From Ashinkailepas kermadecensis (Eukaryota > Arthropoda > Thecostraca > Neolepadidae), in contig JAOTOM010004040.1 in NCBI GenBank assembly GCA_034440615.1, positions 1 to 64,000 on the forward strand: a stretch of DNA of 64,000 nucleotides, read 5' to 3'. Shown here one piece after another: positions 1 through 64,000 of this stretch. A program made the position numbers and the translations under genes. The notes beneath the pieces were generated by a model. That model saw nothing but the letters and a program-made list of their open reading frames with translations, did no database searches and was not told where the DNA came from. Position 1 is the first letter of the stretch; each line of letters begins with the position of its first letter.

Positions 1-886
1 GCTGACGGTGACGCTGTGCTTCTGCATGAACCGGCCGTACCAGTTCTACTACTTCGTGCCGCTGGTCACCTTCTGGTACGTGATGCTGTACCTGATGCTG
101 ATCGCGCCGCCACGCGTGTCGGCCAAGTCGTCCAAGCACAACCACGTCCAGTACCTGTACCTGGTGCTCAAGTTCGTCGTGTTCTTCTCGCTGGTGTCCG
201 TGCTGTTCCTGTCCGAGGTGCTGTTCGAGGCGATCTTCGTGCGCCGGCCGTGGAAGGCGCTCTACGTGACCGAGGACGACGACATCCACCAGTGGCTGTT
301 CCGCTGGCAGCTGGACCGGTTCAGCGTGGCGTTCGGCATGCTGTTCGCCTTCGGCTACGTGCTGGCGCGCCGCCACCTCCCGCTGGACGACACGTCGCCG
401 GCCAACCTGCTGTCCGGCAAGCTGGCCGTGACGGCGGCGGCGCTGTCGGCCGCCGGCCTCGCCGGCTACACCGCCTTCTCGCTCATGTGCGGTAGCAAGC
501 GCGACTGCAACGTGGTGCACCCGTACATCGTGTGGGTGCCAATCCTCGGCTACGTGCTGCTGCGCAACCTGGTCGGCTGCCTGCGCACACGCTACTCGGC
601 GCTGTTCGCCTGGTTCGGCCGCATCTCGCTGGAGCTGTTCATCGGCCAGTACCACATCTGGCTGGCGGCCAACACGTACGGCGTGCTGGTGCTGGTGCCA
701 CTCTACCCCGTGCTGAACGTGCTCATCACCAGCTTCGTGTTCGTGTGCGTCAGCCTGGAGGTGCACCGGATCACCGACGCGCTGACGCCGATCCTGGTGC
801 CGGCCGACTGGCGCCTGTGCGTGCGCAACATCGTCTGCTTCCTGCTGGTGCTGGTGCCGGTGGGCGTGCACGACGGCATGTTCTAG
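1..886 (+). CDS. CASD1: CASD1 (sialic acid 9-O-acetyltransferase), C-terminal coding exon, partial
   Basis: Open from the window edge (frame begins at base 2) to a TAG at 884-886, about 295 codons. The protein is the C-terminal membrane part of the CASD1/Cas1p acyltransferase family, which moves acetyl groups onto sialic acid in the Golgi. Family landmarks seen: RPYQFYYFVPLVT near the start, LFRWQLDRF about residue 98, GMLFAFGYV, and ISLELFIGQYHIWLA about residue 210, followed by a hydrophobic C-terminus. I count roughly six to seven hydrophobic spans. The frame is intact and third positions are almost all G or C, as in exons 1 and 2 further on. The beginning of this gene lies left of the window, so this is the end of an upstream copy, not of copies A or B. 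The last intron boundary is not visible. Confidence 0.9.
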   Translation, partial: LTVTLCFCMNRPYQFYYFVPLVTFWYVMLYLMLIAPPRVSAKSSKHNHVQYLYLVLKFVVFFSLVSVLFLSEVLFEAIFVRRPWKALYVTEDDDIHQWLFRWQLDRFSVAFGMLFAFGYVLARRHLPLDDTSPANLLSGKLAVTAAALSAAGLAGYTAFSLMCGSKRDCNVVHPYIVWVPILGYVLLRNLVGCLRTRYSALFAWFGRISLELFIGQYHIWLAANTYGVLVLVPLYPVLNVLITSFVFVCVSLEVHRITDALTPILVPADWRLCVRNIVCFLLVLVPVGVHDGMF

Positions 887-2014
887 GCGGCCGCGGCGCC
901 GGTTCGTGCCGCGCCGGGTTGGTGTGGGGCGGGGCTGGTCGGTCTGGTGGCCACGATTAAGAGCCAAACGCCCTTCCGACCGAGCCACTACAACTCGAGT
1001 TTTCAAAGGATCTAGCCGTTCAACATTTTGGGGGAGACCAGGCGTTCCATCACCACGAAAAATAAGAAATGATGGGAGACATCGGGCTCTTCGGGTCTAC
1101 GATTCTCACGCAACGTCAGTTTCTGTGGCATATTGTTAAGCGGCGTAGTGCTAAGTGCGGAAAATGTGGGGGTATGTCATCCTGATCTCTGCAGTAGAAC
1201 ACCTGGATCAGACCACAGGCTTGGCACGGCTCAGTGTCAAGTTCGGGGGGACCCACCCACTCCTCTCAACTAGGTAGGATTATCCCCAACCCCTGGGGGA
1301 TTACCCCCACCCCCTGGAGGATTACCCGGCCCCCGGTCCGACTAGACCGGTCGTGGTCTACGTCACAACCGCCGGCCAGGTCCGGCCTGACCGTCGGGCC
1401 AGGTCTCGAAACGTGTCGGTCCATTGAACACGATTGCCATGGCCACCCCGCAATGCAGGTCCATCAGGCTGGTGACGTGACCAGCCGGCCGCATAGTGTT
1501 AAATTGTTAATGAAATAGGGTGGAATAGGCCACTTACTTAGCACTGAATAGACATCCTTTCAGGGAAGTATCGACATCGTGCTTGTTGATGTGTGCCTAT
1601 GAGGTCTGCGTGACTCATTTATAAACGTATTTTGCGCATACGTGTCATGCTTATGTTCAACATTGGGGATTGTGATACACAAGCATCTCGTGGCACAAGT
1701 CCAGGTGCAGAGATCATCTATGGTGTGGTCTGCTAAGCAATGCCATTTGCTGATACCATGGTATCGTAATCGTTAACGTTAGTGTAGGCATCCCTGTATC
1801 AGGTGTCCCACAAATTAAATGAAAAACATGCACTTATGAGTACACTATTGGCTCAAAATTGAGTTTCAATAACTGAAACGATATTTCAATTGGCATGCTT
1901 CCATGACACATTTCGACATCCTACTGTACTCGTTTCGACATCCCACACCTAACGAAAATCCAATATTTTAACACTGCGGCATCAGCTGACCTACAGTCAG
2001 GTGGCATCACCATC
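887..2014. other. 3' flank of CASD1, no gene seen
   Basis: Contains the presumed 3' UTR. No canonical AATAAA was found soon after the stop. At 1260-1340 there is a C-rich degenerate repeat of the type ATTACCCCCACCCCCTGG. A motif around CCAGCCGGCCGCAT at about 1480 recurs near 2432. No convincing gene. Confidence 0.5.
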
Positions 2015-2425
2015 CGACCATGTTGGGAGTCCTTTAATGAATGCATTTAAAAATAGGGTGGACAACTTTTTTTAGAATGCCAAATCTTGTTTTTTAGTTC
2101 TGTGTAGTGGTTGATAGGGGTGATGTTTATGTTAAGTGGGTGTGCATTGTACAGGCCCCTTTAATCAGGCATGGAGTCTGAAAATTATTCGTAGGACACT
2201 GAAGCCAAATGTGCTACAAGGGATCGAGTGAATAGGGCTGGATAGGTAAGGCAGATAGGCATTGATGAGTGTGTGGGATGTTGGTGGATGGATTCTTTGG
2301 GATCAGGGATGTGGTGTTTGTTGGAACGATGAGGGTCTTTTTGCCAGGGCTATGGCATCTTCCCATTACCGACTTAACCGGGACGGGCCCTTGTGGCTGT
2401 TATTAAGTCCGAACACTTTATGACT
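2015..2425 (+). mobile_element. L2/CR1-like LINE, 3'-end fragment
   Basis: The left part reads as the extreme C-terminus of a LINE reverse transcriptase (VGSP..NAFKNRVD pattern) followed by a 3' UTR. It resembles 39836-40030, and its end (GGGCCC..TGTGGCT.TTATTAAG...ACTTTATGACTT) matches the end of the LINE at 63380-63435. It is 5'-truncated. No poly-A tail or clear target duplication was seen. Confidence 0.6.
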
Positions 2426-2639
2426 TCACGACCAGCCGGCCGCATCAGCTGACGCACAGACTGATGACGTCACCAGCCGGCTATCGACTATCGACTGCCG
2501 GCGGCCTGCAGGTGGGTGGGGGGGGGGGGGGTGCTGATCCGATGCATGGCCACTTCTGAACCGGCAACCGGATTGCGGAGAAGCCGGCTCGCTGCTAATA
2601 ATGACGTCACCAAATCCAGACGCTCTGACGGTGTGCTTT

Positions 2640-2965
2640 GGTGATAGTAGGGGACAGGGGAGGAGAGAGGAAGAGGTGGAGACAGTGAGAAAGAGAGACG
2701 GGGTGAGAGAGAAAGACAAAGAGGAGAGAGTGAGAGTCAGAGTCAGAGTGAGGGTCAAGATGAAGGTGAGAGTGAGGGTCAGGGTGAGCGTGAGAGTGAG
2801 AATGAGAGTGAGTCATGGATGGTGAGAATGAGAGTGAGCCATTTATGGTGAGAATGAGATGGAGAGTGAGAGTGAGAATGAAAGGGAGAGTGAGAGTGAC
2901 GGTGGGGGTGAGGGGAGTGAGAGGAGAGAGACAGAAGAGAGGAGAGAGAGAGGGGCGACATGCAT
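2640..2965. repeat. Purine-only low-complexity tract (GAGAGT/GTGAGA type)
   Basis: About 320 bases almost free of C and T-runs on the + strand, made of imperfect GTGAGA, GTCAGA and GAGAGT hexamers. The long overlapping frames here (MTHSHSHSH, VRVRVRV and similar) are translation of the simple repeat, not genes. A preceding G-run sits at 2514-2530. Confidence 0.85.
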
Positions 2966-3216
2966 TTTCTCCATCGAGAGCTGATCTGAAGTGACATGTT
3001 CCGGTCAGCAGTCGATTAAGCTTGATTCAGGCCTAACCTCGTTCCACACCCAACCCTTCCAGGGCAGGAGAGGTGCACAGCGAGGTTCCCCGGATTCTTT
3101 TGGCGTTGTATTTCAAGTTAACGAAGCAATGGTGGCGAGCCGCGTAGAAAAGCGCGACCATATGGCGTGCCATGGATGGGGTCGGGGTCACCTGCACCGG
3201 TACGTCCCGCGGCCAC

Positions 3217-3290
3217 TGGTCTCGCACCAGAGGTCACCACTGGTCTCGCACCAGAGGTCACCACTGGTCTCGCACCAGTGGTGGAGCCTT
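3217..3290. repeat. 24-bp tandem repeat, 3 units
   Basis: Three units of GGTCTCGCACCAGAGGTCAC plus CACT. The last unit forms the target site of the F2 SINE that follows. Confidence 0.85.
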
Positions 3291-3453
3291 GAGCTCTTTT
3301 ACGACGCATTCAACCGCTAGGTCATACAGCGCCGCCAACCTCTCACGCCGATTGGTCGCGGGTGGACTCGGTAAATGCCGTCGGTTGTGAGATTCGAACC
3401 CGCAATCTTGCGATCGAGAGTCCGACGTCCTACCAACTGAGCTACCGCGGCCC
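3286..3453 (-). mobile_element. F2 SINE (tRNA-derived), full length
   Basis: On the minus strand the head is tRNA-like (GCGGTAGCTCAGTTGGTAG, box A; GGGTTCGAATC, box B). It is followed by a body ending in the hairpin tail GGCGGCGCT...GCGTCGTAAAAG. It is flanked by 15-bp target duplications at 3271-3285 and 3454-3468 with one mismatch (CGCACCAGTGGTGGA / CGCACCGGTGGTGGA). A second, more diverged copy is at 47306-47475. Confidence 0.88.
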
Positions 3454-3469
3454 CGCACCGGTGGTGGAT

Positions 3470-4405
3470 CGGCACAGCTGACGTGTTCGCATCGGCCACA
3501 AATGGCAGTGGCTCGCCAATTGAAACCATGCCCGTCAATCGAATCCATGCAGGTCAATCGAAACCATGCCCGTCAATCGAAACCATGGTCACAAGCGAGA
3601 CTACGCCCGTATCAGGAGGCGCCTCTCCAAGAATTCCCACCAGCTGTGTGGCTCCCTGCGCTCTGACTCCGAGTTCATCCGTCTGGAGACAATCCCGAAC
3701 GACGTCATATGAGAAATTTAGTAAATTAATAAATAAGCAAGTAATAAATAATCAACAGTAAATACTTACGGAAGTAGAATTAATGATCTGGCCGAATGTA
3801 TTCACTCATTGCTGGCCGCTGCGAAAGAGAAAATGCTGCAGAACCATCTGATTATCTGATTGATCCCGGTAAACAATAAAACATGTGCAGAGACGATGAG
3901 GTATCACATACGAAGTACGAGTAAAAAAGACCGAAACTTGTGTCCGACCAAACCTAGCCTACAAAACAGTCTACAAAACTATCCTAGCCTTCAAACCTAG
4001 CCCAAGCCACAAGCATAACCGTACTACAAATCTAACCGGACCTACAAACAGCAGCCGAATGATCGGTTCTGGAAAATCTTGGATTTCCGACAAGTTCCAG
4101 TGTGCGTTGGGTCCCCAGCACCACACCACGTTGTGGGTACCGAAATGTTTGCCTTCGTTTGAGTTAATTAGTAGCCTGCCCCATCACAAAGTAAAATAAA
4201 AGCCTGAATTATTTTCCTAAAGATTGATTGTTGCGTCTCTCGGCATCGATCACGGAGCCGATTCGTTTCCCTCGTTTGTTGTCAATAGGATGTGTGTACC
4301 ACCTCTGCACCAGCACCGGGTACTGGACGACCAGCTGAGTGGAACCTCAGATCAAAATGTACCTCGAGCTGGAAGCTCTCGAGCGGCGAGTCTCCATGTC
4401 TCCCA
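3470..4405. other. Intergenic; short 22-bp imperfect repeat
   Basis: At 3518-3587 a unit of the form GTCAATCGAAACCATGCC recurs about four times. Otherwise AT-rich unique sequence; I see no gene. Confidence 0.5.
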
Positions 4406-4460
4406 CTGAGCTGAGCTGAGCTGAGCTGAGCTGAGCTGAGCTGAGCTGAGCTGAGCTGAC
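4406..4460. repeat. (GAGCT)n pentanucleotide microsatellite
   Basis: About eleven perfect GAGCT/CTGAG units in a row. The serine-alanine-glutamine-leucine frames across it are repeat translation. Confidence 0.95.
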
Positions 4461-4837
4461 ATGGCAGTCGCCGCAGCACGGCAACAAATACCTCAGAAGA
4501 CAGTGACGAAGTCGCGCTCGAAGTCCAGTTAAACGCACTTCTCGCAGAACTCCAGGACGACTGAAGACTGAAAACTAAATAATGAATATTGCATTGCATG
4601 CTGAAAGGTCGCCAAAGGTCTGACCTTCACAGATAAGCTTTCAACTGACCTGGCACGTGCCAAAGGTCAGCCATTACCATAGCTCCAATTGGCTGATGTC
4701 TGCCTGGAAAATGGTCTCCGCACCTGCACAACCGGATACGGAGACGGATGCAGAGATGCAGAGACGGTGCTCGAAACGTGCTCGAAACGCCTCACATCTC
4801 AGAGCATCTTACAATGGAAGCGCACACATAAGTAGAA
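4461..4837. other. Intergenic, nothing recognised
   Basis: No gene, RNA or repeat was recognised here apart from a short duplicated GAGACGG.TGCAGAGA motif near 4740-4765. Confidence 0.4.
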
Positions 4838-4945
4838 AGTGGTGTACAGAGTGGTGTAGAGAGTGGTTACAGAGTGGTGTAGAGAGTGGTGTACAGAGTG
4901 GTGTAGAGAGTGGTGTAGAGAGTGGTGTAGAGAGCGGTGTACACG
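4838..4945. repeat. 12-bp minisatellite (GTGGTGTAGAGA)
   Basis: About nine imperfect units alternating GTGGTGTAGAGA and GTGGTGTACAGA. It gives open frames in several phases that are not genes. Confidence 0.9.
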
Positions 4946-5353
4946 TATGCGAGGATCCGCAGCTGCGTCAGCGGGCTCTGTGGCACCAGCACCAGCCTCC
5001 CTACACCACACATACTCTTGGATCCACCAGCAGCACCAGCTGCATCAAATGTGCTGACAGCGAATAGTTCGCCAAACGAAATGGTGCCGGCGACTTCTGC
5101 TTACGACCACAGTGAGAGGTAGCAAAAATGCTGAGATTCTTCCATGACTCAATTTGCCTAATTTTCCCCATGACGAAAAGTCATGGTGAAAATTTGTCGT
5201 GTAAATGAATGTTGCAAACAGCTAAATGAGTGCTGCAAACAGCTAAAACGTGGCGTTCCGTTAATCGGAATATCGTCGGAACATCGTCGGAATATCGTCG
5301 GGAATTTAACAGCGCACCCATGACCTTGCGCGAAAAAAAATCGACCGGAAACC

Positions 5354-5387
5354 GTCTCACGTCACGATTCCAAATCGGACGTGAGAC
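5354..5387. other. Perfect hairpin 1
   Basis: GTCTCACGTC pairs with GACGTGAGAC (10 bp). Inside, CGATT pairs with AATCG around a 3-base CCA loop, with one bulged A. Sits 15 bases before a second hairpin. Confidence 0.8.
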
Positions 5388-5402
5388 CAATCGATTCCGA
5401 AT

Positions 5403-5436
5403 CCAATACTTCATGTTTACGTTCATGAAGTATTGG
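5403..5436. other. Perfect hairpin 2
   Basis: CCAATACTTCATG pairs over all 13 bases with CATGAAGTATTGG around an 8-base loop. No coding context. Could be a MITE core or a structured RNA precursor; no target duplication was identified. Confidence 0.8.
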
Positions 5437-5621
5437 TGTGGAGAGATATACGGAGGCACGGACATGACCAGTTATTTTTTACCTCCTCAAGTCATTCGCG
5501 GTGAGCGACATGGGGGACCTTTTTAAGAAGTTGTAGGTCGAGTTTGTATACTCTGGTTTCAGTAGCTATGGCCGCTGAATTCAGATGCGTCAAAAATCAG
5601 GTCGGACGAACCCTAAAACGT

Positions 5622-5998
5622 GTGCCTAATGATTATCCATCAGTGGTCACCTGCTGAATGATACTCTGACTGCCACCTGATGACGTACTACTGGTCCAGC
5701 TGTCTCAAGATTATCCATCATCGGTCACCTGCTGGAGGTTGGTCTAACTGTCACCTGGTGACGTACTACTGGTCCAGCTGGCTAAAGATTATCCATCATC
5801 GGTCACCTGCTGGAGGCTGGTCTAGCTGTCACCTGGTGACGTACTACTGGTCCAGATGGCTAAAGATTATCCATCATCGGTCACCTGCTGGAGGTTGGTC
5901 TAGCTGTCACCTGGTGACGTACTACTGGTCCAGCTGGCTAAAGATTATCCATCATCGGTCACCTGCTGCAGGTTGGTCTAGCTGTCACCTGGTGACGT
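5622..5998. repeat. 78-bp minisatellite, four and a half units
   Basis: The motif GACGTACTACTGGTCC starts at 5682, 5760, 5838 and 5916, and a final partial unit at 5994, an exact 78-base period. Because 78 is a multiple of three, it leaves a long open frame (about 119 codons) of repeating YYWSSWLKIIHHRSP. I treat that as a by-product. Confidence 0.92.
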
Positions 5999-6121
5999 TC
6001 CACTTACGCGAACAGGCAGGCTGCTGGTTTACTGAGTAAACCTTGGCAATGTAAACAAAATGGTGATGAGGGTGGCAGGGATGGCTAATATGTGCAACAT
6101 TTTCACCATCTTCAATAACGC

Positions 6122-7373
6122 TAGCAACAACCAAGCTGCGGCTATCAATGCTGCAGCTATGAAAGCACGAATGAATGGTGAGTGCAACCAAAGCTTTAGC
6201 TAGCACTGCGGATATATTTTTCGACATCGGTAAGGACTGTTAACATGACATGTTAAATGTCATGTTAAATGCCATGCTAAACATGCCATGAAAAACATGG
6301 CATTTAACATGGCATTTACTCAGATTTGTGGTGAGTAGTGTTATATTGCTGATGCATCTACTTTCAGTTAAGAAGCCGAATTGGATAGGGGAGATAGTGG
6401 AGATAGTGGGAGATAGTGGTGATAGTGGTGATAGTGGTGAATAGTGAAGACGGTAGAATATAGTGGAACGAGACGGGCCAGCGTCTGTACGCCTGTGTCG
6501 GACCAATTGGAGGAAAGTGAAAGTGGTGGCGTGGTAGGCGTGGTTCGGGAAACTCGACCAGTAGAGCACTTACCAGGCGTGGGTGGTTCACGTGCCTCTG
6601 GTAGCTCAGTTGGTAGAGCGGTGGACTGTAGTGGCCCTCGACAGGCATCCATAGGTCGCTGGTTCAAATCCTGCCCGGAGGAATTTTGCATTTCTCCGCT
6701 CACGCCTCCAGTGTATATTTGCCGGGCTTTAACCCGCGGGTCACTTGCAGGCGAGGGGAGGAATGATGCACGCGGCTGAGAATTCATCTAGGTATGGGTA
6801 CCGTGTCTTCAGGTACACCAAATCAATCTCGGTCTCTCATGACTTGATTAAAGTTCATGTTTGGTCAAATGTGTGCATGCATTGCATGCTGATTTTTATC
6901 CTCGTGTGTCATAAGTGCTCGTGTTTACCTTTAATTGTAAATGCGATTTTCATGCGCAAAACACACAAACATCAGGACGTAATCCAGACGCAAAATGAGG
7001 CCGGCTGTTGGTGCTACCATTCACACAAACATCGGACTGGTAGTTCACGATCCGTGGAATAAGATGTCATTCCTGACATAGGAAATATGTCGGAGTGTTA
7101 TAGCATTCCTTGCTTCACTTATTCATGCATTCATAGCCACAGAGTTCATTACCTGTTTGCCGTTGCTGGAAATAGTGAAAATTTTATACCTATTTGCACT
7201 GCGAAGTTTCCGTTGATAAACCTGTCTGCCCTCCTGCCCCATGCAGCCTGCCTGTGCCGGAGCAGTATTATTATTAGTAGTATTATTCCTGAGCAGTATT
7301 ATCGCCACCCGACCCGAGCAGTATATCGCAGACCGACCAGCCCTTAACGGGTCACCACTGATGGGCGATCCTT
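6122..7373. repeat. Duplicated block C, copy 1 (carries tRNA-Tyr)
   Basis: Nearly identical to 28749-29990, same orientation, with only scattered substitutions and small indels. It contains a palindrome-rich stretch (6236-6320, repeated CATGTTAAA and its complement), an AGATAGTGG/TGATAGTGG microsatellite (6385-6450) and a tRNA-Tyr gene. The left junction is GCAACAACCAAGC. The right end is lost after GGGCGATCCTTATAC. Confidence 0.9.
6595..6682 (+). tRNA. tRNA-Tyr (anticodon GTA) with 15-base intron
   Basis: The acceptor stem CCTCTGG pairs with CCGGAGG, followed by discriminator A. D-arm GTAGCTCAGTTGGTAGAGC. The anticodon stem GTGGA/TCCAT closes a loop CTGTAG + A, with anticodon GTA. An intron of 15 bases sits in the usual place after base 37, as in nearly all eukaryotic tRNA-Tyr genes. 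The T-arm has a U-U mismatch (GCTGG / CCTGC) that copy 2 lacks. A TTTT pol III terminator begins two bases after the end (6684). Probably transcribable, but the T-stem mismatch raises the possibility of decay. Confidence 0.92.
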
Positions 7374-7809
7374 ATACACGTGCCTTGGGGTTATGCAAGG
7401 TAATTTGGCACGTTGAGTCTGAGCCTAACGGCCAAAGCTACTGCCGAAACTAAGCTAAATAAACCTGGCGTCCAAATTCTCAAACATGTCCCCAGGTAAA
7501 TAACTGTGAATGATCGGAAGAGGTCGAGATTCACACAGCATGTTTCGTGCCTCTTTTAGATCACTTCCATGCCCACACTTCATTACCTTAAACTTCACAG
7601 TCATGAGAGCATAGAAGAATTACACAAGTTATGTTATTTATGCTGTTCCCCGAAGTGCAGGTGGAGATGTTTTGATGTCTACCATGCTAACCTGACCTGA
7701 TACCAGCATGCTGCCGTATAGATGTGTACAGGACGCATGTCGCTTTCATACAAATTTAGGGATTTTGTTCATGGAATAAGAGATAAAGTGTCATAACATC
7801 ATTCTTGGC
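7374..7809. other. Intergenic, nothing recognised
   Basis: Unique sequence between the duplicated block and the LTR-element relic. No gene or repeat seen. Confidence 0.4.
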
Positions 7810-8855
7810 CCCATACGATGTGCGCACCCTGTTCAACATGACCGGGGATTGCGACCTGACATCAGGTAATCAAATCTAGTTTTGCCTTTTTCTCCAGTAC
7901 ATTATGCATGCGGGTGGCTGAACGCGCCGGTGCGCGGGACGTAGTTTTGCATCGCTCTTCCGCTACGGGGATTCTGCTGCAGGCGGACGACGAACGCTGA
8001 TTTCCCGATTGAATTGCAGCTTTCCCGGTCTGCAGGCGACAGATCTGCTGCGGGAAATTCGCTGGCAGGACGCCCAGCTTCACGCAGTCGTGCCACGAGA
8101 GGAGTGGTGAGTGGAGTGACACCAGCACTGACACTTCCACTGTGCACACGGTGTCTCCCAGCTGCAGGGTCAGGTCGCAGGTGCCCATGCAGCGCATCTT
8201 CTGCCATCCGCCGTCCAGAGCGTCGTTGTAGACGGAGTCAGGTGGGTCAGGTTGACTCCCATTTCTTCCGCGTGCTTTCGCGATACCGCAGAAATTTCTG
8301 CGCCGGTATCTGGTGTCCAGGTACTGATCGCACTGCGTCCGTCGCGGTGTTGCATTTGCAGATTTATCTGCGGTGACCGCTTCGACGAGATGCCCTGAAG
8401 TCAGACACGTACACATTCATCAATGCTGCTATCTGTTTCAGTTCATCACTGTCGTCACTGTAGTCTGCTTCGGGGACGAGTGGTCTAGGGGTAAGATGCT
8501 CGTCTCACAATCGAAAGGTTGTGGGTTGGAGTCTCACCTGTCGCTACTCTTCGCCCGCGACCAATCGGCGTGAGAGATTGGCGACGCTACATGACTCAAC
8601 GGTCGACGTGTCGTAAAAAAACAATAACCAACTGTAGTCTGCTTCTGTGCAGACTGCTCCCATGCGGCGGCGAGGTCTGGAAGCTGGCCTTCCTCGGTGG
8701 CCGCGAGCGGTGCTGCGTGTATACGTGGCGCTGTTCGCGCGGCTGGTGCTCCGTTGACGGGCGCGGGTTGGGCTGCCGGCACCGCGCGCCGCCCGGTTCC
8801 TGCAGACGGCTGCAAAATGACCGCGGGCGTGGCACAGATTTTGCAGGTGCAGGTG
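7810..8855 (-). pseudogene. LTR-retrotransposon relic: gag end and aspartic protease
   Basis: Read on the minus strand, 8355-8170 carries a retroviral-type aspartic protease active site (PDTGAEISAVSRKHA). In another phase, 8200-7990 holds the family's PLLSWHDCVKLGVLP stretch, so at least one frameshift separates them. Upstream (8850-8646) is a proline/alanine-rich stretch that fits the end of gag. No reverse transcriptase, RNase H, integrase or LTR was found, so it is a fragment of a Ty3/gypsy-like element. An F1 SINE splits it. About 100 bases at its 3' side (7810-7910) recur inverted at 30630-30728. Confidence 0.7.
8472..8630 (+). mobile_element. F1 SINE (tRNA-derived), full length
   Basis: The head is tRNA-like (GTGGTCTAGGGGTAAGATGC matches box A). 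Box B here is mutated (GGTTGGAGTCT for the usual GGTTCGAGTCT of other copies). The body contains GACCAATCGGCGTGAGAGA, and the tail is a hairpin (GCGACGC..GTGTCGT) ending AATAACCA. It is flanked by a perfect 15-bp target duplication ACTGTAGTCTGCTTC at 8457-8471 and 8631-8645. It inserted into the LTR-element relic. Confidence 0.95.
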
Positions 8856-9975
8856 GACTAATGGTTGACAGACATTTAAGCTACCAGCCTCACATAGACA
8901 CCATCACACGGAAGTGCACTGGGATACTGATTGCACTCAGTCACGCCCGCCACGTGATACCCGCTCCAGCCCTGAAGGTTATCGTCGAGGCGCTCGTGCT
9001 TTCCGTTGTTCGATACTGTTTATCTGTTTACGGTTCATGTGGAATCACCCAAGTGCATAGAGTGCAGAAAATAGTGAATTTCTGCGCTCGAGTCGTAACC
9101 GGACGGCGACGGAATGATCATGTTTCCGATGCAATTAGACGACTCGGGAGGTATACTGCACAGCAACTAACTGATTTCCACACTGTAACTGCTGTACAAC
9201 GTGCAATTATAACTGGCGAGCCGGTGTACATCAGTGGGACAATCGGACCGCGCGCCAACAGAATACACGGCTACGGCACGCGACAGGCTGACCAGTGGAC
9301 GCTACCGCAAATTCGCACGGAAGCCGGCCGTCGCCGACTATGCTATCGTGGCGTTACGCTGCTCAATTCAATAGGCGTTGAACCCTGTGACTCGACTTTT
9401 AGGACAGCGCTTCGGGACGCTTTACGATCCGTAGATGATACGTGATTTCATTGCGTCCTTTGCGTGATTTTCTGTGATTTTCGGTGATTTCTTCAAGTGA
9501 GCTTTTACCTCAGTTATAGGAAATCGTAGGAAAGCGATGGTAGATAAATGTAGCTACGTACTGATGCACTGTTATATACTGATCAGTCGTGTGCTTTTCT
9601 ATAGTAGGATGGACGACCGTCGACGAAATGAAAGGGCGCGCTGGTCCAATGGATTGATGTATGTATGTGTGCCATTGAGAATGCTAATGAACTGCCACGT
9701 GCTAACCATAACTAACCAGGTGCTACCGGGTGCAGGCGTAGTGTTGGGTACCACTCAGACGAGTGCATGCTTTGTGTGGCGATGGGGCGTGCTGGCGGGG
9801 AGCAGGTAGCGATTGTCGCACCGTGTCGGTGGTCAAGCGTTTTATAGGTTAAAGACGCTGTTTCGAGAGGCACCTAGATTTAAGACCAGCTTGGTCTTTT
9901 GTGCCAATCGCAAAATTGGCCATCTTGTATGCGTGTTGTGATGTGTTAAATAAATAAACAAACAAACAAACAAAC
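8856..9975 (+). mobile_element. Jockey/CR1-like LINE, 5'-truncated
   Basis: An open frame to 9445 (TGA) encodes the C-terminal part of a non-LTR reverse transcriptase, starting at LMVDRHLSYQPHID and continuing ALVLSVVRYCLSVYG and VQKIVNFCARVV. This is the thumb and C-terminal region; the catalytic palm motifs are missing because of 5' truncation. About 500 bases of 3' UTR end in a (AAAT)(AAAC)n tail at about 9947-9975, typical of LINEs with short tandem tails. No target duplication was found. The frame through the surviving coding part is intact, so the insertion is fairly young. Confidence 0.78.
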
Positions 9976-12651
9976 GTATAGCCGTGCTTATTTTAGACCA
10001 CTTTTAGCCGTGTTTATTTTATACCACAATGTTTTACACACCTGACGTGAAAATGTGAAAAGCCGCAACATGTTGGACCATTTTCGAATATACTGGTAAC
10101 TGGTAGGTTAGGATAATGTTAAGCTAAGTTAAGTATGGAAAATTTTATGTAGCCAAGGCTAGGTTAAGCTAGGCTATGTTACATTTTTGTTTTTCAAACA
10201 TTACTTTTTATACTATGTTATCTAATTTAAATCCCTTTTCTAGTGTTATTTTGCTCACAGATTAAAAGTAAGCAGTTCCGCAGACAATGGGTGGTCCATC
10301 ATCTTAATCATATTCAGGAACATTGCATTGGAAACAGTGGCGTCGCCACGAAATTCTTCCAGGGGGGAGGGGCAATGTTGGAAGGGGGCCTCCTATTGCT
10401 TTTTAGGCTCTTGGTATGGTTCAAGAACGGGAAACATGATTTGATATTGATGTCTTGTTTGTTCTTGGCATGGTGCATAATTTACGCAAAACGCAATAGC
10501 AATAATAATTTTTTTCGCTCAGAACTGAGCCATGCCAGGGTGTAAATAAGTAAATGTGGATAGATAACTAAGTGCCAAAAGAAACCAATGTCTTAATGCT
10601 TTCTCGACCAGAAGAATCTTCCCGCTGGCCTCTGGATTCCAGCGAGCTGGCGGGGCTGGTGCTGAACATATCTTAAAATATCTCCCATTGATCAACCCAC
10701 TTCTATGTCCAACAAGTCTAACTTAATATCGATAGAATCATAACTACTGTTAGTCATTCCCACCAGCTTGATGTCATAAGTAAGCTTAAACGATCATTGC
10801 TCAGTCCTAGGAAGACACTTTCGCTAAAGTGACAACGAGAAGTGAATTGAATTGGTTTTCTTCTCGCCATCTTAGTGATTTATTTATTTTTAATAACATT
10901 TGGTGCTCGCTGCAAGGCACTTGGCACACAAGGTACAACCCACATGGGTTGACGCACCCTAAAACCCCAATAATCATCACCTGGCACACAAGCTAAAATA
11001 ATAAATCATCAGCGAATAAATTCACGGCAAGAACAAGCATTGCACAACAGTGCATTAATGACAACGCAACAATGCAACAATGGCAATGCATAAATCATGC
11101 AAAGCCTTCAAATTTCACGCCGTCGTGCCCATGGTTTTCGCTGTGCTGCACCGTTTTGTAAATGACGTCGTTGAGAAGGTATTGAAGCTGGGAAGCTCTA
11201 ATCATGCAGGTTGCAATCACTGAAGACAAGTTTGTAGGAAAAAAATGCATTTAAAAACATAATTCCTCCCAATTCGTATGGGGCATCGGTGTTGTTTTGT
11301 ATGCTTGTGAGGGTGAATTTGCCCCCTCAATGTTGGCTTTGCTCCATGTTTCTGAAAATTATTGGGAGACCAGTGGCGTACTTATATTTGCGTCAATGGG
11401 GATGGTGGGAAACGTATTTGGAGGGGGTCCACCTGTTACGATGTTCTTTGGTGCGGAATGTGTATACGATTCGTGTGCTGAGGTACCACGACACAAACGC
11501 TGCAGCTCTCGCCGGGTGACTATTGGAGACTGAGCGCGACCGGGCAGTGGGCCGGTCATGCCGGCCGGTCAGACGAGCGTAGCCGCCGGGCTTTAGAGGT
11601 GTCAGATTGAACACCGGAAAACCACGAATCCAGTACAGAGTATCTAGTGATGTCAAAGTGAAGACCGAAAGTCCAACACAGAACACCACCTACCCCATTA
11701 AATAATGTCCTCGGATTTCGACCACTATTTTGTCAAAGGGGACTTTTTTAAATAAAATAATTAGTGATCAACTGAATTGTCCTTTGGATGGGCCTAATCT
11801 ACCACTATCGTTTCTGATTCGTCGGTTTTGAAACCTAACTCCCCCACCCTGCTATAATGTTTTATTTTGGTATCCCTTGATAAGTCACCTCACACTACTG
11901 TAATTATACCAATACAAATCACTTTAAAATGTAAAAATTCCCAATTTCAGACATCCCGGGTTCATAGCGCCCGGTCGCCACGACGCCAACGTTCGTGCAC
12001 GGGCACACCCACCCTGCGCATTCGGCGCATTCGCCACACTTCGTGCGATGCTGCGGTTTCCGCTAGGCCTCTTACGTTTTGCTAATTGCAGCCACATCAT
12101 GGACTTGCGCCATATTCGACGAAATGGAATGCTTCGTATGGACGTTCGCTGCGAAAATTCGATTAATTAAATTCGATCACTAGTTCCCTACTTCCAACAT
12201 TTTATGGTGGATAAGAAATGCGAATACCCGCTGAGCTTTGATGCACCTCATATGTTTGATTAAATATGCTCCCAGATTGGCTACCGAACCGAGGCCCTGC
12301 ATCAGTGTTCTTTTTTGGACCCGTTTCGTCTTTCTTCGTCTACGGATGTGTCTTAGGGCTTTAATCCATTTTTGTTAGGAGCCGAACATATTTTCGAAAC
12401 CCCTGCTCGTGTTTGGGTTTTGTTGCTTTTTTGTGCACCGATAATTTTTTAGGTGTCAGGGCACTTTCAAATATCCAGATTTGCTTATTTAGTTCTCGGT
12501 CTTTTTGTTCGTTTTTGGCACCATGCTGCTTTTTGCGGCTTCTGCCTCTTTTTTAGGCCCTTGTACGGTCGCATGGCCCCTGTGTGCCTTGATAGCTTCC
12601 GGTGTATTTTTTAGAGCTCCCGGTATTTTTTTTTTTTTTTAGAGCTCCCGG
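9976..12651. other. AT-rich intergenic region with MITE half and degenerate satellite
   Basis: At 10215-10335 there is one half (minus orientation) of the long-TIR MITE family (TTATTTTGCTCACAG...GGTGGTCC.TCATCTTAATCA). A hAT-like terminus CAGTGGCGTCGCC starts near 10338 and CAGTGGCGTACTT near 11373, both without a partner. At 12380-12650 is a degenerate T-rich/GCCC pattern (about 30 bases per unit) resembling 30745-31520. No gene recognised. Confidence 0.5.
10933..10977 (+). mobile_element. Solo SINE-tail hairpin element 1 (45 bp)
   Basis: A 45-base insertion with ACCCACATGGGTTGACG and tail CACCCTAAAACCCCAATAAT. It is flanked by 15-bp target duplications at 10918-10932 and 10978-10992 (CACTTGGCACACAAG / CACCTGGCACACAAG, one mismatch). 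It lacks any tRNA-like head. Compared with other copies it starts inside the hairpin. Confidence 0.8.
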
Positions 12652-12951
12652 TAGTTCTACTTATCAAAATGTACACAAAGCCATCCCAGGAATAATTCTG
12701 AATGCATTTAATTTTTTTCTCTCAAATAGCCAGAATTAAAAATTTCTCTGCAGCTTATTTTTGTATCCATTTTGGGTCCGTAGGTGTAGCAAAATGATGA
12801 TCAATACCCTTCAAGAATGGCTAGAAAATAGGTTTCATGTGTCGGCAGGGTGCATGTCAGATTTGGGATGTATGTTCACACCTCAGGTGTGCGCTGGCGC
12901 ATTTGATGTGCATTCCCAGAGCAATGCCGACCAATCGGAAACCTTGAGATG

Positions 12952-13113
12952 TTGGTTGGTTATTGGTTTTACGACACGTCGACCGTTGAGTCATGTAGCG
13001 TCGCCAATCTCTCACGCCGATTGGTCGCGGGCGAAGAGTAGCGACAGGTGAGACTCGAACCCACAACCTTTCGATTGTGAGACGAGCATCTTACCCCTAG
13101 ACCACTCGTCCCC
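12952..13113 (-). mobile_element. F1 SINE, present in block A only
   Basis: Minus-strand full-length F1 copy. The target duplication AAACCTTGAGATG (12939-12951) / AAACCTTCAGATG (13114-13126) matches a single uninterrupted AAACCTTCAGATG at about 41270 in block B, which is the empty site. It therefore inserted after the blocks diverged. Confidence 0.95.
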
Positions 13114-13209
13114 AAACCTTCAGATGTGAAGAATGGGGCATGCTTGTATTTTGAGCTGACCAGCATTGTGATAGCAGGTGTGCATCTTGTGAGAATCCAG
13201 AGCAGGGCC

Positions 13210-13607
13210 ATTTCTCCAGCCCTGTATGTAGTCCATGTGTCCTGATGTTGCCCCAGGAGGGTGGCTGAGTGTCACATTGCCAGCCAGCGTCCGACCTGCA
13301 TCGCCCCATGTGTCCCGTTGTAGCCCCAAGGGATGGCTGTATCACATTGATGGCCAGCATCTGACCTGTATGTAGTCATTATGTGTCCTGATGTAGCTCC
13401 AGGTGCCCCATGTGTTCTGATGCAGCCCATGTGACCTGCATCGCCCCATGTGTCCCAATGTAGCCCCAGGGCATGGCTGTGTATCACATTGATGGCCAGC
13501 ATCTGACCTGTATGTAGCCCCATGTGTCCTGATGTTTCCCCAGGTGCCACTTGTGTCCTGATGTAGCCCATCTGACCTGTATCGGCCCATGTGCCCCCAG
13601 GGCACGG
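13210..13607. repeat. Minisatellite upstream of CASD1 exon 1, copy A
   Basis: Imperfect units of about 35 and 70 bases built on CCCATGTGTCCTGATGTAGC, CAGCCAGCGTCCGACCTG and TGTCACATTGATGGC. It runs right up to the start of coding exon 1. Block B has a longer array (41390-42030). Confidence 0.88.
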
Positions 13608-13647
13608 TGGAGTATGACCTTCTCACAGTCTGGCCAGCGTGCGCAGC

Positions 13648-13929
13648 ATGACTGTCGAGTGCGTGGCGGGCGACGACGCCGGCAGCGGCACCAGCACCGG
13701 CAACGGCACCGGCAACGGCACCGGCAACGGCAGCGGCAACTGCGAGCCGCGCGCCAACCTCACCCACTCGCTGCTGCACCGGTTCAACGCCGACACGGCG
13801 CGCCACGTGGCCGCCGCGCTGGTGGTGCTGTTCGTCAGCTACCACGGCCTGGTGCGGCTGGCGTACGGCACCGACAGCTGCGTCTGGTTGCTGGCCAGGG
13901 GCGAGTACCACGCTGGCGAGGCCTGGCAG
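13648..13929 (+). CDS. CASD1: CASD1 coding exon 1, copy A
   Basis: 94 codons from ATG at 13648 to a splice donor (CAG|GTATGT at 13929/13930), phase 0. Residues 1-30 are an acidic/Gly-Asn-Thr-rich lumen- or cytosol-facing tail. Then comes an NLTHS N-glycosylation site and a hydrophobic anchor HVAAALVVLFVSYHGLVRLA (about residues 55-75), then CVWLLARGEYHAGEAWQ, which matches the CASD1 N-terminus just before the esterase domain. An upstream ATG, the start used in copy B, is put out of frame here by a 4-base length difference (13622-13634), and an in-frame TGA lies at 13615, so 13648 is the best start. The Gly/Asn/Thr linker is six residues longer than in copy B. Confidence 0.85.
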
Positions 13930-14030
13930 GTATGTGGTCAGGGGCGAGTACTACGCCGGCGAGGCCTGGCAGGTGGGTGGCGAGGGGCGAGTACTACGCC
14001 GGCGAGGCCTGGCAGGTGGGTGGCCAGGGC
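13893..14030 (+). repeat. 43-bp tandem repeat of the exon 1 end plus splice donor
   Basis: The last 30 bases of exon 1 and the following intron start are repeated three times at an exact 43-base period (GCGAGTAC starts 13901, 13944, 13987). Each unit brings its own CAG|GT donor at 13930, 13973 and 14016. Since 43 is not a multiple of three, only the first donor keeps the phase-0 junction with exon 2. Degenerate units continue at 14425-14625. Confidence 0.9.
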
Positions 14031-14152
14031 AGGGTGGCGGGGGCGATCCAGTTCCATCTAATTCCACACGTTTATTCCTCACGATTATACGTTCCACACG
14101 ATAGCCTATATAAACTCCACACGATTATACGTTCCATGCCTCTGAGGCACGA

Positions 14153-14184
14153 GATGCACTAGTGCCTCAGATCACTAGTGCATC
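14153..14184. other. Perfect 12-bp hairpin in intron 1 (copy A)
   Basis: GATGCACTAGTG pairs fully with CACTAGTGCATC around CCTCAGAT. The same hairpin is at 42471-42502 in copy B. Nearby is a repeated CCACACGATTATACGTTCCA motif. Confidence 0.8.
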
Positions 14185-14237
14185 ACAAGCTGCCTTCGTG
14201 GCCCGAGTCCCGCATTCGACGGAAGGACGCTGCAGCG

Positions 14238-14428
14238 GCGGGGACGGCCGAGTGGCTGAGGTGTTGAGCTCTGGGTACCGAAGGTCCCGGGTTCAGCACT
14301 CGCACCGCTCGGGATGTTTCCTAATCCCGCGTCCCAGCGGCGAAACAGTGTGGGCTGCGCCATTAGCCGTGGTCGTGAATAAAGTGCGTGGAGAACCACC
14401 CAATAAGCAAACAAACGAACAGGGGAGA
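14238..14428 (+). mobile_element. F3 SINE (tRNA-Leu/Ser-like head), copy A
   Basis: The head GACGGCCGAGTGGCTGAGG resembles class II (Leu/Ser) tRNAs; box B is CCCGGGTTCAGCACT. The body ends GGGC(G/T)GCGCCATTAGCC...AGAACCACCCAATAA, a GGGCGG/CCGCCC-type hairpin (degraded here). Shared with block B (42555-42747), so it predates the duplication. Confidence 0.8.
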
Positions 14429-14630
14429 CTACCACGCCGGCGAGGCCTGGCAGGTGGGTGACTAGGGAAGAGTACCATGCTGGGCAGGCCTGGCAGGCGG
14501 TTGGCGATGGGAGAATATCATGCCTAGGAGGCCTGGCAGTTGGTTGACCAGGGAAGAGTACCATGCTGGGGGGCCTGGCAGGTGGATGGCGAGGGGCGAG
14601 TACCATGCCGGCGAGGCCTAGCTGGTGGGA
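14425..14630 (+). repeat. Degenerate continuation of the exon-end/donor repeat
   Basis: Five decayed units carrying (G)AGGCCTGGCAG(G) at about 14440, 14485, 14530, 14572 and 14615. The F3 SINE and neighbouring sequence appear to have landed inside a once longer array. A similar set of decayed units is at 42745-42940. Confidence 0.7.
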
Positions 14631-14980
14631 GGTGCATCGCTGGTGGGAAACTGCTGAACTGAGCAATGGTGAAAGTCGTTCGGTGTATGGAAGACGCGTT
14701 TTTTTTCTCTTCAGTTTCGCAGCGGCTTCCGCGCGGCTGTGTTTGCGAACATAGCACCGCCATGAAGCGGACGGCCTGTGTTTGACCTGGACCTGGACTC
14801 TTGTGTGTTTGACCATGGTCTTGCAGCACTCGAGATATGTAGCGGCAGACATCTACAGATACAGATACACCTACAGATATGTAGGTGCGCCATGCCGTCG
14901 CTGCGTGAACCGGGGTCGGATCCAGGGCGTGCGAGTGGGCAAAGCACGCAACTGCACCATCGCACACCTGAGGTGTGAGG
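14631..14980. other. Intron 1 sequence, no repeat recognised
   Basis: Between the decayed 43-bp units and the F1 SINE. Contains a short ACAGATACAGATACACC tract at about 14855-14875. Overlapping open frames on both strands are not supported as genes. Shared with block B. Confidence 0.5.
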
Positions 14981-15140
14981 GGGACGAGTGGTCTAGGGGT
15001 AAGATGCTCGTCTCACAATCGAAAGATTGTGGGTTCGAGTCTCACCTGTCGCTACTCTTCGCCCGCGACCAATCGGCGCGAGAGATTGGCGACGCTACAT
15101 GACTCAACAGTCGACGTGTCGTAAAACCAATAACCAACCA
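14981..15140 (+). mobile_element. F1 SINE, shared by blocks A and B
   Basis: Full length with good boxes A and B. Target duplication ACCTGAGGTGT at 14966-14976 and 15141-15151. The same insertion is at 43296-43458, so it predates the block duplication. Confidence 0.92.
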
Positions 15141-15257
15141 ACCTGAGGTGTCAACATGCATCCCAAATCTGACGGACAAATCTCCCTGATGGGCAAAAAC
15201 TCCAGATAGTCAAGTGTAACGAAACGCATACATTGTTACATGCATGCGACAATGAAT

Positions 15258-15745
15258 GTATTGTATGCATGTATGATGAGTGTATAAATGAATGTAATGT
15301 ATGAATGAATGTAACATATGAATGAATGTAATGTATGAACGAACGTAGCATATGAATGAATGTAAGATATGAAGGAATGTAATGTATGAATGAATGTAAC
15401 ATATGAATGAATGCAATGATGAATGTAATGTATGAATTAATGTAATGTATGAATTAATGTAATGTATGAATTAATGTAATGTATGAATTAATGTAATGTA
15501 TTAATGAATGTAATGTATGAATGAATGCAATGTATGAATGAATGCAATGTATGAATGAATGCATGTAATGTATGAATAAATGCATGAATGAATGTAATGT
15601 GTGAATGAATGTAATGCATGGATGAATGTAATGTATGGATGATTGTAAAGTATGGATGAATGCAATATATGAATGAATGTAATGTGTGGATGAATGCAAT
15701 GTGTGGATGAATGCAATGTGTGAATGAATGTAATGTATGAATTAA
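15258..15745. repeat. (ATGAATGA)-type satellite in CASD1 intron 1, copy A
   Basis: Imperfect 13-17 base units of ATGAATGAATGTAATGT. On the minus strand it reads as endless HSFIHYIHSYITF, which is not a protein. Copy B equivalent: 43575-44012, with different unit numbers. Confidence 0.92.
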
Positions 15746-15750
15746 TGTAT

Positions 15751-15811
15751 GGGCGCTAAATGACCAAACCTGGTCGATGCACCCTAAAACCCAAATAACG
15801 AACCAACCAAC
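15751..15811 (+). mobile_element. Solo SINE-tail hairpin element 2
   Basis: GGGCGCTAAATGACC...GGTCGATGCACCC, then TAAAACCCAAATAACGAACC. It sits at the end of the ATGAATGA array, so target duplications cannot be read. Shared with block B (44017-44076). Confidence 0.75.
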
Positions 15812-15900
15812 TATAAATGAAAGTAACGTATGAATTAATGTAACGTATGAATTAATGTAATGTATGAATGTATGTAATGTACGAATGTACGTCGTTTCAG

Positions 15901-16089
15901 CCATACGGCTGCATGGTGCACTCGTACACGGTACGCGACTCGCGCCGCTGCATGCACTACATGCACTTCCTCGGCCAGCGCAATCAGCTGGCATTCGTGG
16001 GCGACTCGCGCGTGCGCCAGCTGTACGCAGCGTTCGTGACGCAGTTCGGCGAGACGGTGCCGCCGACAGAGGGCGAGGAGCGCCACAAG
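15901..16089 (+). CDS. CASD1: CASD1 coding exon 2, copy A
   Basis: 63 codons, phase 0 at both ends: acceptor GTCGTTTCAG|CCA before 15901 and donor AAG|GTGGGT after 16089. It continues exon 1 as WQ-PYGCMVHSYTVRD and contains the SGNH block I nucleophile motif FVGDSRVRQLYAAF, whose GDS serine is the catalytic residue of the CASD1 lumenal esterase-like domain. It differs from copy B by only two bases (one silent, one Thr/Ala). No later SGNH blocks or membrane exons follow in the next 25 kb, so copy A looks truncated after exon 2. Confidence 0.9.
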
Positions 16090-16635
16090 GTGGGTGTGGA
16101 GTGGCGGGGGGTGTTCTCTGGGAGGAGAGGGAGCGCTGCCGCCACCCGGGAAAGGTGTCGCTGAGACGTTTGTTGAGGTTTGTTTGTTTGGTGTCACAGT
16201 GTTTGTTGTCGCCATTGACTTCCCGTGTGCTAGATATTGGCGAGAAAGCCATGACCTGTTCGGAAATGTTTTATTCCACTCTTTTCTCACGCTAATTTTC
16301 GACTCTGATGCCATCTTTTCTACACTAATTTCGCGTCTGACGTCTGGGCTTGTGACACTGGGCAGTACCTCCGGTCTGTCTGTCGGGTATTTTGTCTTGT
16401 CTTGTATCTGTTCTATGTCTCTCGGGACCTCGTGTGCGACAGCTACACCATCAGGCATCTGACCACTGACCGTTCCGTGATCTTTGATGCAATAACTGTC
16501 CTCGGCCCATCCTACCTCCCTGCATGCTTTTTAATGCCTTGCTGTTCCTGGATCCATGGCACACCTCGGTCCTGTGCCGCTGGTACCGAACCCGGCTATC
16601 CGAGTGACTGACCAGAGGTCAACTGAGGTCCTACA
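16090..16635. other. Intron downstream of exon 2, copy A
   Basis: No exon 3 found. Closely shared with 44339-44880. Overlapping open frames on both strands here are not supported as genes. Confidence 0.5.
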
Positions 16636-17132
16636 TCCAACAGTCCTCGGTTGGCCTCTAACTCAGGGCATACCATTGACCTATGACCTCTAACTCAGGG
16701 CCTAACGTTGGCCGATGACCTCTAACTCATGGCCTACTATTGACCTTTGACTTCTAACTCAGGGCCTACTGTTAACCTATGACCTATAACTCAGGGCCCA
16801 CCATTGACCTATCACCTCTAACTCAGAGCCTATTATTGGCCTGGCTACCCAGATACTCAGGGTTACGGTTGGCCTATTGTCTGCCCCGAGGGCGTTCACC
16901 GCGACGGATGCACCTCTGACCTATGGTGGAGACCTACGACCTATGGTGGAGACCTATGACCTATGGTGGAGACCTATGGCCTATGGTGGAGACCTATGAC
17001 CTATGGTGGAGACCTATGACCTATGGTGGAGACCTATGACCTATGGTGGAGACCTATGACCTATGGTGGAGACCTATGACCTATGGTGGAGACCTATGAC
17101 CTATGGTGGAGACCTATGACCTATGGTGGAGA

Positions 17133-17288
17133 GGACGAGTGGTCTAGGGGTAAGATCCTCGTCTCACAATCGAAAGGTTGTGGGTTCGAGTCTCACCTGT
17201 CGCTACTCTTCGCCCGCGACCAATCGCAGTGAGAGATTGGCGACGCTACATGACTCAACGGTCGGCGTGTCGTAAAACCAATAACCAA
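17133..17288 (+). mobile_element. F1 SINE inside the 20-bp array
   Basis: Full-length F1 copy with good box B. Flanks repeat ACCTATGGTGGAG on both sides, but because the target is itself a tandem repeat the target duplication is not diagnostic. Absent from block B. Confidence 0.9.
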
Positions 17289-17320
17289 CCTATGGTGGAG
17301 ACCTATGACCTATGGTGGAG

Positions 17321-17375
17321 TTAGTTAGTTATTAGGGCTTTAGGGCGCATCGACTACATCGGTCATGTAGCGCCC
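17321..17375 (-). mobile_element. Solo SINE-tail hairpin element 3
   Basis: Minus-strand copy: GGGCGCTACATGACC, GATGTAGTCGATGCGCCC, then TAAAGCCCTAATAACTAACT. Stem GGGCGC/GCGCCC plus inner TACAT/ATGTA. Flanked by ATGACCTATGGTGGAG on both sides, ambiguous because it lies in the array. Also present at 49677-49731. Confidence 0.8.
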
Positions 17376-17510
17376 ATGACCTATGGTGGAGACCTATGAC
17401 CTATGGTGGATACCTATGACCTATGGTGGATACCTATGACCTATGGTGGATACCTATGACCTATGGTGGAGACCTATGCCCTATGGTGGAGACCTATGAC
17501 CTATGGTGGA

Positions 17511-19000
17511 GCACCCATGCAATGATGGCTCCTTGTGCAGATCCTATCATTGGTCTAAGAACTGTGCATCAGGCCCTTCGCTTGACGTCTGTCACAGACA
17601 TTTTAGCTGACCTATGACCTTCACCACATACACTTTATCTGACTTACACGCATAATCTGTACCGCATACCCTGACACAGCGAATAATTTGGCTTTAGGGG
17701 TGTCATCAAAGTGTATTTATAATGCTTAGATTCTTGGTTGAACTATCAGTCTTTTCCGCACGGGATTCTTTCAGCCTATTATGAAATATATTTACAGGAT
17801 CTATCCTACAGCAGGTAGGGTAGATCCAGACTAGGTAGGGTAGTCTGTCAGATCAGGTAGGGTAGATCCAGCTAGCCTCTGTCCCTGTCCCTTTGGTTAC
17901 GTGAGTTGAATCGGATCTCTGTAGCTCTGAGTCTGAATTGAGTCGAATCAAATAATTTTAACCTGCTGTGAATCATGAGTTGAATCGGATCTCAAGATCC
18001 ATGAGTCAAATGTGAGCCAATTCAAAAAATTTGAGTCGAGCACAAGTCTGCAGTCACTAACATCACAACAGAAATGTGGCGCACAGATGTGCTGCCGCCA
18101 TTCTCCACCAGAATATATTTATTTAACATACAGGAGCTTGAAATTTTAATGGCATAGTAATGAAACAGGGAAGCCTAGCGTAACGTATTTGAATTTAAGT
18201 AACCTAAAGTAATATAATCTCATTGTACTTCTTGAAATTAACAAGCAATAACTACTAATTCAAACAATATGATAATTAAATAGGAAAACCTAACCTAATC
18301 AAAACTAACAAACTGAACTAATCTAACTAATATATTATAATGTAAAAAACAAGTTTTGACTGGTTCAGGTTTGACCATATAGAAACAGCAGTTTACTTGT
18401 TGCAGGACTTAGGTGTTTGGAAACACGCCTCTTCTCCTAGATAGGGGAAGCAGGGGAGGGTAACCAAACAAGTTCCATCTCCCGAACACCTACCTTTGGA
18501 CGTCTCCTGCATCACATTCAGTGTAAATAACACGATTGTGGTATTCGTGAACAATGGAATGGTCTCTATTGAAATACAATGGTCTGATTGCATAGTTCTT
18601 GTGATTCTTTGTATACAGCTAGCAAAGGCCACAGGCACCATTTTCAGGTGTACAAGCTATTGGCTTAAGAAAACAACGAGGAAGTTACCTACAATTTTTT
18701 TTGAAATTTCACAGGTATTTTTTAGTGGCTACTAATAACCTGTACCACAACAGCTACAGTGAATTAATCCTTCACAACCACATTTGCATGTTCAGAATAC
18801 AGAACACTACTATGAAATAATTGTTCTAAAGTTGCTCTTTGTGAGTGGTTAGAGGATTTTAAATGAAAGGAACTGTTTGAATATGGATAGTTGGTTCATT
18901 TTTGCATTTGGTAAACACCATACAATTACTGGTTTGCCATACAGAAGCAGCAGCAGTAAGGATACTTGTTGCAGGTTCCTAGGGTTTGGAAAGCCCCCTC
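17511..19000. other. AT-rich unique part of block A
   Basis: Contains GGTAGGGTAGATCCAG repeats at 17812-17875. An 82-codon minus frame (18641-18393) is preserved in all three copies in the window, but it overlaps nothing recognisable and is explained by recent duplication. Several CCTAACCTAA motifs. No gene. Confidence 0.5.
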
Positions 19001-19634
19001 AATGGTAAATGTCTTAAAAGGTGTTTTTTTTCTTAAGAATACCATGCTTATGAAGGTGACTAAGATGAGATCACTTATTTGTTGCAAATGCTTGCTTTTT
19101 GGATTGTGAGCAAAATAATGCCAAGATGCCTTGAGTCAGGCAACAGCATAAAATAAATGTAAAAAAGCATCAATATGATAAACAAAAAATAAATTGAATA
19201 CATTAAAAATAATTAAAAAAAAACAATCTAACCTACCTTTGAAGATATAATTTTAAAAAAATAATGAGCAACTTATTTCTGAAAATCTAAAACTTAAAAA
19301 AGAAACATATCCAGTGTAGACAAACCTAATCTAACTGAAGCTGCTATTGAAGAAAAGAAATTTAAATGTAAGTGATTTATCCTTTGGCAACTTCAGTATC
19401 ATCACACCTTAAGGTAGGAACAAGAAAAGTGTTATATACATTTGCCTCCATAAAGCGAACAAGTGTGTTAGGTTAGTTTAGGATTATCAGGTTCGAAAAT
19501 CAGCATTTTTAAAAAAAGAAAAAATGCATTTGCACAGAAAATAAGTGGTCCCATCATCTTATTCACCTTCATAAATATGGTATGCTGAAGAAAATAAACA
19601 AACGAAGGAAAACATGTTAAAGACAAATTTAATT
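19001..19634. mobile_element. Long-TIR MITE, copy in block A
   Basis: The left arm (TTCTTAAGAATACCATGCTTATGAAGG...) and right arm (TCACCTTCATAAATATGGTATGCTGAAG) are inverted repeats of about 75-100 bases. The inside holds the family's CTTAAGGTAGGAACAAGAAAAG core and TTAGG-like motifs. Block B copy: 51411-52043. Confidence 0.75.
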
Positions 19635-21529
19635 CCTCTTCCCCTAAGCGTGGGGTATATATGTTGATCTAGGTAAAATTTGATTTTTTTGTAATTTTTA
19701 TTAATACATGGTATTTTAACATAAAAATGACTATGCATCCACTCATTTTCTCTGCACATGATTACTTTTCAGTTGGCAAACAAATACAAAATCATAATCC
19801 TCACTCTGCAAATATAGCACATCTCATAATTATCCATACCTGGTGTGTCAGACATGATAAAGAAGACATTGAACACTTCATGCACTCGATTTAATGCTCT
19901 TCGACATCAAAAACCTTATGTTTCCGCCTTAATTCAACATTTATTTCTGAGAATGAATACTCACAACCCGACATGTCCAGAGCCAAGGCCGGAAGTTCCT
20001 TGCGATGCTGTATTATCTTATTTTTCATATATATGTGCTAGCCGAAGAATTTGTTTTGGATAATTCTGGTTTTCTGGTTAGGTTAGGTCAGACTATATTA
20101 TGATATAACATATGTTATATATTATGCTACGTTCTTAATCTAGGTTGCGTTAGGTTTTAATTTTTTATTTATTTATCTATCTATTCATATGTAATTTTTG
20201 AACTCTTGACCATAAGCAGAACACGGAAGCGTTCTCCAGTATATGCAGTAACAATATGCAGTGTAAGAATGGCAGATAACAATAACGCAGCATAATATAA
20301 AATATATTATGTCATAATACAATATAAACTAACCTAGCTAGAAAACCAGAATCTGTCATAAATGTGTTTGCCCACATGATACTTATCAACAAAATACTAT
20401 TAAAAATATATATGAAGACGTCATAACTACTCACCATGAAGCACAATGTCGATTATCAGTTGGGAGGGATGTGAATTCAGTGTTCAGAAAGTGGTATATA
20501 CCGCCCTATTTTACGGATAATGTATCACTGCCAGGCAGACTAACGAGAATAACTGGAATTTACAATGCTCACAGGGAACACAACACGGTCACTACCCCAA
20601 TTGTCACACCAGTACCTAGCACCCGCTTTTCTTGCAATTCGCAACCGGACAAAAAAAACAATCGGAAACGAGCTCACCTAACGAGACAGAAACACCGGAA
20701 ATACCACACACGGCGGAACACGATCGAAGGCAGAGAGGGCGCCGTAAATTATGGAGCAATTAGCACATCACAGAGAGGAACTATGACCTACAAAAAGGCT
20801 AAAAATTGAAATGTGATAAAACCAATCCCCGAAAAAATTTTACAAATAATATTCGTTATCAATTCTTATTGATAAAAATATATGTAGGCTAATCGGATTA
20901 AATTCAGTCAATTTTTGGGGGCGGGCGGTCTGCGAGATTCTCCGTGTTCGAGTGACATAAACAGTATTTGTGTCACAAATACGTGGCGTTCTGAACCAAT
21001 GCATGCCGTGAAAACGAAAGACACTGAAATTTCTGGTTGTTTGGTTGTCTATTTTGTCCCAAAGTCTTAGCAGGTTTGGAGAACGTTTTGGACAGTTCTG
21101 GACAATTTCCACGCGCAAATTTCAGTTAATATCTTTTGTATATATGGCATGGGAGTGATTCAAATTTGATAAATAAACATTTTATAGTTCGTCAGTTGAT
21201 GCAGCACATCCTAATCTTTCAGGAAGCATTACAAATTAAAGTATTCATTGTCTTTCTTCGCAGCGGTTTAAAAAGCTCCCGAAAGAGTGGCAGCTGTAGA
21301 GCCATGGTTCTCCCCCGTCCAAGAGCTTGTACATTTATAAGCCGACTCGGGGAGTGGTAGTTTCCCCTTAGTAGCCGTGAGACGCATGGAGGCGTCCTTC
21401 ATTTGAGAAGGGATTACTTCGTGTTTTGAGTTTGGAAGCCCACAGATGCTATTTTGTGGTAAATGTAAGTTGTGCGGTGCTTTCGTGTTGGGATATAGGC
21501 ATTTGGATAATTAATGTACCGGGAGCAGG
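19635..21529. other. AT-rich unique part of block A
   Basis: Nothing recognisable as a gene. Frames such as 20471-20809 are shared with block B but show frameshifting differences there. A 52-60 base AT-rich region with TAACATATGTTATATATTA palindromes lies at about 20090-20130. Confidence 0.45.
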
Positions 21530-24444
21530 GGTGTCGATTTTTGAAAAACATTGGGTGGGGCCGAAGTGCCAACGCACTAGACCCCCCCCCCCAAAAAAAA
21601 AACTCGTCGGATTTAGCCCACTATATTTTCGGATCTCAGAAATTCCGATTTTTATTCGACGATGTGTATGTTTATGTTTATTCAGCATCCTCACCAACGG
21701 GGAAAATCGTCCAATAACTGGTGAAGTCACATAATTAAAAGAGCAGTGCTCAGTACATGTCAACATAACAACTCTGAGTAATAGCATGCGACTGCCGTGC
21801 CATATAGTGGTCTCGGATCTATCGTCACCGTCACCGTCACCGTTACCCTCCTCCTCACTCCACACACCAACAAACACACACCGGCTTAAATAAAAATACT
21901 TCAGCGATCAGATGCAGGCTAAAACACACCGGCATTGATGGAGCATCAGAGCACAGCAGACCTGAATAGTAATGACGGTGGGTGAAAGTATTTCATTGGT
22001 GCCCGACATTAGGGAGGGGAACATTTCCCTTTAATACGCCACTGCGGCTGCTCAACGTGTTTTTTCCGCAGATTGCACGATCGAGAGTAGATTGCAGATT
22101 GCACATCAGTTCCTTACAAGTGTCAGCAATACATTTCCTTCATGTGCTTAAAACATGATTCAAGAAAGCACTGTCATCGATTTTAAACTTGCAAAAAGAG
22201 TGGGCCGCCTGGTGTTTGGAGTGCTATTTGAGTGAATTTGCTGTCTTGTTAGTGAACTGACCATTTATTGAGATATAAGTACTTTAACTTTGCCTGCTTC
22301 TATCATGAAACATTTGTCATGTTCCAATACATCAGAAATCATCAGAATAACTTCTTGTCCACAAAACGGTGTATGCATTTCTATTAATTTTCATATTTAT
22401 TAACACTAATGATGTAGATCTGATTTGCAAATTTATTTCAGAAAATATCATCAGCACAGGATTCCATTCCTGAAAATATAGTACTTTCAACATGTTATTT
22501 TCTTTTACATTTCAACATGTTAAGTTGGGTTACATTTTTTATTGTAAAAAATACATTGCTTGAAATTTTTACAACTTGATGTTTTGGTTTTGTTTTTCTC
22601 CAAAGGGAGGGTAGGCTAGGTTAGGTTAGGTTATGTTGCATTTCTTTTGATTTAAAAAGAATAACTTATCCTATGACACCTAATTCAAAGCCTTTTTTGG
22701 TGTTATTTTGCTCACAACCTGAAATATAGGCATTTGTATAGAAAATGAGTGGTCCCATAATTTGGGTCACATTCATAAACATTGCATTGAAATGATACAT
22801 TCCACGAATTCATAAAACACCTTAAAACACAACTTTACCAAAATGAGCAGTAACATCATGTTCATCACATTCTTAAACATTGCATTAAACAAATCAAGAA
22901 ATCAGAAATTGCCTTAAGCTGTAAATTTACCAAAAGGTGTGCCAACCCCTGGACGGAAATGCAACACTAGGTGCCCCAATCCAGGACAGAAAAAGCACCA
23001 GGTGCAGTGGAGTGAAAATATTTATAAAAGTAAACTAAAAACAGACCTTCTTGAAGACATACGTGATAGTTATGTGATATTAAAATGGAAACCCTGAGCA
23101 CAAATCAGAAAAAGGCATGGACTGGACTTTAGGCGCTGGAATTTTTGTAACTGGAATTTTTTATTTGGATGTTCTTGTTCAAGCTTACCTGCCTACTTCT
23201 TCAACTACTGTTCCTTTGGGAATTAAATAGCAGCAGGCTATTTATTCACTATTTAAAATCACACCAATATGCAGATACATCAGAAAGTGCGAAGTACAAA
23301 AACGAATCAGTACGTCACATGAGATTGGGCTACGGATTAAACACTGCGCGCAATTGCATCAAGAATGTCTCACCTCCGTCACATTTGTCGACTGCAACCT
23401 GAAATTTAGACTTTAGGCGCTGGAATTTTTGTAACTGGAATTTTTTATTTGGATGTTCTGAGAAACGCCAACCACGATTTGTGGCATTTATTGCGCGCAA
23501 GTGTCTATCAAGTCTCTCCAGACACATTTGGTGATGGGCTTTGACCTTATATAACTTACAAGCAGGTGTTTGTCACTTCTGCAGCCGCCACAGGCCCATA
23601 GTTCTGAGCCGTGAAGTCACGAGTGCGATTGCCAGGCTGCGCCGAATTTCTCCACCGACTTTGGAATATGCCCGATTTCTGCTCGGGTGCGTCAGTAAAT
23701 AAGCCTCGGTAAAGCGACGATAAACTATGTACCGCGTTGCCAAGGATTAAGGTTGCTTTTATGATGTAAGTCGTGCTTGCAAATTGGAAGGAAATCCAAC
23801 TCCTTTGTTTTTTTTCCACAAAGTTGTCAATTTTACAGCAAAGGGTGGAGAGTCAATCCACTATCCAATTCAAATCTGTTTCATTTCAGTACAAAATGTG
23901 CTGGTTGGCATCAACTAAGCTACGTAAGTCGCATGGTGTTTTTTTTCTTCTTTTTTTCTTTAACTTTCTTCTCAGCATAAAAATAGCATATGTTATTGGG
24001 GGGGGGGGCAAATCAACATTGAGGGGGCCAAGATCAAAATTGGTGGAGCAATGGCCCCCACAAAAGGATACAAATCGACGCCCTTGCTTTGGAGAAAAAA
24101 ATAGAAACCAAAATGAAGCGAGGTACATTTCGAAAATGTTATAAATTGAACAACCGAACCCAGCCTAACCGAACCTAACGTCAGCTCCTTTTGAAGTAAA
24201 ATTTCCGATTTTATTTTGTTTGGATTTTTTTTTTATTTCGAAGTTCAGCATCTAAACTAGCCTAACCTAGCTAAACCGGTATTATTGTGCTTTAAGGTGG
24301 TAACAAGACAAGTTTTTACACACATTTAATTCCATATAGCAAACAAATGGGTTAGATTTGGCTAAATTGGGTTAGTTTAGGCTTTCCAAGTGGGAAAACT
24401 TTTCAAAAATTTCCAAAAAAGTTTCCCCCAAAAATTTCGAATTA
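21530..24444. other. AT-rich intergenic with MITE halves
   Basis: MITE-family half sites (minus orientation) lie at about 22690-22800 and 22850-22940. TTAGG-like GGTTAGGTTAGGTTA is at 22617-22632. A 51-base exact direct repeat is listed separately. A partial X unit is at 23765-24090. C- and A-runs are at 21580-21602. No gene. Confidence 0.5.
23125..23459. repeat. Exact 51-bp direct repeat pair
   Basis: 23125-23175 and 23409-23459 are identical (GACTTTAGGCGCTGGAATTT...GGATGTTCT), flanking 233 bases. Too long for an ordinary target duplication; either a tandem duplication or a short terminal-repeat element. Confidence 0.85.
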
Positions 24445-25181
24445 ATTGGTAACCTTGCAGTTTAAGGTGTTCTTTTTTTCCCTTTTTTAACATTTTTTTT
24501 CTGCAGAATACCATGTTTATGAAGGTGACTAAGACGATTGGATCCACTTATTTTCTTTGTGAATGCTTACTTTTCAGGTTGTGAGCAAAATATTACCAAA
24601 AAGGGCTTTGAGTTCGGTAACATAACATAAACATAAATGTTTTTCTTTAATGCAACAAAACCTAACCTAACCTAGCCTAATCTATCGTTTGAGAACAAAA
24701 AAAAAACAAAATAAAAATGTCATTTAATTTATTTTCTGAAAATTATCAACCTTAATAAAGAAACCTAACCCAACCTAACCTAACCTAAGCTGCTTTTGAA
24801 GAAAACAAAAGTCTGAACATGTTTGTTTTTTGTTTTTTAAAAACTTTTTGGTATTATTGTGCTTTAAGGAGCAAGGAAAGTGTTGTGGGCGCTGTATGAC
24901 CAACGCAGTCAATGCGGCCGTAAGCCCAAATAACTAACCAACCAACCAAGAAAAGTGTTTACACACATTTGTCACCATAAAGCAAACAAATTGGTTAGGA
25001 TTGGTTAGGGTAGGTTGGTTTAAGTTTTTCAGTTGGACAATTTGTCATTTTTTTCAAATTAAAATTAAATATATTTGCACCGAAATAAGTGGTCCCATCG
25101 TCTTGGTCACCGCCATGAACATGGTATTCTGAAGAAAAATTAGAACAAACAAAAATCACCCTGAACTGCAAGTTTACCAAT
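24445..25181. mobile_element. Long-TIR MITE, best-preserved copy (737 bp)
   Basis: Starts ATTGGTAACCTTGCAGTTTA and ends with the reverse complement pattern (CTGCAAGTTTACCAAT). The arms continue for about 110 bases through CAGAATACCATGTTTATGAA and GACCACTTATTT. The centre carries CCTAACCTAACC/GGTTAGG motifs. No open frame. A solo hairpin element (24885-24946) is inserted in it. The target duplication is uncertain. Confidence 0.8.
24885..24946 (+). mobile_element. Solo SINE-tail hairpin element 4 (62 bp)
   Basis: GTGGGCGCTGTATGACC, AACGCAGTCAATGCGGCC, then TAAGCCCAAATAAC and three AACC units. Target duplications CAAGGAAAGTGTT / CAAGAAAAGTGTT at 24872-24884 and 24947-24959. It interrupts the MITE core, whose uninterrupted form is seen at 19400 and 24300. 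Confidence 0.85.
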
Positions 25182-25276
25182 CATTTTTTATTCAACAGCA
25201 ACATAAAATAGGTTAGGTTCGGCTTGGTAAAGTTCTTTAAACTTTGAAAATTGGAAATTGAAAAATGCTCTAACTC

Positions 25277-28200
25277 TCTCATGCGCAGTGAAATTGAAAC
25301 ACGCCTGATGCTACCAATATCTGCAATATAAGAGGAAAAAGCTATGACGTCACCAAATCTTGAAGGCGAATTTTGGTGTACCTTCTAAGGTAATAGTATC
25401 GTGGGGGGGGGGGCATTTAATGCCGCTACAGGCCTTGGCCGCAACCAGACACTGGTCTTGTATGACTCTTTAGGGTTTGTTTAGGAAGTCATGTGTGGCA
25501 ATAGCTTACTAACCATTGTTTTCTTCAGGAATATCAATTATAATGAGGTGTCTATACGGCTTCTTGCTGACTTTGCTGTCGTGTTTTCATAGGCTGGCAG
25601 ATTGGCTCAAACGTGGCTTTTGTTGGTTTAGTTTGAGATTGGGTAGCCCCATATCAATATCAATGCACATTGTCATTGGGTATGTAGGTAGGTAGGTACC
25701 TTGGTAAATATCAAGCTGATGGTGTGATGGGTAGGTTGCTGAATATAATTATAGTTTGTATATCCACAATATCAATGATAACCATGATTTGCATGCAAGT
25801 TTGACAATGACTGGAAATTGATAATGGAATTAATGATGTTCAAGCTCCATATGCATGTGGTTTTGCCATTGGTGGTGTGTACCAACTTCAGTATGACCAT
25901 GCAATTGTTATTTAGTTGCTTAGCGGATTTTTTTCTTCAGACAATCTGGTTTAAAATGCATCAGCATTGCTTATTTCAATATTTTATGATGTAAGCTGTA
26001 CTTCCACAGTGGAGGGAAATACTGCTATTTTGTTTGTTTTTTTGCACAAAATTTTACATTTTTCAGCAAAAGGTGGAGAGTCAGTCCACTATCTAATCCA
26101 AATCTGTTTCTATTCAGTACAAAATGTGCTGGTTAACATCAATCTTTCTAGTTAGCATGATATTTTTTCATTTTTTCCCTTTAGCTTTCTTATCAGCATA
26201 AAATAGCATAGGTTATTGGGGGGGGGCCCAAATCAACATTGCGGGGGCCAAGATCAACATTGGTGGGGCCATGATCCCCACAAAAGGATACAAATCGACC
26301 CCCCCTGGTAGTCCTCCATTTTGTCGAGAAAAAATCATGTAACGTGCAAAACTATATGGGCAATGCATAAGCTTCGCCGTCACATGCGCAGCCCCACCCC
26401 CACCAAAACTACAAATTATTTTGTGGAGGAGCAAAGTAAAATTAAAACCATTTAGACATGTCCCAATATCAGCCCCCGCCTTCAGCACCTAAAATATCAC
26501 ACAAACTATAACGTAAAATCCCCTTAACGTAAATGTTCACCTGCCTGCACCTTGATAGCAAACACTCGCTATTATAGACAGGCATGTAACGTACTCGCTT
26601 TAGAGGCGGCGCAAATGACCTTTATGGTCCGGCACGCCTAAAAATCACTCTCCCCCCCCCATGCGCAGCGAAATTGAAACATGCCTGATGCTACCAATTT
26701 CTGCAATATATGAGGAAAAAGCTGTAACGTCACCAAGGCTTGAAGGCTAACTTTGGTGTAACTTTTAAGGTTTGCTTTGGAAGTCATGTGCGCCATAACT
26801 TAGTACATATTGCTCAGGAATATCAATTATAATGCAGTGTCCATGCAGCTTATTGCTGAGTTTTGTCTTTCATGGTGTCATAAGCTGGCAGATTGGCTCA
26901 CAGATGGCTCTCGTTGGTTCAGTTTGAGACTTGGATTCCCCATATCAAAATTGAATGCATGCATATGGATCTATTTGAAGAGGTTCTGATGATCTGAAGC
27001 CACTGCGATGGTCTCATGGCAGTTTCACGCTGCACTGAGTCATATGTAATGTTGCAACATCGTCCGGTTTCCCGATGGGCGAATAAGTCGTACACTGTGA
27101 CTGTTTGTGACGTCATCAAAACGTTGCATCCATATCCAGTGGTATATTTGAACAGTGCGACATTTCCTGCCGATATGCGGAACATTCGGTTACATATCTA
27201 GTGTAAACAACGCTATGGCAGAAAGTAAAAGAATATCCACATTGTCACTGGGCATGTAGGTACCTAGGTAGGCACCAGGTAAATATCAAGCTGATGGTGT
27301 GATGGGTGGGCTGTTGAATATAATTCTAGTTTGTATATCCACAATCTCAATGATAACTGATTGTTGTTCACTGGTTCACTCACTGGTATGCAAGTTTGAC
27401 AATGACTGGAAAGTGAGAATGGAATGAACCTTATTCAAGCTCCATATGCATGTGGTTTTTCCATTGGTGGTGTATACAAACATCAGTATGACAATGCAAT
27501 TGTTGTTTTGTGGCTGAACATTTTTTGTTTGTTGAACAATCTGGTTTAAAATGCATTAGCATCAGCTATTCTTAACATTTTATGATGTAAGCTGTCCTTC
27601 CACAGGGGAGGGAAATCCAGCTATTTTTTGTTGCACTCAATTTTGAATTTCATAGCAAAAGGTGGAGAGTCAGCCCACTATGTAATCCAAATCTGTTTCC
27701 TTTCAGTACAAAATGTGTTGGTTAACATCAGCTACATTTTCTATGTGCCTAGCAGTGTTTTTTCTTCTTTTTTTCCTTTCACTTTTTTATCAGCATAAAA
27801 ATAGGTTATTGAGGGCAGGGCCCAAATCAACATTGGGGGGGCCAATATCAACATTGGTGGGGCCATGGCCCCCACAAAAGGATACAAATCGACACCCCTG
27901 CTGGTATGTTCCTTGGTAAATATCAAGCTGATGGTGTGACGGGTAGGTTGCTGAAGATAATTCTAGTTTGTATATCCACAATCTCAATGATAACCATCAT
28001 TTGCATGCAAGTTTGACAATGACTGGAAATTGAGAATGGAATTAATCATGTTCAAGCTCCATATGCATGTGGTTTTGCCATTGGTGGTGTGTACAAACAT
28101 CAGTATGACCATGCAATTGTTGTTTAGTTGCTTAACATATTTATTTTCAGACAATCTGGTTTAAAATGCATCAGCATCGCTAATCTCGACATTTTATGAT

Positions 28201-28748
28201 GTAAGCTGTACTTCCACAGTGGAGGGAATTTCAGCTATTTTGTTTGTTTTTGCACACAATTTTACGTTTTTCAGCAAAAGGTGGAGGGTCAGTCCACTAT
28301 CTAATCCAAATCTGTTTCTTTTCAGTACAAAATGTGCTGGTTAACATCAATGTTTCTACTTACCTAGCATGGTGTTTTTCATTTTTTCCCTTTAGCTTTC
28401 TTATCAGCATAAAATAGCATAGGTTATTGGGGGGGCCCAATTCAACATTGGGGGGCCAAGATCAACATTGGTGGGGCCACGGCCCCCACAAAAGGATACA
28501 AATCGACGCCCCTGCTCACTCCACTATCTAGTCCAAATCTGTTCTTTTTCAGTACAAAATGTGCTGGTTAACATCAACTAAGTTTTCTATGTACCTAACA
28601 CAGTGTTTTTTTTGTTTTTTCTTTTAGCTTTTTATCAGCATAAAAATAGCATGGGTTATTGGGGGGGCCCAAATCAACATTGGGGGGGCCAAGATCAGCA
28701 TTGGGGGGGACATGGCCCCCGCAAAAGGATACAAATCGACGCCCCTGG
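25277..28748. repeat. Large degenerate repeat cluster (X and Y units)
   Basis: Order Y1 25277-25680, X1 25681-26306, Y2 26662-26945, X2 27250-27901, X3 27902-28515, X4 partial 28516-28748. X runs from GGTACCTTGGTAAATATCAA to GGATACAAATCGACGCCCCT, through a G-run and repeated GGGGGGGCCAAGATCAACAT. Y runs from CATGCGCAGCGAAATTGAAA to GATTGGCTCA. The X end, AAATCGACGCCCCTG, has the look of a hAT-type terminus (reverse complement CAGGGGCGTCGATTT). No transposase frame seen. Confidence 0.75.
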
Positions 28749-29990
28749 CAACAACCAAGCTGCGGCTATGAATGCTGCAGTTATGAAAGCACGAATGAAT
28801 GGTGAGTGCAACCAAAGCTTTAGCTAGCACTGCGGACATATTTTTCGACATCGGTAAGGACTGTTAACATGACATGTTAAATGTCATGTTAAATTCATGT
28901 TAAACATGCCATGTTAAACATGGCATTTAACATGGCATTTTCTCAGATTTGTGGTGAGTAGTGTTATATTGCTGCTGCATCTACTTTCAGTTAAGCAGCC
29001 GAATTGGATAGGGGAGATAGTGGAGATAGTGGGAGATAGTGGTGATAGTGGTGATAGTGGTGAAAAGTGAAGACGGTAGAATATAGTGGAACGAGACGGG
29101 CCAGCGTCTGTATGCCTGTGTCGGACCAATTGGAGGAAAGTGAAAGTGGTGGCGCGGTAGGCGTGGTTCGGGAAACTCGACCAGTAGAGCACTTACCAGG
29201 CATGGGTGGTTCATGTGCCTCTGGTAGCTCAGTTGGTAGAGCGGTGGACTGTAGTGGCCCTCGACAGGCATCCATAGGTCGCTGGTTCAAATCCGGCCCG
29301 GAGGACTTTTGCATTTCTCCGCTCACGCCTCCAGTGTATATTTGCGGGCTTTAACCCGCGGGTCACTTGCAGGCGAGGGGAGGAATGATGCACGCGGCTG
29401 AGAATTCATCTAGGTATGGGTACCGTGTCTTCAGGTACACCAAATCAATCTCGTTCTCTCATGACTTGATTAAAGTTCATGTTTGGTCAAATGTGTGCAT
29501 GCATGCTGATTTTTATCCTCATGTGTCATAAGTGCTCGTGTTTACCTTTAATTGTAAATGCGATTTTCATGCGCAAAACACACAAACATCAGGACGTAAT
29601 CAAGATGCAAAATGAGGCCGGCTGTTGGTGCTACCATTCACACAAACATCGGACTGGTAGTTCACGATCCGTGGAATAAGATGTCATTCCTGACATAGGA
29701 AATATGTCGGGGTGTTATAGCATTCCTTGCTTCACTTATTCATGCATTCATATCCACAGAGTTCATTACCTGTTTGCCGTTGCTGGAAATAGTGAAAATT
29801 TTATACCTATTTGCACTGCGAAGTTTCCGTTGATAAACCTGTCTGCCCTCCTGCCCCATGCAGCCTGCCTGTGCCGGAGCAGTATTATTATTAGTAGTAT
29901 CATTCCTGAGCAGTATTATCGCCACCCGACCCGAGCAGTATATCGCAGACCGAACAGCCCTCAACGGGTCACCACTGATGGGCGATCCTT
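28749..29990. repeat. Duplicated block C, copy 2 (carries tRNA-Tyr)
   Basis: Same content and orientation as 6122-7373. The left edge abuts the end of an X unit (CGACGCCCCTG|GCAACAACC). The right edge is lost after GGGCGATCCTTATAC. Confidence 0.9.
29218..29305 (+). tRNA. tRNA-Tyr (anticodon GTA) with 15-base intron, copy 2
   Basis: Same as copy 1, with an identical intron (starting TGGCCC), but the T-stem is GCTGG/CCGGC, with a G-U pair in place of copy 1's U-U mismatch. All four stems pair. A TTTT terminator begins two bases after the discriminator A. This copy looks the more likely to be functional. Confidence 0.94.
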
Positions 29991-30629
29991 ATACTGCACT
30001 GACCACTGCAAATGGCAGCTCTTCCTCCTGTTGGGTGAATACTCGCCGATGCCAACTGCTTGACACACGTCACACTTGCAGCCAGATGATGTTCCAGAAA
30101 TATTCGAAGTCTAATTGATCTGACCTGTGATGTCATCGGTGACCTCGAAGTCAAGATAATGCAATTGTGTTGGGCTATATATGGCACTTGGTTTCATTCG
30201 GCTGCGTCCATTCGTTCCGGAGTTGCAAGAGGGATTCAGATGGCCCCTCGTATGGGAAAGTGCGCCAACAACTGCCAGATTAAGCCGTGAACGTCCTGGG
30301 GGAGGGAGGGGGGGAATTGGGACAATATTTCTCCCTCGAGGAATTCCCTCGATATGGAGAGACTTTTTATGGAATGGAATGACTCCTAACAGATGTGAAT
30401 GCTGAAAGCTGAAAGCTGGAAATGCGGCTATGACATTTTGTCTACCCTCCTACAATAAAACTGCGGATGGCCTGGCGGTAATTGTAGCTTCGGTCATCCA
30501 AGGTCATTGACATAGGCGATATCAAATTGATAATTTTGTGTTCTCGAGACTGTTGTTTCAGACTAATGTTTGTAATTTACTTTCGGAATGACTAATTCGA
30601 ATACAGTTTCGAAGCACATATGGGCAATC
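29991..30629. other. Intergenic, nothing recognised
   Basis: Unique sequence with no gene, RNA or repeat that I can identify. Confidence 0.4.
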
Positions 30630-30728
30630 CATAATGTACAGGAGAAAAATGCAAAACTAGATTTGATTACCTGATGTCAGGTCGCAATCCCCGGTCATGT
30701 TGAACAGGGTACGCACATCGTATGGGTT
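30630..30728 (+). pseudogene. LTR-retrotransposon fragment, inverted match to 7810-7910
   Basis: About 100 bases matching the reverse complement of the 3' side of the protease relic (…GATTTGATTACCTGATGTCA…). Both copies share a stop after the KLDLIT end of the protease frame, so it is a second relic of the same element, not a terminal inverted repeat. Confidence 0.65.
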
Positions 30729-30744
30729 AATTTTCGGTCAACGT

Positions 30745-31522
30745 TTCGGGTAAGAATTGACTTTTGGGGGCCAGCTGTGGCTTTTGGGGCACATACGCGT
30801 CCTTTTGGCCTGCAATGTGGTTTTCAAGGACTGCGGGTCGTCTTTTTCTGGATCCCAGTGCGATTTTTTGGACACCGGCCTCATTTGTTGGGATCCCTAG
30901 CGCGAGGTTTAGCGACCTTGACACGTTTTTGGTGGCCCGACACGTCTTGGGGTCCTTTGGCGCGATTTCTGGGCCCCAGAATGATTGCTCATGTGAGGAT
31001 TGGTTTTTTCCTTTCCCGGGCTTCATTTTTTTGGGGGAGGACCCTGGCGGCACGTGTCAAGCCACTAGCGTAAATTGCATGGGTCCGGACGCCTCGTTTT
31101 GGGATTTGCAGGTTCAGCGTGATTTTCAGGGACCCTCGACCTGGCCTTTTGGGCCCAAATCGTGATTCTCAAGGACCCGACACGACCTTTTTGCGTCCTC
31201 CAGCGTGATTATTAGAGGCACGGACGCGAACTTATGAGGCCCCAGCGTGATTTTCAGCGCGCGACTTGTTGGGGGCCCGGCAGCATTTCCAGAGCTCACG
31301 GTTGCACTCTTTAGAGCCACCAGGGTCATTTTTATGGGCCCCGGAACGATTGTTTTCGTGGCCCCAATGTGATTTGAAGTGGCCTCGGTGATATTTTATG
31401 GCGCAGGGCCATTTCTGTGGGGGGGGGCTGTGCGACTTATTAGGGCCCTCAATGTGAATTATTAGGGGCCCGGCGCGATTTAGGGGCCCGGCGGGAGTTT
31501 TAGGGTTCCAGGCGCAATAGTT
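30745..31522. repeat. Degenerate GGGGCCC/GACGCGA-TTTT pattern
   Basis: Loose units of roughly 30 bases of the kind GGGCCC..GCGCGATTTTTAGG, each changed almost beyond alignment. A similar texture occurs at 12380-12650. The long frames on both strands (up to about 130 codons) are compositional. Confidence 0.6.
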
Positions 31523-31531
31523 ACTCGCCAC

Positions 31532-31726
31532 CAGAGGCGCAGCCAAGGGATGGCAGGCCCTCCCTCCTTAGCACCCAAAAATACACCAGATCAAATTACA
31601 TATTTTCAGATAGGTACTATACAAACCCTAAATTTTCGGCGCGCGTCGTGCGCCGGAAGCTTTCTCTATTTCATCCCATGTTTGAGGGTCGCCCCACCCC
31701 TTAGGACAATACTGGCTGCGCCACTG
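31532..31726. mobile_element. hAT-like MITE (195 bp)
   Basis: Left end CAGAGGCGCAGCCA and right end TGGCTGCGCCACTG are inverted repeats with one mismatch. The flanking 8-base target duplications CTCGCCAC (31524-31531) and CTCGTCAC (31727-31734) differ at one base. An 8-bp duplication and CAG ends are typical of hAT elements. No transposase. Confidence 0.8.
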
Positions 31727-31734
31727 CTCGTCAC

Positions 31735-32932
31735 GAAGGTTCATGGACAGCAAATGCGATACACGAAATAACGCCCTCGCATGGCACATCAATTTTTCCT
31801 TCGGAACGCGGTGCTTGTTCATAACCGCCTTACGACCGCGTCTACTATTGTGCATAACGCCATATTGGGCAGATTATGGAGCAAGAAATCCCACCCAGTG
31901 AAAATTCCTCCCAGTGATCATCCCCAGCGAAAATTCATTAGAGAAGGCCCTGCGTCAATGAATGCCGACGCCAATACAAAACGCCTCTGGCGAACTCGTC
32001 GCTGAATACGAATACGAATGCGACGTTAACTTGACGTACGTGCTTAAGGCTGCCCATGACTTCCCTCAATGGTCTTGAAGCTACCCAAGGACACCCAGAG
32101 TCGCATTTGTTCAATATATATCAATATATGAGCAGGGAAATGCAACGTAAGATGTATAAAGCCTTGCGATAATGCAAATTTGTTGCCAAGCGGAGCGCAA
32201 TTTCCCCCAATCGAAAACAAAAGTTGGTCAAGGTTCATGTCAATCAAGAATGGCCTGGAAGCAAAAATTCTAGCGTTTGCTGAATTACCTTTCGGAGATT
32301 TTGTGACGACAGATAGCCTGTGAAGCCCGTTGATTGGCTAGATGGACTTTTAGTATCTTTGGTGATTCTCTTTGTAAATGATTAAGTATAATTTTGCGGC
32401 GATGATACTCAGGTAGCTGAGGTTTGAGGGGACACGGACAAAATGTAGGGGGCAAATCGCCACTTTTCAGAAATTGGGGGGGGGACATGCCCCCAGCCCC
32501 CCCTCCCCAGTTGCTACACCCATGCATTTGAGCCTTCCTCGTTGCTTTACCTCCGTATAAGTGCTGCCAACTTACAACTATCTTTTCTTTGTGATACAAT
32601 GCACCGTTCTAAGCAAAAGTCACTTCCGCTACCTGAACTATATAAATATTTATTTTTGCTGCTTTCTCCATTGCAACTCCCTTTAACTAGGTGGGAATTT
32701 TCACTCCACTAGGTGGGACGCATCCTACTTAGTTAACATGTTAGAGGAAGCCCTGGCTCACGATGCCCGCGATTATGCACGACCACGTGAGAAATACCTG
32801 GAGGTAGGGTGGCTTGCGATCACGGTGGTGGGTTACGTTAACAAACTGACGTCGTGCGACACCTTGGTTAGCCGATCTCTACTAACCGATGCGGGCTCTG
32901 GTCCCTTCCCTCACCTCGCAAGCAAGAAAAAC
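31735..32932. other. Intergenic with short duplicated motif
   Basis: 32676-32755 and 33596-33690 share a motif (ACTAGGTGGGA, CACTAGGTGGGACGCA, GTTAGAGGA.GCCCTG). A G-run/C-run region at 32470-32515 ends in a CATGGGTGTAGCAACTGGGG-type (reverse complement) terminus. No gene. Confidence 0.45.
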
Positions 32933-33051
32933 GCGACGACGACACCCTGTGTTCCCAGGCGGTCACCCATCTAAGTACTAGCCGGGCGCGAGGCTGGTTA
33001 GCTTCAGTGATCGGACGGGAACTGGTGTGTTCAGCATGGTATGGCCGTTGC
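32933..33051 (-). rRNA. 5S ribosomal RNA gene (119 bp)
   Basis: On the minus strand: ACGGCCATACCATGCTGAACAC, GTTCCCGTCCGATCACTGAA, the box A region AGCTAACCAGC, and the box C region TTAGATGGGTGACCGCCTGG followed by GAACACAGGGTG. Length 119 is canonical. The terminal helix GCAACG/CGTCGC pairs with one mismatch. A TTTTT pol III stop follows immediately at the 3' side (32927-32931). It is isolated, not in a tandem array. It has several changes from usual 5S loops (CAGCCTCGCGCCC), so it may be a dispersed variant or a pseudogene. Confidence 0.85.
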
Positions 33052-33404
33052 ACGTGGCGGACTGTCAGCTCATGCCAAGCCGTTCATCATTTACTTACAC
33101 GGGTGTCGCTCTAAAGATGATTTGGGGGAGGAGTAGCCAAGGACAATGCAGATACTCCTCGAAATGGGCACTCATCGGATTTCGCTCACTAGGTTTTGCG
33201 CATTTGGAAAACTTGGGTTGCATCTTTTTACAGCTGTGAGCCGTCTTGCTTCTGGTCTTATCGGTGCCTACACATGGGTGTACCCACGGCTTTGAAATTG
33301 CAGGGACAAACCAGGGGCGTGGTAAGTTTGGGCAGGATAGAGAGGTAAGCCCCGCCCCTCCCCCGGAAAAAGTGAAACGTGGAACATTAGACATTTGAGC
33401 CTTT

Positions 33405-33574
33405 TATTAATTGGGCGGTTCACCACGCACTTTATGCTCACGGTTAATAGCGCCGCCCACTCCGTTTCACCGGTGGGCTGCGGGATTGGGAAATGTCCCA
33501 GTGGCGCGAGTGTTGAACCCGGGACCTTCGTATCCAGCACTCAACACTTTAACCACTGGGTCACCCCCGCCCAC
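33405..33574 (-). mobile_element. F3 SINE, minus strand
   Basis: The head on the minus strand is GTGACCCAGTGGTTAAAGTG; box B is CCCGGGTTCAACACTCG. The tail hairpin is GGGCGGCGCTATT...GTGAACCGCCCAATTAAT. Target duplication TTGAGCCTTT at 33395-33404 and 33575-33584. A related uninterrupted TTTGAGCCTTCCTCGTTGCT occurs at about 32527. Confidence 0.9.
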
Positions 33575-34080
33575 TTGAGCCTTTCTCATTGCTTTGACCT
33601 CTAACTAGGTGGGATTTTTCACTCTACCAGGTGAGATTTCACGGCACTAGGTGGGACGCAGCCCACCTAGCTAACAAGTTAGAGGAGGCCCTGTCCCACG
33701 GTGAATGAACGCCAATCCCATGTAATTTTTTCACAAGGGACATGCCTCCAGTTCCCTGTAGCCACCCCTCCTGGCTGAACCGTGGGCTGTATTGTGAGAC
33801 ACCCGGGTTAAGAGACCCACCTCAACCTTACCAAGGCGCATTACTTTCCACGTACCTTTTTAATCCTTCGGAAGCATCTTTCGAGCCACACTTGTGGTAA
33901 CGGAAATGTATCATCTGCTGTTTTGCGAATGGTGAGAAGAGCGATTTTTAGAGGCGTGCATTGCGAATGAAGCTCCTATTTTAAGAATATATCAGTAGAG
34001 TTCGACAGATGGCAAAATGTAACCTTGCAACGAATGTGGCGCACAACACGCAGAACAAGACGAAATTGGTCCTTAACGTT

Positions 34081-34230
34081 GGTTGGTTATTGGTTTTACG
34101 ATACGTCGACCGTTGAGCCGGCAATCTCTCACTCCGATTGGTCGCGGGCAAAGAGTAGCGACAGGTGAGATTCGAACCCACAATCTTTCGATTGTGAGAC
34201 GAGCATCTAACCCCTAGACCACCCGTCCTC
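34081..34230 (-). mobile_element. F1 SINE, minus strand
   Basis: Full-length F1 (box B GGGTTCGAATCTC). Target duplication TTAACGTT at 34073-34080 and 34236-34243. It is slightly shortened in the middle of the body. Confidence 0.9.
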
Positions 34231-36206
34231 TGCATTTAACGTTGGATGCCGGTGTATGTCACCGGCGATGGTGACGTGTCGATGGTGTCGATCAAGACCC
34301 TTAACATATATGGGTGTCGATGATGGATTTTGATCAAAGATTTTGATTTTCCCCGGTAGGTAGATTCATGTCCTGTTCTGATCTGATCGGTTATAATCCT
34401 TTTCATCTGACAGTCGTGAGCGCTTGATAGCTCGTTCCTCATTCTCATTCGTGGTGATTTCGGTCGGTTGCGGAGACGTGTTCGGAGTAGCGATTTGAGA
34501 AAAATTCAATCATTGCCTTCATCTTCAATATCACAATAACCAAGGTGAGTGTGGCCTTAACCTCCAGGATTTATGGGTGACTGAATTATCTGGATGTATG
34601 ATGAAAACAGTGCTAATGCAGTGGTGATGACTTGATATCAAAATGGAGATTTGTTTTGTTTTGGTAATTTGCTTTCTAAGGTGATTTTTACATTCTTGAA
34701 CTTTCTTTTTCAAATACAATGCTTATGAATGGTTAGCATGATGTGACCACTCATTTCCTCTACAAATGGATACCTTTCAGTTGGTAGGCAAGTGCAGTTG
34801 ATGTATCCTGAAACCAGAGTGGGAAACTTACTTTCCGGGTTGGGAGTCTGAGTGCATACAGATTTCTTCCGGAGTACATTTTCATGGACATTGTTTTTAT
34901 GCATGGAATCTGTTTACCAGTAACCGACCGGAAAAACCTAAATCAGTACCTACATAATATGCATAAGTAATATCATTCTCATTTTTGGTCAAATAAAATG
35001 CCAAAACATATGAACAAAGAAGGGAACAATGGATGGCACTGCCCGGCAGTGACCCGTAATAATCAGCACTGTTTCGTTTCCTATAACTCACAGGAGAAAT
35101 GCGTTTTCCTTTCACTGTTGGTCTCAGTACAATGCTAGCCATATGAAAAATAAACAAAAATACTTCACACTTCACCCTCAGCTCAGAGTGCATACCTACC
35201 TACGCAGCCAATTTCCCACGTAATACGAACGCAACTCCGCTACCTCACACAAAGCAGTTGCATGTGATCAAAGCAAAGGATCAGTCAAGGTCTTGTGTTT
35301 ACTGTTAACTTGTGTGGACACTGTTAACCATGTGTTCAAAGTTGCTAATGGTTATGACATCACATACAAAATACCTTGCATTGATTGGTTGACAGACAGA
35401 TTTCAGAACAGAAAATGCTAACGCAGCCAATTCTGATCGGTGGACTCCGGAGATGTCTCTTAAAACTCAAAGTTTCCCACTATAGGGTGGCAGGAACACA
35501 GGTATTCTGAGATGTGGCTCCAGAGCCAGAGAACAGTGTTCTCAGTGCGCATGCGTATCATCTTGCAAGTTGCTGTTGGTGCGTTGTTGTTGGCAATTCC
35601 GGTGGTTGAGATTGATGGAGTGTGTGAAGCTGTGGTCCGGATGCTGACTGCTACAAAACTTGATTAGTTTGAGTGGTGACCGTAAGTGGAATAACCAGTG
35701 TTTTTTTTTGGTGTCATTCTGTGTTTGTTTTTATTGATATCTTTGTTCCCACATTTGTGTCTGAGTACATGTGAAGCCCATCCTATCCAGTATGAACCAG
35801 GAGTGCAAAAATGTTTTCAGAGATATAATCTCTTAAGAAGTGCCTTAATTCCCACCCTGGAAACCCAAATTGAAATCAATCAGTTGGCAGGCAAAGTAAT
35901 GCCAAAAAGGAGGCTTGGAGTTGGATAATATACCCATGATCAAAAATAATGTCTAAAAAACGAATATGGTACATTAACTAACATAACCTAACCTAACTTC
36001 CCATGTAAGGAAACAATCCTTTAAAAAGGAAAATGTTCAAACAACTATCCCCCCACAAAAAAAGTCAACCTAGGATAACAACATAGCCTAGCCTAAGGTA
36101 AAAATGTTGTGGTGGATGGTATGAGATGTATTCTAGTAGATGTATGCCTTTAAGCAGATGGTTTGAAATTTGATATTTGAAATTTGACATCGACAGTTCA
36201 AAATTT
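34231..36206. other. AT-rich intergenic, one MITE half
   Basis: MITE-family left arm at about 34690-34800 (AATACAATGCTTATGAATGG). CCTAACCTAAC motif at 35985. No gene recognised. Confidence 0.45.
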
Positions 36207-36715
36207 AAGTAAATTTGTAGCTGATGGTATTTTTTAATTCCTTTTTTAATACTATGTTTATGCATTCCCTGAACATGATGTGACCAATCATGTTCTTTGC
36301 AAATGCATAGGTACTTATCAGTTAGAATGTAAAATGGTATTATTGCAGTTTAAGGTAACCACAAGACAAGTTTTGCACATATTTACTTCCATGAAGCATA
36401 CAAAGGGATTTAGGTAAGTTTGGTTGCGTTAGGGTTTTGTTGTAAGTTAGGTTTTTGTCTTTAAAAAAAAAAAATTTAAGTCTTCAAAAATAGTTGAGGC
36501 TAGCTTAGGTTAGGTTAGGTCTTTATTTGAACATTTTGTAGCACAAAATTGGAAATTTTCAATTTTTACAAAAACAGGTTGATTTCTTGCATTTGCAAAA
36601 GTATGCATTTGCAGAGGAAATAATTGGTCATATCATGTTCAGCACTTTCATAAACATTACATTAGAAAAAGAAATTCTATGAAATCAGAAATTTACCCTA
36701 AACTGCAAATTTACC
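36207..36715. mobile_element. Long-TIR MITE, 0.5 kb copy
   Basis: Left arm AAGTAAATTTGTAGC...ATACTATGTTTATGCA and right arm ...TTCATAAACATTACATTAG...CTGCAAATTTACCAG are inverted repeats of about 100 bases. The core GTTTAAGGTAACCACAAGAC is followed by TTAGGTTAGGTTAGG at about 36500. Confidence 0.75.
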
Positions 36716-38430
36716 AGCAAAACAAGACCAAAAATGGGAATGAAATTGAGTAAACTAGCATAAAAGTAGGTGGTGGTAACAAGCATACCCCACTTTATTG
36801 GAGATCAGCAAAACAATACAGATCTCTCCAGTCTGCATGCTCTACATCACATTCTGATCTGCGCCACATGAGTTGTTGGTGCAGTTGGAGTGTGGTGGTG
36901 GAAGTTTGAATCCTGGGGTGGCTTCACTTTCAACCTGATCACACAGTTAATGGTCAGGGCTGTTGCCTAATGTTACACTTTAGGTTATTTTACACTAGCA
37001 TATGAGCTGCTTGATGTACTAATATTTGTCTATGAAAGTAAATAGGAGTGAATGCTCATTTGGGCCATCTGAAATTGTTATGGTGAAACTTTGTCTCTGG
37101 AGGGGTGCTTCAGGCTGAAAACTGAGGGGCATTCAAGAGCACTGAAGGGCAGACTTCTTTCAAGGCACAACTCTGGCCGAAAACCTGATGGGACACTGGG
37201 GAAGCACATGCCCCCATCTGCTCCATCCCAGAAACAATTGAAGGGGATACAGATGAACTGGATCCACTGAGATGGTTCGATGATAGCTTTGTGCTGCCAT
37301 ACAGTAAAACCTCTCACTTTCTACCAACATTCAACTTTTGGTATCCTCAAATGAAAGTGAGTCATACACCTACCTTACAGTGAGGGTTTGTGACACCATG
37401 AAAACATTGCATCCATATCCAGTTGTTTATTTAAACAGCCTGATTCCATATGCATCACATTCTGTTACATTTTGAGTGCAAGCAATGCTACCATAGGAAG
37501 TGCTGATGTTCCCGGTCAGCATGCCTCTCACATAGCACCCATCGGAGGGGGGGCAGCAGTTTCCAGTTCCTAAGATCTCTGAAACTACTGAAACCAGAAG
37601 CACACAATTTTGAGGAATTACGGGAGTGGTGAACTCGCTGCTGTATGCATTTCATGACCTTAGGTCAATATCTTCAGGGTCAAATGAGGTCACAATCAGC
37701 CTCCACTCCACCCCAGCCTGTATTCCCAGGGGTCCCAAGTTGGTCCAAGACTATATGTATGTATGGTCGCTACATTCGGTAGTACAGAGCGTGCATACTA
37801 TCACTATGGTCGGTAGTGCAGACTGTAAGTATGCTCGGTATGGCCAGCATAAAAAGTAATGGTCAAAATATAGTAAAAGGATGTAACATAGCCTAAGCTA
37901 ACCTAGCCTAACCTTCTATGTGGGGAAGCAAGTTTTCTTTAAATGGAAGTTTTCCAAACATTTTTATTTCTCAAAAACTTTCAATTTAAAAAACTTAACG
38001 ACAACCTAGCCAACCTAAGCTAACCTGAACTGTTCTTGAAATGAAAATTGACAATTTTTCTAACTTAGCATAAAAGCCTAAGCTGACTTAATCAAAATGA
38101 ACCTCTATGCTTCATGGAGGTAAAATGTGTGTAAAACTTGTCTTGTGGCCACCTTAAACTGAAAGAATACAGAAAATTATTGATGTGGCACTTGATCCAT
38201 GTGTGTGTTATGTGGGATCAATTTAATAGGTCTAGGCAGTTATTGGCGCATGTGTAGGGTGTTTGTGGATAATTTCTTTGGGACTTGGAACAAACAAAAA
38301 AACTAGCAAAACAAAACTGAACCCAGTGGTTTGCTGCATGGAGGTAAGATGTGTGTAGAACTTGTTTTGTGAATACCTTAAAGCACAATTATACATAAAT
38401 AGCATACACAAACTTAATCCAATTAATGAA
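36716..38430. other. Intergenic with dispersed repeats
   Basis: 37245-37500 is similar to 26950-27230 (shared ACATTGCATCCATATCCAGT and CATTCTGTTACAT). 37540-37700 resembles the reverse complement of the right part of the piggyBac-like MITE (shared CATGACCTTAGGTCAATATC). MITE cores in minus orientation lie at 38100-38160 and 38330-38395. No gene. Confidence 0.5.
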
Positions 38431-38642
38431 GGATTTCAAGAAATATATGCAAGAATAGTAGAATAGAATAGGAATACAAATAGAAAGAATAAGAACAGCT
38501 CTTACTCAGAAAAGCATATAGATATGCTAGAAAGACTGCAATACCAACAAAGCCACTAGACTTATCAGTGGGTTAGGTAATCTAGAATATGGAGAAAGGC
38601 TTATGGCCTTAGCTATGTACTCACTGAAGTATTGGAGATTAA

Positions 38643-39578
38643 CACCCGCACTGCAGGGGGGGTGGGCGAAATCCGCCCACCCCTCCGGTTTTTCGTACAT
38701 AACTGCAGATTTTACCGGTCGATATACGCGATTTTCTGCGTACCTGCTTAGAAATGGCCGGCGCGTCGTTTAAAGTAAGAAAATGGAAATCGAGCGAAAA
38801 TTTTTTGAGTTAGGGGCCGTTTATTAAGTAAGTAAAGACAATTCGTAGTGCCCGACCGCAAAAATCGTCGCTGATGCGCTTCCCGTATATCTGAAAAAGG
38901 GAAGTGTTCTTGCCAACACTAGCAACTTGTTTGATGTATATTGATATGCTATATAGTTTCAAGGTCATGTTAGGTCACCGAGGTCAATTCAGGTCAAGTT
39001 CATGACAGGTTAATGGAACCAAACTTGGTGAACTGGAATGTTGTCATAAATGCACTACTCTTTGTCATTTGTACTGTTCGTCATTGCATTTCCATACTTT
39101 ATTCATGTACTTCACTCCTTTCTTCGCGAAGCCGATTGCGCCGAGCTGCCCGACGGAGCAGTCGGGCCGGCGGCCCGGTTCCGGTAACTGGAACAGGTAA
39201 CTGACCTGATAAAGTGCTGCTATATAGGTGACCTGAGGTCAAATATCGGGTCTAGCATCTGTATTGCATCATTCGTAATGTCCAAAACATCATTGATGCC
39301 CATTTTAGAGCATTTAAACACAATCATAGCGATCCATAACAATGACAAGCCAAGCCACGCAAAACAAGAAAGTTTTGACAAATGTGACCTCATTTGACCT
39401 TGAAGATATTGACCTAAGGTCATGAAATTCGCACACAATAGAGTTCACTACCGTACACATCCACCCTGCGAATTTCGTGCCTCCAGCTTTCATAGGAGCC
39501 GAGATCTTAGGGGGGGGGAGGCGGAATCCGCCCCCCCCTCCAGTGCGCGTAATTTTCAGAGGCCCTCCAGGGCGCGTG
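38643..39578. mobile_element. piggyBac-like MITE (936 bp) with TTAA target duplication
   Basis: Flanked by TTAA at 38639-38642 and 39579-39582. Termini ACACCCGCACTGCAGG and ACACGCGCCCTGGAGG (reverse complement of the right end) match at 13 of 16 positions. Just inside the left end is a GGGTGGGCG/CGCCCACCC hairpin; a GGCGGATTCCGCC palindrome is near the right end. TTAA duplication is diagnostic of the piggyBac superfamily. No transposase frame. Confidence 0.85.
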
Positions 39579-39731
39579 TTAAGGGTGATATGATTGAAAT
39601 GTATCAAAGCATTAAAGGGCTAAGATCACATCAATCTGAATGGTGCCTTTCTATTTAGAGTATCATGTATATAGCAATCATGAATTCAGGTTAAACCAGT
39701 TGTGGTGCAGGACAGATAAGTGACAACAGGT

Positions 39732-39778
39732 GCTGTATAACCTAGGCAGTTGATGCGCCCCTAAACCCCAATAACAAC
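39732..39778 (+). mobile_element. Solo SINE-tail hairpin element 5 (47 bp)
   Basis: GCTGTATAACC, GGCAGTTGATGCGCCCC, TAAACCCCAATAACAAC. Perfect 14-bp target duplication AAGTGACAACAGGT at 39718-39731 and 39779-39792. Inserted into LINE sequence. Confidence 0.88.
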
Positions 39779-40109
39779 AAGTGACAACAGGTCCTCAGTC
39801 AATGTTGTTGTCAGAGTTGTCCATCAATGGAATAGGCTGCCTACTGATGTTGTGGGGAGTCCCTCATTAAATGCGTTTTAAAATAGGATGGACTAATTTT
39901 TGTTGGGCCAGAAAATTATGTTTTGAAGTTCTAATTAGTAGTGGGTGGGGTGAGATTTATGCCAAGCAGGTGTGCATGGTACAGGCATGGAAGGAGTTTG
40001 AAAATTGTTGGTATATTGTACATTGGCACAATTATTGAATATACACACTGTCACAGAAACAGAGAGGAGGAGGGTGGTTGGTCACCTCTCCTCCTGGTCA
40101 GACATTGGG

Positions 40110-40215
40110 TTATGATCATGATGATGGTGGTGATAATCATGATGGTGATCATGATGATGGTGGTGGTCAATATTATGGGGGTGATCATGATGAGATGGTG
40201 ACCATGAGGATGATC
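40110..40215. repeat. (GATGATGGT)n low-complexity tract
   Basis: Imperfect ATGATGGTGGT/ATCATGATG units; frames across it are methionine/valine repeats. Confidence 0.85.
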
Positions 40216-40979
40216 AAGTTACACATGCAGCCTCCTGGGTTCAAGTGTTGGCAATAAGAGAACAAATCAGGGTTGTACATGTAGTATTGGGCACATGCAT
40301 ATGTGATTCTTGTTCTCTTCAATGATATCCTGTTGCTGTCCACCGACAATACACTGAAGACATCATGCTTGACACGATCAATCACCAGGGACACTTATAC
40401 CAGGGGGACATGTGTGCAAGGAACAAAGCATATTGCACATCAAACAGCAGGTATATTTTATTGCACCTTATTGCCACTCGTACAATGTGCTGTTAGTTGT
40501 GTCTTTATGCACAGCTCAGAAATGAGAAACATTGACAAATTTAAATTAAGCAGAACAGAACCACGTCTCTGAGAAATGGAAGAAATGCATCAAGCATACA
40601 GCGGTCCGAATTCCAAGCAGCGGTTTCAGAGATAGAGGTACTTTACAAACACCACATACTGGCGGCAAGGGGTGGATGTAAGGGGGCACTATGGTCACGC
40701 CCCCCTCCCCCCCCCTCCCCACCCAATTGAAAGATGGCGCTCCTCTGACTGGGAAACTCGCCCAGTCAGAAAGGCTTGTGTGCGCCCCACCGCTCAATTG
40801 TTTGTTTCCCAGCCAGAGAAGACTGGGATGGTCAGTTGGCAACTGGCCCGATAAGGCCTCAGAGACGCAGCGCAGGGCAGCTCTGCGGTGCATCGACAGC
40901 ATGTTCAGCTCTCAGTTAAAATCCTGCCATTCAGCTAGAATTCATGGGTCGGGTGTCGTGGGGTCAGAGTCTATGCAAC
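40216..40979. other. Intergenic before block B
   Basis: C-run at 40700-40720 within a region that resembles a transposon end. No gene recognised. Confidence 0.4.
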
Positions 40980-41389
40980 TAGTTCTACTTATCAAAATGT
41001 ACACAAAGCCATCCCGGGAAGAATTCTGAATGCATTTCATTTTTTTAATCTCAAATAGCCAGAATTAAACATTTCTATGTAGCTTATTTTTGTATCCATT
41101 TTGGGTCCGTAGGTGTAGCAAAATGATGATCTTCAAGCCCTTCAAGAATGGCTAGAAAATAGGTTTTATGTGTCGGCAGGGTACTTGTCAGATTTGGGAT
41201 GTATGTTCACACCTCAGGTGTGCGCTGGTGCATTTGATGTGCATTCCCAGAGCAATGCCAACCAATCGGAAACCTTCAGATGTGAATAATGGAATACTTG
41301 TTGTATTTTGGGCTGACCAGCATTGTGATAGCTGGTGTGCATCTCCAGAGCATCTCCAGAGAATCCAGAGCAGGGTCATTTCTCCAGCC

Positions 41390-42030
41390 CATGTGTCCTG
41401 ATGTAGCCCCAGGGGGTGGCTGAGTGTCACATTGCCAGCCAGCGTCCGACCTGTATCACCCCATGTGTCCTGATGTAGCCCCAGGGGGTGGCTGAGTGTC
41501 ACATTGATGGCCAGCGTCCGACCTGTATGTAGCCTCATGTGTCCTGATGTTTCCCCAGGTGCCCCTTGTGTCCTGATGTAGCCCCAGGGGGTGGCTGAGT
41601 GTCACATTGCCAGCCAGCGTCCGACCTGTATCACCCCATGTGTCCTGATGTAGCCCCAGGCGCCCCTTGTGTCCTGATGTAGCCCCAGGGGGTGGCTGAG
41701 TGTCACATTGATGGCCAGCGTCCGACCTGTATGTAGCCTCATGTGTTCTGATGTTTCCCCAGGCGCCCCTTGTGTCCTGATGTAGCCCATCTGACCTGCA
41801 TCGCCCCATGTGTCCCGATGTAGCCCCAGGGGATGGCTGTGTATCACATTGATGGCCAGCATCTGATCTGTATGTAGCCTCATGTGTCCTGATGTTTCCC
41901 CAGGTGCCCCTTGTGTCCTGATATAGCCCATCTGACCTGTATCGCCTCATGTGTCCTGATGTTTCCCCAGGTGCCCCTTGTGTCCCGATGTAGCCCATCT
42001 GACCTGTATCGCCCATGTGCCCCCAGGGCA
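41390..42030. repeat. Minisatellite upstream of CASD1 exon 1, copy B
   Basis: Same unit as 13210-13607 but longer. About 72-base units with TGTCCTGATGTAGCCCCAGG and CAGCGTCCGACCTGTATC. The exon 1 reading frame stays open back into the array as far as about 41911. Confidence 0.9.
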
Positions 42031-42039
42031 CTGCGGCGG

Positions 42040-42333
42040 ATGACCTTCTCTCCGGCCAGCGTGCGCAGCATGACTGTCGAGTGCGTGGCGGGCGACGACG
42101 CCGGCAGCGGCACCAGCACCAGCAACGGCAGCGGCGGCGGCAACTGCGAGCCGCGCGCCAACCTCACCCACTCGCTGCTGCACCGGTTCAACGCCGACAC
42201 GGCGCGCCACGTGGCCGCCGCGCTGGTGGTGCTGTTCATCAGCTACCACGGCCTGGTGCGGCTGGTGTACGGCACCGACAGCTGCGTCTGGCTGCTGGCC
42301 AGGGGCGAGTACCACGCCGGCGAGGCCTGGCAG
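42040..42333 (+). CDS. CASD1: CASD1 coding exon 1, copy B
   Basis: 98 codons from ATG at 42040 (MTFSPASVRSMTVEC) to the donor CAG|GTGGGT at 42333/42334, phase 0. Features are as in copy A: Gly/Asn/Ser linker (shorter here), NLTHS glycosylation site, anchor HVAAALVVLFISYHGLVRLV and CVWLLARGEYHAGEAWQ. This ATG is in frame here but not in copy A; the shared internal ATG at 42070 could be the true start in both. Differences from A include V/I and A/V in the anchor. The 43-bp donor repeat is present once. Confidence 0.87.
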
Positions 42334-42470
42334 GTGGGTGGCGAGGGCAGGGTGGCGGGGGCGATCCAGTTCCATCTAGTTCCACACGATTATACCTCAC
42401 GATTATACGTTCCACACGATAGACTGTATAAACTCCACACGATTATACGTTCCATGCCTCTGAGGAACGA

Positions 42471-42502
42471 GATGCACTAGTGCCTCAGATCACTAGTGCA
42501 TC
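42471..42502. other. Perfect 12-bp hairpin in intron 1 (copy B)
   Basis: Identical to 14153-14184 (GATGCACTAGTG / CACTAGTGCATC). Confidence 0.8.
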
Positions 42503-42554
42503 ACTAGCTGCCTTCGTGGCCCGAGTCCCGCATTCGACGGAAGGACGCTGCAGC

Positions 42555-42747
42555 GGCGAGGACGGCCGAGTGGTTAAGGTATTGCGCTCTGAGTGCAAAA
42601 GGTCTCGGGTTCAACACTCGCACCACTCGGGACATTTCCCAGCCCCGCGGCCCACCGGCGAAACAGTGTGGGCGGCGCCATTAGCCGTGGTCGTGCATAA
42701 AGTGCGTGGAGAACCACCCAATAGGCAAACCCACGAACAGGGGAGAC
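42555..42747 (+). mobile_element. F3 SINE (tRNA-Leu/Ser-like head), copy B
   Basis: GGACGGCCGAGTGGTTAAGG head, better preserved than in A. Box B CTCGGGTTCAACACTCG. Tail GGGCGGCGCCATTAGCC...GAGAACCACCC. Confidence 0.82.
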
Positions 42748-42945
42748 TACCACACCAGCGAGGCCTGGCAGGTGGGTGACTAGGGAAGATTACCATGCTG
42801 GGGAGGCCTGGCAGGCGGTTGGCGATGGGAGAATATCATGCCTAGGAGTCCTGGCAGTTGGTTGACCAGGGAGGAGTACCATGTTGGGGGGCCTGGCAGG
42901 TGGATGGCGAGGGGCGAGTACCATGCCGGCGAGGCCTAGCTGGTG
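42748..42945 (+). repeat. Decayed exon-end/donor repeat units, copy B
   Basis: AGGCCTGGCAGGTGGGTGAC and similar at about 42760, 42805, 42848, 42890 and 42930. These correspond to 14425-14630 in A. Confidence 0.7.
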
Positions 42946-43295
42946 GGAGGTAGATTGCTGCTGGGAAACTGCTGAACTGAGCAATGGTGAAAGTCGTTCG
43001 GTGTATGGAAGGCGCGTTTTTTTCTTCAGTTTCGCTGCGGCTTCCGCGCGGCTGTGTTTGCGAACATAGCACCGCCATGAAGCGGACGATCTGTGTTTGA
43101 CCTGGACCTGGACTCTTGTGTTTTTGACCATGGTCTTGCAGCACTCGAGATATGTAGCGGCAGACATCTACAGGTACAGATACACCTACAGATATGTAGG
43201 TGCGCCATGCCGTCGCTGCGTGAACCGGGGTCGGATCCAGGGCGTGGGAGTGGGCAAAGCACGCTACTGCACCATCGCACACCTGAGGTGTGAGG

Positions 43296-43458
43296 GGGAC
43301 GAGTGGTCTAGGGGTAAGATGCTCGTCTCACAATCGAAAGATTGTGGGTTCGAGTCTCACCTGTCGCTACTCTTCGCCCGCGACCAATCGGCGTGAGAGA
43401 TTGGCGACGCTACATGACTCAACAGTCGACGTGTCGTAAAACCAATAACCAACCAACC
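43296..43458 (+). mobile_element. F1 SINE, shared by blocks A and B
   Basis: Orthologous to 14981-15140. Right flank CGGAGGTGTGAACCCGAGGTGTC shows a small local duplication not seen in A. Confidence 0.92.
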
Positions 43459-43574
43459 GGAGGTGTGAACCCGAGGTGTCAACATGCATCCCAAATCTGA
43501 CGGGCAAATCTCCCTGATGGGCAAAAACCCCAGATAGTCAAGTGTAACGAAACGCATACATTGTTACATGCATG

Positions 43575-44012
43575 CGACAATGAATGTATTGTATGCATGT
43601 ATGATAAGTGTATAAATGAATGTAATGTATGAATGAATGTAACATATGAATGAATGTAATGTACGAATGAATGTAGCATATGAATGTAAGATATGAAGGA
43701 ATGTAATGTATGAATGAATGTAACATATGAATGAATGCAATGTATGAATGTAATGTATGAATGAATGTACTGTATGAATGAATGTAATGTATGAATGAAT
43801 GAATGTAATGTATTAATGAATGTAATGTATAAATGAATGCAATGTATGAATGAATGCATGTAATGTATGAATAAATGCAATGCATGAATGAATGTAATGT
43901 GTGAATGAATGTAATGTATGGATGAATGCAATGTGTGGATGAATGCAATATATGAATGAATGTAATGTGTGGATGAATGCAATGTGTGAATGAATGTAAT
44001 GTATGAATTAAT
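43575..44012. repeat. (ATGAATGA)-type satellite in CASD1 intron 1, copy B
   Basis: Same array as 15258-15745 with fewer units and different order, showing rapid change since duplication. Confidence 0.92.
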
Positions 44013-44016
44013 GTAT

Positions 44017-44076
44017 GGGCGCTAAATGACCAAACCTGGTCGATGCACCCTAAAACCTAAATAACCAACCAACCAA
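44017..44076 (+). mobile_element. Solo SINE-tail hairpin element 6
   Basis: Counterpart of element 2 (15751-15811). Confidence 0.75.
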
Positions 44077-44149
44077 TTATAAATGAATGTAACGTATGAA
44101 TTAATGTAATGTATGAATGTATGTAATGTACGAATGTACGTCGTTTCAG

Positions 44150-44338
44150 CCATACGGCTGCATGGTGCACTCGTACACGGTACGCGACTCGCGCCGCTGC
44201 ATGCACTACATGCACTTCCTCGGCCAGCGCAATCAGCTGGCATTCGTGGGCGACTCGCGCGTGCGCCAGCTGTACGCGGCGTTCGTGACGCAGTTCGGCG
44301 AGACGGTGCCGCCGGCAGAGGGCGAGGAGCGCCACAAG
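44150..44338 (+). CDS. CASD1: CASD1 coding exon 2, copy B
   Basis: 63 codons, acceptor GTCGTTTCAG|CCA and donor AAG|GTGGGT, phase 0. It carries the GDSRVRQLYAAF SGNH nucleophile block. One amino acid differs from copy A (Ala for Thr near the end, PPAEG). No exon 3 is recognisable in the remaining 19.6 kb. If this is the working gene, its next intron is very long and the remaining exons lie right of the window; otherwise it is a partial copy like A. Confidence 0.9.
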
Positions 44339-45165
44339 GTGGGTGTGGAGGGGGGGGGGATGTTCTCTGGGAGGATAGATGCAGGGGGAGCGCTTCCGCC
44401 GCCCGGGAAGGGTGTCGCTGAGAGGTTTGTTTGTTTGGTGTCACAGTGTTTGTTGTCGCCATTGACTTCCCGTGTGCTAGATATTGGCGAGAAAGCCATG
44501 ACCTGTTCGGAAATCCTGTATTCCACTCTTTTCTCACGCTAATTTTCGACTCTGATGCCATCTTTTCTACACTAATTTCGCGTCTGACGTCTGGGCTTGT
44601 GACATTGGGCGGTACCTCCGGTCTGTCTGTCGGGTATTTTGTCTTGTCTTGTATCTTTTCTATGTCTCTCGGGACCTCGTGTGCGACAGCTACACCATCA
44701 GGCATCTGACCACTACACCGTCCCGTGATCTTTGATGCGATAACTGTCCTCGGCCCATCCTACCTCCCTGCATGCTTTTTAATGCCTTGCTGTTCCTGGA
44801 TCCATGGCACACCTCGGTCCTGTGCCGCTGGTACCGAACCCGGCCATCCGAGTGACTGACCAGAGGTCAACTGAGGTCCTACGTCCAACAGTCCTCGGTT
44901 GGCCTCTAACTCAGGGCATACCATTGACCTATGACCTCTAACTCAGGGCCTAACGTTGGCCGATGACCTCTAACTCATGGCCTACCATTGACCTTTGACT
45001 TCTAACTCAGGGCCTACTGTTAACCTATGACCTGTAACTCAGGGCCCACCGGTGACCTATCACCTCTAACTCAGAGCCTATTATTGGCCTGACTACCCAG
45101 ATACCCAGGGTTACGGTTGGCCTATTGTCTGCCCCGGGGGCGTTTACCGCGACGGATGCACCTCT

Positions 45166-45200
45166 GACCTATGGTGGAGACCTATGACCTATGGTGGAGC
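45166..45200. repeat. Contracted 20-bp array in block B
   Basis: Only two GACCTATGGTGGA units, versus about 20 at the equivalent place in A. Confidence 0.85.
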
Positions 45201-47014
45201 ACCCATGCTATGATGGCTCCTTGTGCAGATCCTATCATTGGTCTATGAACTGTGCATCAGGCCCTTCGTTTGACCTCTGTCACAGACATTTTAGCTGACC
45301 TATGACCTTCACCACATACACTTTATCTGACCTACACGCATGATCTGTACCGCATACCCTGACACAGCGAATAATTTGGCTTTAGGGGTGTCATCAAAGT
45401 GTATTTATAATGCTTAGATTCTTGGTTGAACTATCAGTCTTTTCCGCACGGTATTATTGCAGCCTATTATGACATATATTTCCAGGATCTATCCTACAGC
45501 AGGTAGGGTAGATCCAGACTAGGTAGGGTAGTCTGTCAGGTCAGGTAGGGTAGATCCAGCTAGCCTCTGTCCCTGTCCCTTTGGTACAGTGTTGGATTTT
45601 CACTTCTGAGTCTTGCACTGGGAGTGTATAATTATTGGGTTCGGTAAAATATCTGAGTGTATAACGTCAAGAAGCCATATAATAGAGTGTATAAATTTCC
45701 ATAAACAAAGGAGTGCATAAATTTGCTGGTATAGTGAATAAATAACATGGCTAAGTCATATACCACTGTTCATTTTTTTCACGCATTGAAAGAGTACACG
45801 GTTTTCCCCAGATCATAGTGAAAGGTGAAAGGCAGTGCACAATTCCAACCTATTATCCATATGCAAGAAGGCACTCACTCAAGAATCACCACTCGGACAC
45901 TTCTGTAGTGTATCTGTAGTGTCCGTCTGGAGTAGGACTCGCTGATTAAGCCACGAATGTTTTAATTTGGAACCCCAGCACCACCCGGCTCAAAAACACC
46001 TTCAGGTCATCTGCATCTGTCTGAGATCTGGTAAAGACCATATCACACTTTATTGCACAAAATGCCAACGAATGCCAACCCAGCCCTGCCGTCCAAAGGA
46101 AGAAAAACATTTGCACCGTTTGGGTCAGTGAAATTTTCGTCTCTATCGCAGCATTTGTTAGTTGAATTGCATCCGTGTACAACGTGACATGGAGGCGTAG
46201 GTTCCAATTAATGAACAAGGAGGATACTTTTTCTTCATCTAGAAGGCAATGATCAACACTATCTTGAGTGGGACTGGACTGTTCGAGACTGATCAAGCCA
46301 CAAACACTGCATCAAACAATAGAGGGGCCATAACGTACTAAAGCCAGATATGATCTGGGGATAAAATCTAGCTTCAACCAAATCACAGATCTGAGGGAAG
46401 CAACGACAGCGCGCAACGTACAAGGCGAACGACGCCCTGCTAGATGACGAGCTCCGGCATCAGAACCTGTAGGGGGAATGAACAGGTCTTACAAGTCAAG
46501 ATCAGCTCAAACAAGTCACAGCCGCAGCTACACAACAAATTGCAGCAGCGTAATACGCATTCACCAGATGATACGCACTCACCGAACGTTGCAGGTTATA
46601 GTGCTTTGGCAGCTCAGCAGCGCTCAGATGCGAGTCAGGCAGTCGCCGGGAGAGACGCACGCTATTCCACCAGCGAACCTAGCTCCGAAGCCAGAACCTG
46701 TTGCGGACAGGGAACAGGGTATTAGATAAGGCATTCGAATTGTCGGCACGACCGCCGGGAGCAACGAGACACCACATAAACCTACGCACAAACTACGTTG
46801 ATCCTAGCCGACTCCAGCTCCAACGGCAGTACTTGTGAGCGGGGCAGGGCAAGACTGTTCCTACTAAAGGGCCGACAAATAGGCCATCCCAGGATAGTTG
46901 ATATTAAAGACACCATCCTCTCAATTTCATAACTGTTGGGTGGGATGTTGCTGCTTGACAATGAACTGCTCAGGAATATGGTACTCAGGTTAGACTGAGA
47001 ATTGCAAACTTTCT

Positions 47015-47068
47015 GGTTGGTTATTTGGGTTTAGGGGTGCATGGACTGCATTGGTCATACAGTGCTTA
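47015..47068 (-). mobile_element. Solo SINE-tail hairpin element 7, degraded
   Basis: Minus strand: GCACTGTATGACCAATGCAG, TCCATGCACCCCTAAACCC, AAATAACCAACC. Flanks AACTTTCTG / AAGTTTCTG suggest an old target duplication. Confidence 0.65.
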
Positions 47069-47305
47069 TTAACAAGTTTCTGTCACAGGTTTGAAGACGA
47101 TAACATCAATATTTGATTACCCAAAAATTTTCCGCTGCACATCCAGGAATACAAAGTACTAATTCTGTGCAGGGGTACACTGCCTGGGCTTTTTCAGGTT
47201 AAAGAAATCTGAGCAAAATATGTTCACATTACCCAAATCATACAGAATTCACAAAACAAAACATATGGAGTATAAACAGAAAAACATGTTCTGCATCAAC
47301 AATGG

Positions 47306-47475
47306 GGGCTGCGGTAGACCAGTTGGTAGTGTCAGTCTCTTGATCACAAGATTGTGGGTTCGAATCTCTCAACCAGCAGCATTACCACGTCCACCCACGA
47401 CCAATCGCCATGACAGGTTGGTGACGCAATATGACCTAGCGGTTGAATGCATTTTAAAAGAACCCAAGGTTCTTC
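47306..47475 (+). mobile_element. F2 SINE, diverged copy
   Basis: GCGGTAGACCAGTTGGTAG head, GGGTTCGAATCTCTC box B, tail TTGGTGACGCAATATGACC and GCGGTTGAATGCATTTTAAAA. The stem bases have partly decayed. Confidence 0.82.
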
Positions 47476-48697
47476 TTGAGCATGAACAAAATAACATCAG
47501 AGAAACAAAGTATTGAATAAACACAGATATACATACAGAACACGTGGTGCCATCTAAGAGATTAATAATGCTTTATACAGTATTATCACACATCTTCCCA
47601 GAAATGGGAAAGGATAGAGGAATGCAACTCAATGTTGCTGATGTGCTCAACAGACAACTGTCCACCAACATGATAAAGAGTGCTTACATGCACAAACAGC
47701 TCTGCCATGCAATGTCACAACCCATCATGTCTGTTTTTATCAGTTTACAAAAAAATATCTAACTGATCATATTTATGTGATGCATCTCACAGAGCAATGT
47801 TTTTTTGGGAAGTTATAAATATGTTAATATATAATAAAACACTCATTTGATAGTCATGATTTTCATGACTCAATATATCTGGAGGTAAAATGCCACCATG
47901 TCCTTTTCAATGGTAATGAAACATGCTGTGCATGCTTAGTCAAAAACGAAAAAAAATCCCATCATGTCTTGCTATCCGTGCAAAATTACTTTCATTCTTA
48001 GGGACCACGGAAGCATTCTTGTTCAAAAACCCACCACATCCAAATGCAAAAGACAATGACTTGACTTCTCTATTCATGAAATTCAAGAAAACCATCACAA
48101 TTCAAATCCCAACATAGTGGGTTCTGATTTCACCATCTACAGTCCCAATGGGAAAACTAACATATGATGACATAGTTTGGTTGTCACTATACATTCACTG
48201 GACTGGCAAAACCAGTCAAGTAACATGGACAAAAACACTTATTACTGGGTAATTTGAGCATTCACTTGAGTGGTAATTTGAGCATCTTGGTTCAATCAAT
48301 TCAATGCTATTATCACAAAATACAGTGAACACGGTGGATTTTGAACTGCATGGAAGAGCTATGAGCAGTAACATAATATATGTGAGTACTTACCATTTCA
48401 GCAGATTACTGACTCATGAAGTCTGAACAGTCAACCTTCCAAACTCAATGTCGTCAACCTTCAACCACTGCAAACTTCAGTCAGTCTGTGGACAGTGCCA
48501 GAGTTAGAACTACAAGTATAACTAGGCCTCATTGGATGTGTCAAAACAGAACAAAAGTTGTCAAGTGACTTTGCATGCTGCAACCAATGACAGACAGCTT
48601 CATATCACAACCATCACAACTCAAACTGGTTCTGACAACCAGCCAAGAACTTCAACTTCCTGGATTGTTAGTTGATTTGTTAGGTATTTCATCTGCC

Positions 48698-48740
48698 ACT
48701 TGGGTTTAGGGGCACAACTGCATTGGTTACACACCAGCCA
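48698..48740 (-). mobile_element. Solo SINE-tail hairpin element 8, degraded
   Basis: Minus strand: GTGTGTAACCAATGCAGTTG followed by TGCCCCTAAACCCAAG. Too decayed for target duplications. Confidence 0.5.
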
Positions 48741-48762
48741 TTAACATCAAATATGATATATC

Positions 48763-48820
48763 TGGGCGCCAAATGACCGAGTAGCCGGCGCGCCCTTAAG
48801 CCCAAATAATCAATCAATCA
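48763..48820 (+). mobile_element. Solo SINE-tail hairpin element 9 (58 bp)
   Basis: TGGGCGCCAAATGACCGAGT, AGCCGGCGCGCCC, TTAAGCCCAAATAATC and (AATC)n tail. Perfect 14-bp target duplication AAATATGATATATC at 48749-48762 and 48821-48834. Confidence 0.92.
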
Positions 48821-48982
48821 AAATATGATATATCATGTTTATGAACATGATTGTGGCATTTCTCAGACATAATTAATGGGAAATTAGACACTCCTTCACA
48901 CCAAAAACACTTCTTTCAGCCTTTTCCTCATATATCACACAAACAACCTTGCTCACTAACATCACAACAGAAATGTGGCAGA

Positions 48983-49036
48983 TGGGCGCTACATGACCGA
49001 TGTAGTCGATGCGCCCTAAAGCCCTAATAACTAACA
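48983..49036 (+). mobile_element. Solo SINE-tail hairpin element 10 (54 bp), B-specific
   Basis: GGGCGCTACATGACCGATGT, AGTCGATGCGCCC, TAAAGCCCTAATAACTAAC. Perfect 14-bp target duplication AGAAATGTGGCAGA at 48969-48982 and 49037-49050. The empty site is seen uninterrupted in block A near 18066 (CAGAAATGTGGC) and again near 50445. Confidence 0.92.
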
Positions 49037-49633
49037 AGAAATGTGGCAGACAGATGTGCTGCTGCCATTCTACACCAGAATATATTACTTTAACATACAG
49101 GAGCTTGAAATTTTAATGGCATAGTAATGAAATAGGAAAGCCTAGCGTAACCTATTTGAATTTAATGTAACCTAAAGTAATATAATCTCATTGTACTTCT
49201 TGAAATTAACAAGCAATAACTACTAATTCAAACAATATGATAATTAAATAGGAAAACCTAACCTAATCAAAACTAACGAACTGAACTAATCTAACTAATA
49301 TATTATAATGTAAAAAAACAAGTTTTGACTGGTTCATGTTTGACCATATAGAAGCAGCAGTTGGACTACTTGTTGCGGGACTTAGGTGTTTAGAAACACC
49401 CCTCTTCTAGATAGGGGAAGCAGGGAGGGTAACCAAACAAGTTCCATTTCCCGAACACCTACCTTTGGACGTTTCCTGCATCACATTCAGTGTAAATAAC
49501 ACGATTGTGGTATTCGTGAACAATGTAATGGTCTCTATTGAAATACAAAGGTCTGATTGCATAGTTCTTGTGATTCTTTGTGTACAGCTAGCAAAGGCCA
49601 CAGGCACCATTTTCAGGTGTGCAAGCTATTGGT

Positions 49634-51046
49634 TTGACCTATGACCTATGGTGGAGACCTATGACCTATGGTGGAGTTAGTTAGTTATTAGGGCTTTAGG
49701 GCGCATCGACTACATCGGTCATGTAGCGCCCATGACCTATGGTGGAGACCTATGACCTATGGTGGATACCTATGACCTATGGTGGATACCTATGACCTAT
49801 GGTGGATACCTATGACCTATGGTGGATACCTATGACCTATGGTGGAGACCTATGCCCTATGGTGGAGACCTATGACCTATGGTGGAGCACCCATGCAATG
49901 ATGGCTCCTTGTGCAGATGCTATCATTGGTCTAAGAACTGTGCATCAGGCCCTTCGCTTGACCTCTGTCACAGACATTTTAGCTGACCTATGACCTTCAC
50001 CACATACACTTTATCTGACTTACACGCATAATCTGTACCGCATACCCTGACACAGCGAATAATTTGGCTTTAGGGGTGTCATCAAAGTGTATTTATAATG
50101 CTTAGATTCTTGGTTGAACTATCAGTCTTTTCCGCACGGGATTCTTTCAGCCTATTATGAAATATATTTACAGGATCTATCCTACAGCAGGTAGGGTAGA
50201 TCCAGACTAAGGTAGGGTAGTCTGTCAGATCAGGTAGGGTAGATCCAGCTAGCCTCTGTCCCTGTCCCTTTGGTTACGTGAGTTGAATCGGATCTCTGTA
50301 GCTCTGAGTCTGAATTGAGTCGAATCAAATAATTTTAACCTGCTGTGAATCATGAGTTGAATCGGATCTCAAGATCCATGAGTCAAATGTGAGCCAATTA
50401 AAAAAATTTGAGTCGAGCACAAGTCTGCAGTCACTAACATCACAACAGAAATATGTGCACACAGATGTGCTGCTGCCATTCTCCACCAGAATATATTTAT
50501 TTAACATACAGGAGCTTGAAATTTTAATGGCATAGTAATGAAATAGGGAAAGCCTAGCGTAACCTATTTGAATTTAATGTAACCTAAAGTAATATAATCT
50601 CATTGTACTTCTTGAAATTAACAAGCAATAACTACTAATTCAAACAATATGATAATTAAATAGGAAAACTTAACCTAATCAAAACTAACAAACTGAACTA
50701 ATCTAACTAATATATTATAATGTAAAAAACAAGTTTTGACTGGTTCAGGTTTGACCATATAGAAGCAGCAGTGGGGCTACTTGTTGCAGGACTTAGGTGT
50801 TTGGAAACACCCCTCTTCTTCTAGATAGGGGAAGCAGGGGAGGGTAACCAAACAAGTTCTATTTCCCGAACACCCACCTTTGGACGTCTCCTGCATCACA
50901 TTCAGTGTAAATAACACGATTGTGGTATTCGTGAACAATGGAATGGTCTCTATAGAAATACAAAGGTCTGATTGCATAGTTCTTGTGATTCTTTGTGTAC
51001 AGCTAGCAAAGGCCACAGGCACCATTTTCAGATGTACAAGCTATTG
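49634..51046. repeat. Internal tandem duplication in block B
   Basis: Restarts at the 20-bp GACCTATGGTGGA array and repeats the sequence from A 17290 to about 18664. The junction is GCTATTGGTTT|GACCTATG; the normal continuation GCTATTGGTTTAAGAAAAC appears at 51040. The 20-bp array here spans 49634-49890. Confidence 0.88.
49677..49731 (-). mobile_element. Solo SINE-tail hairpin element 11
   Basis: Same as element 3 (17321-17375), in the duplicated 20-bp array. Stem GGGCGC/GCGCCC with inner TACAT/ATGTA. Confidence 0.8.
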
Positions 51047-51410
51047 GTTTAAGAAAACAAGGAGGAAGTGTCCTACAATTTTTTTAAGTTTTAAAAAAAT
51101 TGCACAGGTATTTTTAGTGGCTACTACGGTACTGAGATTAGCGACCTGTAACCAACCACAACAGCTACAGTGAATTAATCCTGCACAACCACATTCACAT
51201 GTTCAGAATACAGCACACTACTTTGAAATAATTGTTCTAAAGTTGCTCTTTGTGAGTGGTTAGAGGATTTTAAATGAAAGGAACTGTTTGAATATGGATA
51301 GTTGGTTCATTTTTGCATTTGGTAAAAACCATACAATTACTGGTTTGCCATACAGAAGCAGCAGCAGTAAGGCTACTTGTTGCAGGTTCCTAGGGTTTGG
51401 AAGCCCCCTC

Positions 51411-52043
51411 AATGGTAAATGTCTTAAAAGGTGTTTTTTTTTCTTCAGAATACCATGCTTATGAAGGTGACTAAGATGAGACCACTTATTTGTTGCAAAT
51501 GCTTACTTTTTGGATTGTGAGCAAAATAATGCCAAGATGCCTTGAGTCAGGCAACAGCATAAAATAAATGTAAAAAAGCATAAATATGATAAACAAAAAA
51601 TAAATTAAATACATAAAAAAAGAAATTAAAAAAACAATCTAACCTACCTTTGAAGATAGAATTTTAAAAAAAATATTGAGCAACTTATTTCTGAAAAATC
51701 TAAACATTAAAAAAGAAACCTATCCAGTGTAGCCAAACCTAATCTAACTGAAGCTGCTATTGAAGAAAATAAATTTAAATGTAAGTGATTTATCCTTTGG
51801 AAACTTCAGTATCATCACACCTTGAGGTAGTAACAAGAAAAGTGTTATATACATTTGTCTCCATAAAGCGAACAAGTGTGTTAGGTTAGTTTAGGATTAT
51901 CAGGTTCGAAAATCAGCATTTTTTAAAAAGAAAAATGCATTTGCACAGAAAATAAGTGGTACCATCATCTTATTCACCTTCATGAACATGGTACTCTGAA
52001 GAATTAAAAAAACGAAGAAAAACATGCTAAAGACAAATTTAAC
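51411..52043. mobile_element. Long-TIR MITE, copy in block B
   Basis: Counterpart of 19001-19634: left arm CAGAATACCATGCTTATGAAGG, right arm CACCTTCATGAACATGGTACTC. Confidence 0.75.
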
Positions 52044-52057
52044 CCCTCTTCCCCTAG

Positions 52058-52118
52058 ATGGGCGCCAAATGACCGAGTAGTCGGCGCGCCCTTAAGCCCA
52101 AATAATCAATCAATCAAT
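52058..52118 (+). mobile_element. Solo SINE-tail hairpin element 12 (61 bp), B-specific
   Basis: GGGCGCCAAATGACCGAGTA, GTCGGCGCGCCC, TTAAGCCCAAATAATC plus (AATC)n. Perfect 14-bp target duplication CCCTCTTCCCCTAG at 52044-52057 and 52119-52132. Block A has the empty site (CCTCTTCCCCTAAG, about 19636). Confidence 0.93.
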
Positions 52119-52132
52119 CCCTCTTCCCCTAG

Positions 52133-54004
52133 GCATGGGGTATATATGTTTATCTAGGTAAAATTGGATTTTTGTAATTTTTATTAATACAGGGTATTTT
52201 AACATAAAGATGACTATGCATCCACTCATTTTCTCTGCACATGATTACTTTTCAGTTGGCAAACAAATACACAATCATAATCTTCACTCTGCAAAGATAG
52301 CACATCTCATAATTATCCATACCTGGTGTGTCAGACATGATAAAGAAGACATTGAACACTTCATGCACTCGATTTAATGCTCTTCGACATCAAACACCTT
52401 ATGTTTCCGCCTTAATCCAACATTTATTTCTGAGAATGAATACTCACAACCCGACATGTCCACAGCCAAGACCGGAAGTTCCTTGCGATGCAGTATTATT
52501 TTATTTTTTTCATATATATGTGCTAGCCGAAGAATTTGTTTTGGATGATTCTGGTTTTCTGGTTAGGTTAGGTCAGATTATATTATGATATAACATATGT
52601 TATATATTATGCTACGTTCTTAATCTAGGTTGCGTTAGGTTTTAATTTTTTTTTAAATTTATTTATCTATTAATATGTAATTTTTTAACTCTTGACCATA
52701 AGCAGAACATGGAAGCGTTCTCCAGTATATGCAGTAACAATATGCAGTGTAAGAATGGCAGATAACAATAACGTAGCATAATATAAACTATATTGTGTCA
52801 TAATACAAACTAAACTAACCTAGCTGGAAAACCAGAATCTGCCGAAAATGTGTTTGCCCACATGATACTTATAACTACTCCAATCATATCCAATCATAAC
52901 TACTCACCATGAAGCACAATGTCGATTATCAGTTGGGAAGGATGTGAATTCAGTGTTCAGAAAGTGGTATACACCGCCCTATTTTACGGATAATGTATCA
53001 CTGCCAGGCAGACTAACGAGAATAACTGGAATTTACAATGCTCACAGGGAACACAACACGGTCACTATCCCAACTGTCACACCAGTACCTCGCACCCGCT
53101 TTTCTTGCAATTCGCAACCGGACAAAACAAACAATCGGAAACGACCTCACCTCACGAGACCGAAACACCGGAAATACCACACACGGCGGAACACGATCAA
53201 GGGCAGAGAGGGCGCCGTAAATTATGGAGCAATTAGCACATAACAGTGAGGAACTATGACCTACAAAAGGCTCAAAATTGAAATGTGATAAAACCAATCC
53301 CGGAAAAAAATTAAAGAAATAATATTCGTTATCAATTCTTATTGAGAAAAAATATATGTAGGCTAATCGAATTAAATTCAGTCAATTTTTTTTGGGGGCG
53401 GTCTGGGAGATTCTCCGTGTCCGAGTGGCATAAACAGTATTTGTGTCACAAATACGTGGCATTTTGAACCAATGCATGCCGTGAAAACGAAAGACACTGA
53501 AATTTCTGGTTGTTTGGTTGTCTATTTTGTCACAAAGTCTTAGCAGGTTTGGAGAACGTTTTGGACAGTTGTGGACAATTTTCACACGCAAATTTCAGTT
53601 AATATCTGTTGTGTATATGGCATAGGATTGATTCAAATTTGATAAATAAACATTTTATAGTTCGTCAGTTGATGCAACACATCCCAATCTTTCAGGAAGC
53701 ATTACAAATTAAAGTATTCATTGTCTTTCTTCGCAGCGGTTTAAAAAGCTCCCGAAAGAGTGGCAGCTGTAGAGCCATGATTCTCCCCTGTCCAAGAGCT
53801 TGTACATTTCTAAGCCGACTCGGGGAGTGGTAGTTTCCCTTTAGTAGCCGTGAGACGCATGGAGGCGTCCTTCATTTGAGAAGGGATTACTTCGTGTTTT
53901 GAGTTTGGAAGCCCAGAGATGCTATCTTGTGGTAAATGTAAGTTGTGCGGTGCTTTCGTGTTGGGATATAAGCATTTGGATAATTAATGTACCGGGAGGC
54001 AGGG
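52133..54004. other. AT-rich end of block B
   Basis: Counterpart of 19635-21529. Homologous frames differ by indels between copies, arguing against coding function. Confidence 0.5.
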
Positions 54005-55204
54005 AGTGAGAGTACTAACTGCTGTGGTGTAGTGTCGGCAGACGTAAGCAATTAGGCTCGATTGAGTTGTTGAAATTGAATGCCTCTCATTGCCGTTGGT
54101 TTGTAAGGATCAGTCATGATCAAAGCATGATGCCTTACCTATGGATACATTGCACGGATGTACGGATATATTGCACGGATGTAGGTAGGTAGGCACCTTG
54201 GTACTACTTTTTCCTTTTATTTTCTATTCTTTTTTATTTTTTATTTGATTATTTTGATTTTTTATTCATTGATTGCTTTTTTTTTCTTTTTTTTCTTTGA
54301 TTCTGTGAATTTTGGAATACGATGTATTTTAATGTGATTAAGGCGATGCGACTACTCAGTTTCTCTGCAAATGATCACTTCAGTCTCCATCCCACACTGA
54401 GTAGGTACCATGTTTTTTGCCCTCCCACTTTCTTAAAAAAAAATATGCAGCGGCCAAGCATGGCTTGCACCTACCAAGGTATTAATAAATGTATTCCCTT
54501 CATGTCTCTCTAATCACATTTGTGTATGGACTACTCTAGTTTGCTTTCTGGTTCTGGCCTTTTATTCTTCTGAGCACTTTTCTTCTGGTCAGAGCATTTT
54601 TCATGAATGGAAAATGTACAAATGAAGGCATGGATGTTTATTTAGTCACATGTGCCAGACATGACAATGACATTGTACACACGTGACTTGCACCATTTTA
54701 TTAAACATATTCAATGTTGTTAAGGCCGCATGGGAATCACAACTTTGGCCTCCATTATGTATGCTGGTAAGTTGTCATTCTTCAAATATCATGGGCATCT
54801 TATCTTCTGTTCTGCTCCTTGCATTCTCTTTGAATGTTTCTGCAGCTCCGATGATCACCTGAAATAACGAATGTACATTAATCCCAATGATGTGGCCAAG
54901 TGTGTCAAGGGCCCAAATGGTTATACAAGATGATTACTAGAACTACAGTGGATCTCATTATCACTACTAGCCATAGGTCACGATATAGCCCATGGTGCAT
55001 GCTGCTCACATGAATATGCTGAACATATATGAACAGAGAACATGTTACTCAGACTATGTTCACAATTATCACCATTTGATGCTGGCAGAACTAGCTGGGA
55101 TTGCTTGTTATGCATTAGCTCTTCATCTGATATTTGGCAATGCAAGGAGTGGAATTTTTTTGGGAGTGTGTAATTCTTTGTGCAGGCAAATGTCCAAAAA
55201 ACGG
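54005..55204. other. Intergenic, one MITE half
   Basis: T-rich region 54195-54310, then a MITE-family arm at about 54308-54400 (AATACGATGTATTTTAATGT...CAAATGATCACTTCAGT). No gene. Confidence 0.4.
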
Positions 55205-55440
55205 CCATTTTTCCAACGCTGCCTCCAAATGTGTTGCCCTCTCATCTGACCCAGTCCCGACTATCCTCTGCTCTAACCCCACCTCGACCACCCGTCCCAC
55301 TTATCCAGGCCTGGGCATCCTCCGCTCTAACCCCACACTGACTATCCGTCCCACGGACACGGGTCTGGGCATTTTCCGCTCTGACCCCGCCCTCTGACCC
55401 GTCCAGCATCCGCCCGTCTGACTCCGCCCAACCATCTTTC
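55205..55440. repeat. Degenerate minisatellite (CCCGTCCCAC / GGCATTTTCCGCTCTGACC)
   Basis: About 55-58 base units: CTCTAACCCCACC.CGACCA-like followed by CC.GGGC.TCCTCCGCTCT. About four units. Confidence 0.65.
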
Positions 55441-55977
55441 CATCAATCTGGTCTGCGCAGGGGTGTGGGCGGATGGTTCTTGGAGTTAGTGCCACGCCAT
55501 ATGACGCTGCCACAGACGTCCAGTGACGTATCATCAGGACCCGCGACGACGTCATAAACGCGCTGACTAACGTGGTCGATGTGCCATGAAGCTCGACGTC
55601 AGGGCGTGAGATCAGGTCAGGTCAGGCCAGGTAGCCATCAGCTGCAGCCATGACGGATGTACGTCGTGAACGTCACGTGACGTGTGGATATCAGGTGAAT
55701 ACGTGATGTCGTTCCGGCACTGAACGCAACTGCAGTCGCGGCCGACTGTCCGGCCAGAACGCCCACTGCTAAAGAGTCGTTATCGTCTGCTGATACTGAA
55801 TCAGTATTGAGTGCATTTTAGGAACAAGTGTCGGGGTGGGGGGGGGGGGGCTTGGGGTCGGTGCATGGAATTCGCTACGTTGAGTGGGGTCTATGTGCGG
55901 GATACGTCCTGAAACATTAAACAAAATTGCTCTTGCACCTACATGCCCGCATGGAAAGAAGGAACATACAACACCTG
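55441..55977. other. Intergenic, nothing recognised
   Basis: GC-moderate sequence with many GACGT/ACGTCA motifs (55545-55720) and a G-run at about 55838-55850. No gene. Confidence 0.4.
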
Positions 55978-56802
55978 CTATCTTCTCTGAATGATTGAAT
56001 GTTTTCCCGCAGCTGCGTCCCTCCTTCGTGTAAGGCGGATGTGTTTGTCAGGCTCTCTAAATGTAAGGGTAAAGTTAGACGTGTGCGAAAAGCGAGAGGG
56101 ATCGGAAACGATATAGGCGATAGCTAGTCTTCTCTCAACTTGGTGGTGTTGTGTGCGCAGTTCCGCGTGGTCGTCTCGATGTTTTATCGAGTCAAGTCGT
56201 AATGGCTCGAGTTGGACGATTCGTTTAAGTGCACTCCATCGCTCTCCGCAATGCCTGGATATGAACGATAAACAGCCCGGCATCGGCTGAAGGCACAGTC
56301 GACCCTCTCGTTTTATCACCGAACTGAGGACGACAATGGATCTGGCCGCCCGGTTAATGTGTAGAGCCGCGTCAGGCGACTGGAGGACATCAAGCGATGG
56401 CCACCTCTGCCCTCCACGTTTGGTACGCCGATTACAGTGGCGCAGTTCCACGCAGCCAGAGCCGTCTGGCGGTACCGTTGACCAGTTCCAGCCTGACACA
56501 CACCCATAGTTGACACTGTCCTGCGTCGGCCTGCCAGCCTGTCCGTGGAGCCGAACGACTCGCCGTATTTCATCGGATCGTGCCGCCACGAGCCATCCGA
56601 TGGCCGGAAACGGCACGCGGGGGACCCGCCGACCGTCGGCACGTGTCACCCGTGGCACGCGGCGGCCACGTCGGGTAGCTGCGGTAGCGGCGGCGGCACG
56701 TGTTGTCCGTGGCACGCGGCTGCCACGTCGGCACGTGTGTCTGCGGCGGTGGCGGCGGCGGTGATGACCCGTGCCGCCAGGTTGCCGGCGGGAAGTCACC
56801 AC
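55978..56802 (-). other. 274-codon open frame of unknown nature
   Basis: Long for this window, but arginine-rich at its start because it crosses a GGC/CACGTG-rich stretch (56600-56790). No domain, signal peptide or family motif recognised. Another frame (56642-56316) is also open, a sign of composition. It could be a CpG-rich promoter or exon of an unseen gene, or chance. I do not call it a gene. Confidence 0.25.
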
Positions 56803-58080
56803 CGGCGGGACGGCCCGTTAGTATTGGGTACGTACAGCGATGCATAATGGATATGGGTGAACGATGCCGCATGCATATTGCATGTAGCATAACGCGTGTC
56901 TAGGATAGCGTGATCGCGGTGATGCGGTATCGGGCGAGATAATTGCGTTATTCTTGTCTGACTGGGAACATTGGCGCCGAGCCCGTATCTATATTCAGAA
57001 GGAATTGCTGCACCTAGCATCGCCGGGTGATGTACTTACCGCATATTGGTCCGGGGATCCAAGTGGGCTCTCCTGGGATCTCTTGTCATCTGCGCAGTGT
57101 GGTGATCGACATGGACGATGTAGTGGCACTGAGAAGTGTCCCACATTCTTCTGCACGTGGGTGGGACGTGATTTCACACCAAATTGAAGAATCGGTATCA
57201 AAGTGCACGATTGATATGCGAGCCATTTGCTGTGTGGTCAATTTTGTGGGGGGTGGGGGTTGGTAGGCGACGCATTTCCTGTTGATCTGCAGGAGACAGA
57301 CAGCAACATGCCATGTCCCTGAGTCTGAAGCAAGTCGAAATTCAGGGAAAAGAACCAAGTATCAGACAGATTTGGTCATTTCCCATACTTTTTGAAGCCA
57401 CGACTTTAAATTTGGAATGGTTAGCTAGGAACGCCAAGGTTTGTCGATAAGCTTATTGTGTACATACAAAGGAATCCGCCTGTCATCTATGATATTTTCA
57501 CGACCGGTATGTGAGAAGTATCGGGGCTGATCAAGGTATCACGCCGTATATTGAGGTTATCGAGGTATCACGGCTCTATGTATTACATTGTTGTCTGTTT
57601 ACCAGCTTATGTTAGTTTAAAATAGCCAGAGTCGGCACTAGCATAATCATAGGCCCAGACCTAGCATGTTTGATATCAGATTAGCACATATTTGCAAAAT
57701 GCGTATCTGAACCCGGAAAACCCGGAATGGAGATTCGGAACATATTTTGGTGCCAATGCAGCATTTAGCCATTGTGCCGTGGTGGCTCCAACCCGATCCT
57801 GGGGATATATTTCCTTGTTCGCTCTTTTTATATCTGATGTCAGTTTCGTCTTTTTTGTCAGGCTAGATTATTGCGACGCTAAAACAATACAGTACCTTCA
57901 GCTGTAAAGCAATTGGGCGTATTTGTCTCACAGACTGAATCTCAGTCAGATCCGCTCTCTCGCATCTGAATTCGTTCACATGTTGGATGACATCACACAG
58001 GGATGACTGAAAATTGTTTGGATAGATTGAGCCCGGGAATCGTGAGTAAGCACGACAGACATATGCCGCGCAGGTACTTG
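56803..58080. other. Intergenic, nothing recognised
   Basis: Unique sequence. Short direct repeat TATCACG.C..TAT...GAGGTATC at 57535-57580. No gene. Confidence 0.4.
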
Positions 58081-58084
58081 TGGG

Positions 58085-58380
58085 CACACTCCAGGTACAC
58101 TGTCGGACCCCCCTCCCCCCCCCCCTGCCCGCCCAATGATTCTTAGCATATACGGTCTGTGGGCACACTCTTGGTATACTATTCGAGCCCCCTGCCCACC
58201 CTATGTTTCTCTGCATATACGGCCTGTGGGCACACTCTTGGTATGCTGTTAGACCCCCACGCCACCCCACCCCCACTCTCGCCTGCCCTATGTTACTCAG
58301 CATATACTGCCTGTGAGCATACTCTTGGTACACTGCTAGACCCCGCCCGACCTATGTTTCTCAGCATATACGGCCTTAGT
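58085..58380. repeat. Minisatellite of about 62-66 bp
   Basis: Units built on GGCCTGTGGGCACACTCTTG, then GTA, then C-rich sequence, then TATGTTTCTCAGCATATACG. About five units. The minus-strand frame reads as a repeating YQECAHRPYM peptide. Confidence 0.88.
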
Positions 58381-59059
58381 AGGATTTCTAGCATGGCTGG
58401 AATGGGCGCAGAATGGCGATGCAAGTGACAGTGCTGCTCCCTAAAATCCCAAACTCACTCGTGCTTGTGTGGGCCACCAATCATAACTCGTAAACGACGA
58501 CCAATCATCCAATCAGTTGGGTTTCGGTTTGGAGGAGTGGAAGGAGAGCGACAAGCGGGTAAACCATTACTAAAAAGGTAAATTTGTTCAATGTGTTCCG
58601 GCAGGCTAGGGTAGAATTTCTCGGGAGGAGTTTCCAGAGAGAGGTGGGAATTCAAGCCCAGTCTCAACATAAGATGTATGACAGTTGAGAATTGCATTTC
58701 GGCAATATCGCACCTACGCCGAATAGTATCATAAATCATGACCGTCTACGTGGGATCGGCTTGTCAGTAACCCCAGGTGCTTCTCATCCCCAACTACTTT
58801 CAACTCCCTGCTGTAATAGCGAAGGTCTGATAGTTAATGGCCGTTGAAATTGTATGCAATCTGTCTTGGGCTGCCCCAGATAATCGCAAAGACGCATTTT
58901 GAAACGTATGCTTCATGATTGATGTCTTCCAAATCCTGGCGACGTGAGAAGATAGGCCGTGCCGCAAAGTAACGTACATTGATGACAACCAATGGCAATA
59001 GCGCCATTCATTGAGCTAGGTCGGGCTGATTTCCCCCGAGAGGCGCGCGAAGATGAGCA
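58381..59059. other. Intergenic, nothing recognised
   Basis: No gene or repeat recognised. Confidence 0.4.
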
Positions 59060-59236
59060 TTGGGTTCCGTACGACACATTCAGCTGTGTTGCCACGTGGC
59101 GTCGCCACTCTCTCGCGCCGAGTGGCCGCGAGCAGCGTGAAGTTCTCGTCAGCGAGCCTCGAACCCGCGCCCCAGGGTGACGAGACGGACGCGTCAGCAA
59201 TCACTAAACTGGCAATCTCCCCGCCCGGCACATGGA
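59060..59236 (-). mobile_element. F1-like SINE, diverged
   Basis: Minus strand: box B GCGGGTTCGAGGCTCG, body GGCCACTCGGCGCGAGAGAG, tail GGCGACGCCACGTGG. A GC-richer, older relative of F1; ends not sharply defined. Confidence 0.7.
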
Positions 59237-59431
59237 CTAATGCGCCGCTAGCTTGTCATTCTGTTGATACTACCAGTCTCTGGTTGGTGTACATTTTCCG
59301 TCCTACAAAGCGCGAACAATCTGTTGTAGGCATGCAGCCTAATCAGCTGGCAATCGCACGTATCTCGCAATTGTATGTATCTGGCAATGGTGGCATGTGC
59401 TATCAGCCGGCATGTGCATGCCTGTAACCGA

Positions 59432-59690
59432 CCGGCACACAGTGGCACACAGTGGCACACAGCGGCACACAGTGGCACACAGTGGCACACAGTGGCACAC
59501 AGTGGAACACAGTGACGCATAGTGGCACACAGCAGCATACAGTAGCACACAGCGGCATATAGTTGCACACAGCGGCACACAGCGGCACACAGTGACATAT
59601 AGTGGCACACGGCAGCATACAATGGCACACGACGACATACAGTGGCACACAGTGGCATCCAGCGACATACAATGGCACACAGGCGCGATA
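59432..59690. repeat. 10-bp satellite (GGCACACAGT)
   Basis: About 25 units of GGCACACAGT with variants GCATACAGT, GACATATAGT. On the minus strand it reads as a cysteine-rich CVPLCATVCHC peptide, which is a translation artefact. Directly abuts the LINE. Confidence 0.93.
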
Positions 59691-59865
59691 TATCGACCGC
59701 TGTTATCTCCCGTACCGGGCGGGAACTGCGCTCCTACTCTCCTCCGCTGCTCCTGCTCCATGTCCAGCTCCTGATCCAGAGGGATGGCCTGCACTTCTCC
59801 GAGAAGGGGGTGAAAGTGTTAGGCAAAGTATATGAACATGTCCTTCAGGGAAACTAGATAATGGG

Positions 59866-60693
59866 GTGGGGAGGGAAGAATTGGCATTGCCATCTCAGGG
59901 ATATGCCAATAGTGACAGCATAGGCAATAGAACCTCACAGTCAGCAAATAGGGGTAGCAGTAGATCAAGGGGGCCGAGTGGTAGCTCATCCAGAGATGAT
60001 AGAGCTACTCAACATGAAAAAGCCAAAGAGGGTCATGGAACTTTTGTTAAGTGTATGATGCTTAATGCTCAGAGCATTCGATCCAAATTTGATGAGTTCA
60101 AGTGTTATGTTGCTGAGGAGAAACCAGATTTTGTTTGCATTACTGAGGCATGGGTCAGTGAGGGATATTTTGGGGATAAATTGCAGGACTATGAGATCCA
60201 GGGATACAATATGTTTTCATGCAATAGGGGTCCAGCAGTGAAAGGGGGTGGTGTAATGCTCTATGTGAATAGCTTATACAGTTCTCAAAAAGTAGCAGAT
60301 GGGGTAAAAAATGTGTCTGTGGAGTCCATTTGGCTTGATGTTGCTGTGGGAAAAGGCAACAGCAATAAACTGAGGATAGGAGCTTTGTATCGATCAGGAA
60401 CCTTGACACATTCTCAGCAACTGGAGCTCGATAAGGTGATTTGTGAGGAAATCAGTAGAAACTTTCAGAGGAAATGCCTTATTCTTGGTGACTTTAATCT
60501 AAAAGGATATGAAAATGTTGGTGTTGGCTCCCCATCATGTAAACTGTTTAGGAAATGCCTTGAAGAGGACTTGTTCTTACACCAGTTTGTAACGGAACCA
60601 ACCAGGCAGGGCTCATTCTTGGACCTTGTCTTCTCAGATTTAAGTGATTTAGTTCAAGACTTGACTGTAGGAGAAACTCTGGGGGAAGAAGTG
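59866..60693 (+). pseudogene. LINE ORF2 endonuclease domain
   Basis: AP-endonuclease-like domain. MLNAQSIRSKFDEF (about residue 63), then FVCITEAWV with the catalytic E, GGGVMLYV, ALYRSG, LILGDFN with the catalytic D-x-N, and the final SDHNIV block, which is reached only in the next frame. A single-base shift near 60690 therefore breaks the reading frame. A stop and another shift in the linker (60694-60860, an AGTGAGTTCTTA-type short duplication) separate it from the reverse transcriptase. Confidence 0.85.
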
Positions 60694-60868
60694 ACCATAA
60701 CATAGTGAGATTCAAGGCACAGGTAGCAGGGACAATCAAGGATAATTTGGCAAAGATTCCAAATTTTAACAGGGCAGACTTTGACTGCATGAGAGAGGCT
60801 TTAAGTGAGTTCTTAAGTGAGAGTTCTTTAAGTGAGAAGAAGAATTCTTTGATTTAAATGCCTGTGAA

Positions 60869-62518
60869 ATGTGGGAAAAGTTCAAATCCTACTTGAGGGA
60901 AATTCAGATTAGACATGTCCCCCAAAAGCAAAGGCGCAAAAGAAGGGTAGGAAAGCCAGCATGGCTTACACCAGATGTGATGAAAGCAATTAAGGCTAAG
61001 AAAGGTGCATTTAGAGTATTTAAGGAAGCTTCAAATATCGTAAATCTAAGGTCGTATCAAAAATCTAGAGATGCTGTGAAGCAGAAAATCAGAGCAGCAA
61101 AGCGAGCAAAAGAATTGGATTTGGCTAGGAACTGTAATGGGGACAGTAAAACGTTCTTTAGTTTCTACAAGCTAAGTAAAGTTTCAAGCACAATTGGTCC
61201 ACTGGAAGTAAATGGGACTATATTGAGTGAGGATGGTGAGATGGTTGAGGAGCTGAGCAAGCAGTTTAAATCATTGTTTACAGTGGAGGATGTGACTAAT
61301 CTGCCAACCGTGAACCACAGTTCAGTGACAGGTGATCAGATACACGATGTTGATTTCATTGATAGTGATATTGTTTTCAATTATATCAGAAAAATAAAGC
61401 CAAACAAGGCAGCAGGACCCGATGGAATTTATGCTAGGGTATTGCGGGAAGCTGAAAAGGAAGTGGCAATTCCACTTAGTATAATATTTTGTAGATCAGT
61501 TTCACAAAATGAAATTCCGACAGGTTGGAAAAGGGCAAATGTAGTTCCTATTTTCAAGAAAGGAGAAAGAGGGAAAGTTGAAAACTATAGGCCAGTAAGC
61601 CTCACATCCCTAGTCTGCAAGGTACTCGAATCAATTATCAAGGATAGAATAGTTAGTTTTCTGGAAGGAAACAGATTGATTCAAGATACTCAACATGGGT
61701 TTAGAAAAGGGCGATCGTGTCTCACAAATCTCTTGGACTTTTTGAATTTTGCTACAGAACAATTTGATCAGGGAAATCAGGTTGATGTAGCATATCTTGA
61801 CTTTAGTAAGGCCTTTGACAAGGTACCCCATAAACGGTTAATGATGCAGCTTCAGGTCCATGGTATTGCAGGTAGCATCCTAAAATGGATAGAGTTGTGG
61901 CTTTCAGATAGACAGCAGAGAGTGATGCTAAATGGTACAAAGTCATCATGGCAAAATTTTCTTAGTGGAGTCCCCCAGGGGTCGGTACTGGGGCCACTAT
62001 TGTTCATTATATATGTGAATAGCATTGAATGTGGCCTAAGCAGTAAGGTTTTGAAATTTGCGGATGATTTGAAGATCTTTAGGGCAATAACAGGGCACAA
62101 TGAGCAGGTTTTGCTGCAGAAAGACTTAGACGAGCTAGTGAAGTGGTCCGAAAAATGGCAAATGAAGTTTAATTTTGATAAGTGCAAAGTCATGCATGTA
62201 GGTAGGCAGCATATGAAGGCTCCATACTTGATGGGTGGCCAAGTACTATCTGTGACTCAGCAGAAGGACTTAGGTGTTATTTTGAACACAAAATTGGGGG
62301 CATCAGAACAGACCAAAGAAGCCAGGAAGAGGGCACTAAGAATGCTTGGGGCAATACCGAGGAATGTGTCATACAAAAGTGAGGAGGTCATCAGGAAGCT
62401 TTACTGTGCATATGTCAGGCCACATTTGGAATACTGTGTCCAAGCTTGGTCCCCTAGTTATGAGAAAGATTGTTGGCTTTTAGAGAGAGTACAAAAGAGG
62501 GCAACAAAAAATGGTTAA
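60869..62518 (+). pseudogene. LINE ORF2 reverse transcriptase
   Basis: 549 codons open. Motifs in order: KPNKAAGPDGI (about 174), NYRPVSLTSLVCK (about 237), QHGFRKGRSC (about 275), palm A DFSKAFDKVPH (about 311), GVPQGSVLGPLLF (about 369) and the catalytic FADD (397-400). Length and motif order fit L2/CR1 clades. All catalytic residues are present. A frameshift near 62505 separates the last 125 codons (62511-62885, NLAYEERLKKLNMFSLRYRR and VVEHWNQLPG), so it is not intact as one protein. Confidence 0.9.
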
Positions 62519-62885
62519 TGGTATAGGCAACCTGGCATATGAGGAAAGATTGAAGAAATTGAATATGTTTTCACTTAGATATAGAAGGCTGAGAGGAGAT
62601 CTCATGGAGGTTTTTAAATTTGTTCATGGTCAGGAACAGGGATATCTCAGGGAAATGTTTGAATTTAACAGAAATGATGCAATTAGAGGTCATCAATTCA
62701 AAATTAAAGTTAATCACAGCAGGACAAGGTTAAAACAGTCTTTCTTCACCAACAGGGTAGTAGAACACTGGAACCAGCTGCCAGGAACCATTGTCAGTAG
62801 CAACACACTGAACATCTTTAAAAACGGCATAGACAATCATTATAAGAATAGGGGGCTTGTTTTTCTGTATTCCAGGGAGGGTTGA
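62511..62885 (+). pseudogene. LINE ORF2 C-terminal segment
   Basis: Continues the reverse transcriptase after the frameshift, ending at a TGA. Same region as the fragments at 38500-39890 and 2015-2060. Confidence 0.8.
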
Positions 62886-62902
62886 TCGACAGGGAGGAGT
62901 TT

Positions 62903-63270
62903 GGAGGAGTTTGTAATGGTTGAGTGTGTTATGCAATAGCAAGTGAGTCTCTTATTAAGTCTAAACGCTTTATAACTTTATATAGGGTGTACCTAGCAGT
63001 GGATTCAGCACCTTCCTTCGGGATGTGATACTGATGAGATTGTCTATGGTAGCACAATGGGTATGATGGGAGGAGTTTGTAATTGTTGAGTGTATTATGC
63101 AATAGCAAGTGAGTCTCTTATTAAGTCTGAACGCTTTATGAAATTGTTTGGGGTGTGCCTAGCAGTGGATTCGGCACCTTCCTTCGGGATGTGATGCTGA
63201 TGAGATTGTCTATGGTGGCACGATGGGTATGATGGGAGGAGCTTGTGATTGTTGAGGGTGTTATGCGATA
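62903..63270. repeat. 166-bp tandem repeat in the LINE 3' UTR
   Basis: GGAGGAG.TTGT starts at 62903, 63069 and 63235, an exact 166-base period. Each unit contains GTGAGTCTCTTATTAAGTCT and CCTTCCTTCGGGATGTGAT. Two full units and a partial. Confidence 0.92.
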
Positions 63271-63435
63271 GCAAGTGAATGGTGCTAGATAGGCTGGGAT
63301 ATATAGCTTCCTAGGAACTTGGGATAAGGGATTGATTGGGGTGGGAGTATGTACATTTCTAGTGCCTTTTCTAGATAGGCTTAACCCAGATGGGCCCCTG
63401 TGGCTCTTATTAAGCCTTAATACTTTATGACTTTA

Positions 63436-63705
63436 TGTGTCTCCCGATCTCTGCGCTGTTCGTGCTTCACGTGTCTCCCGATCTCTGCGCTGTTCGTGCT
63501 TCACGTGTCTCCCGATCTCTGCGCTGTTCGTGCTTCACGTGTCTCCCGATATCTGCGCTGTTCGTGCTTCACGTGTCTCCCGATCTCTGCGCTGCTCCTG
63601 ATCCATGCGTCTCCCGATCTCTGCGCTGCTCCTGATCCATGCGTGTCCCGATCTCTGCGCTGCTCGTGGTCCATGCCTCCCGATCTCTGAGCCGCTCCTG
63701 ATATG
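63436..63705. repeat. 34-bp minisatellite after the LINE
   Basis: Units GTGTCTCCCGATCTCTGCGC + TGTTCGTGCTTCAC (four), then variants with CTGATCCATGC (about four). The DLCAVRASRVSR frames are repeat translation. Confidence 0.93.
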
Positions 63706-64000
63706 TGTGCTGTTTCCGACTCCTGACCGTTGTGCTGTGTCTGGCGCACTCGGCCCCGTTTTCCGTTGTGCTGTTGCGGAACTCTGCGCTTGGGCTTGGT
63801 AACATAATTTACGCTGCCGTTGCCTTCTGTACTCCTGACCTGTGCACTGTGCAGTGAGGCACATAATCTCTCTCACCGCCGCCTGTCTGCTGAATATAGG
63901 CATAGTAGTAGCGAGCACGGCACATACCTGATATGATCCACGGTCGGGTGTTCTTTTGTCGATAGCCTTCTCTTTGCACTTCGCTCAAATGAGCTTTATA
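63706..64000. other. Window end, nothing recognised
   Basis: No feature seen. Confidence 0.4.

Follow-up and report, generated by a model that had tools for sequence, protein, structure and literature searches.

Tail-only insertions derived from LINE 3′ ends in the genome of Ashinkailepas kermadecensis

Hairpin copies in the window

In total, 12 tiny hairpin copies are found in the window, i.e., the whole stretch of 64,000 nt of contig JAOTOM010004040.1 that was analysed (Table 1). All of them had been pointed out in an earlier sequence-only reading and lie within a base or two of where it placed them, the one at 48698 being a weak match (E 0.23). As the pairs 15751/44017 and 17321/49677 are located within duplicated segments, the number of independent insertions is about 10. 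The inserts bounded by target-site duplications (TSDs) consist of the hairpin, a linker and repeats only, with a few carrying extra letters at the 5′ end; such copies are referred to here as tail-only. A scan covering tRNA and 5S promoter types made no call at any of the window copies, in agreement with the earlier observation that they have no tRNA-like head.

Table 1. Tail-only copies and the comparison SINE in the window.
Feature	Position	Strand	Remarks
Tail-only copy, 45 bp	10933..10977	+	5′ end within stem; TSD 10918-10932 / 10978-10992, 14/15 matching
Tail-only copy in tandem array	15750..15811	+	Duplicated partner at 44016
Tail-only copy in 20-bp tandem array	17320..17376	-	Duplicated partner at 49676
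Tail-only copy, 62 bp	24885..24946	+	TSD 24872-24884 / 24947-24959, 12/13 matching
Tail-only copy, 47 bp	39732..39778	+	5′ end within stem; perfect 14-bp TSD 39718-39731 / 39779-39792
Tail-only copy	44016..44077	+	Duplicated partner at 15750
Older tail-only copy	47014..47066	-	TSD not detectable
Decayed, doubtful copy	48699..48739	-	Weak match, E 0.23; without TSD
Tail-only copy, 58 bp	48763..48820	+	Perfect 14-bp TSD 48749-48762 / 48821-48834
Tail-only copy, 54 bp	48983..49036	+	Perfect 14-bp TSD 48969-48982 / 49037-49050; empty site 18054-18080
Tail-only copy	49676..49732	-	Duplicated partner at 17320
Tail-only copy, 61 bp	52058..52118	+	Perfect 14-bp TSD 52044-52057 / 52119-52132; empty site 19631-19646
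tRNA-Val(CAC)-derived SINE, homologous hairpin tail	12951..13113	-	Comparison element; others at 8472, 14980, 17133, 34078, 43295

For each copy, the TSD score was compared with 200 null draws. Duplications of 13–15 bp proved significant at six of the 12 copies (10933, 24885, 39732, 48763, 48983 and 52058), none of the 200 draws reaching the score in any case, and the four described earlier as perfect were confirmed as 14-mers. The claim of such duplications did not extend to the other half: at 15751, 44017, 17321 and 49677 the TSD is not delimitable within tandem arrays (score matched by 0.5–1.5% of null draws), and at 47015 and 48698 none was detectable against the null draws. In addition, the inserts at 52058 and 48983 are absent from duplicated empty sites elsewhere in the window, the upstream flank match for the latter being just 27 bp long. 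The TSDs, the empty sites and the oriented repeat tails show that the tail-only inserts are insertions of the target-primed reverse transcription (TPRT) type.

The parental LINEs and their 3′ hairpin

The hairpin type of these inserts, GGGCGC..GCGCCC, is that found at the 3′ end of LINE families in the genome. The long copies encode LINE endonuclease, reverse transcriptase (RT) and RNase H, and the 3′ terminus of the parental family is composed of GTTAT, the conserved hairpin, a CCC-AATAA linker and CTAAC/AACC/AATC repeats. It is from this LINE 3′ end that the tail-only copies derive. Pfam domains PF03372 and PF00078 were identified in copy L131, and PF00075 in L068, L108 and L047; judged from coordinates, there is an in-phase overlap between the open frames of L131 and L068, which were read separately. 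APE endonuclease, RT and RNase H domains are thus all present in ORF2, as in LINEs of the I superfamily, the putative clade concerned, judged by domain content rather than from a tree. The RNase H domain sets this LINE apart from UnaL2, ZfL2-1 and ZfL2-2. By reading, the hairpin at 10933..10977 resembles those of the GTTAT-preceded copies in L068, L087 and L110. Searches of phage records (with the window LINE at 59836 as a query), viral contigs and prokaryote contigs gave nothing.

In the whole assembly, GTTA is kept at 1,079 of 4,521 LINE-type hairpins, counts that include passenger copies in larger repeats. Lack of GTTA was checked against TSDs within the locus sample described below. Reversed-pattern controls gave 0 hits, against 1,411, 1,079, 4,521, 5,925 and 5,398 for the forward patterns, and the hairpin counts are therefore not due to chance. 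Among the matches listed, seven of the 10 tallied hairpin variants are present both with and without GTTA.

Base pairing of the hairpin holds in 94.3% of the cells of the alignment. The number of paired cells, the number of cells changed on both sides and the covariation score each exceeded all of 500 shuffles, whereas the pairs changed on both sides (3) were equalled by 225/500 and the pair types (4) by 497/500; the sequences tested were also those that had yielded the structure, and two of these three changes fall between SINE and LINE rows. Two poorly chosen rows, A1 (SINE flank) and A2 (wrong piece), are omitted from the model used (R1). With three of the five pair measures above the shuffles, covariation supports a conserved 3′ stem-loop of the kind that characterizes stringent-type LINEs. 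In UnaL2, ZfL2-1 and ZfL2-2, which are LINEs of this type, the 3′ hairpin is the recognition signal and, as here, is followed by short tandem repeats and common to the LINE and its SINEs (PMC4176376, PMC3747384). Unlike in those systems, the hairpin copies sampled here are mostly tail-only with a sharp boundary, a class that is not described in the accessible portions of those papers.

Lengths and 5′ ends in a genome-wide sample

From the whole assembly (908 Mb), 90 hairpin loci were drawn without selection on the 5′ side. They come from the first 100 places in contig order (small contigs C15 to C1314); C736 and C927, identical to L006 and L008 (both tail-only), were skipped, and the last eight places were left out. 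After removal of 11 loci representing the same insertion in repeated DNA, 79 unique loci remained, comprising 14 long LINE copies, assigned by upstream LINE homology rather than by TSDs (the weakest, L077, by 119 bp at 72%), and 65 tail-only copies. TSDs were found at 53 of the 65 (median 13 bp; 46 perfect), although three of them are merely 8–9 bp long and may be chance. As for the 12 tail-only loci without a TSD, 10 were tested for homology and had no LINE match adjoining the hairpin, and the other two, L106 and L107, were assigned by eye. The least certain tail-only call is L084, which has CTTAT upstream and no TSD. A further 29 incidental hairpins fall into the same two classes, long and tail-only.

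Among the 53 loci with TSDs, the insert length ranges from 30 to 71 bp with a sharp peak. The 5′ end lies 0–2 nt upstream of the stem in 29/53 (-1 in 16, -2 in nine, 0 in four) and within the stem in 17/53, 10 of which end 3–5 nt short of the 5′ foot of the hairpin. Among the 79 unique loci, the interval from about -5 to -250 nt yielded no 5′ end matching a LINE. The length distribution had been proposed in the sequence-only reading as the test of a discrete element, and on this sample it came out in favour of one: lengths peak sharply, most tail-only loci have TSDs, and the continuous spread that would speak for ordinary truncation is not seen. A smooth truncation spread is rejected both by the empty interval and by a test of a constant truncation hazard on the 79 loci. 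5′-truncated LINE copies are attributed in a review to incomplete reverse transcription (PMC2881922). The tail-only copies are like them in being TPRT products without the 5′ part, with the LINE 3′ end, a TSD and tail repeats, and differ in forming a separate size class cut at the hairpin foot instead of a continuum of 5′ ends.

The perfect outer stem of single copies could also recall hairpin DNA transposons or foldback elements. This origin is extremely improbable and already contradicted, as the sequence is that of a LINE end, the tails consist of oriented repeats whose number varies, and the TSDs differ in length (12–16 bp in 47/53). Two further impressions were discarded. Microhomology at the 5′ junction as the cause of the fixed boundary was judged informally to be near chance (0 nt in 16/29, 1 nt in 10/29). 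An apparent copy start at GATGGGCGC, seen in a score-ranked sample (38 of 40 copies analysed), was dropped because that sample favours GA flanks, and the contig-ordered sample was used instead.

The long and tail-only classes are unequally distributed among hairpin variants: variants C and B have seven long and no tail-only copies in the sample, compared with seven long and 65 tail-only for the rest (p ~1 × 10−6, Fisher's test, variants chosen post hoc). A tail-only excess of the GACGCA variant (p 3 × 10−5) was set aside because the hairpins at C65, C144, C286 and C400 probably ride as passengers in a larger repeat; at these four of the six TGC..GACGCA places listed, the hairpin lies 190 bp from a SINE hairpin on the opposite strand.

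Possible origin of the tail-only copies

The tRNA-Val SINE of the window provides a contrast, as its hairpin (CGACGC..GTGTCG) differs from, yet is homologous to, the tail-only one. The SINE core is present at 24/24 SINE hairpins examined, several of which are repeats of one insertion, and is kept at 5,398 of the 5,925 tRNA-Val SINE hairpins in the whole assembly, where its loss is explicable by a point change of 1.5% per site; this SINE is tail-only seldom or never. Extreme 5′ truncation of the SINE, to which the homologous tails might point, is a highly improbable source of the tail-only copies, being contradicted by both core counts and by the different stem. The copies had been described as head-less SINE tails, and the implied TPRT-type mobility and discrete size stand; their parents, however, are LINEs. 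Compared with the definition of a SINE, they lack a tRNA/7SL/5S head with an internal pol III promoter, and they share their 3′ end with a partner LINE, the long copies of which carry the same hairpin. Truncation repeatedly stopping at the hairpin and a minimal template, the two explanations offered earlier, were both apt, and the SINE contrast favours the latter. A different LINE may be responsible for moving the SINE, in which case the contrast is weaker.

On balance, genome sequence points to short 3′-terminal LINE RNA fragments as probable complete templates for retrotransposition. Upstream of the hairpin, the LINE mRNA would be degraded or cleaved; the hairpin, presumably bound by the protein of the LINE as in other LINEs of the stringent type, would shield the last ~55 nt; and the protected RNP, copied to its end, would yield an insert of 45–65 bp. 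Being short and structured, the SINE RNA would be spared this trimming and be inserted whole. Binding of the cognate 3′ stem-loop has been reported for ZfL2 ORF2 protein (PMC4176376). The cut almost exactly at the hairpin foot suggests that minimal RNA scraps may themselves template genomic insertion. Two observations speak against a fragment template: the 17 of 53 ends inside the hairpin are what premature RT stops would give, and variants C and B are long only in the sample, contrary to the prediction of a general decay model.

It is possible, if distinctly less probable, that the full-length LINE RNA is the template and RT usually ends just after copying the hairpin, e.g., at a protein clamped on the tail RNA. 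The ends inside the hairpin, many of them just short of its 5′ foot, resemble graded stalling, and ORF2 of a stringent LINE does bind the tail stem-loop (PMC4176376). On the other hand, a stem met from the 3′ side should, by argument, halt RT at its 3′ foot and not once it has been copied; in the SINE, which carries the homologous hairpin, most copies run on into the core, which counts if the same LINE moves them; and in the sample variants C and B occur as long copies only.

We are doubtful of a reading in which a hairpin RNA of 54 nt suffices on its own as a minimal retrotransposon template and may even have source genes of its own. Such an element would be SINE-like and would require neither a head nor an internal promoter, nor any part of the LINE other than the recognition hairpin and the tail repeats. 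The full form of this reading, an independent minimal retroelement with its own source gene or genes using LINE proteins in trans, appears rather unlikely. The fixed 5′ boundary, the disproportion of long and tail-only copies across variants, and the 100% identity over 55–59 bases among many tail-only copies of one variant (in the score-ranked sample) fit such an element. The tRNA/5S scan called no head or promoter in the copies, and most of the tallied variants occur both with and without GTTA among the matches listed, which argues against it. To our knowledge, a SINE-like element this small would be a size record.

The SINE Bov-A also has no tRNA head, is derived from the Bov-B LINE and is longer than ~55 bp. 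The tail-only copies are similarly short, non-autonomous and made of LINE 3′ sequence, and differ from Bov-A in their size of ~55 bp and in coming from several LINE variants. A literature search of titles and the beginnings of abstracts, with most subscription papers outside its reach, returned no description of a tail-only LINE class.

If the fragment-template reading holds, a stringent LINE in a natural genome can make do with an RNA of one hairpin (~34 nt) plus a few repeats. Template choice could then be separated from processivity, because the SINE, although its tail is homologous, is integrated in its entirety and the LINE as a bare tail. The 5′ ends of tail-only copies would record either cut sites in the LINE RNA or release points of RT, and might serve as a ready assay. 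Inserts of 55 bp could easily be overlooked by repeat annotation.

Tail-only insertions in the window

All twelve tiny elements picked out by the sequence-only reading are present in the window, and a scan with R1, a covariance model built on the tail, recovered them together with the tails of the tRNA-Val SINEs, the match at 48698 being weak. The typical copy starts with T or AT before a hairpin whose outer stem is GGGCGC/GCGCCC and whose inner stem is GAC/GTC; a CCC-AATAA linker follows, then a small number of CTAAC, AACC or AATC repeats. The tRNA-Val SINE tail has an identical architecture, with the stem CGACGC/GTGTCG instead. The target duplications ascribed to these elements were found at six of the twelve copies (13–15 bp; score reached by 0 of 200 null draws) and were lacking at two, the other four sitting within tandem arrays. 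Because the window contains large duplicated segments (12652–17500/40980–45585 and 17288–21530/49644–54004; most pieces 88–97% identical), 15751/44017 and 17321/49677 represent one insertion each, and the twelve copies comprise about 10 independent insertions. The same duplications supply natural empty sites: insert 52058 is absent at 19631–19646, and insert 48983 at 18054–18080. SINE 12951–13113 also seems to be missing from the paired segment, at 41270–41283.

In a 13-row alignment, the hairpin structure, drawn from these same sequences, has 94.3% of its cells paired, with a covariation score reached by 0 of 500 shuffles. Three pairs are changed on both sides (reached by 225 of 500 shuffles), while further pair types were at least as numerous in 497 of 500; the outer-stem changes are the difference between SINE and LINE. 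For each of five sequences, the predicted fold had greater stability than those of shuffled versions (z from −2.0 to −3.8). The predicted minimum-energy fold of the 24885 copy pairs the linker and not the expected outer stem, and inner pairs deviate from expectation in the 52058 copy.

Genome-wide distribution of 5' ends

In the assembly to which the window belongs (908 Mb, 4,689 contigs), the linker joined to the hairpin's 3' half has exact matches at 1,411 places. The 5' side played no part in the sampling, which followed contig order and covered 90 of the first 100 places; the removal of 11 loci that repeat an insertion already counted left 79 unique loci. Fourteen run upstream into LINE sequence, and the other 65 are tail-only, with no LINE body before the hairpin. 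Target duplications bound 53 of the 65 (median 13 bp; 46 perfect; three of just 8–9 bp), delimiting inserts of 30–71 bp. Relative to the first stem base, their 5' ends lie at −2 (9 copies), −1 (16), 0 (4), −3 or −4 (3) and −6 to −15 (4, the extra letters read by eye as non-LINE), and 17 copies start inside the hairpin.

The sequence-only reading had set a sharp length peak against a smooth spread. The 79 loci show two size classes, with no LINE-matching 5' end found in the interval from about −5 to −250. If truncation had a constant hazard, as estimated from the 65:14 split, 0.4% of copies that reach 60 nt would go on to 250 nt; 14 of 14 did, with L077 reaching it barely, as judged by available homology. 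The tail-only copies are insertions of the target-primed reverse transcription type and of LINE origin, and their 5' boundary lies at the hairpin foot. Truncation of LINE copies and the derivation of SINEs from LINEs are already known; in the portions of the literature searched, no description was found of a dominant class of LINE copies truncated at the recognition hairpin.

A further 29 hairpins, encountered incidentally in retrieved DNA and classified by eye, comprised 12 tail-only copies with a target duplication score of at least 9, two with weaker duplications, eight starting with GTTAT, two SINE-like and five unclear. One tail-only insertion lies inside another repeat, with flanks shared by nine loci (L041, L050, L051, L059, L062, L080, L082, L099 and L128); therefore, a carrier repeat can multiply a passenger copy.

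Parent LINE and proposed template

Long copies read GTTAT-GGGCGC at the 3' end and code for the C-terminal portion of a LINE polyprotein, which includes RNase H (PF00075 in three of three tested). In L131 with L068 (one copy), ORF1 is open and ORF2 carries endonuclease and reverse transcriptase (RT); zinc-knuckle motifs were seen by eye in ORF1, in which a Pfam search reported no zinc-knuckle domain. The tblastx search tied 12 of the 14 long sample copies to L068, itself counted, and L077 was not detected at 1e-8. These sequences point to an RNase H-bearing LINE as parent, putatively resembling the I superfamily.

A LINE-type hairpin with preceding T has 4,521 matches in the assembly, 1,079 of them with GTTA directly before. 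GTTA is thus absent at 76% (3,442), a count that spans passengers in larger repeats, duplications having been checked in the sample alone. For example, four TGC..GACGCA hairpins (contigs C65, C144, C286 and C400) are tail-only and each have a SINE hairpin on the opposite strand at a distance of 190 bp, apparently as a composite repeat. The exact tRNA-Val SINE hairpin has 5,925 matches, 5,398 with six SINE-core letters before it; this 9% loss corresponds to a per-site change of 1.5%, and an equal rate would cost the LINE just 6% of its four letters. In retrieved DNA, the core was present at 24 of 24 SINE hairpins, and at least seven of these belong to loci sharing one repeat. Since SINE hairpins mostly keep their core and LINE-type hairpins mostly stand without GTTA, the tail-only class is assigned to LINE RNA, and the description of these elements as SINE tails does not hold.

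Stringent LINEs encode a protein that binds the stem-loop at the 3' end of its own RNA (PMC4176376). RT stopping on LINE RNA may have produced the tail-only copies but is the less probable origin: a stem blocking the enzyme would be expected to halt synthesis at its 3' side. The hairpin is usually copied whole, and synthesis ends 0–2 nt beyond it, the outcome expected of run-off on a short RNA; a short-RNA template is therefore preferred. Somewhat more probably than otherwise, this template was a short 3'-terminal LINE RNA, which the hairpin and its bound protein would preserve; SINE RNA, putatively a pol III product by analogy, would remain whole. Against a short-RNA template stand the 17 of 53 copies ending inside the hairpin and the distribution among variants: C and B have seven long and no tail-only copies, the rest seven long and 65 tail-only (p about 1e-6 in a post hoc comparison).

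An independent hairpin gene as the source is less likely still. Many hairpin variants are present in the genome. Among the matches listed, ten variants were tallied by hand, seven occurring with and without GTTA and three solely without; 32 of 100 listed T-preceded places recur among the listed GTTA-preceded matches. Copies of LINE variant C (L057, L068, L079, L087, L119) are 98–99% identical and young, with zero tail-only copies in the sample.

Other elements in the window

An open frame read by eye as LINE-like is crossed by the tRNA-Val SINE copy at 8472; a Pfam search found nothing in this frame. Two copies of the third SINE end in a CAATA..GCAAAC-type tail.

Other elements of the window and their positions
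Element	Positions	Remarks
tRNA-Val(CAC) SINE	8472, 12951, 14980, 17133, 34078, 43295	~160 bp
Second SINE	3284–3454, 47305–47472	different tRNA-like head, related core, diverged hairpin, tail without AATAA linker
Third SINE	14237–14404, 33410–33571, 42555–42722	tRNA-like
Other LINE	59836–62518	endonuclease and RT frames; only 33% identity with the tail's parent across one RT stretch
tRNA-Leu(UAG) genes	6595–6682, 29218–29305	in 1.25 kb duplication, 97% identical
5S rRNA gene	32934–33052
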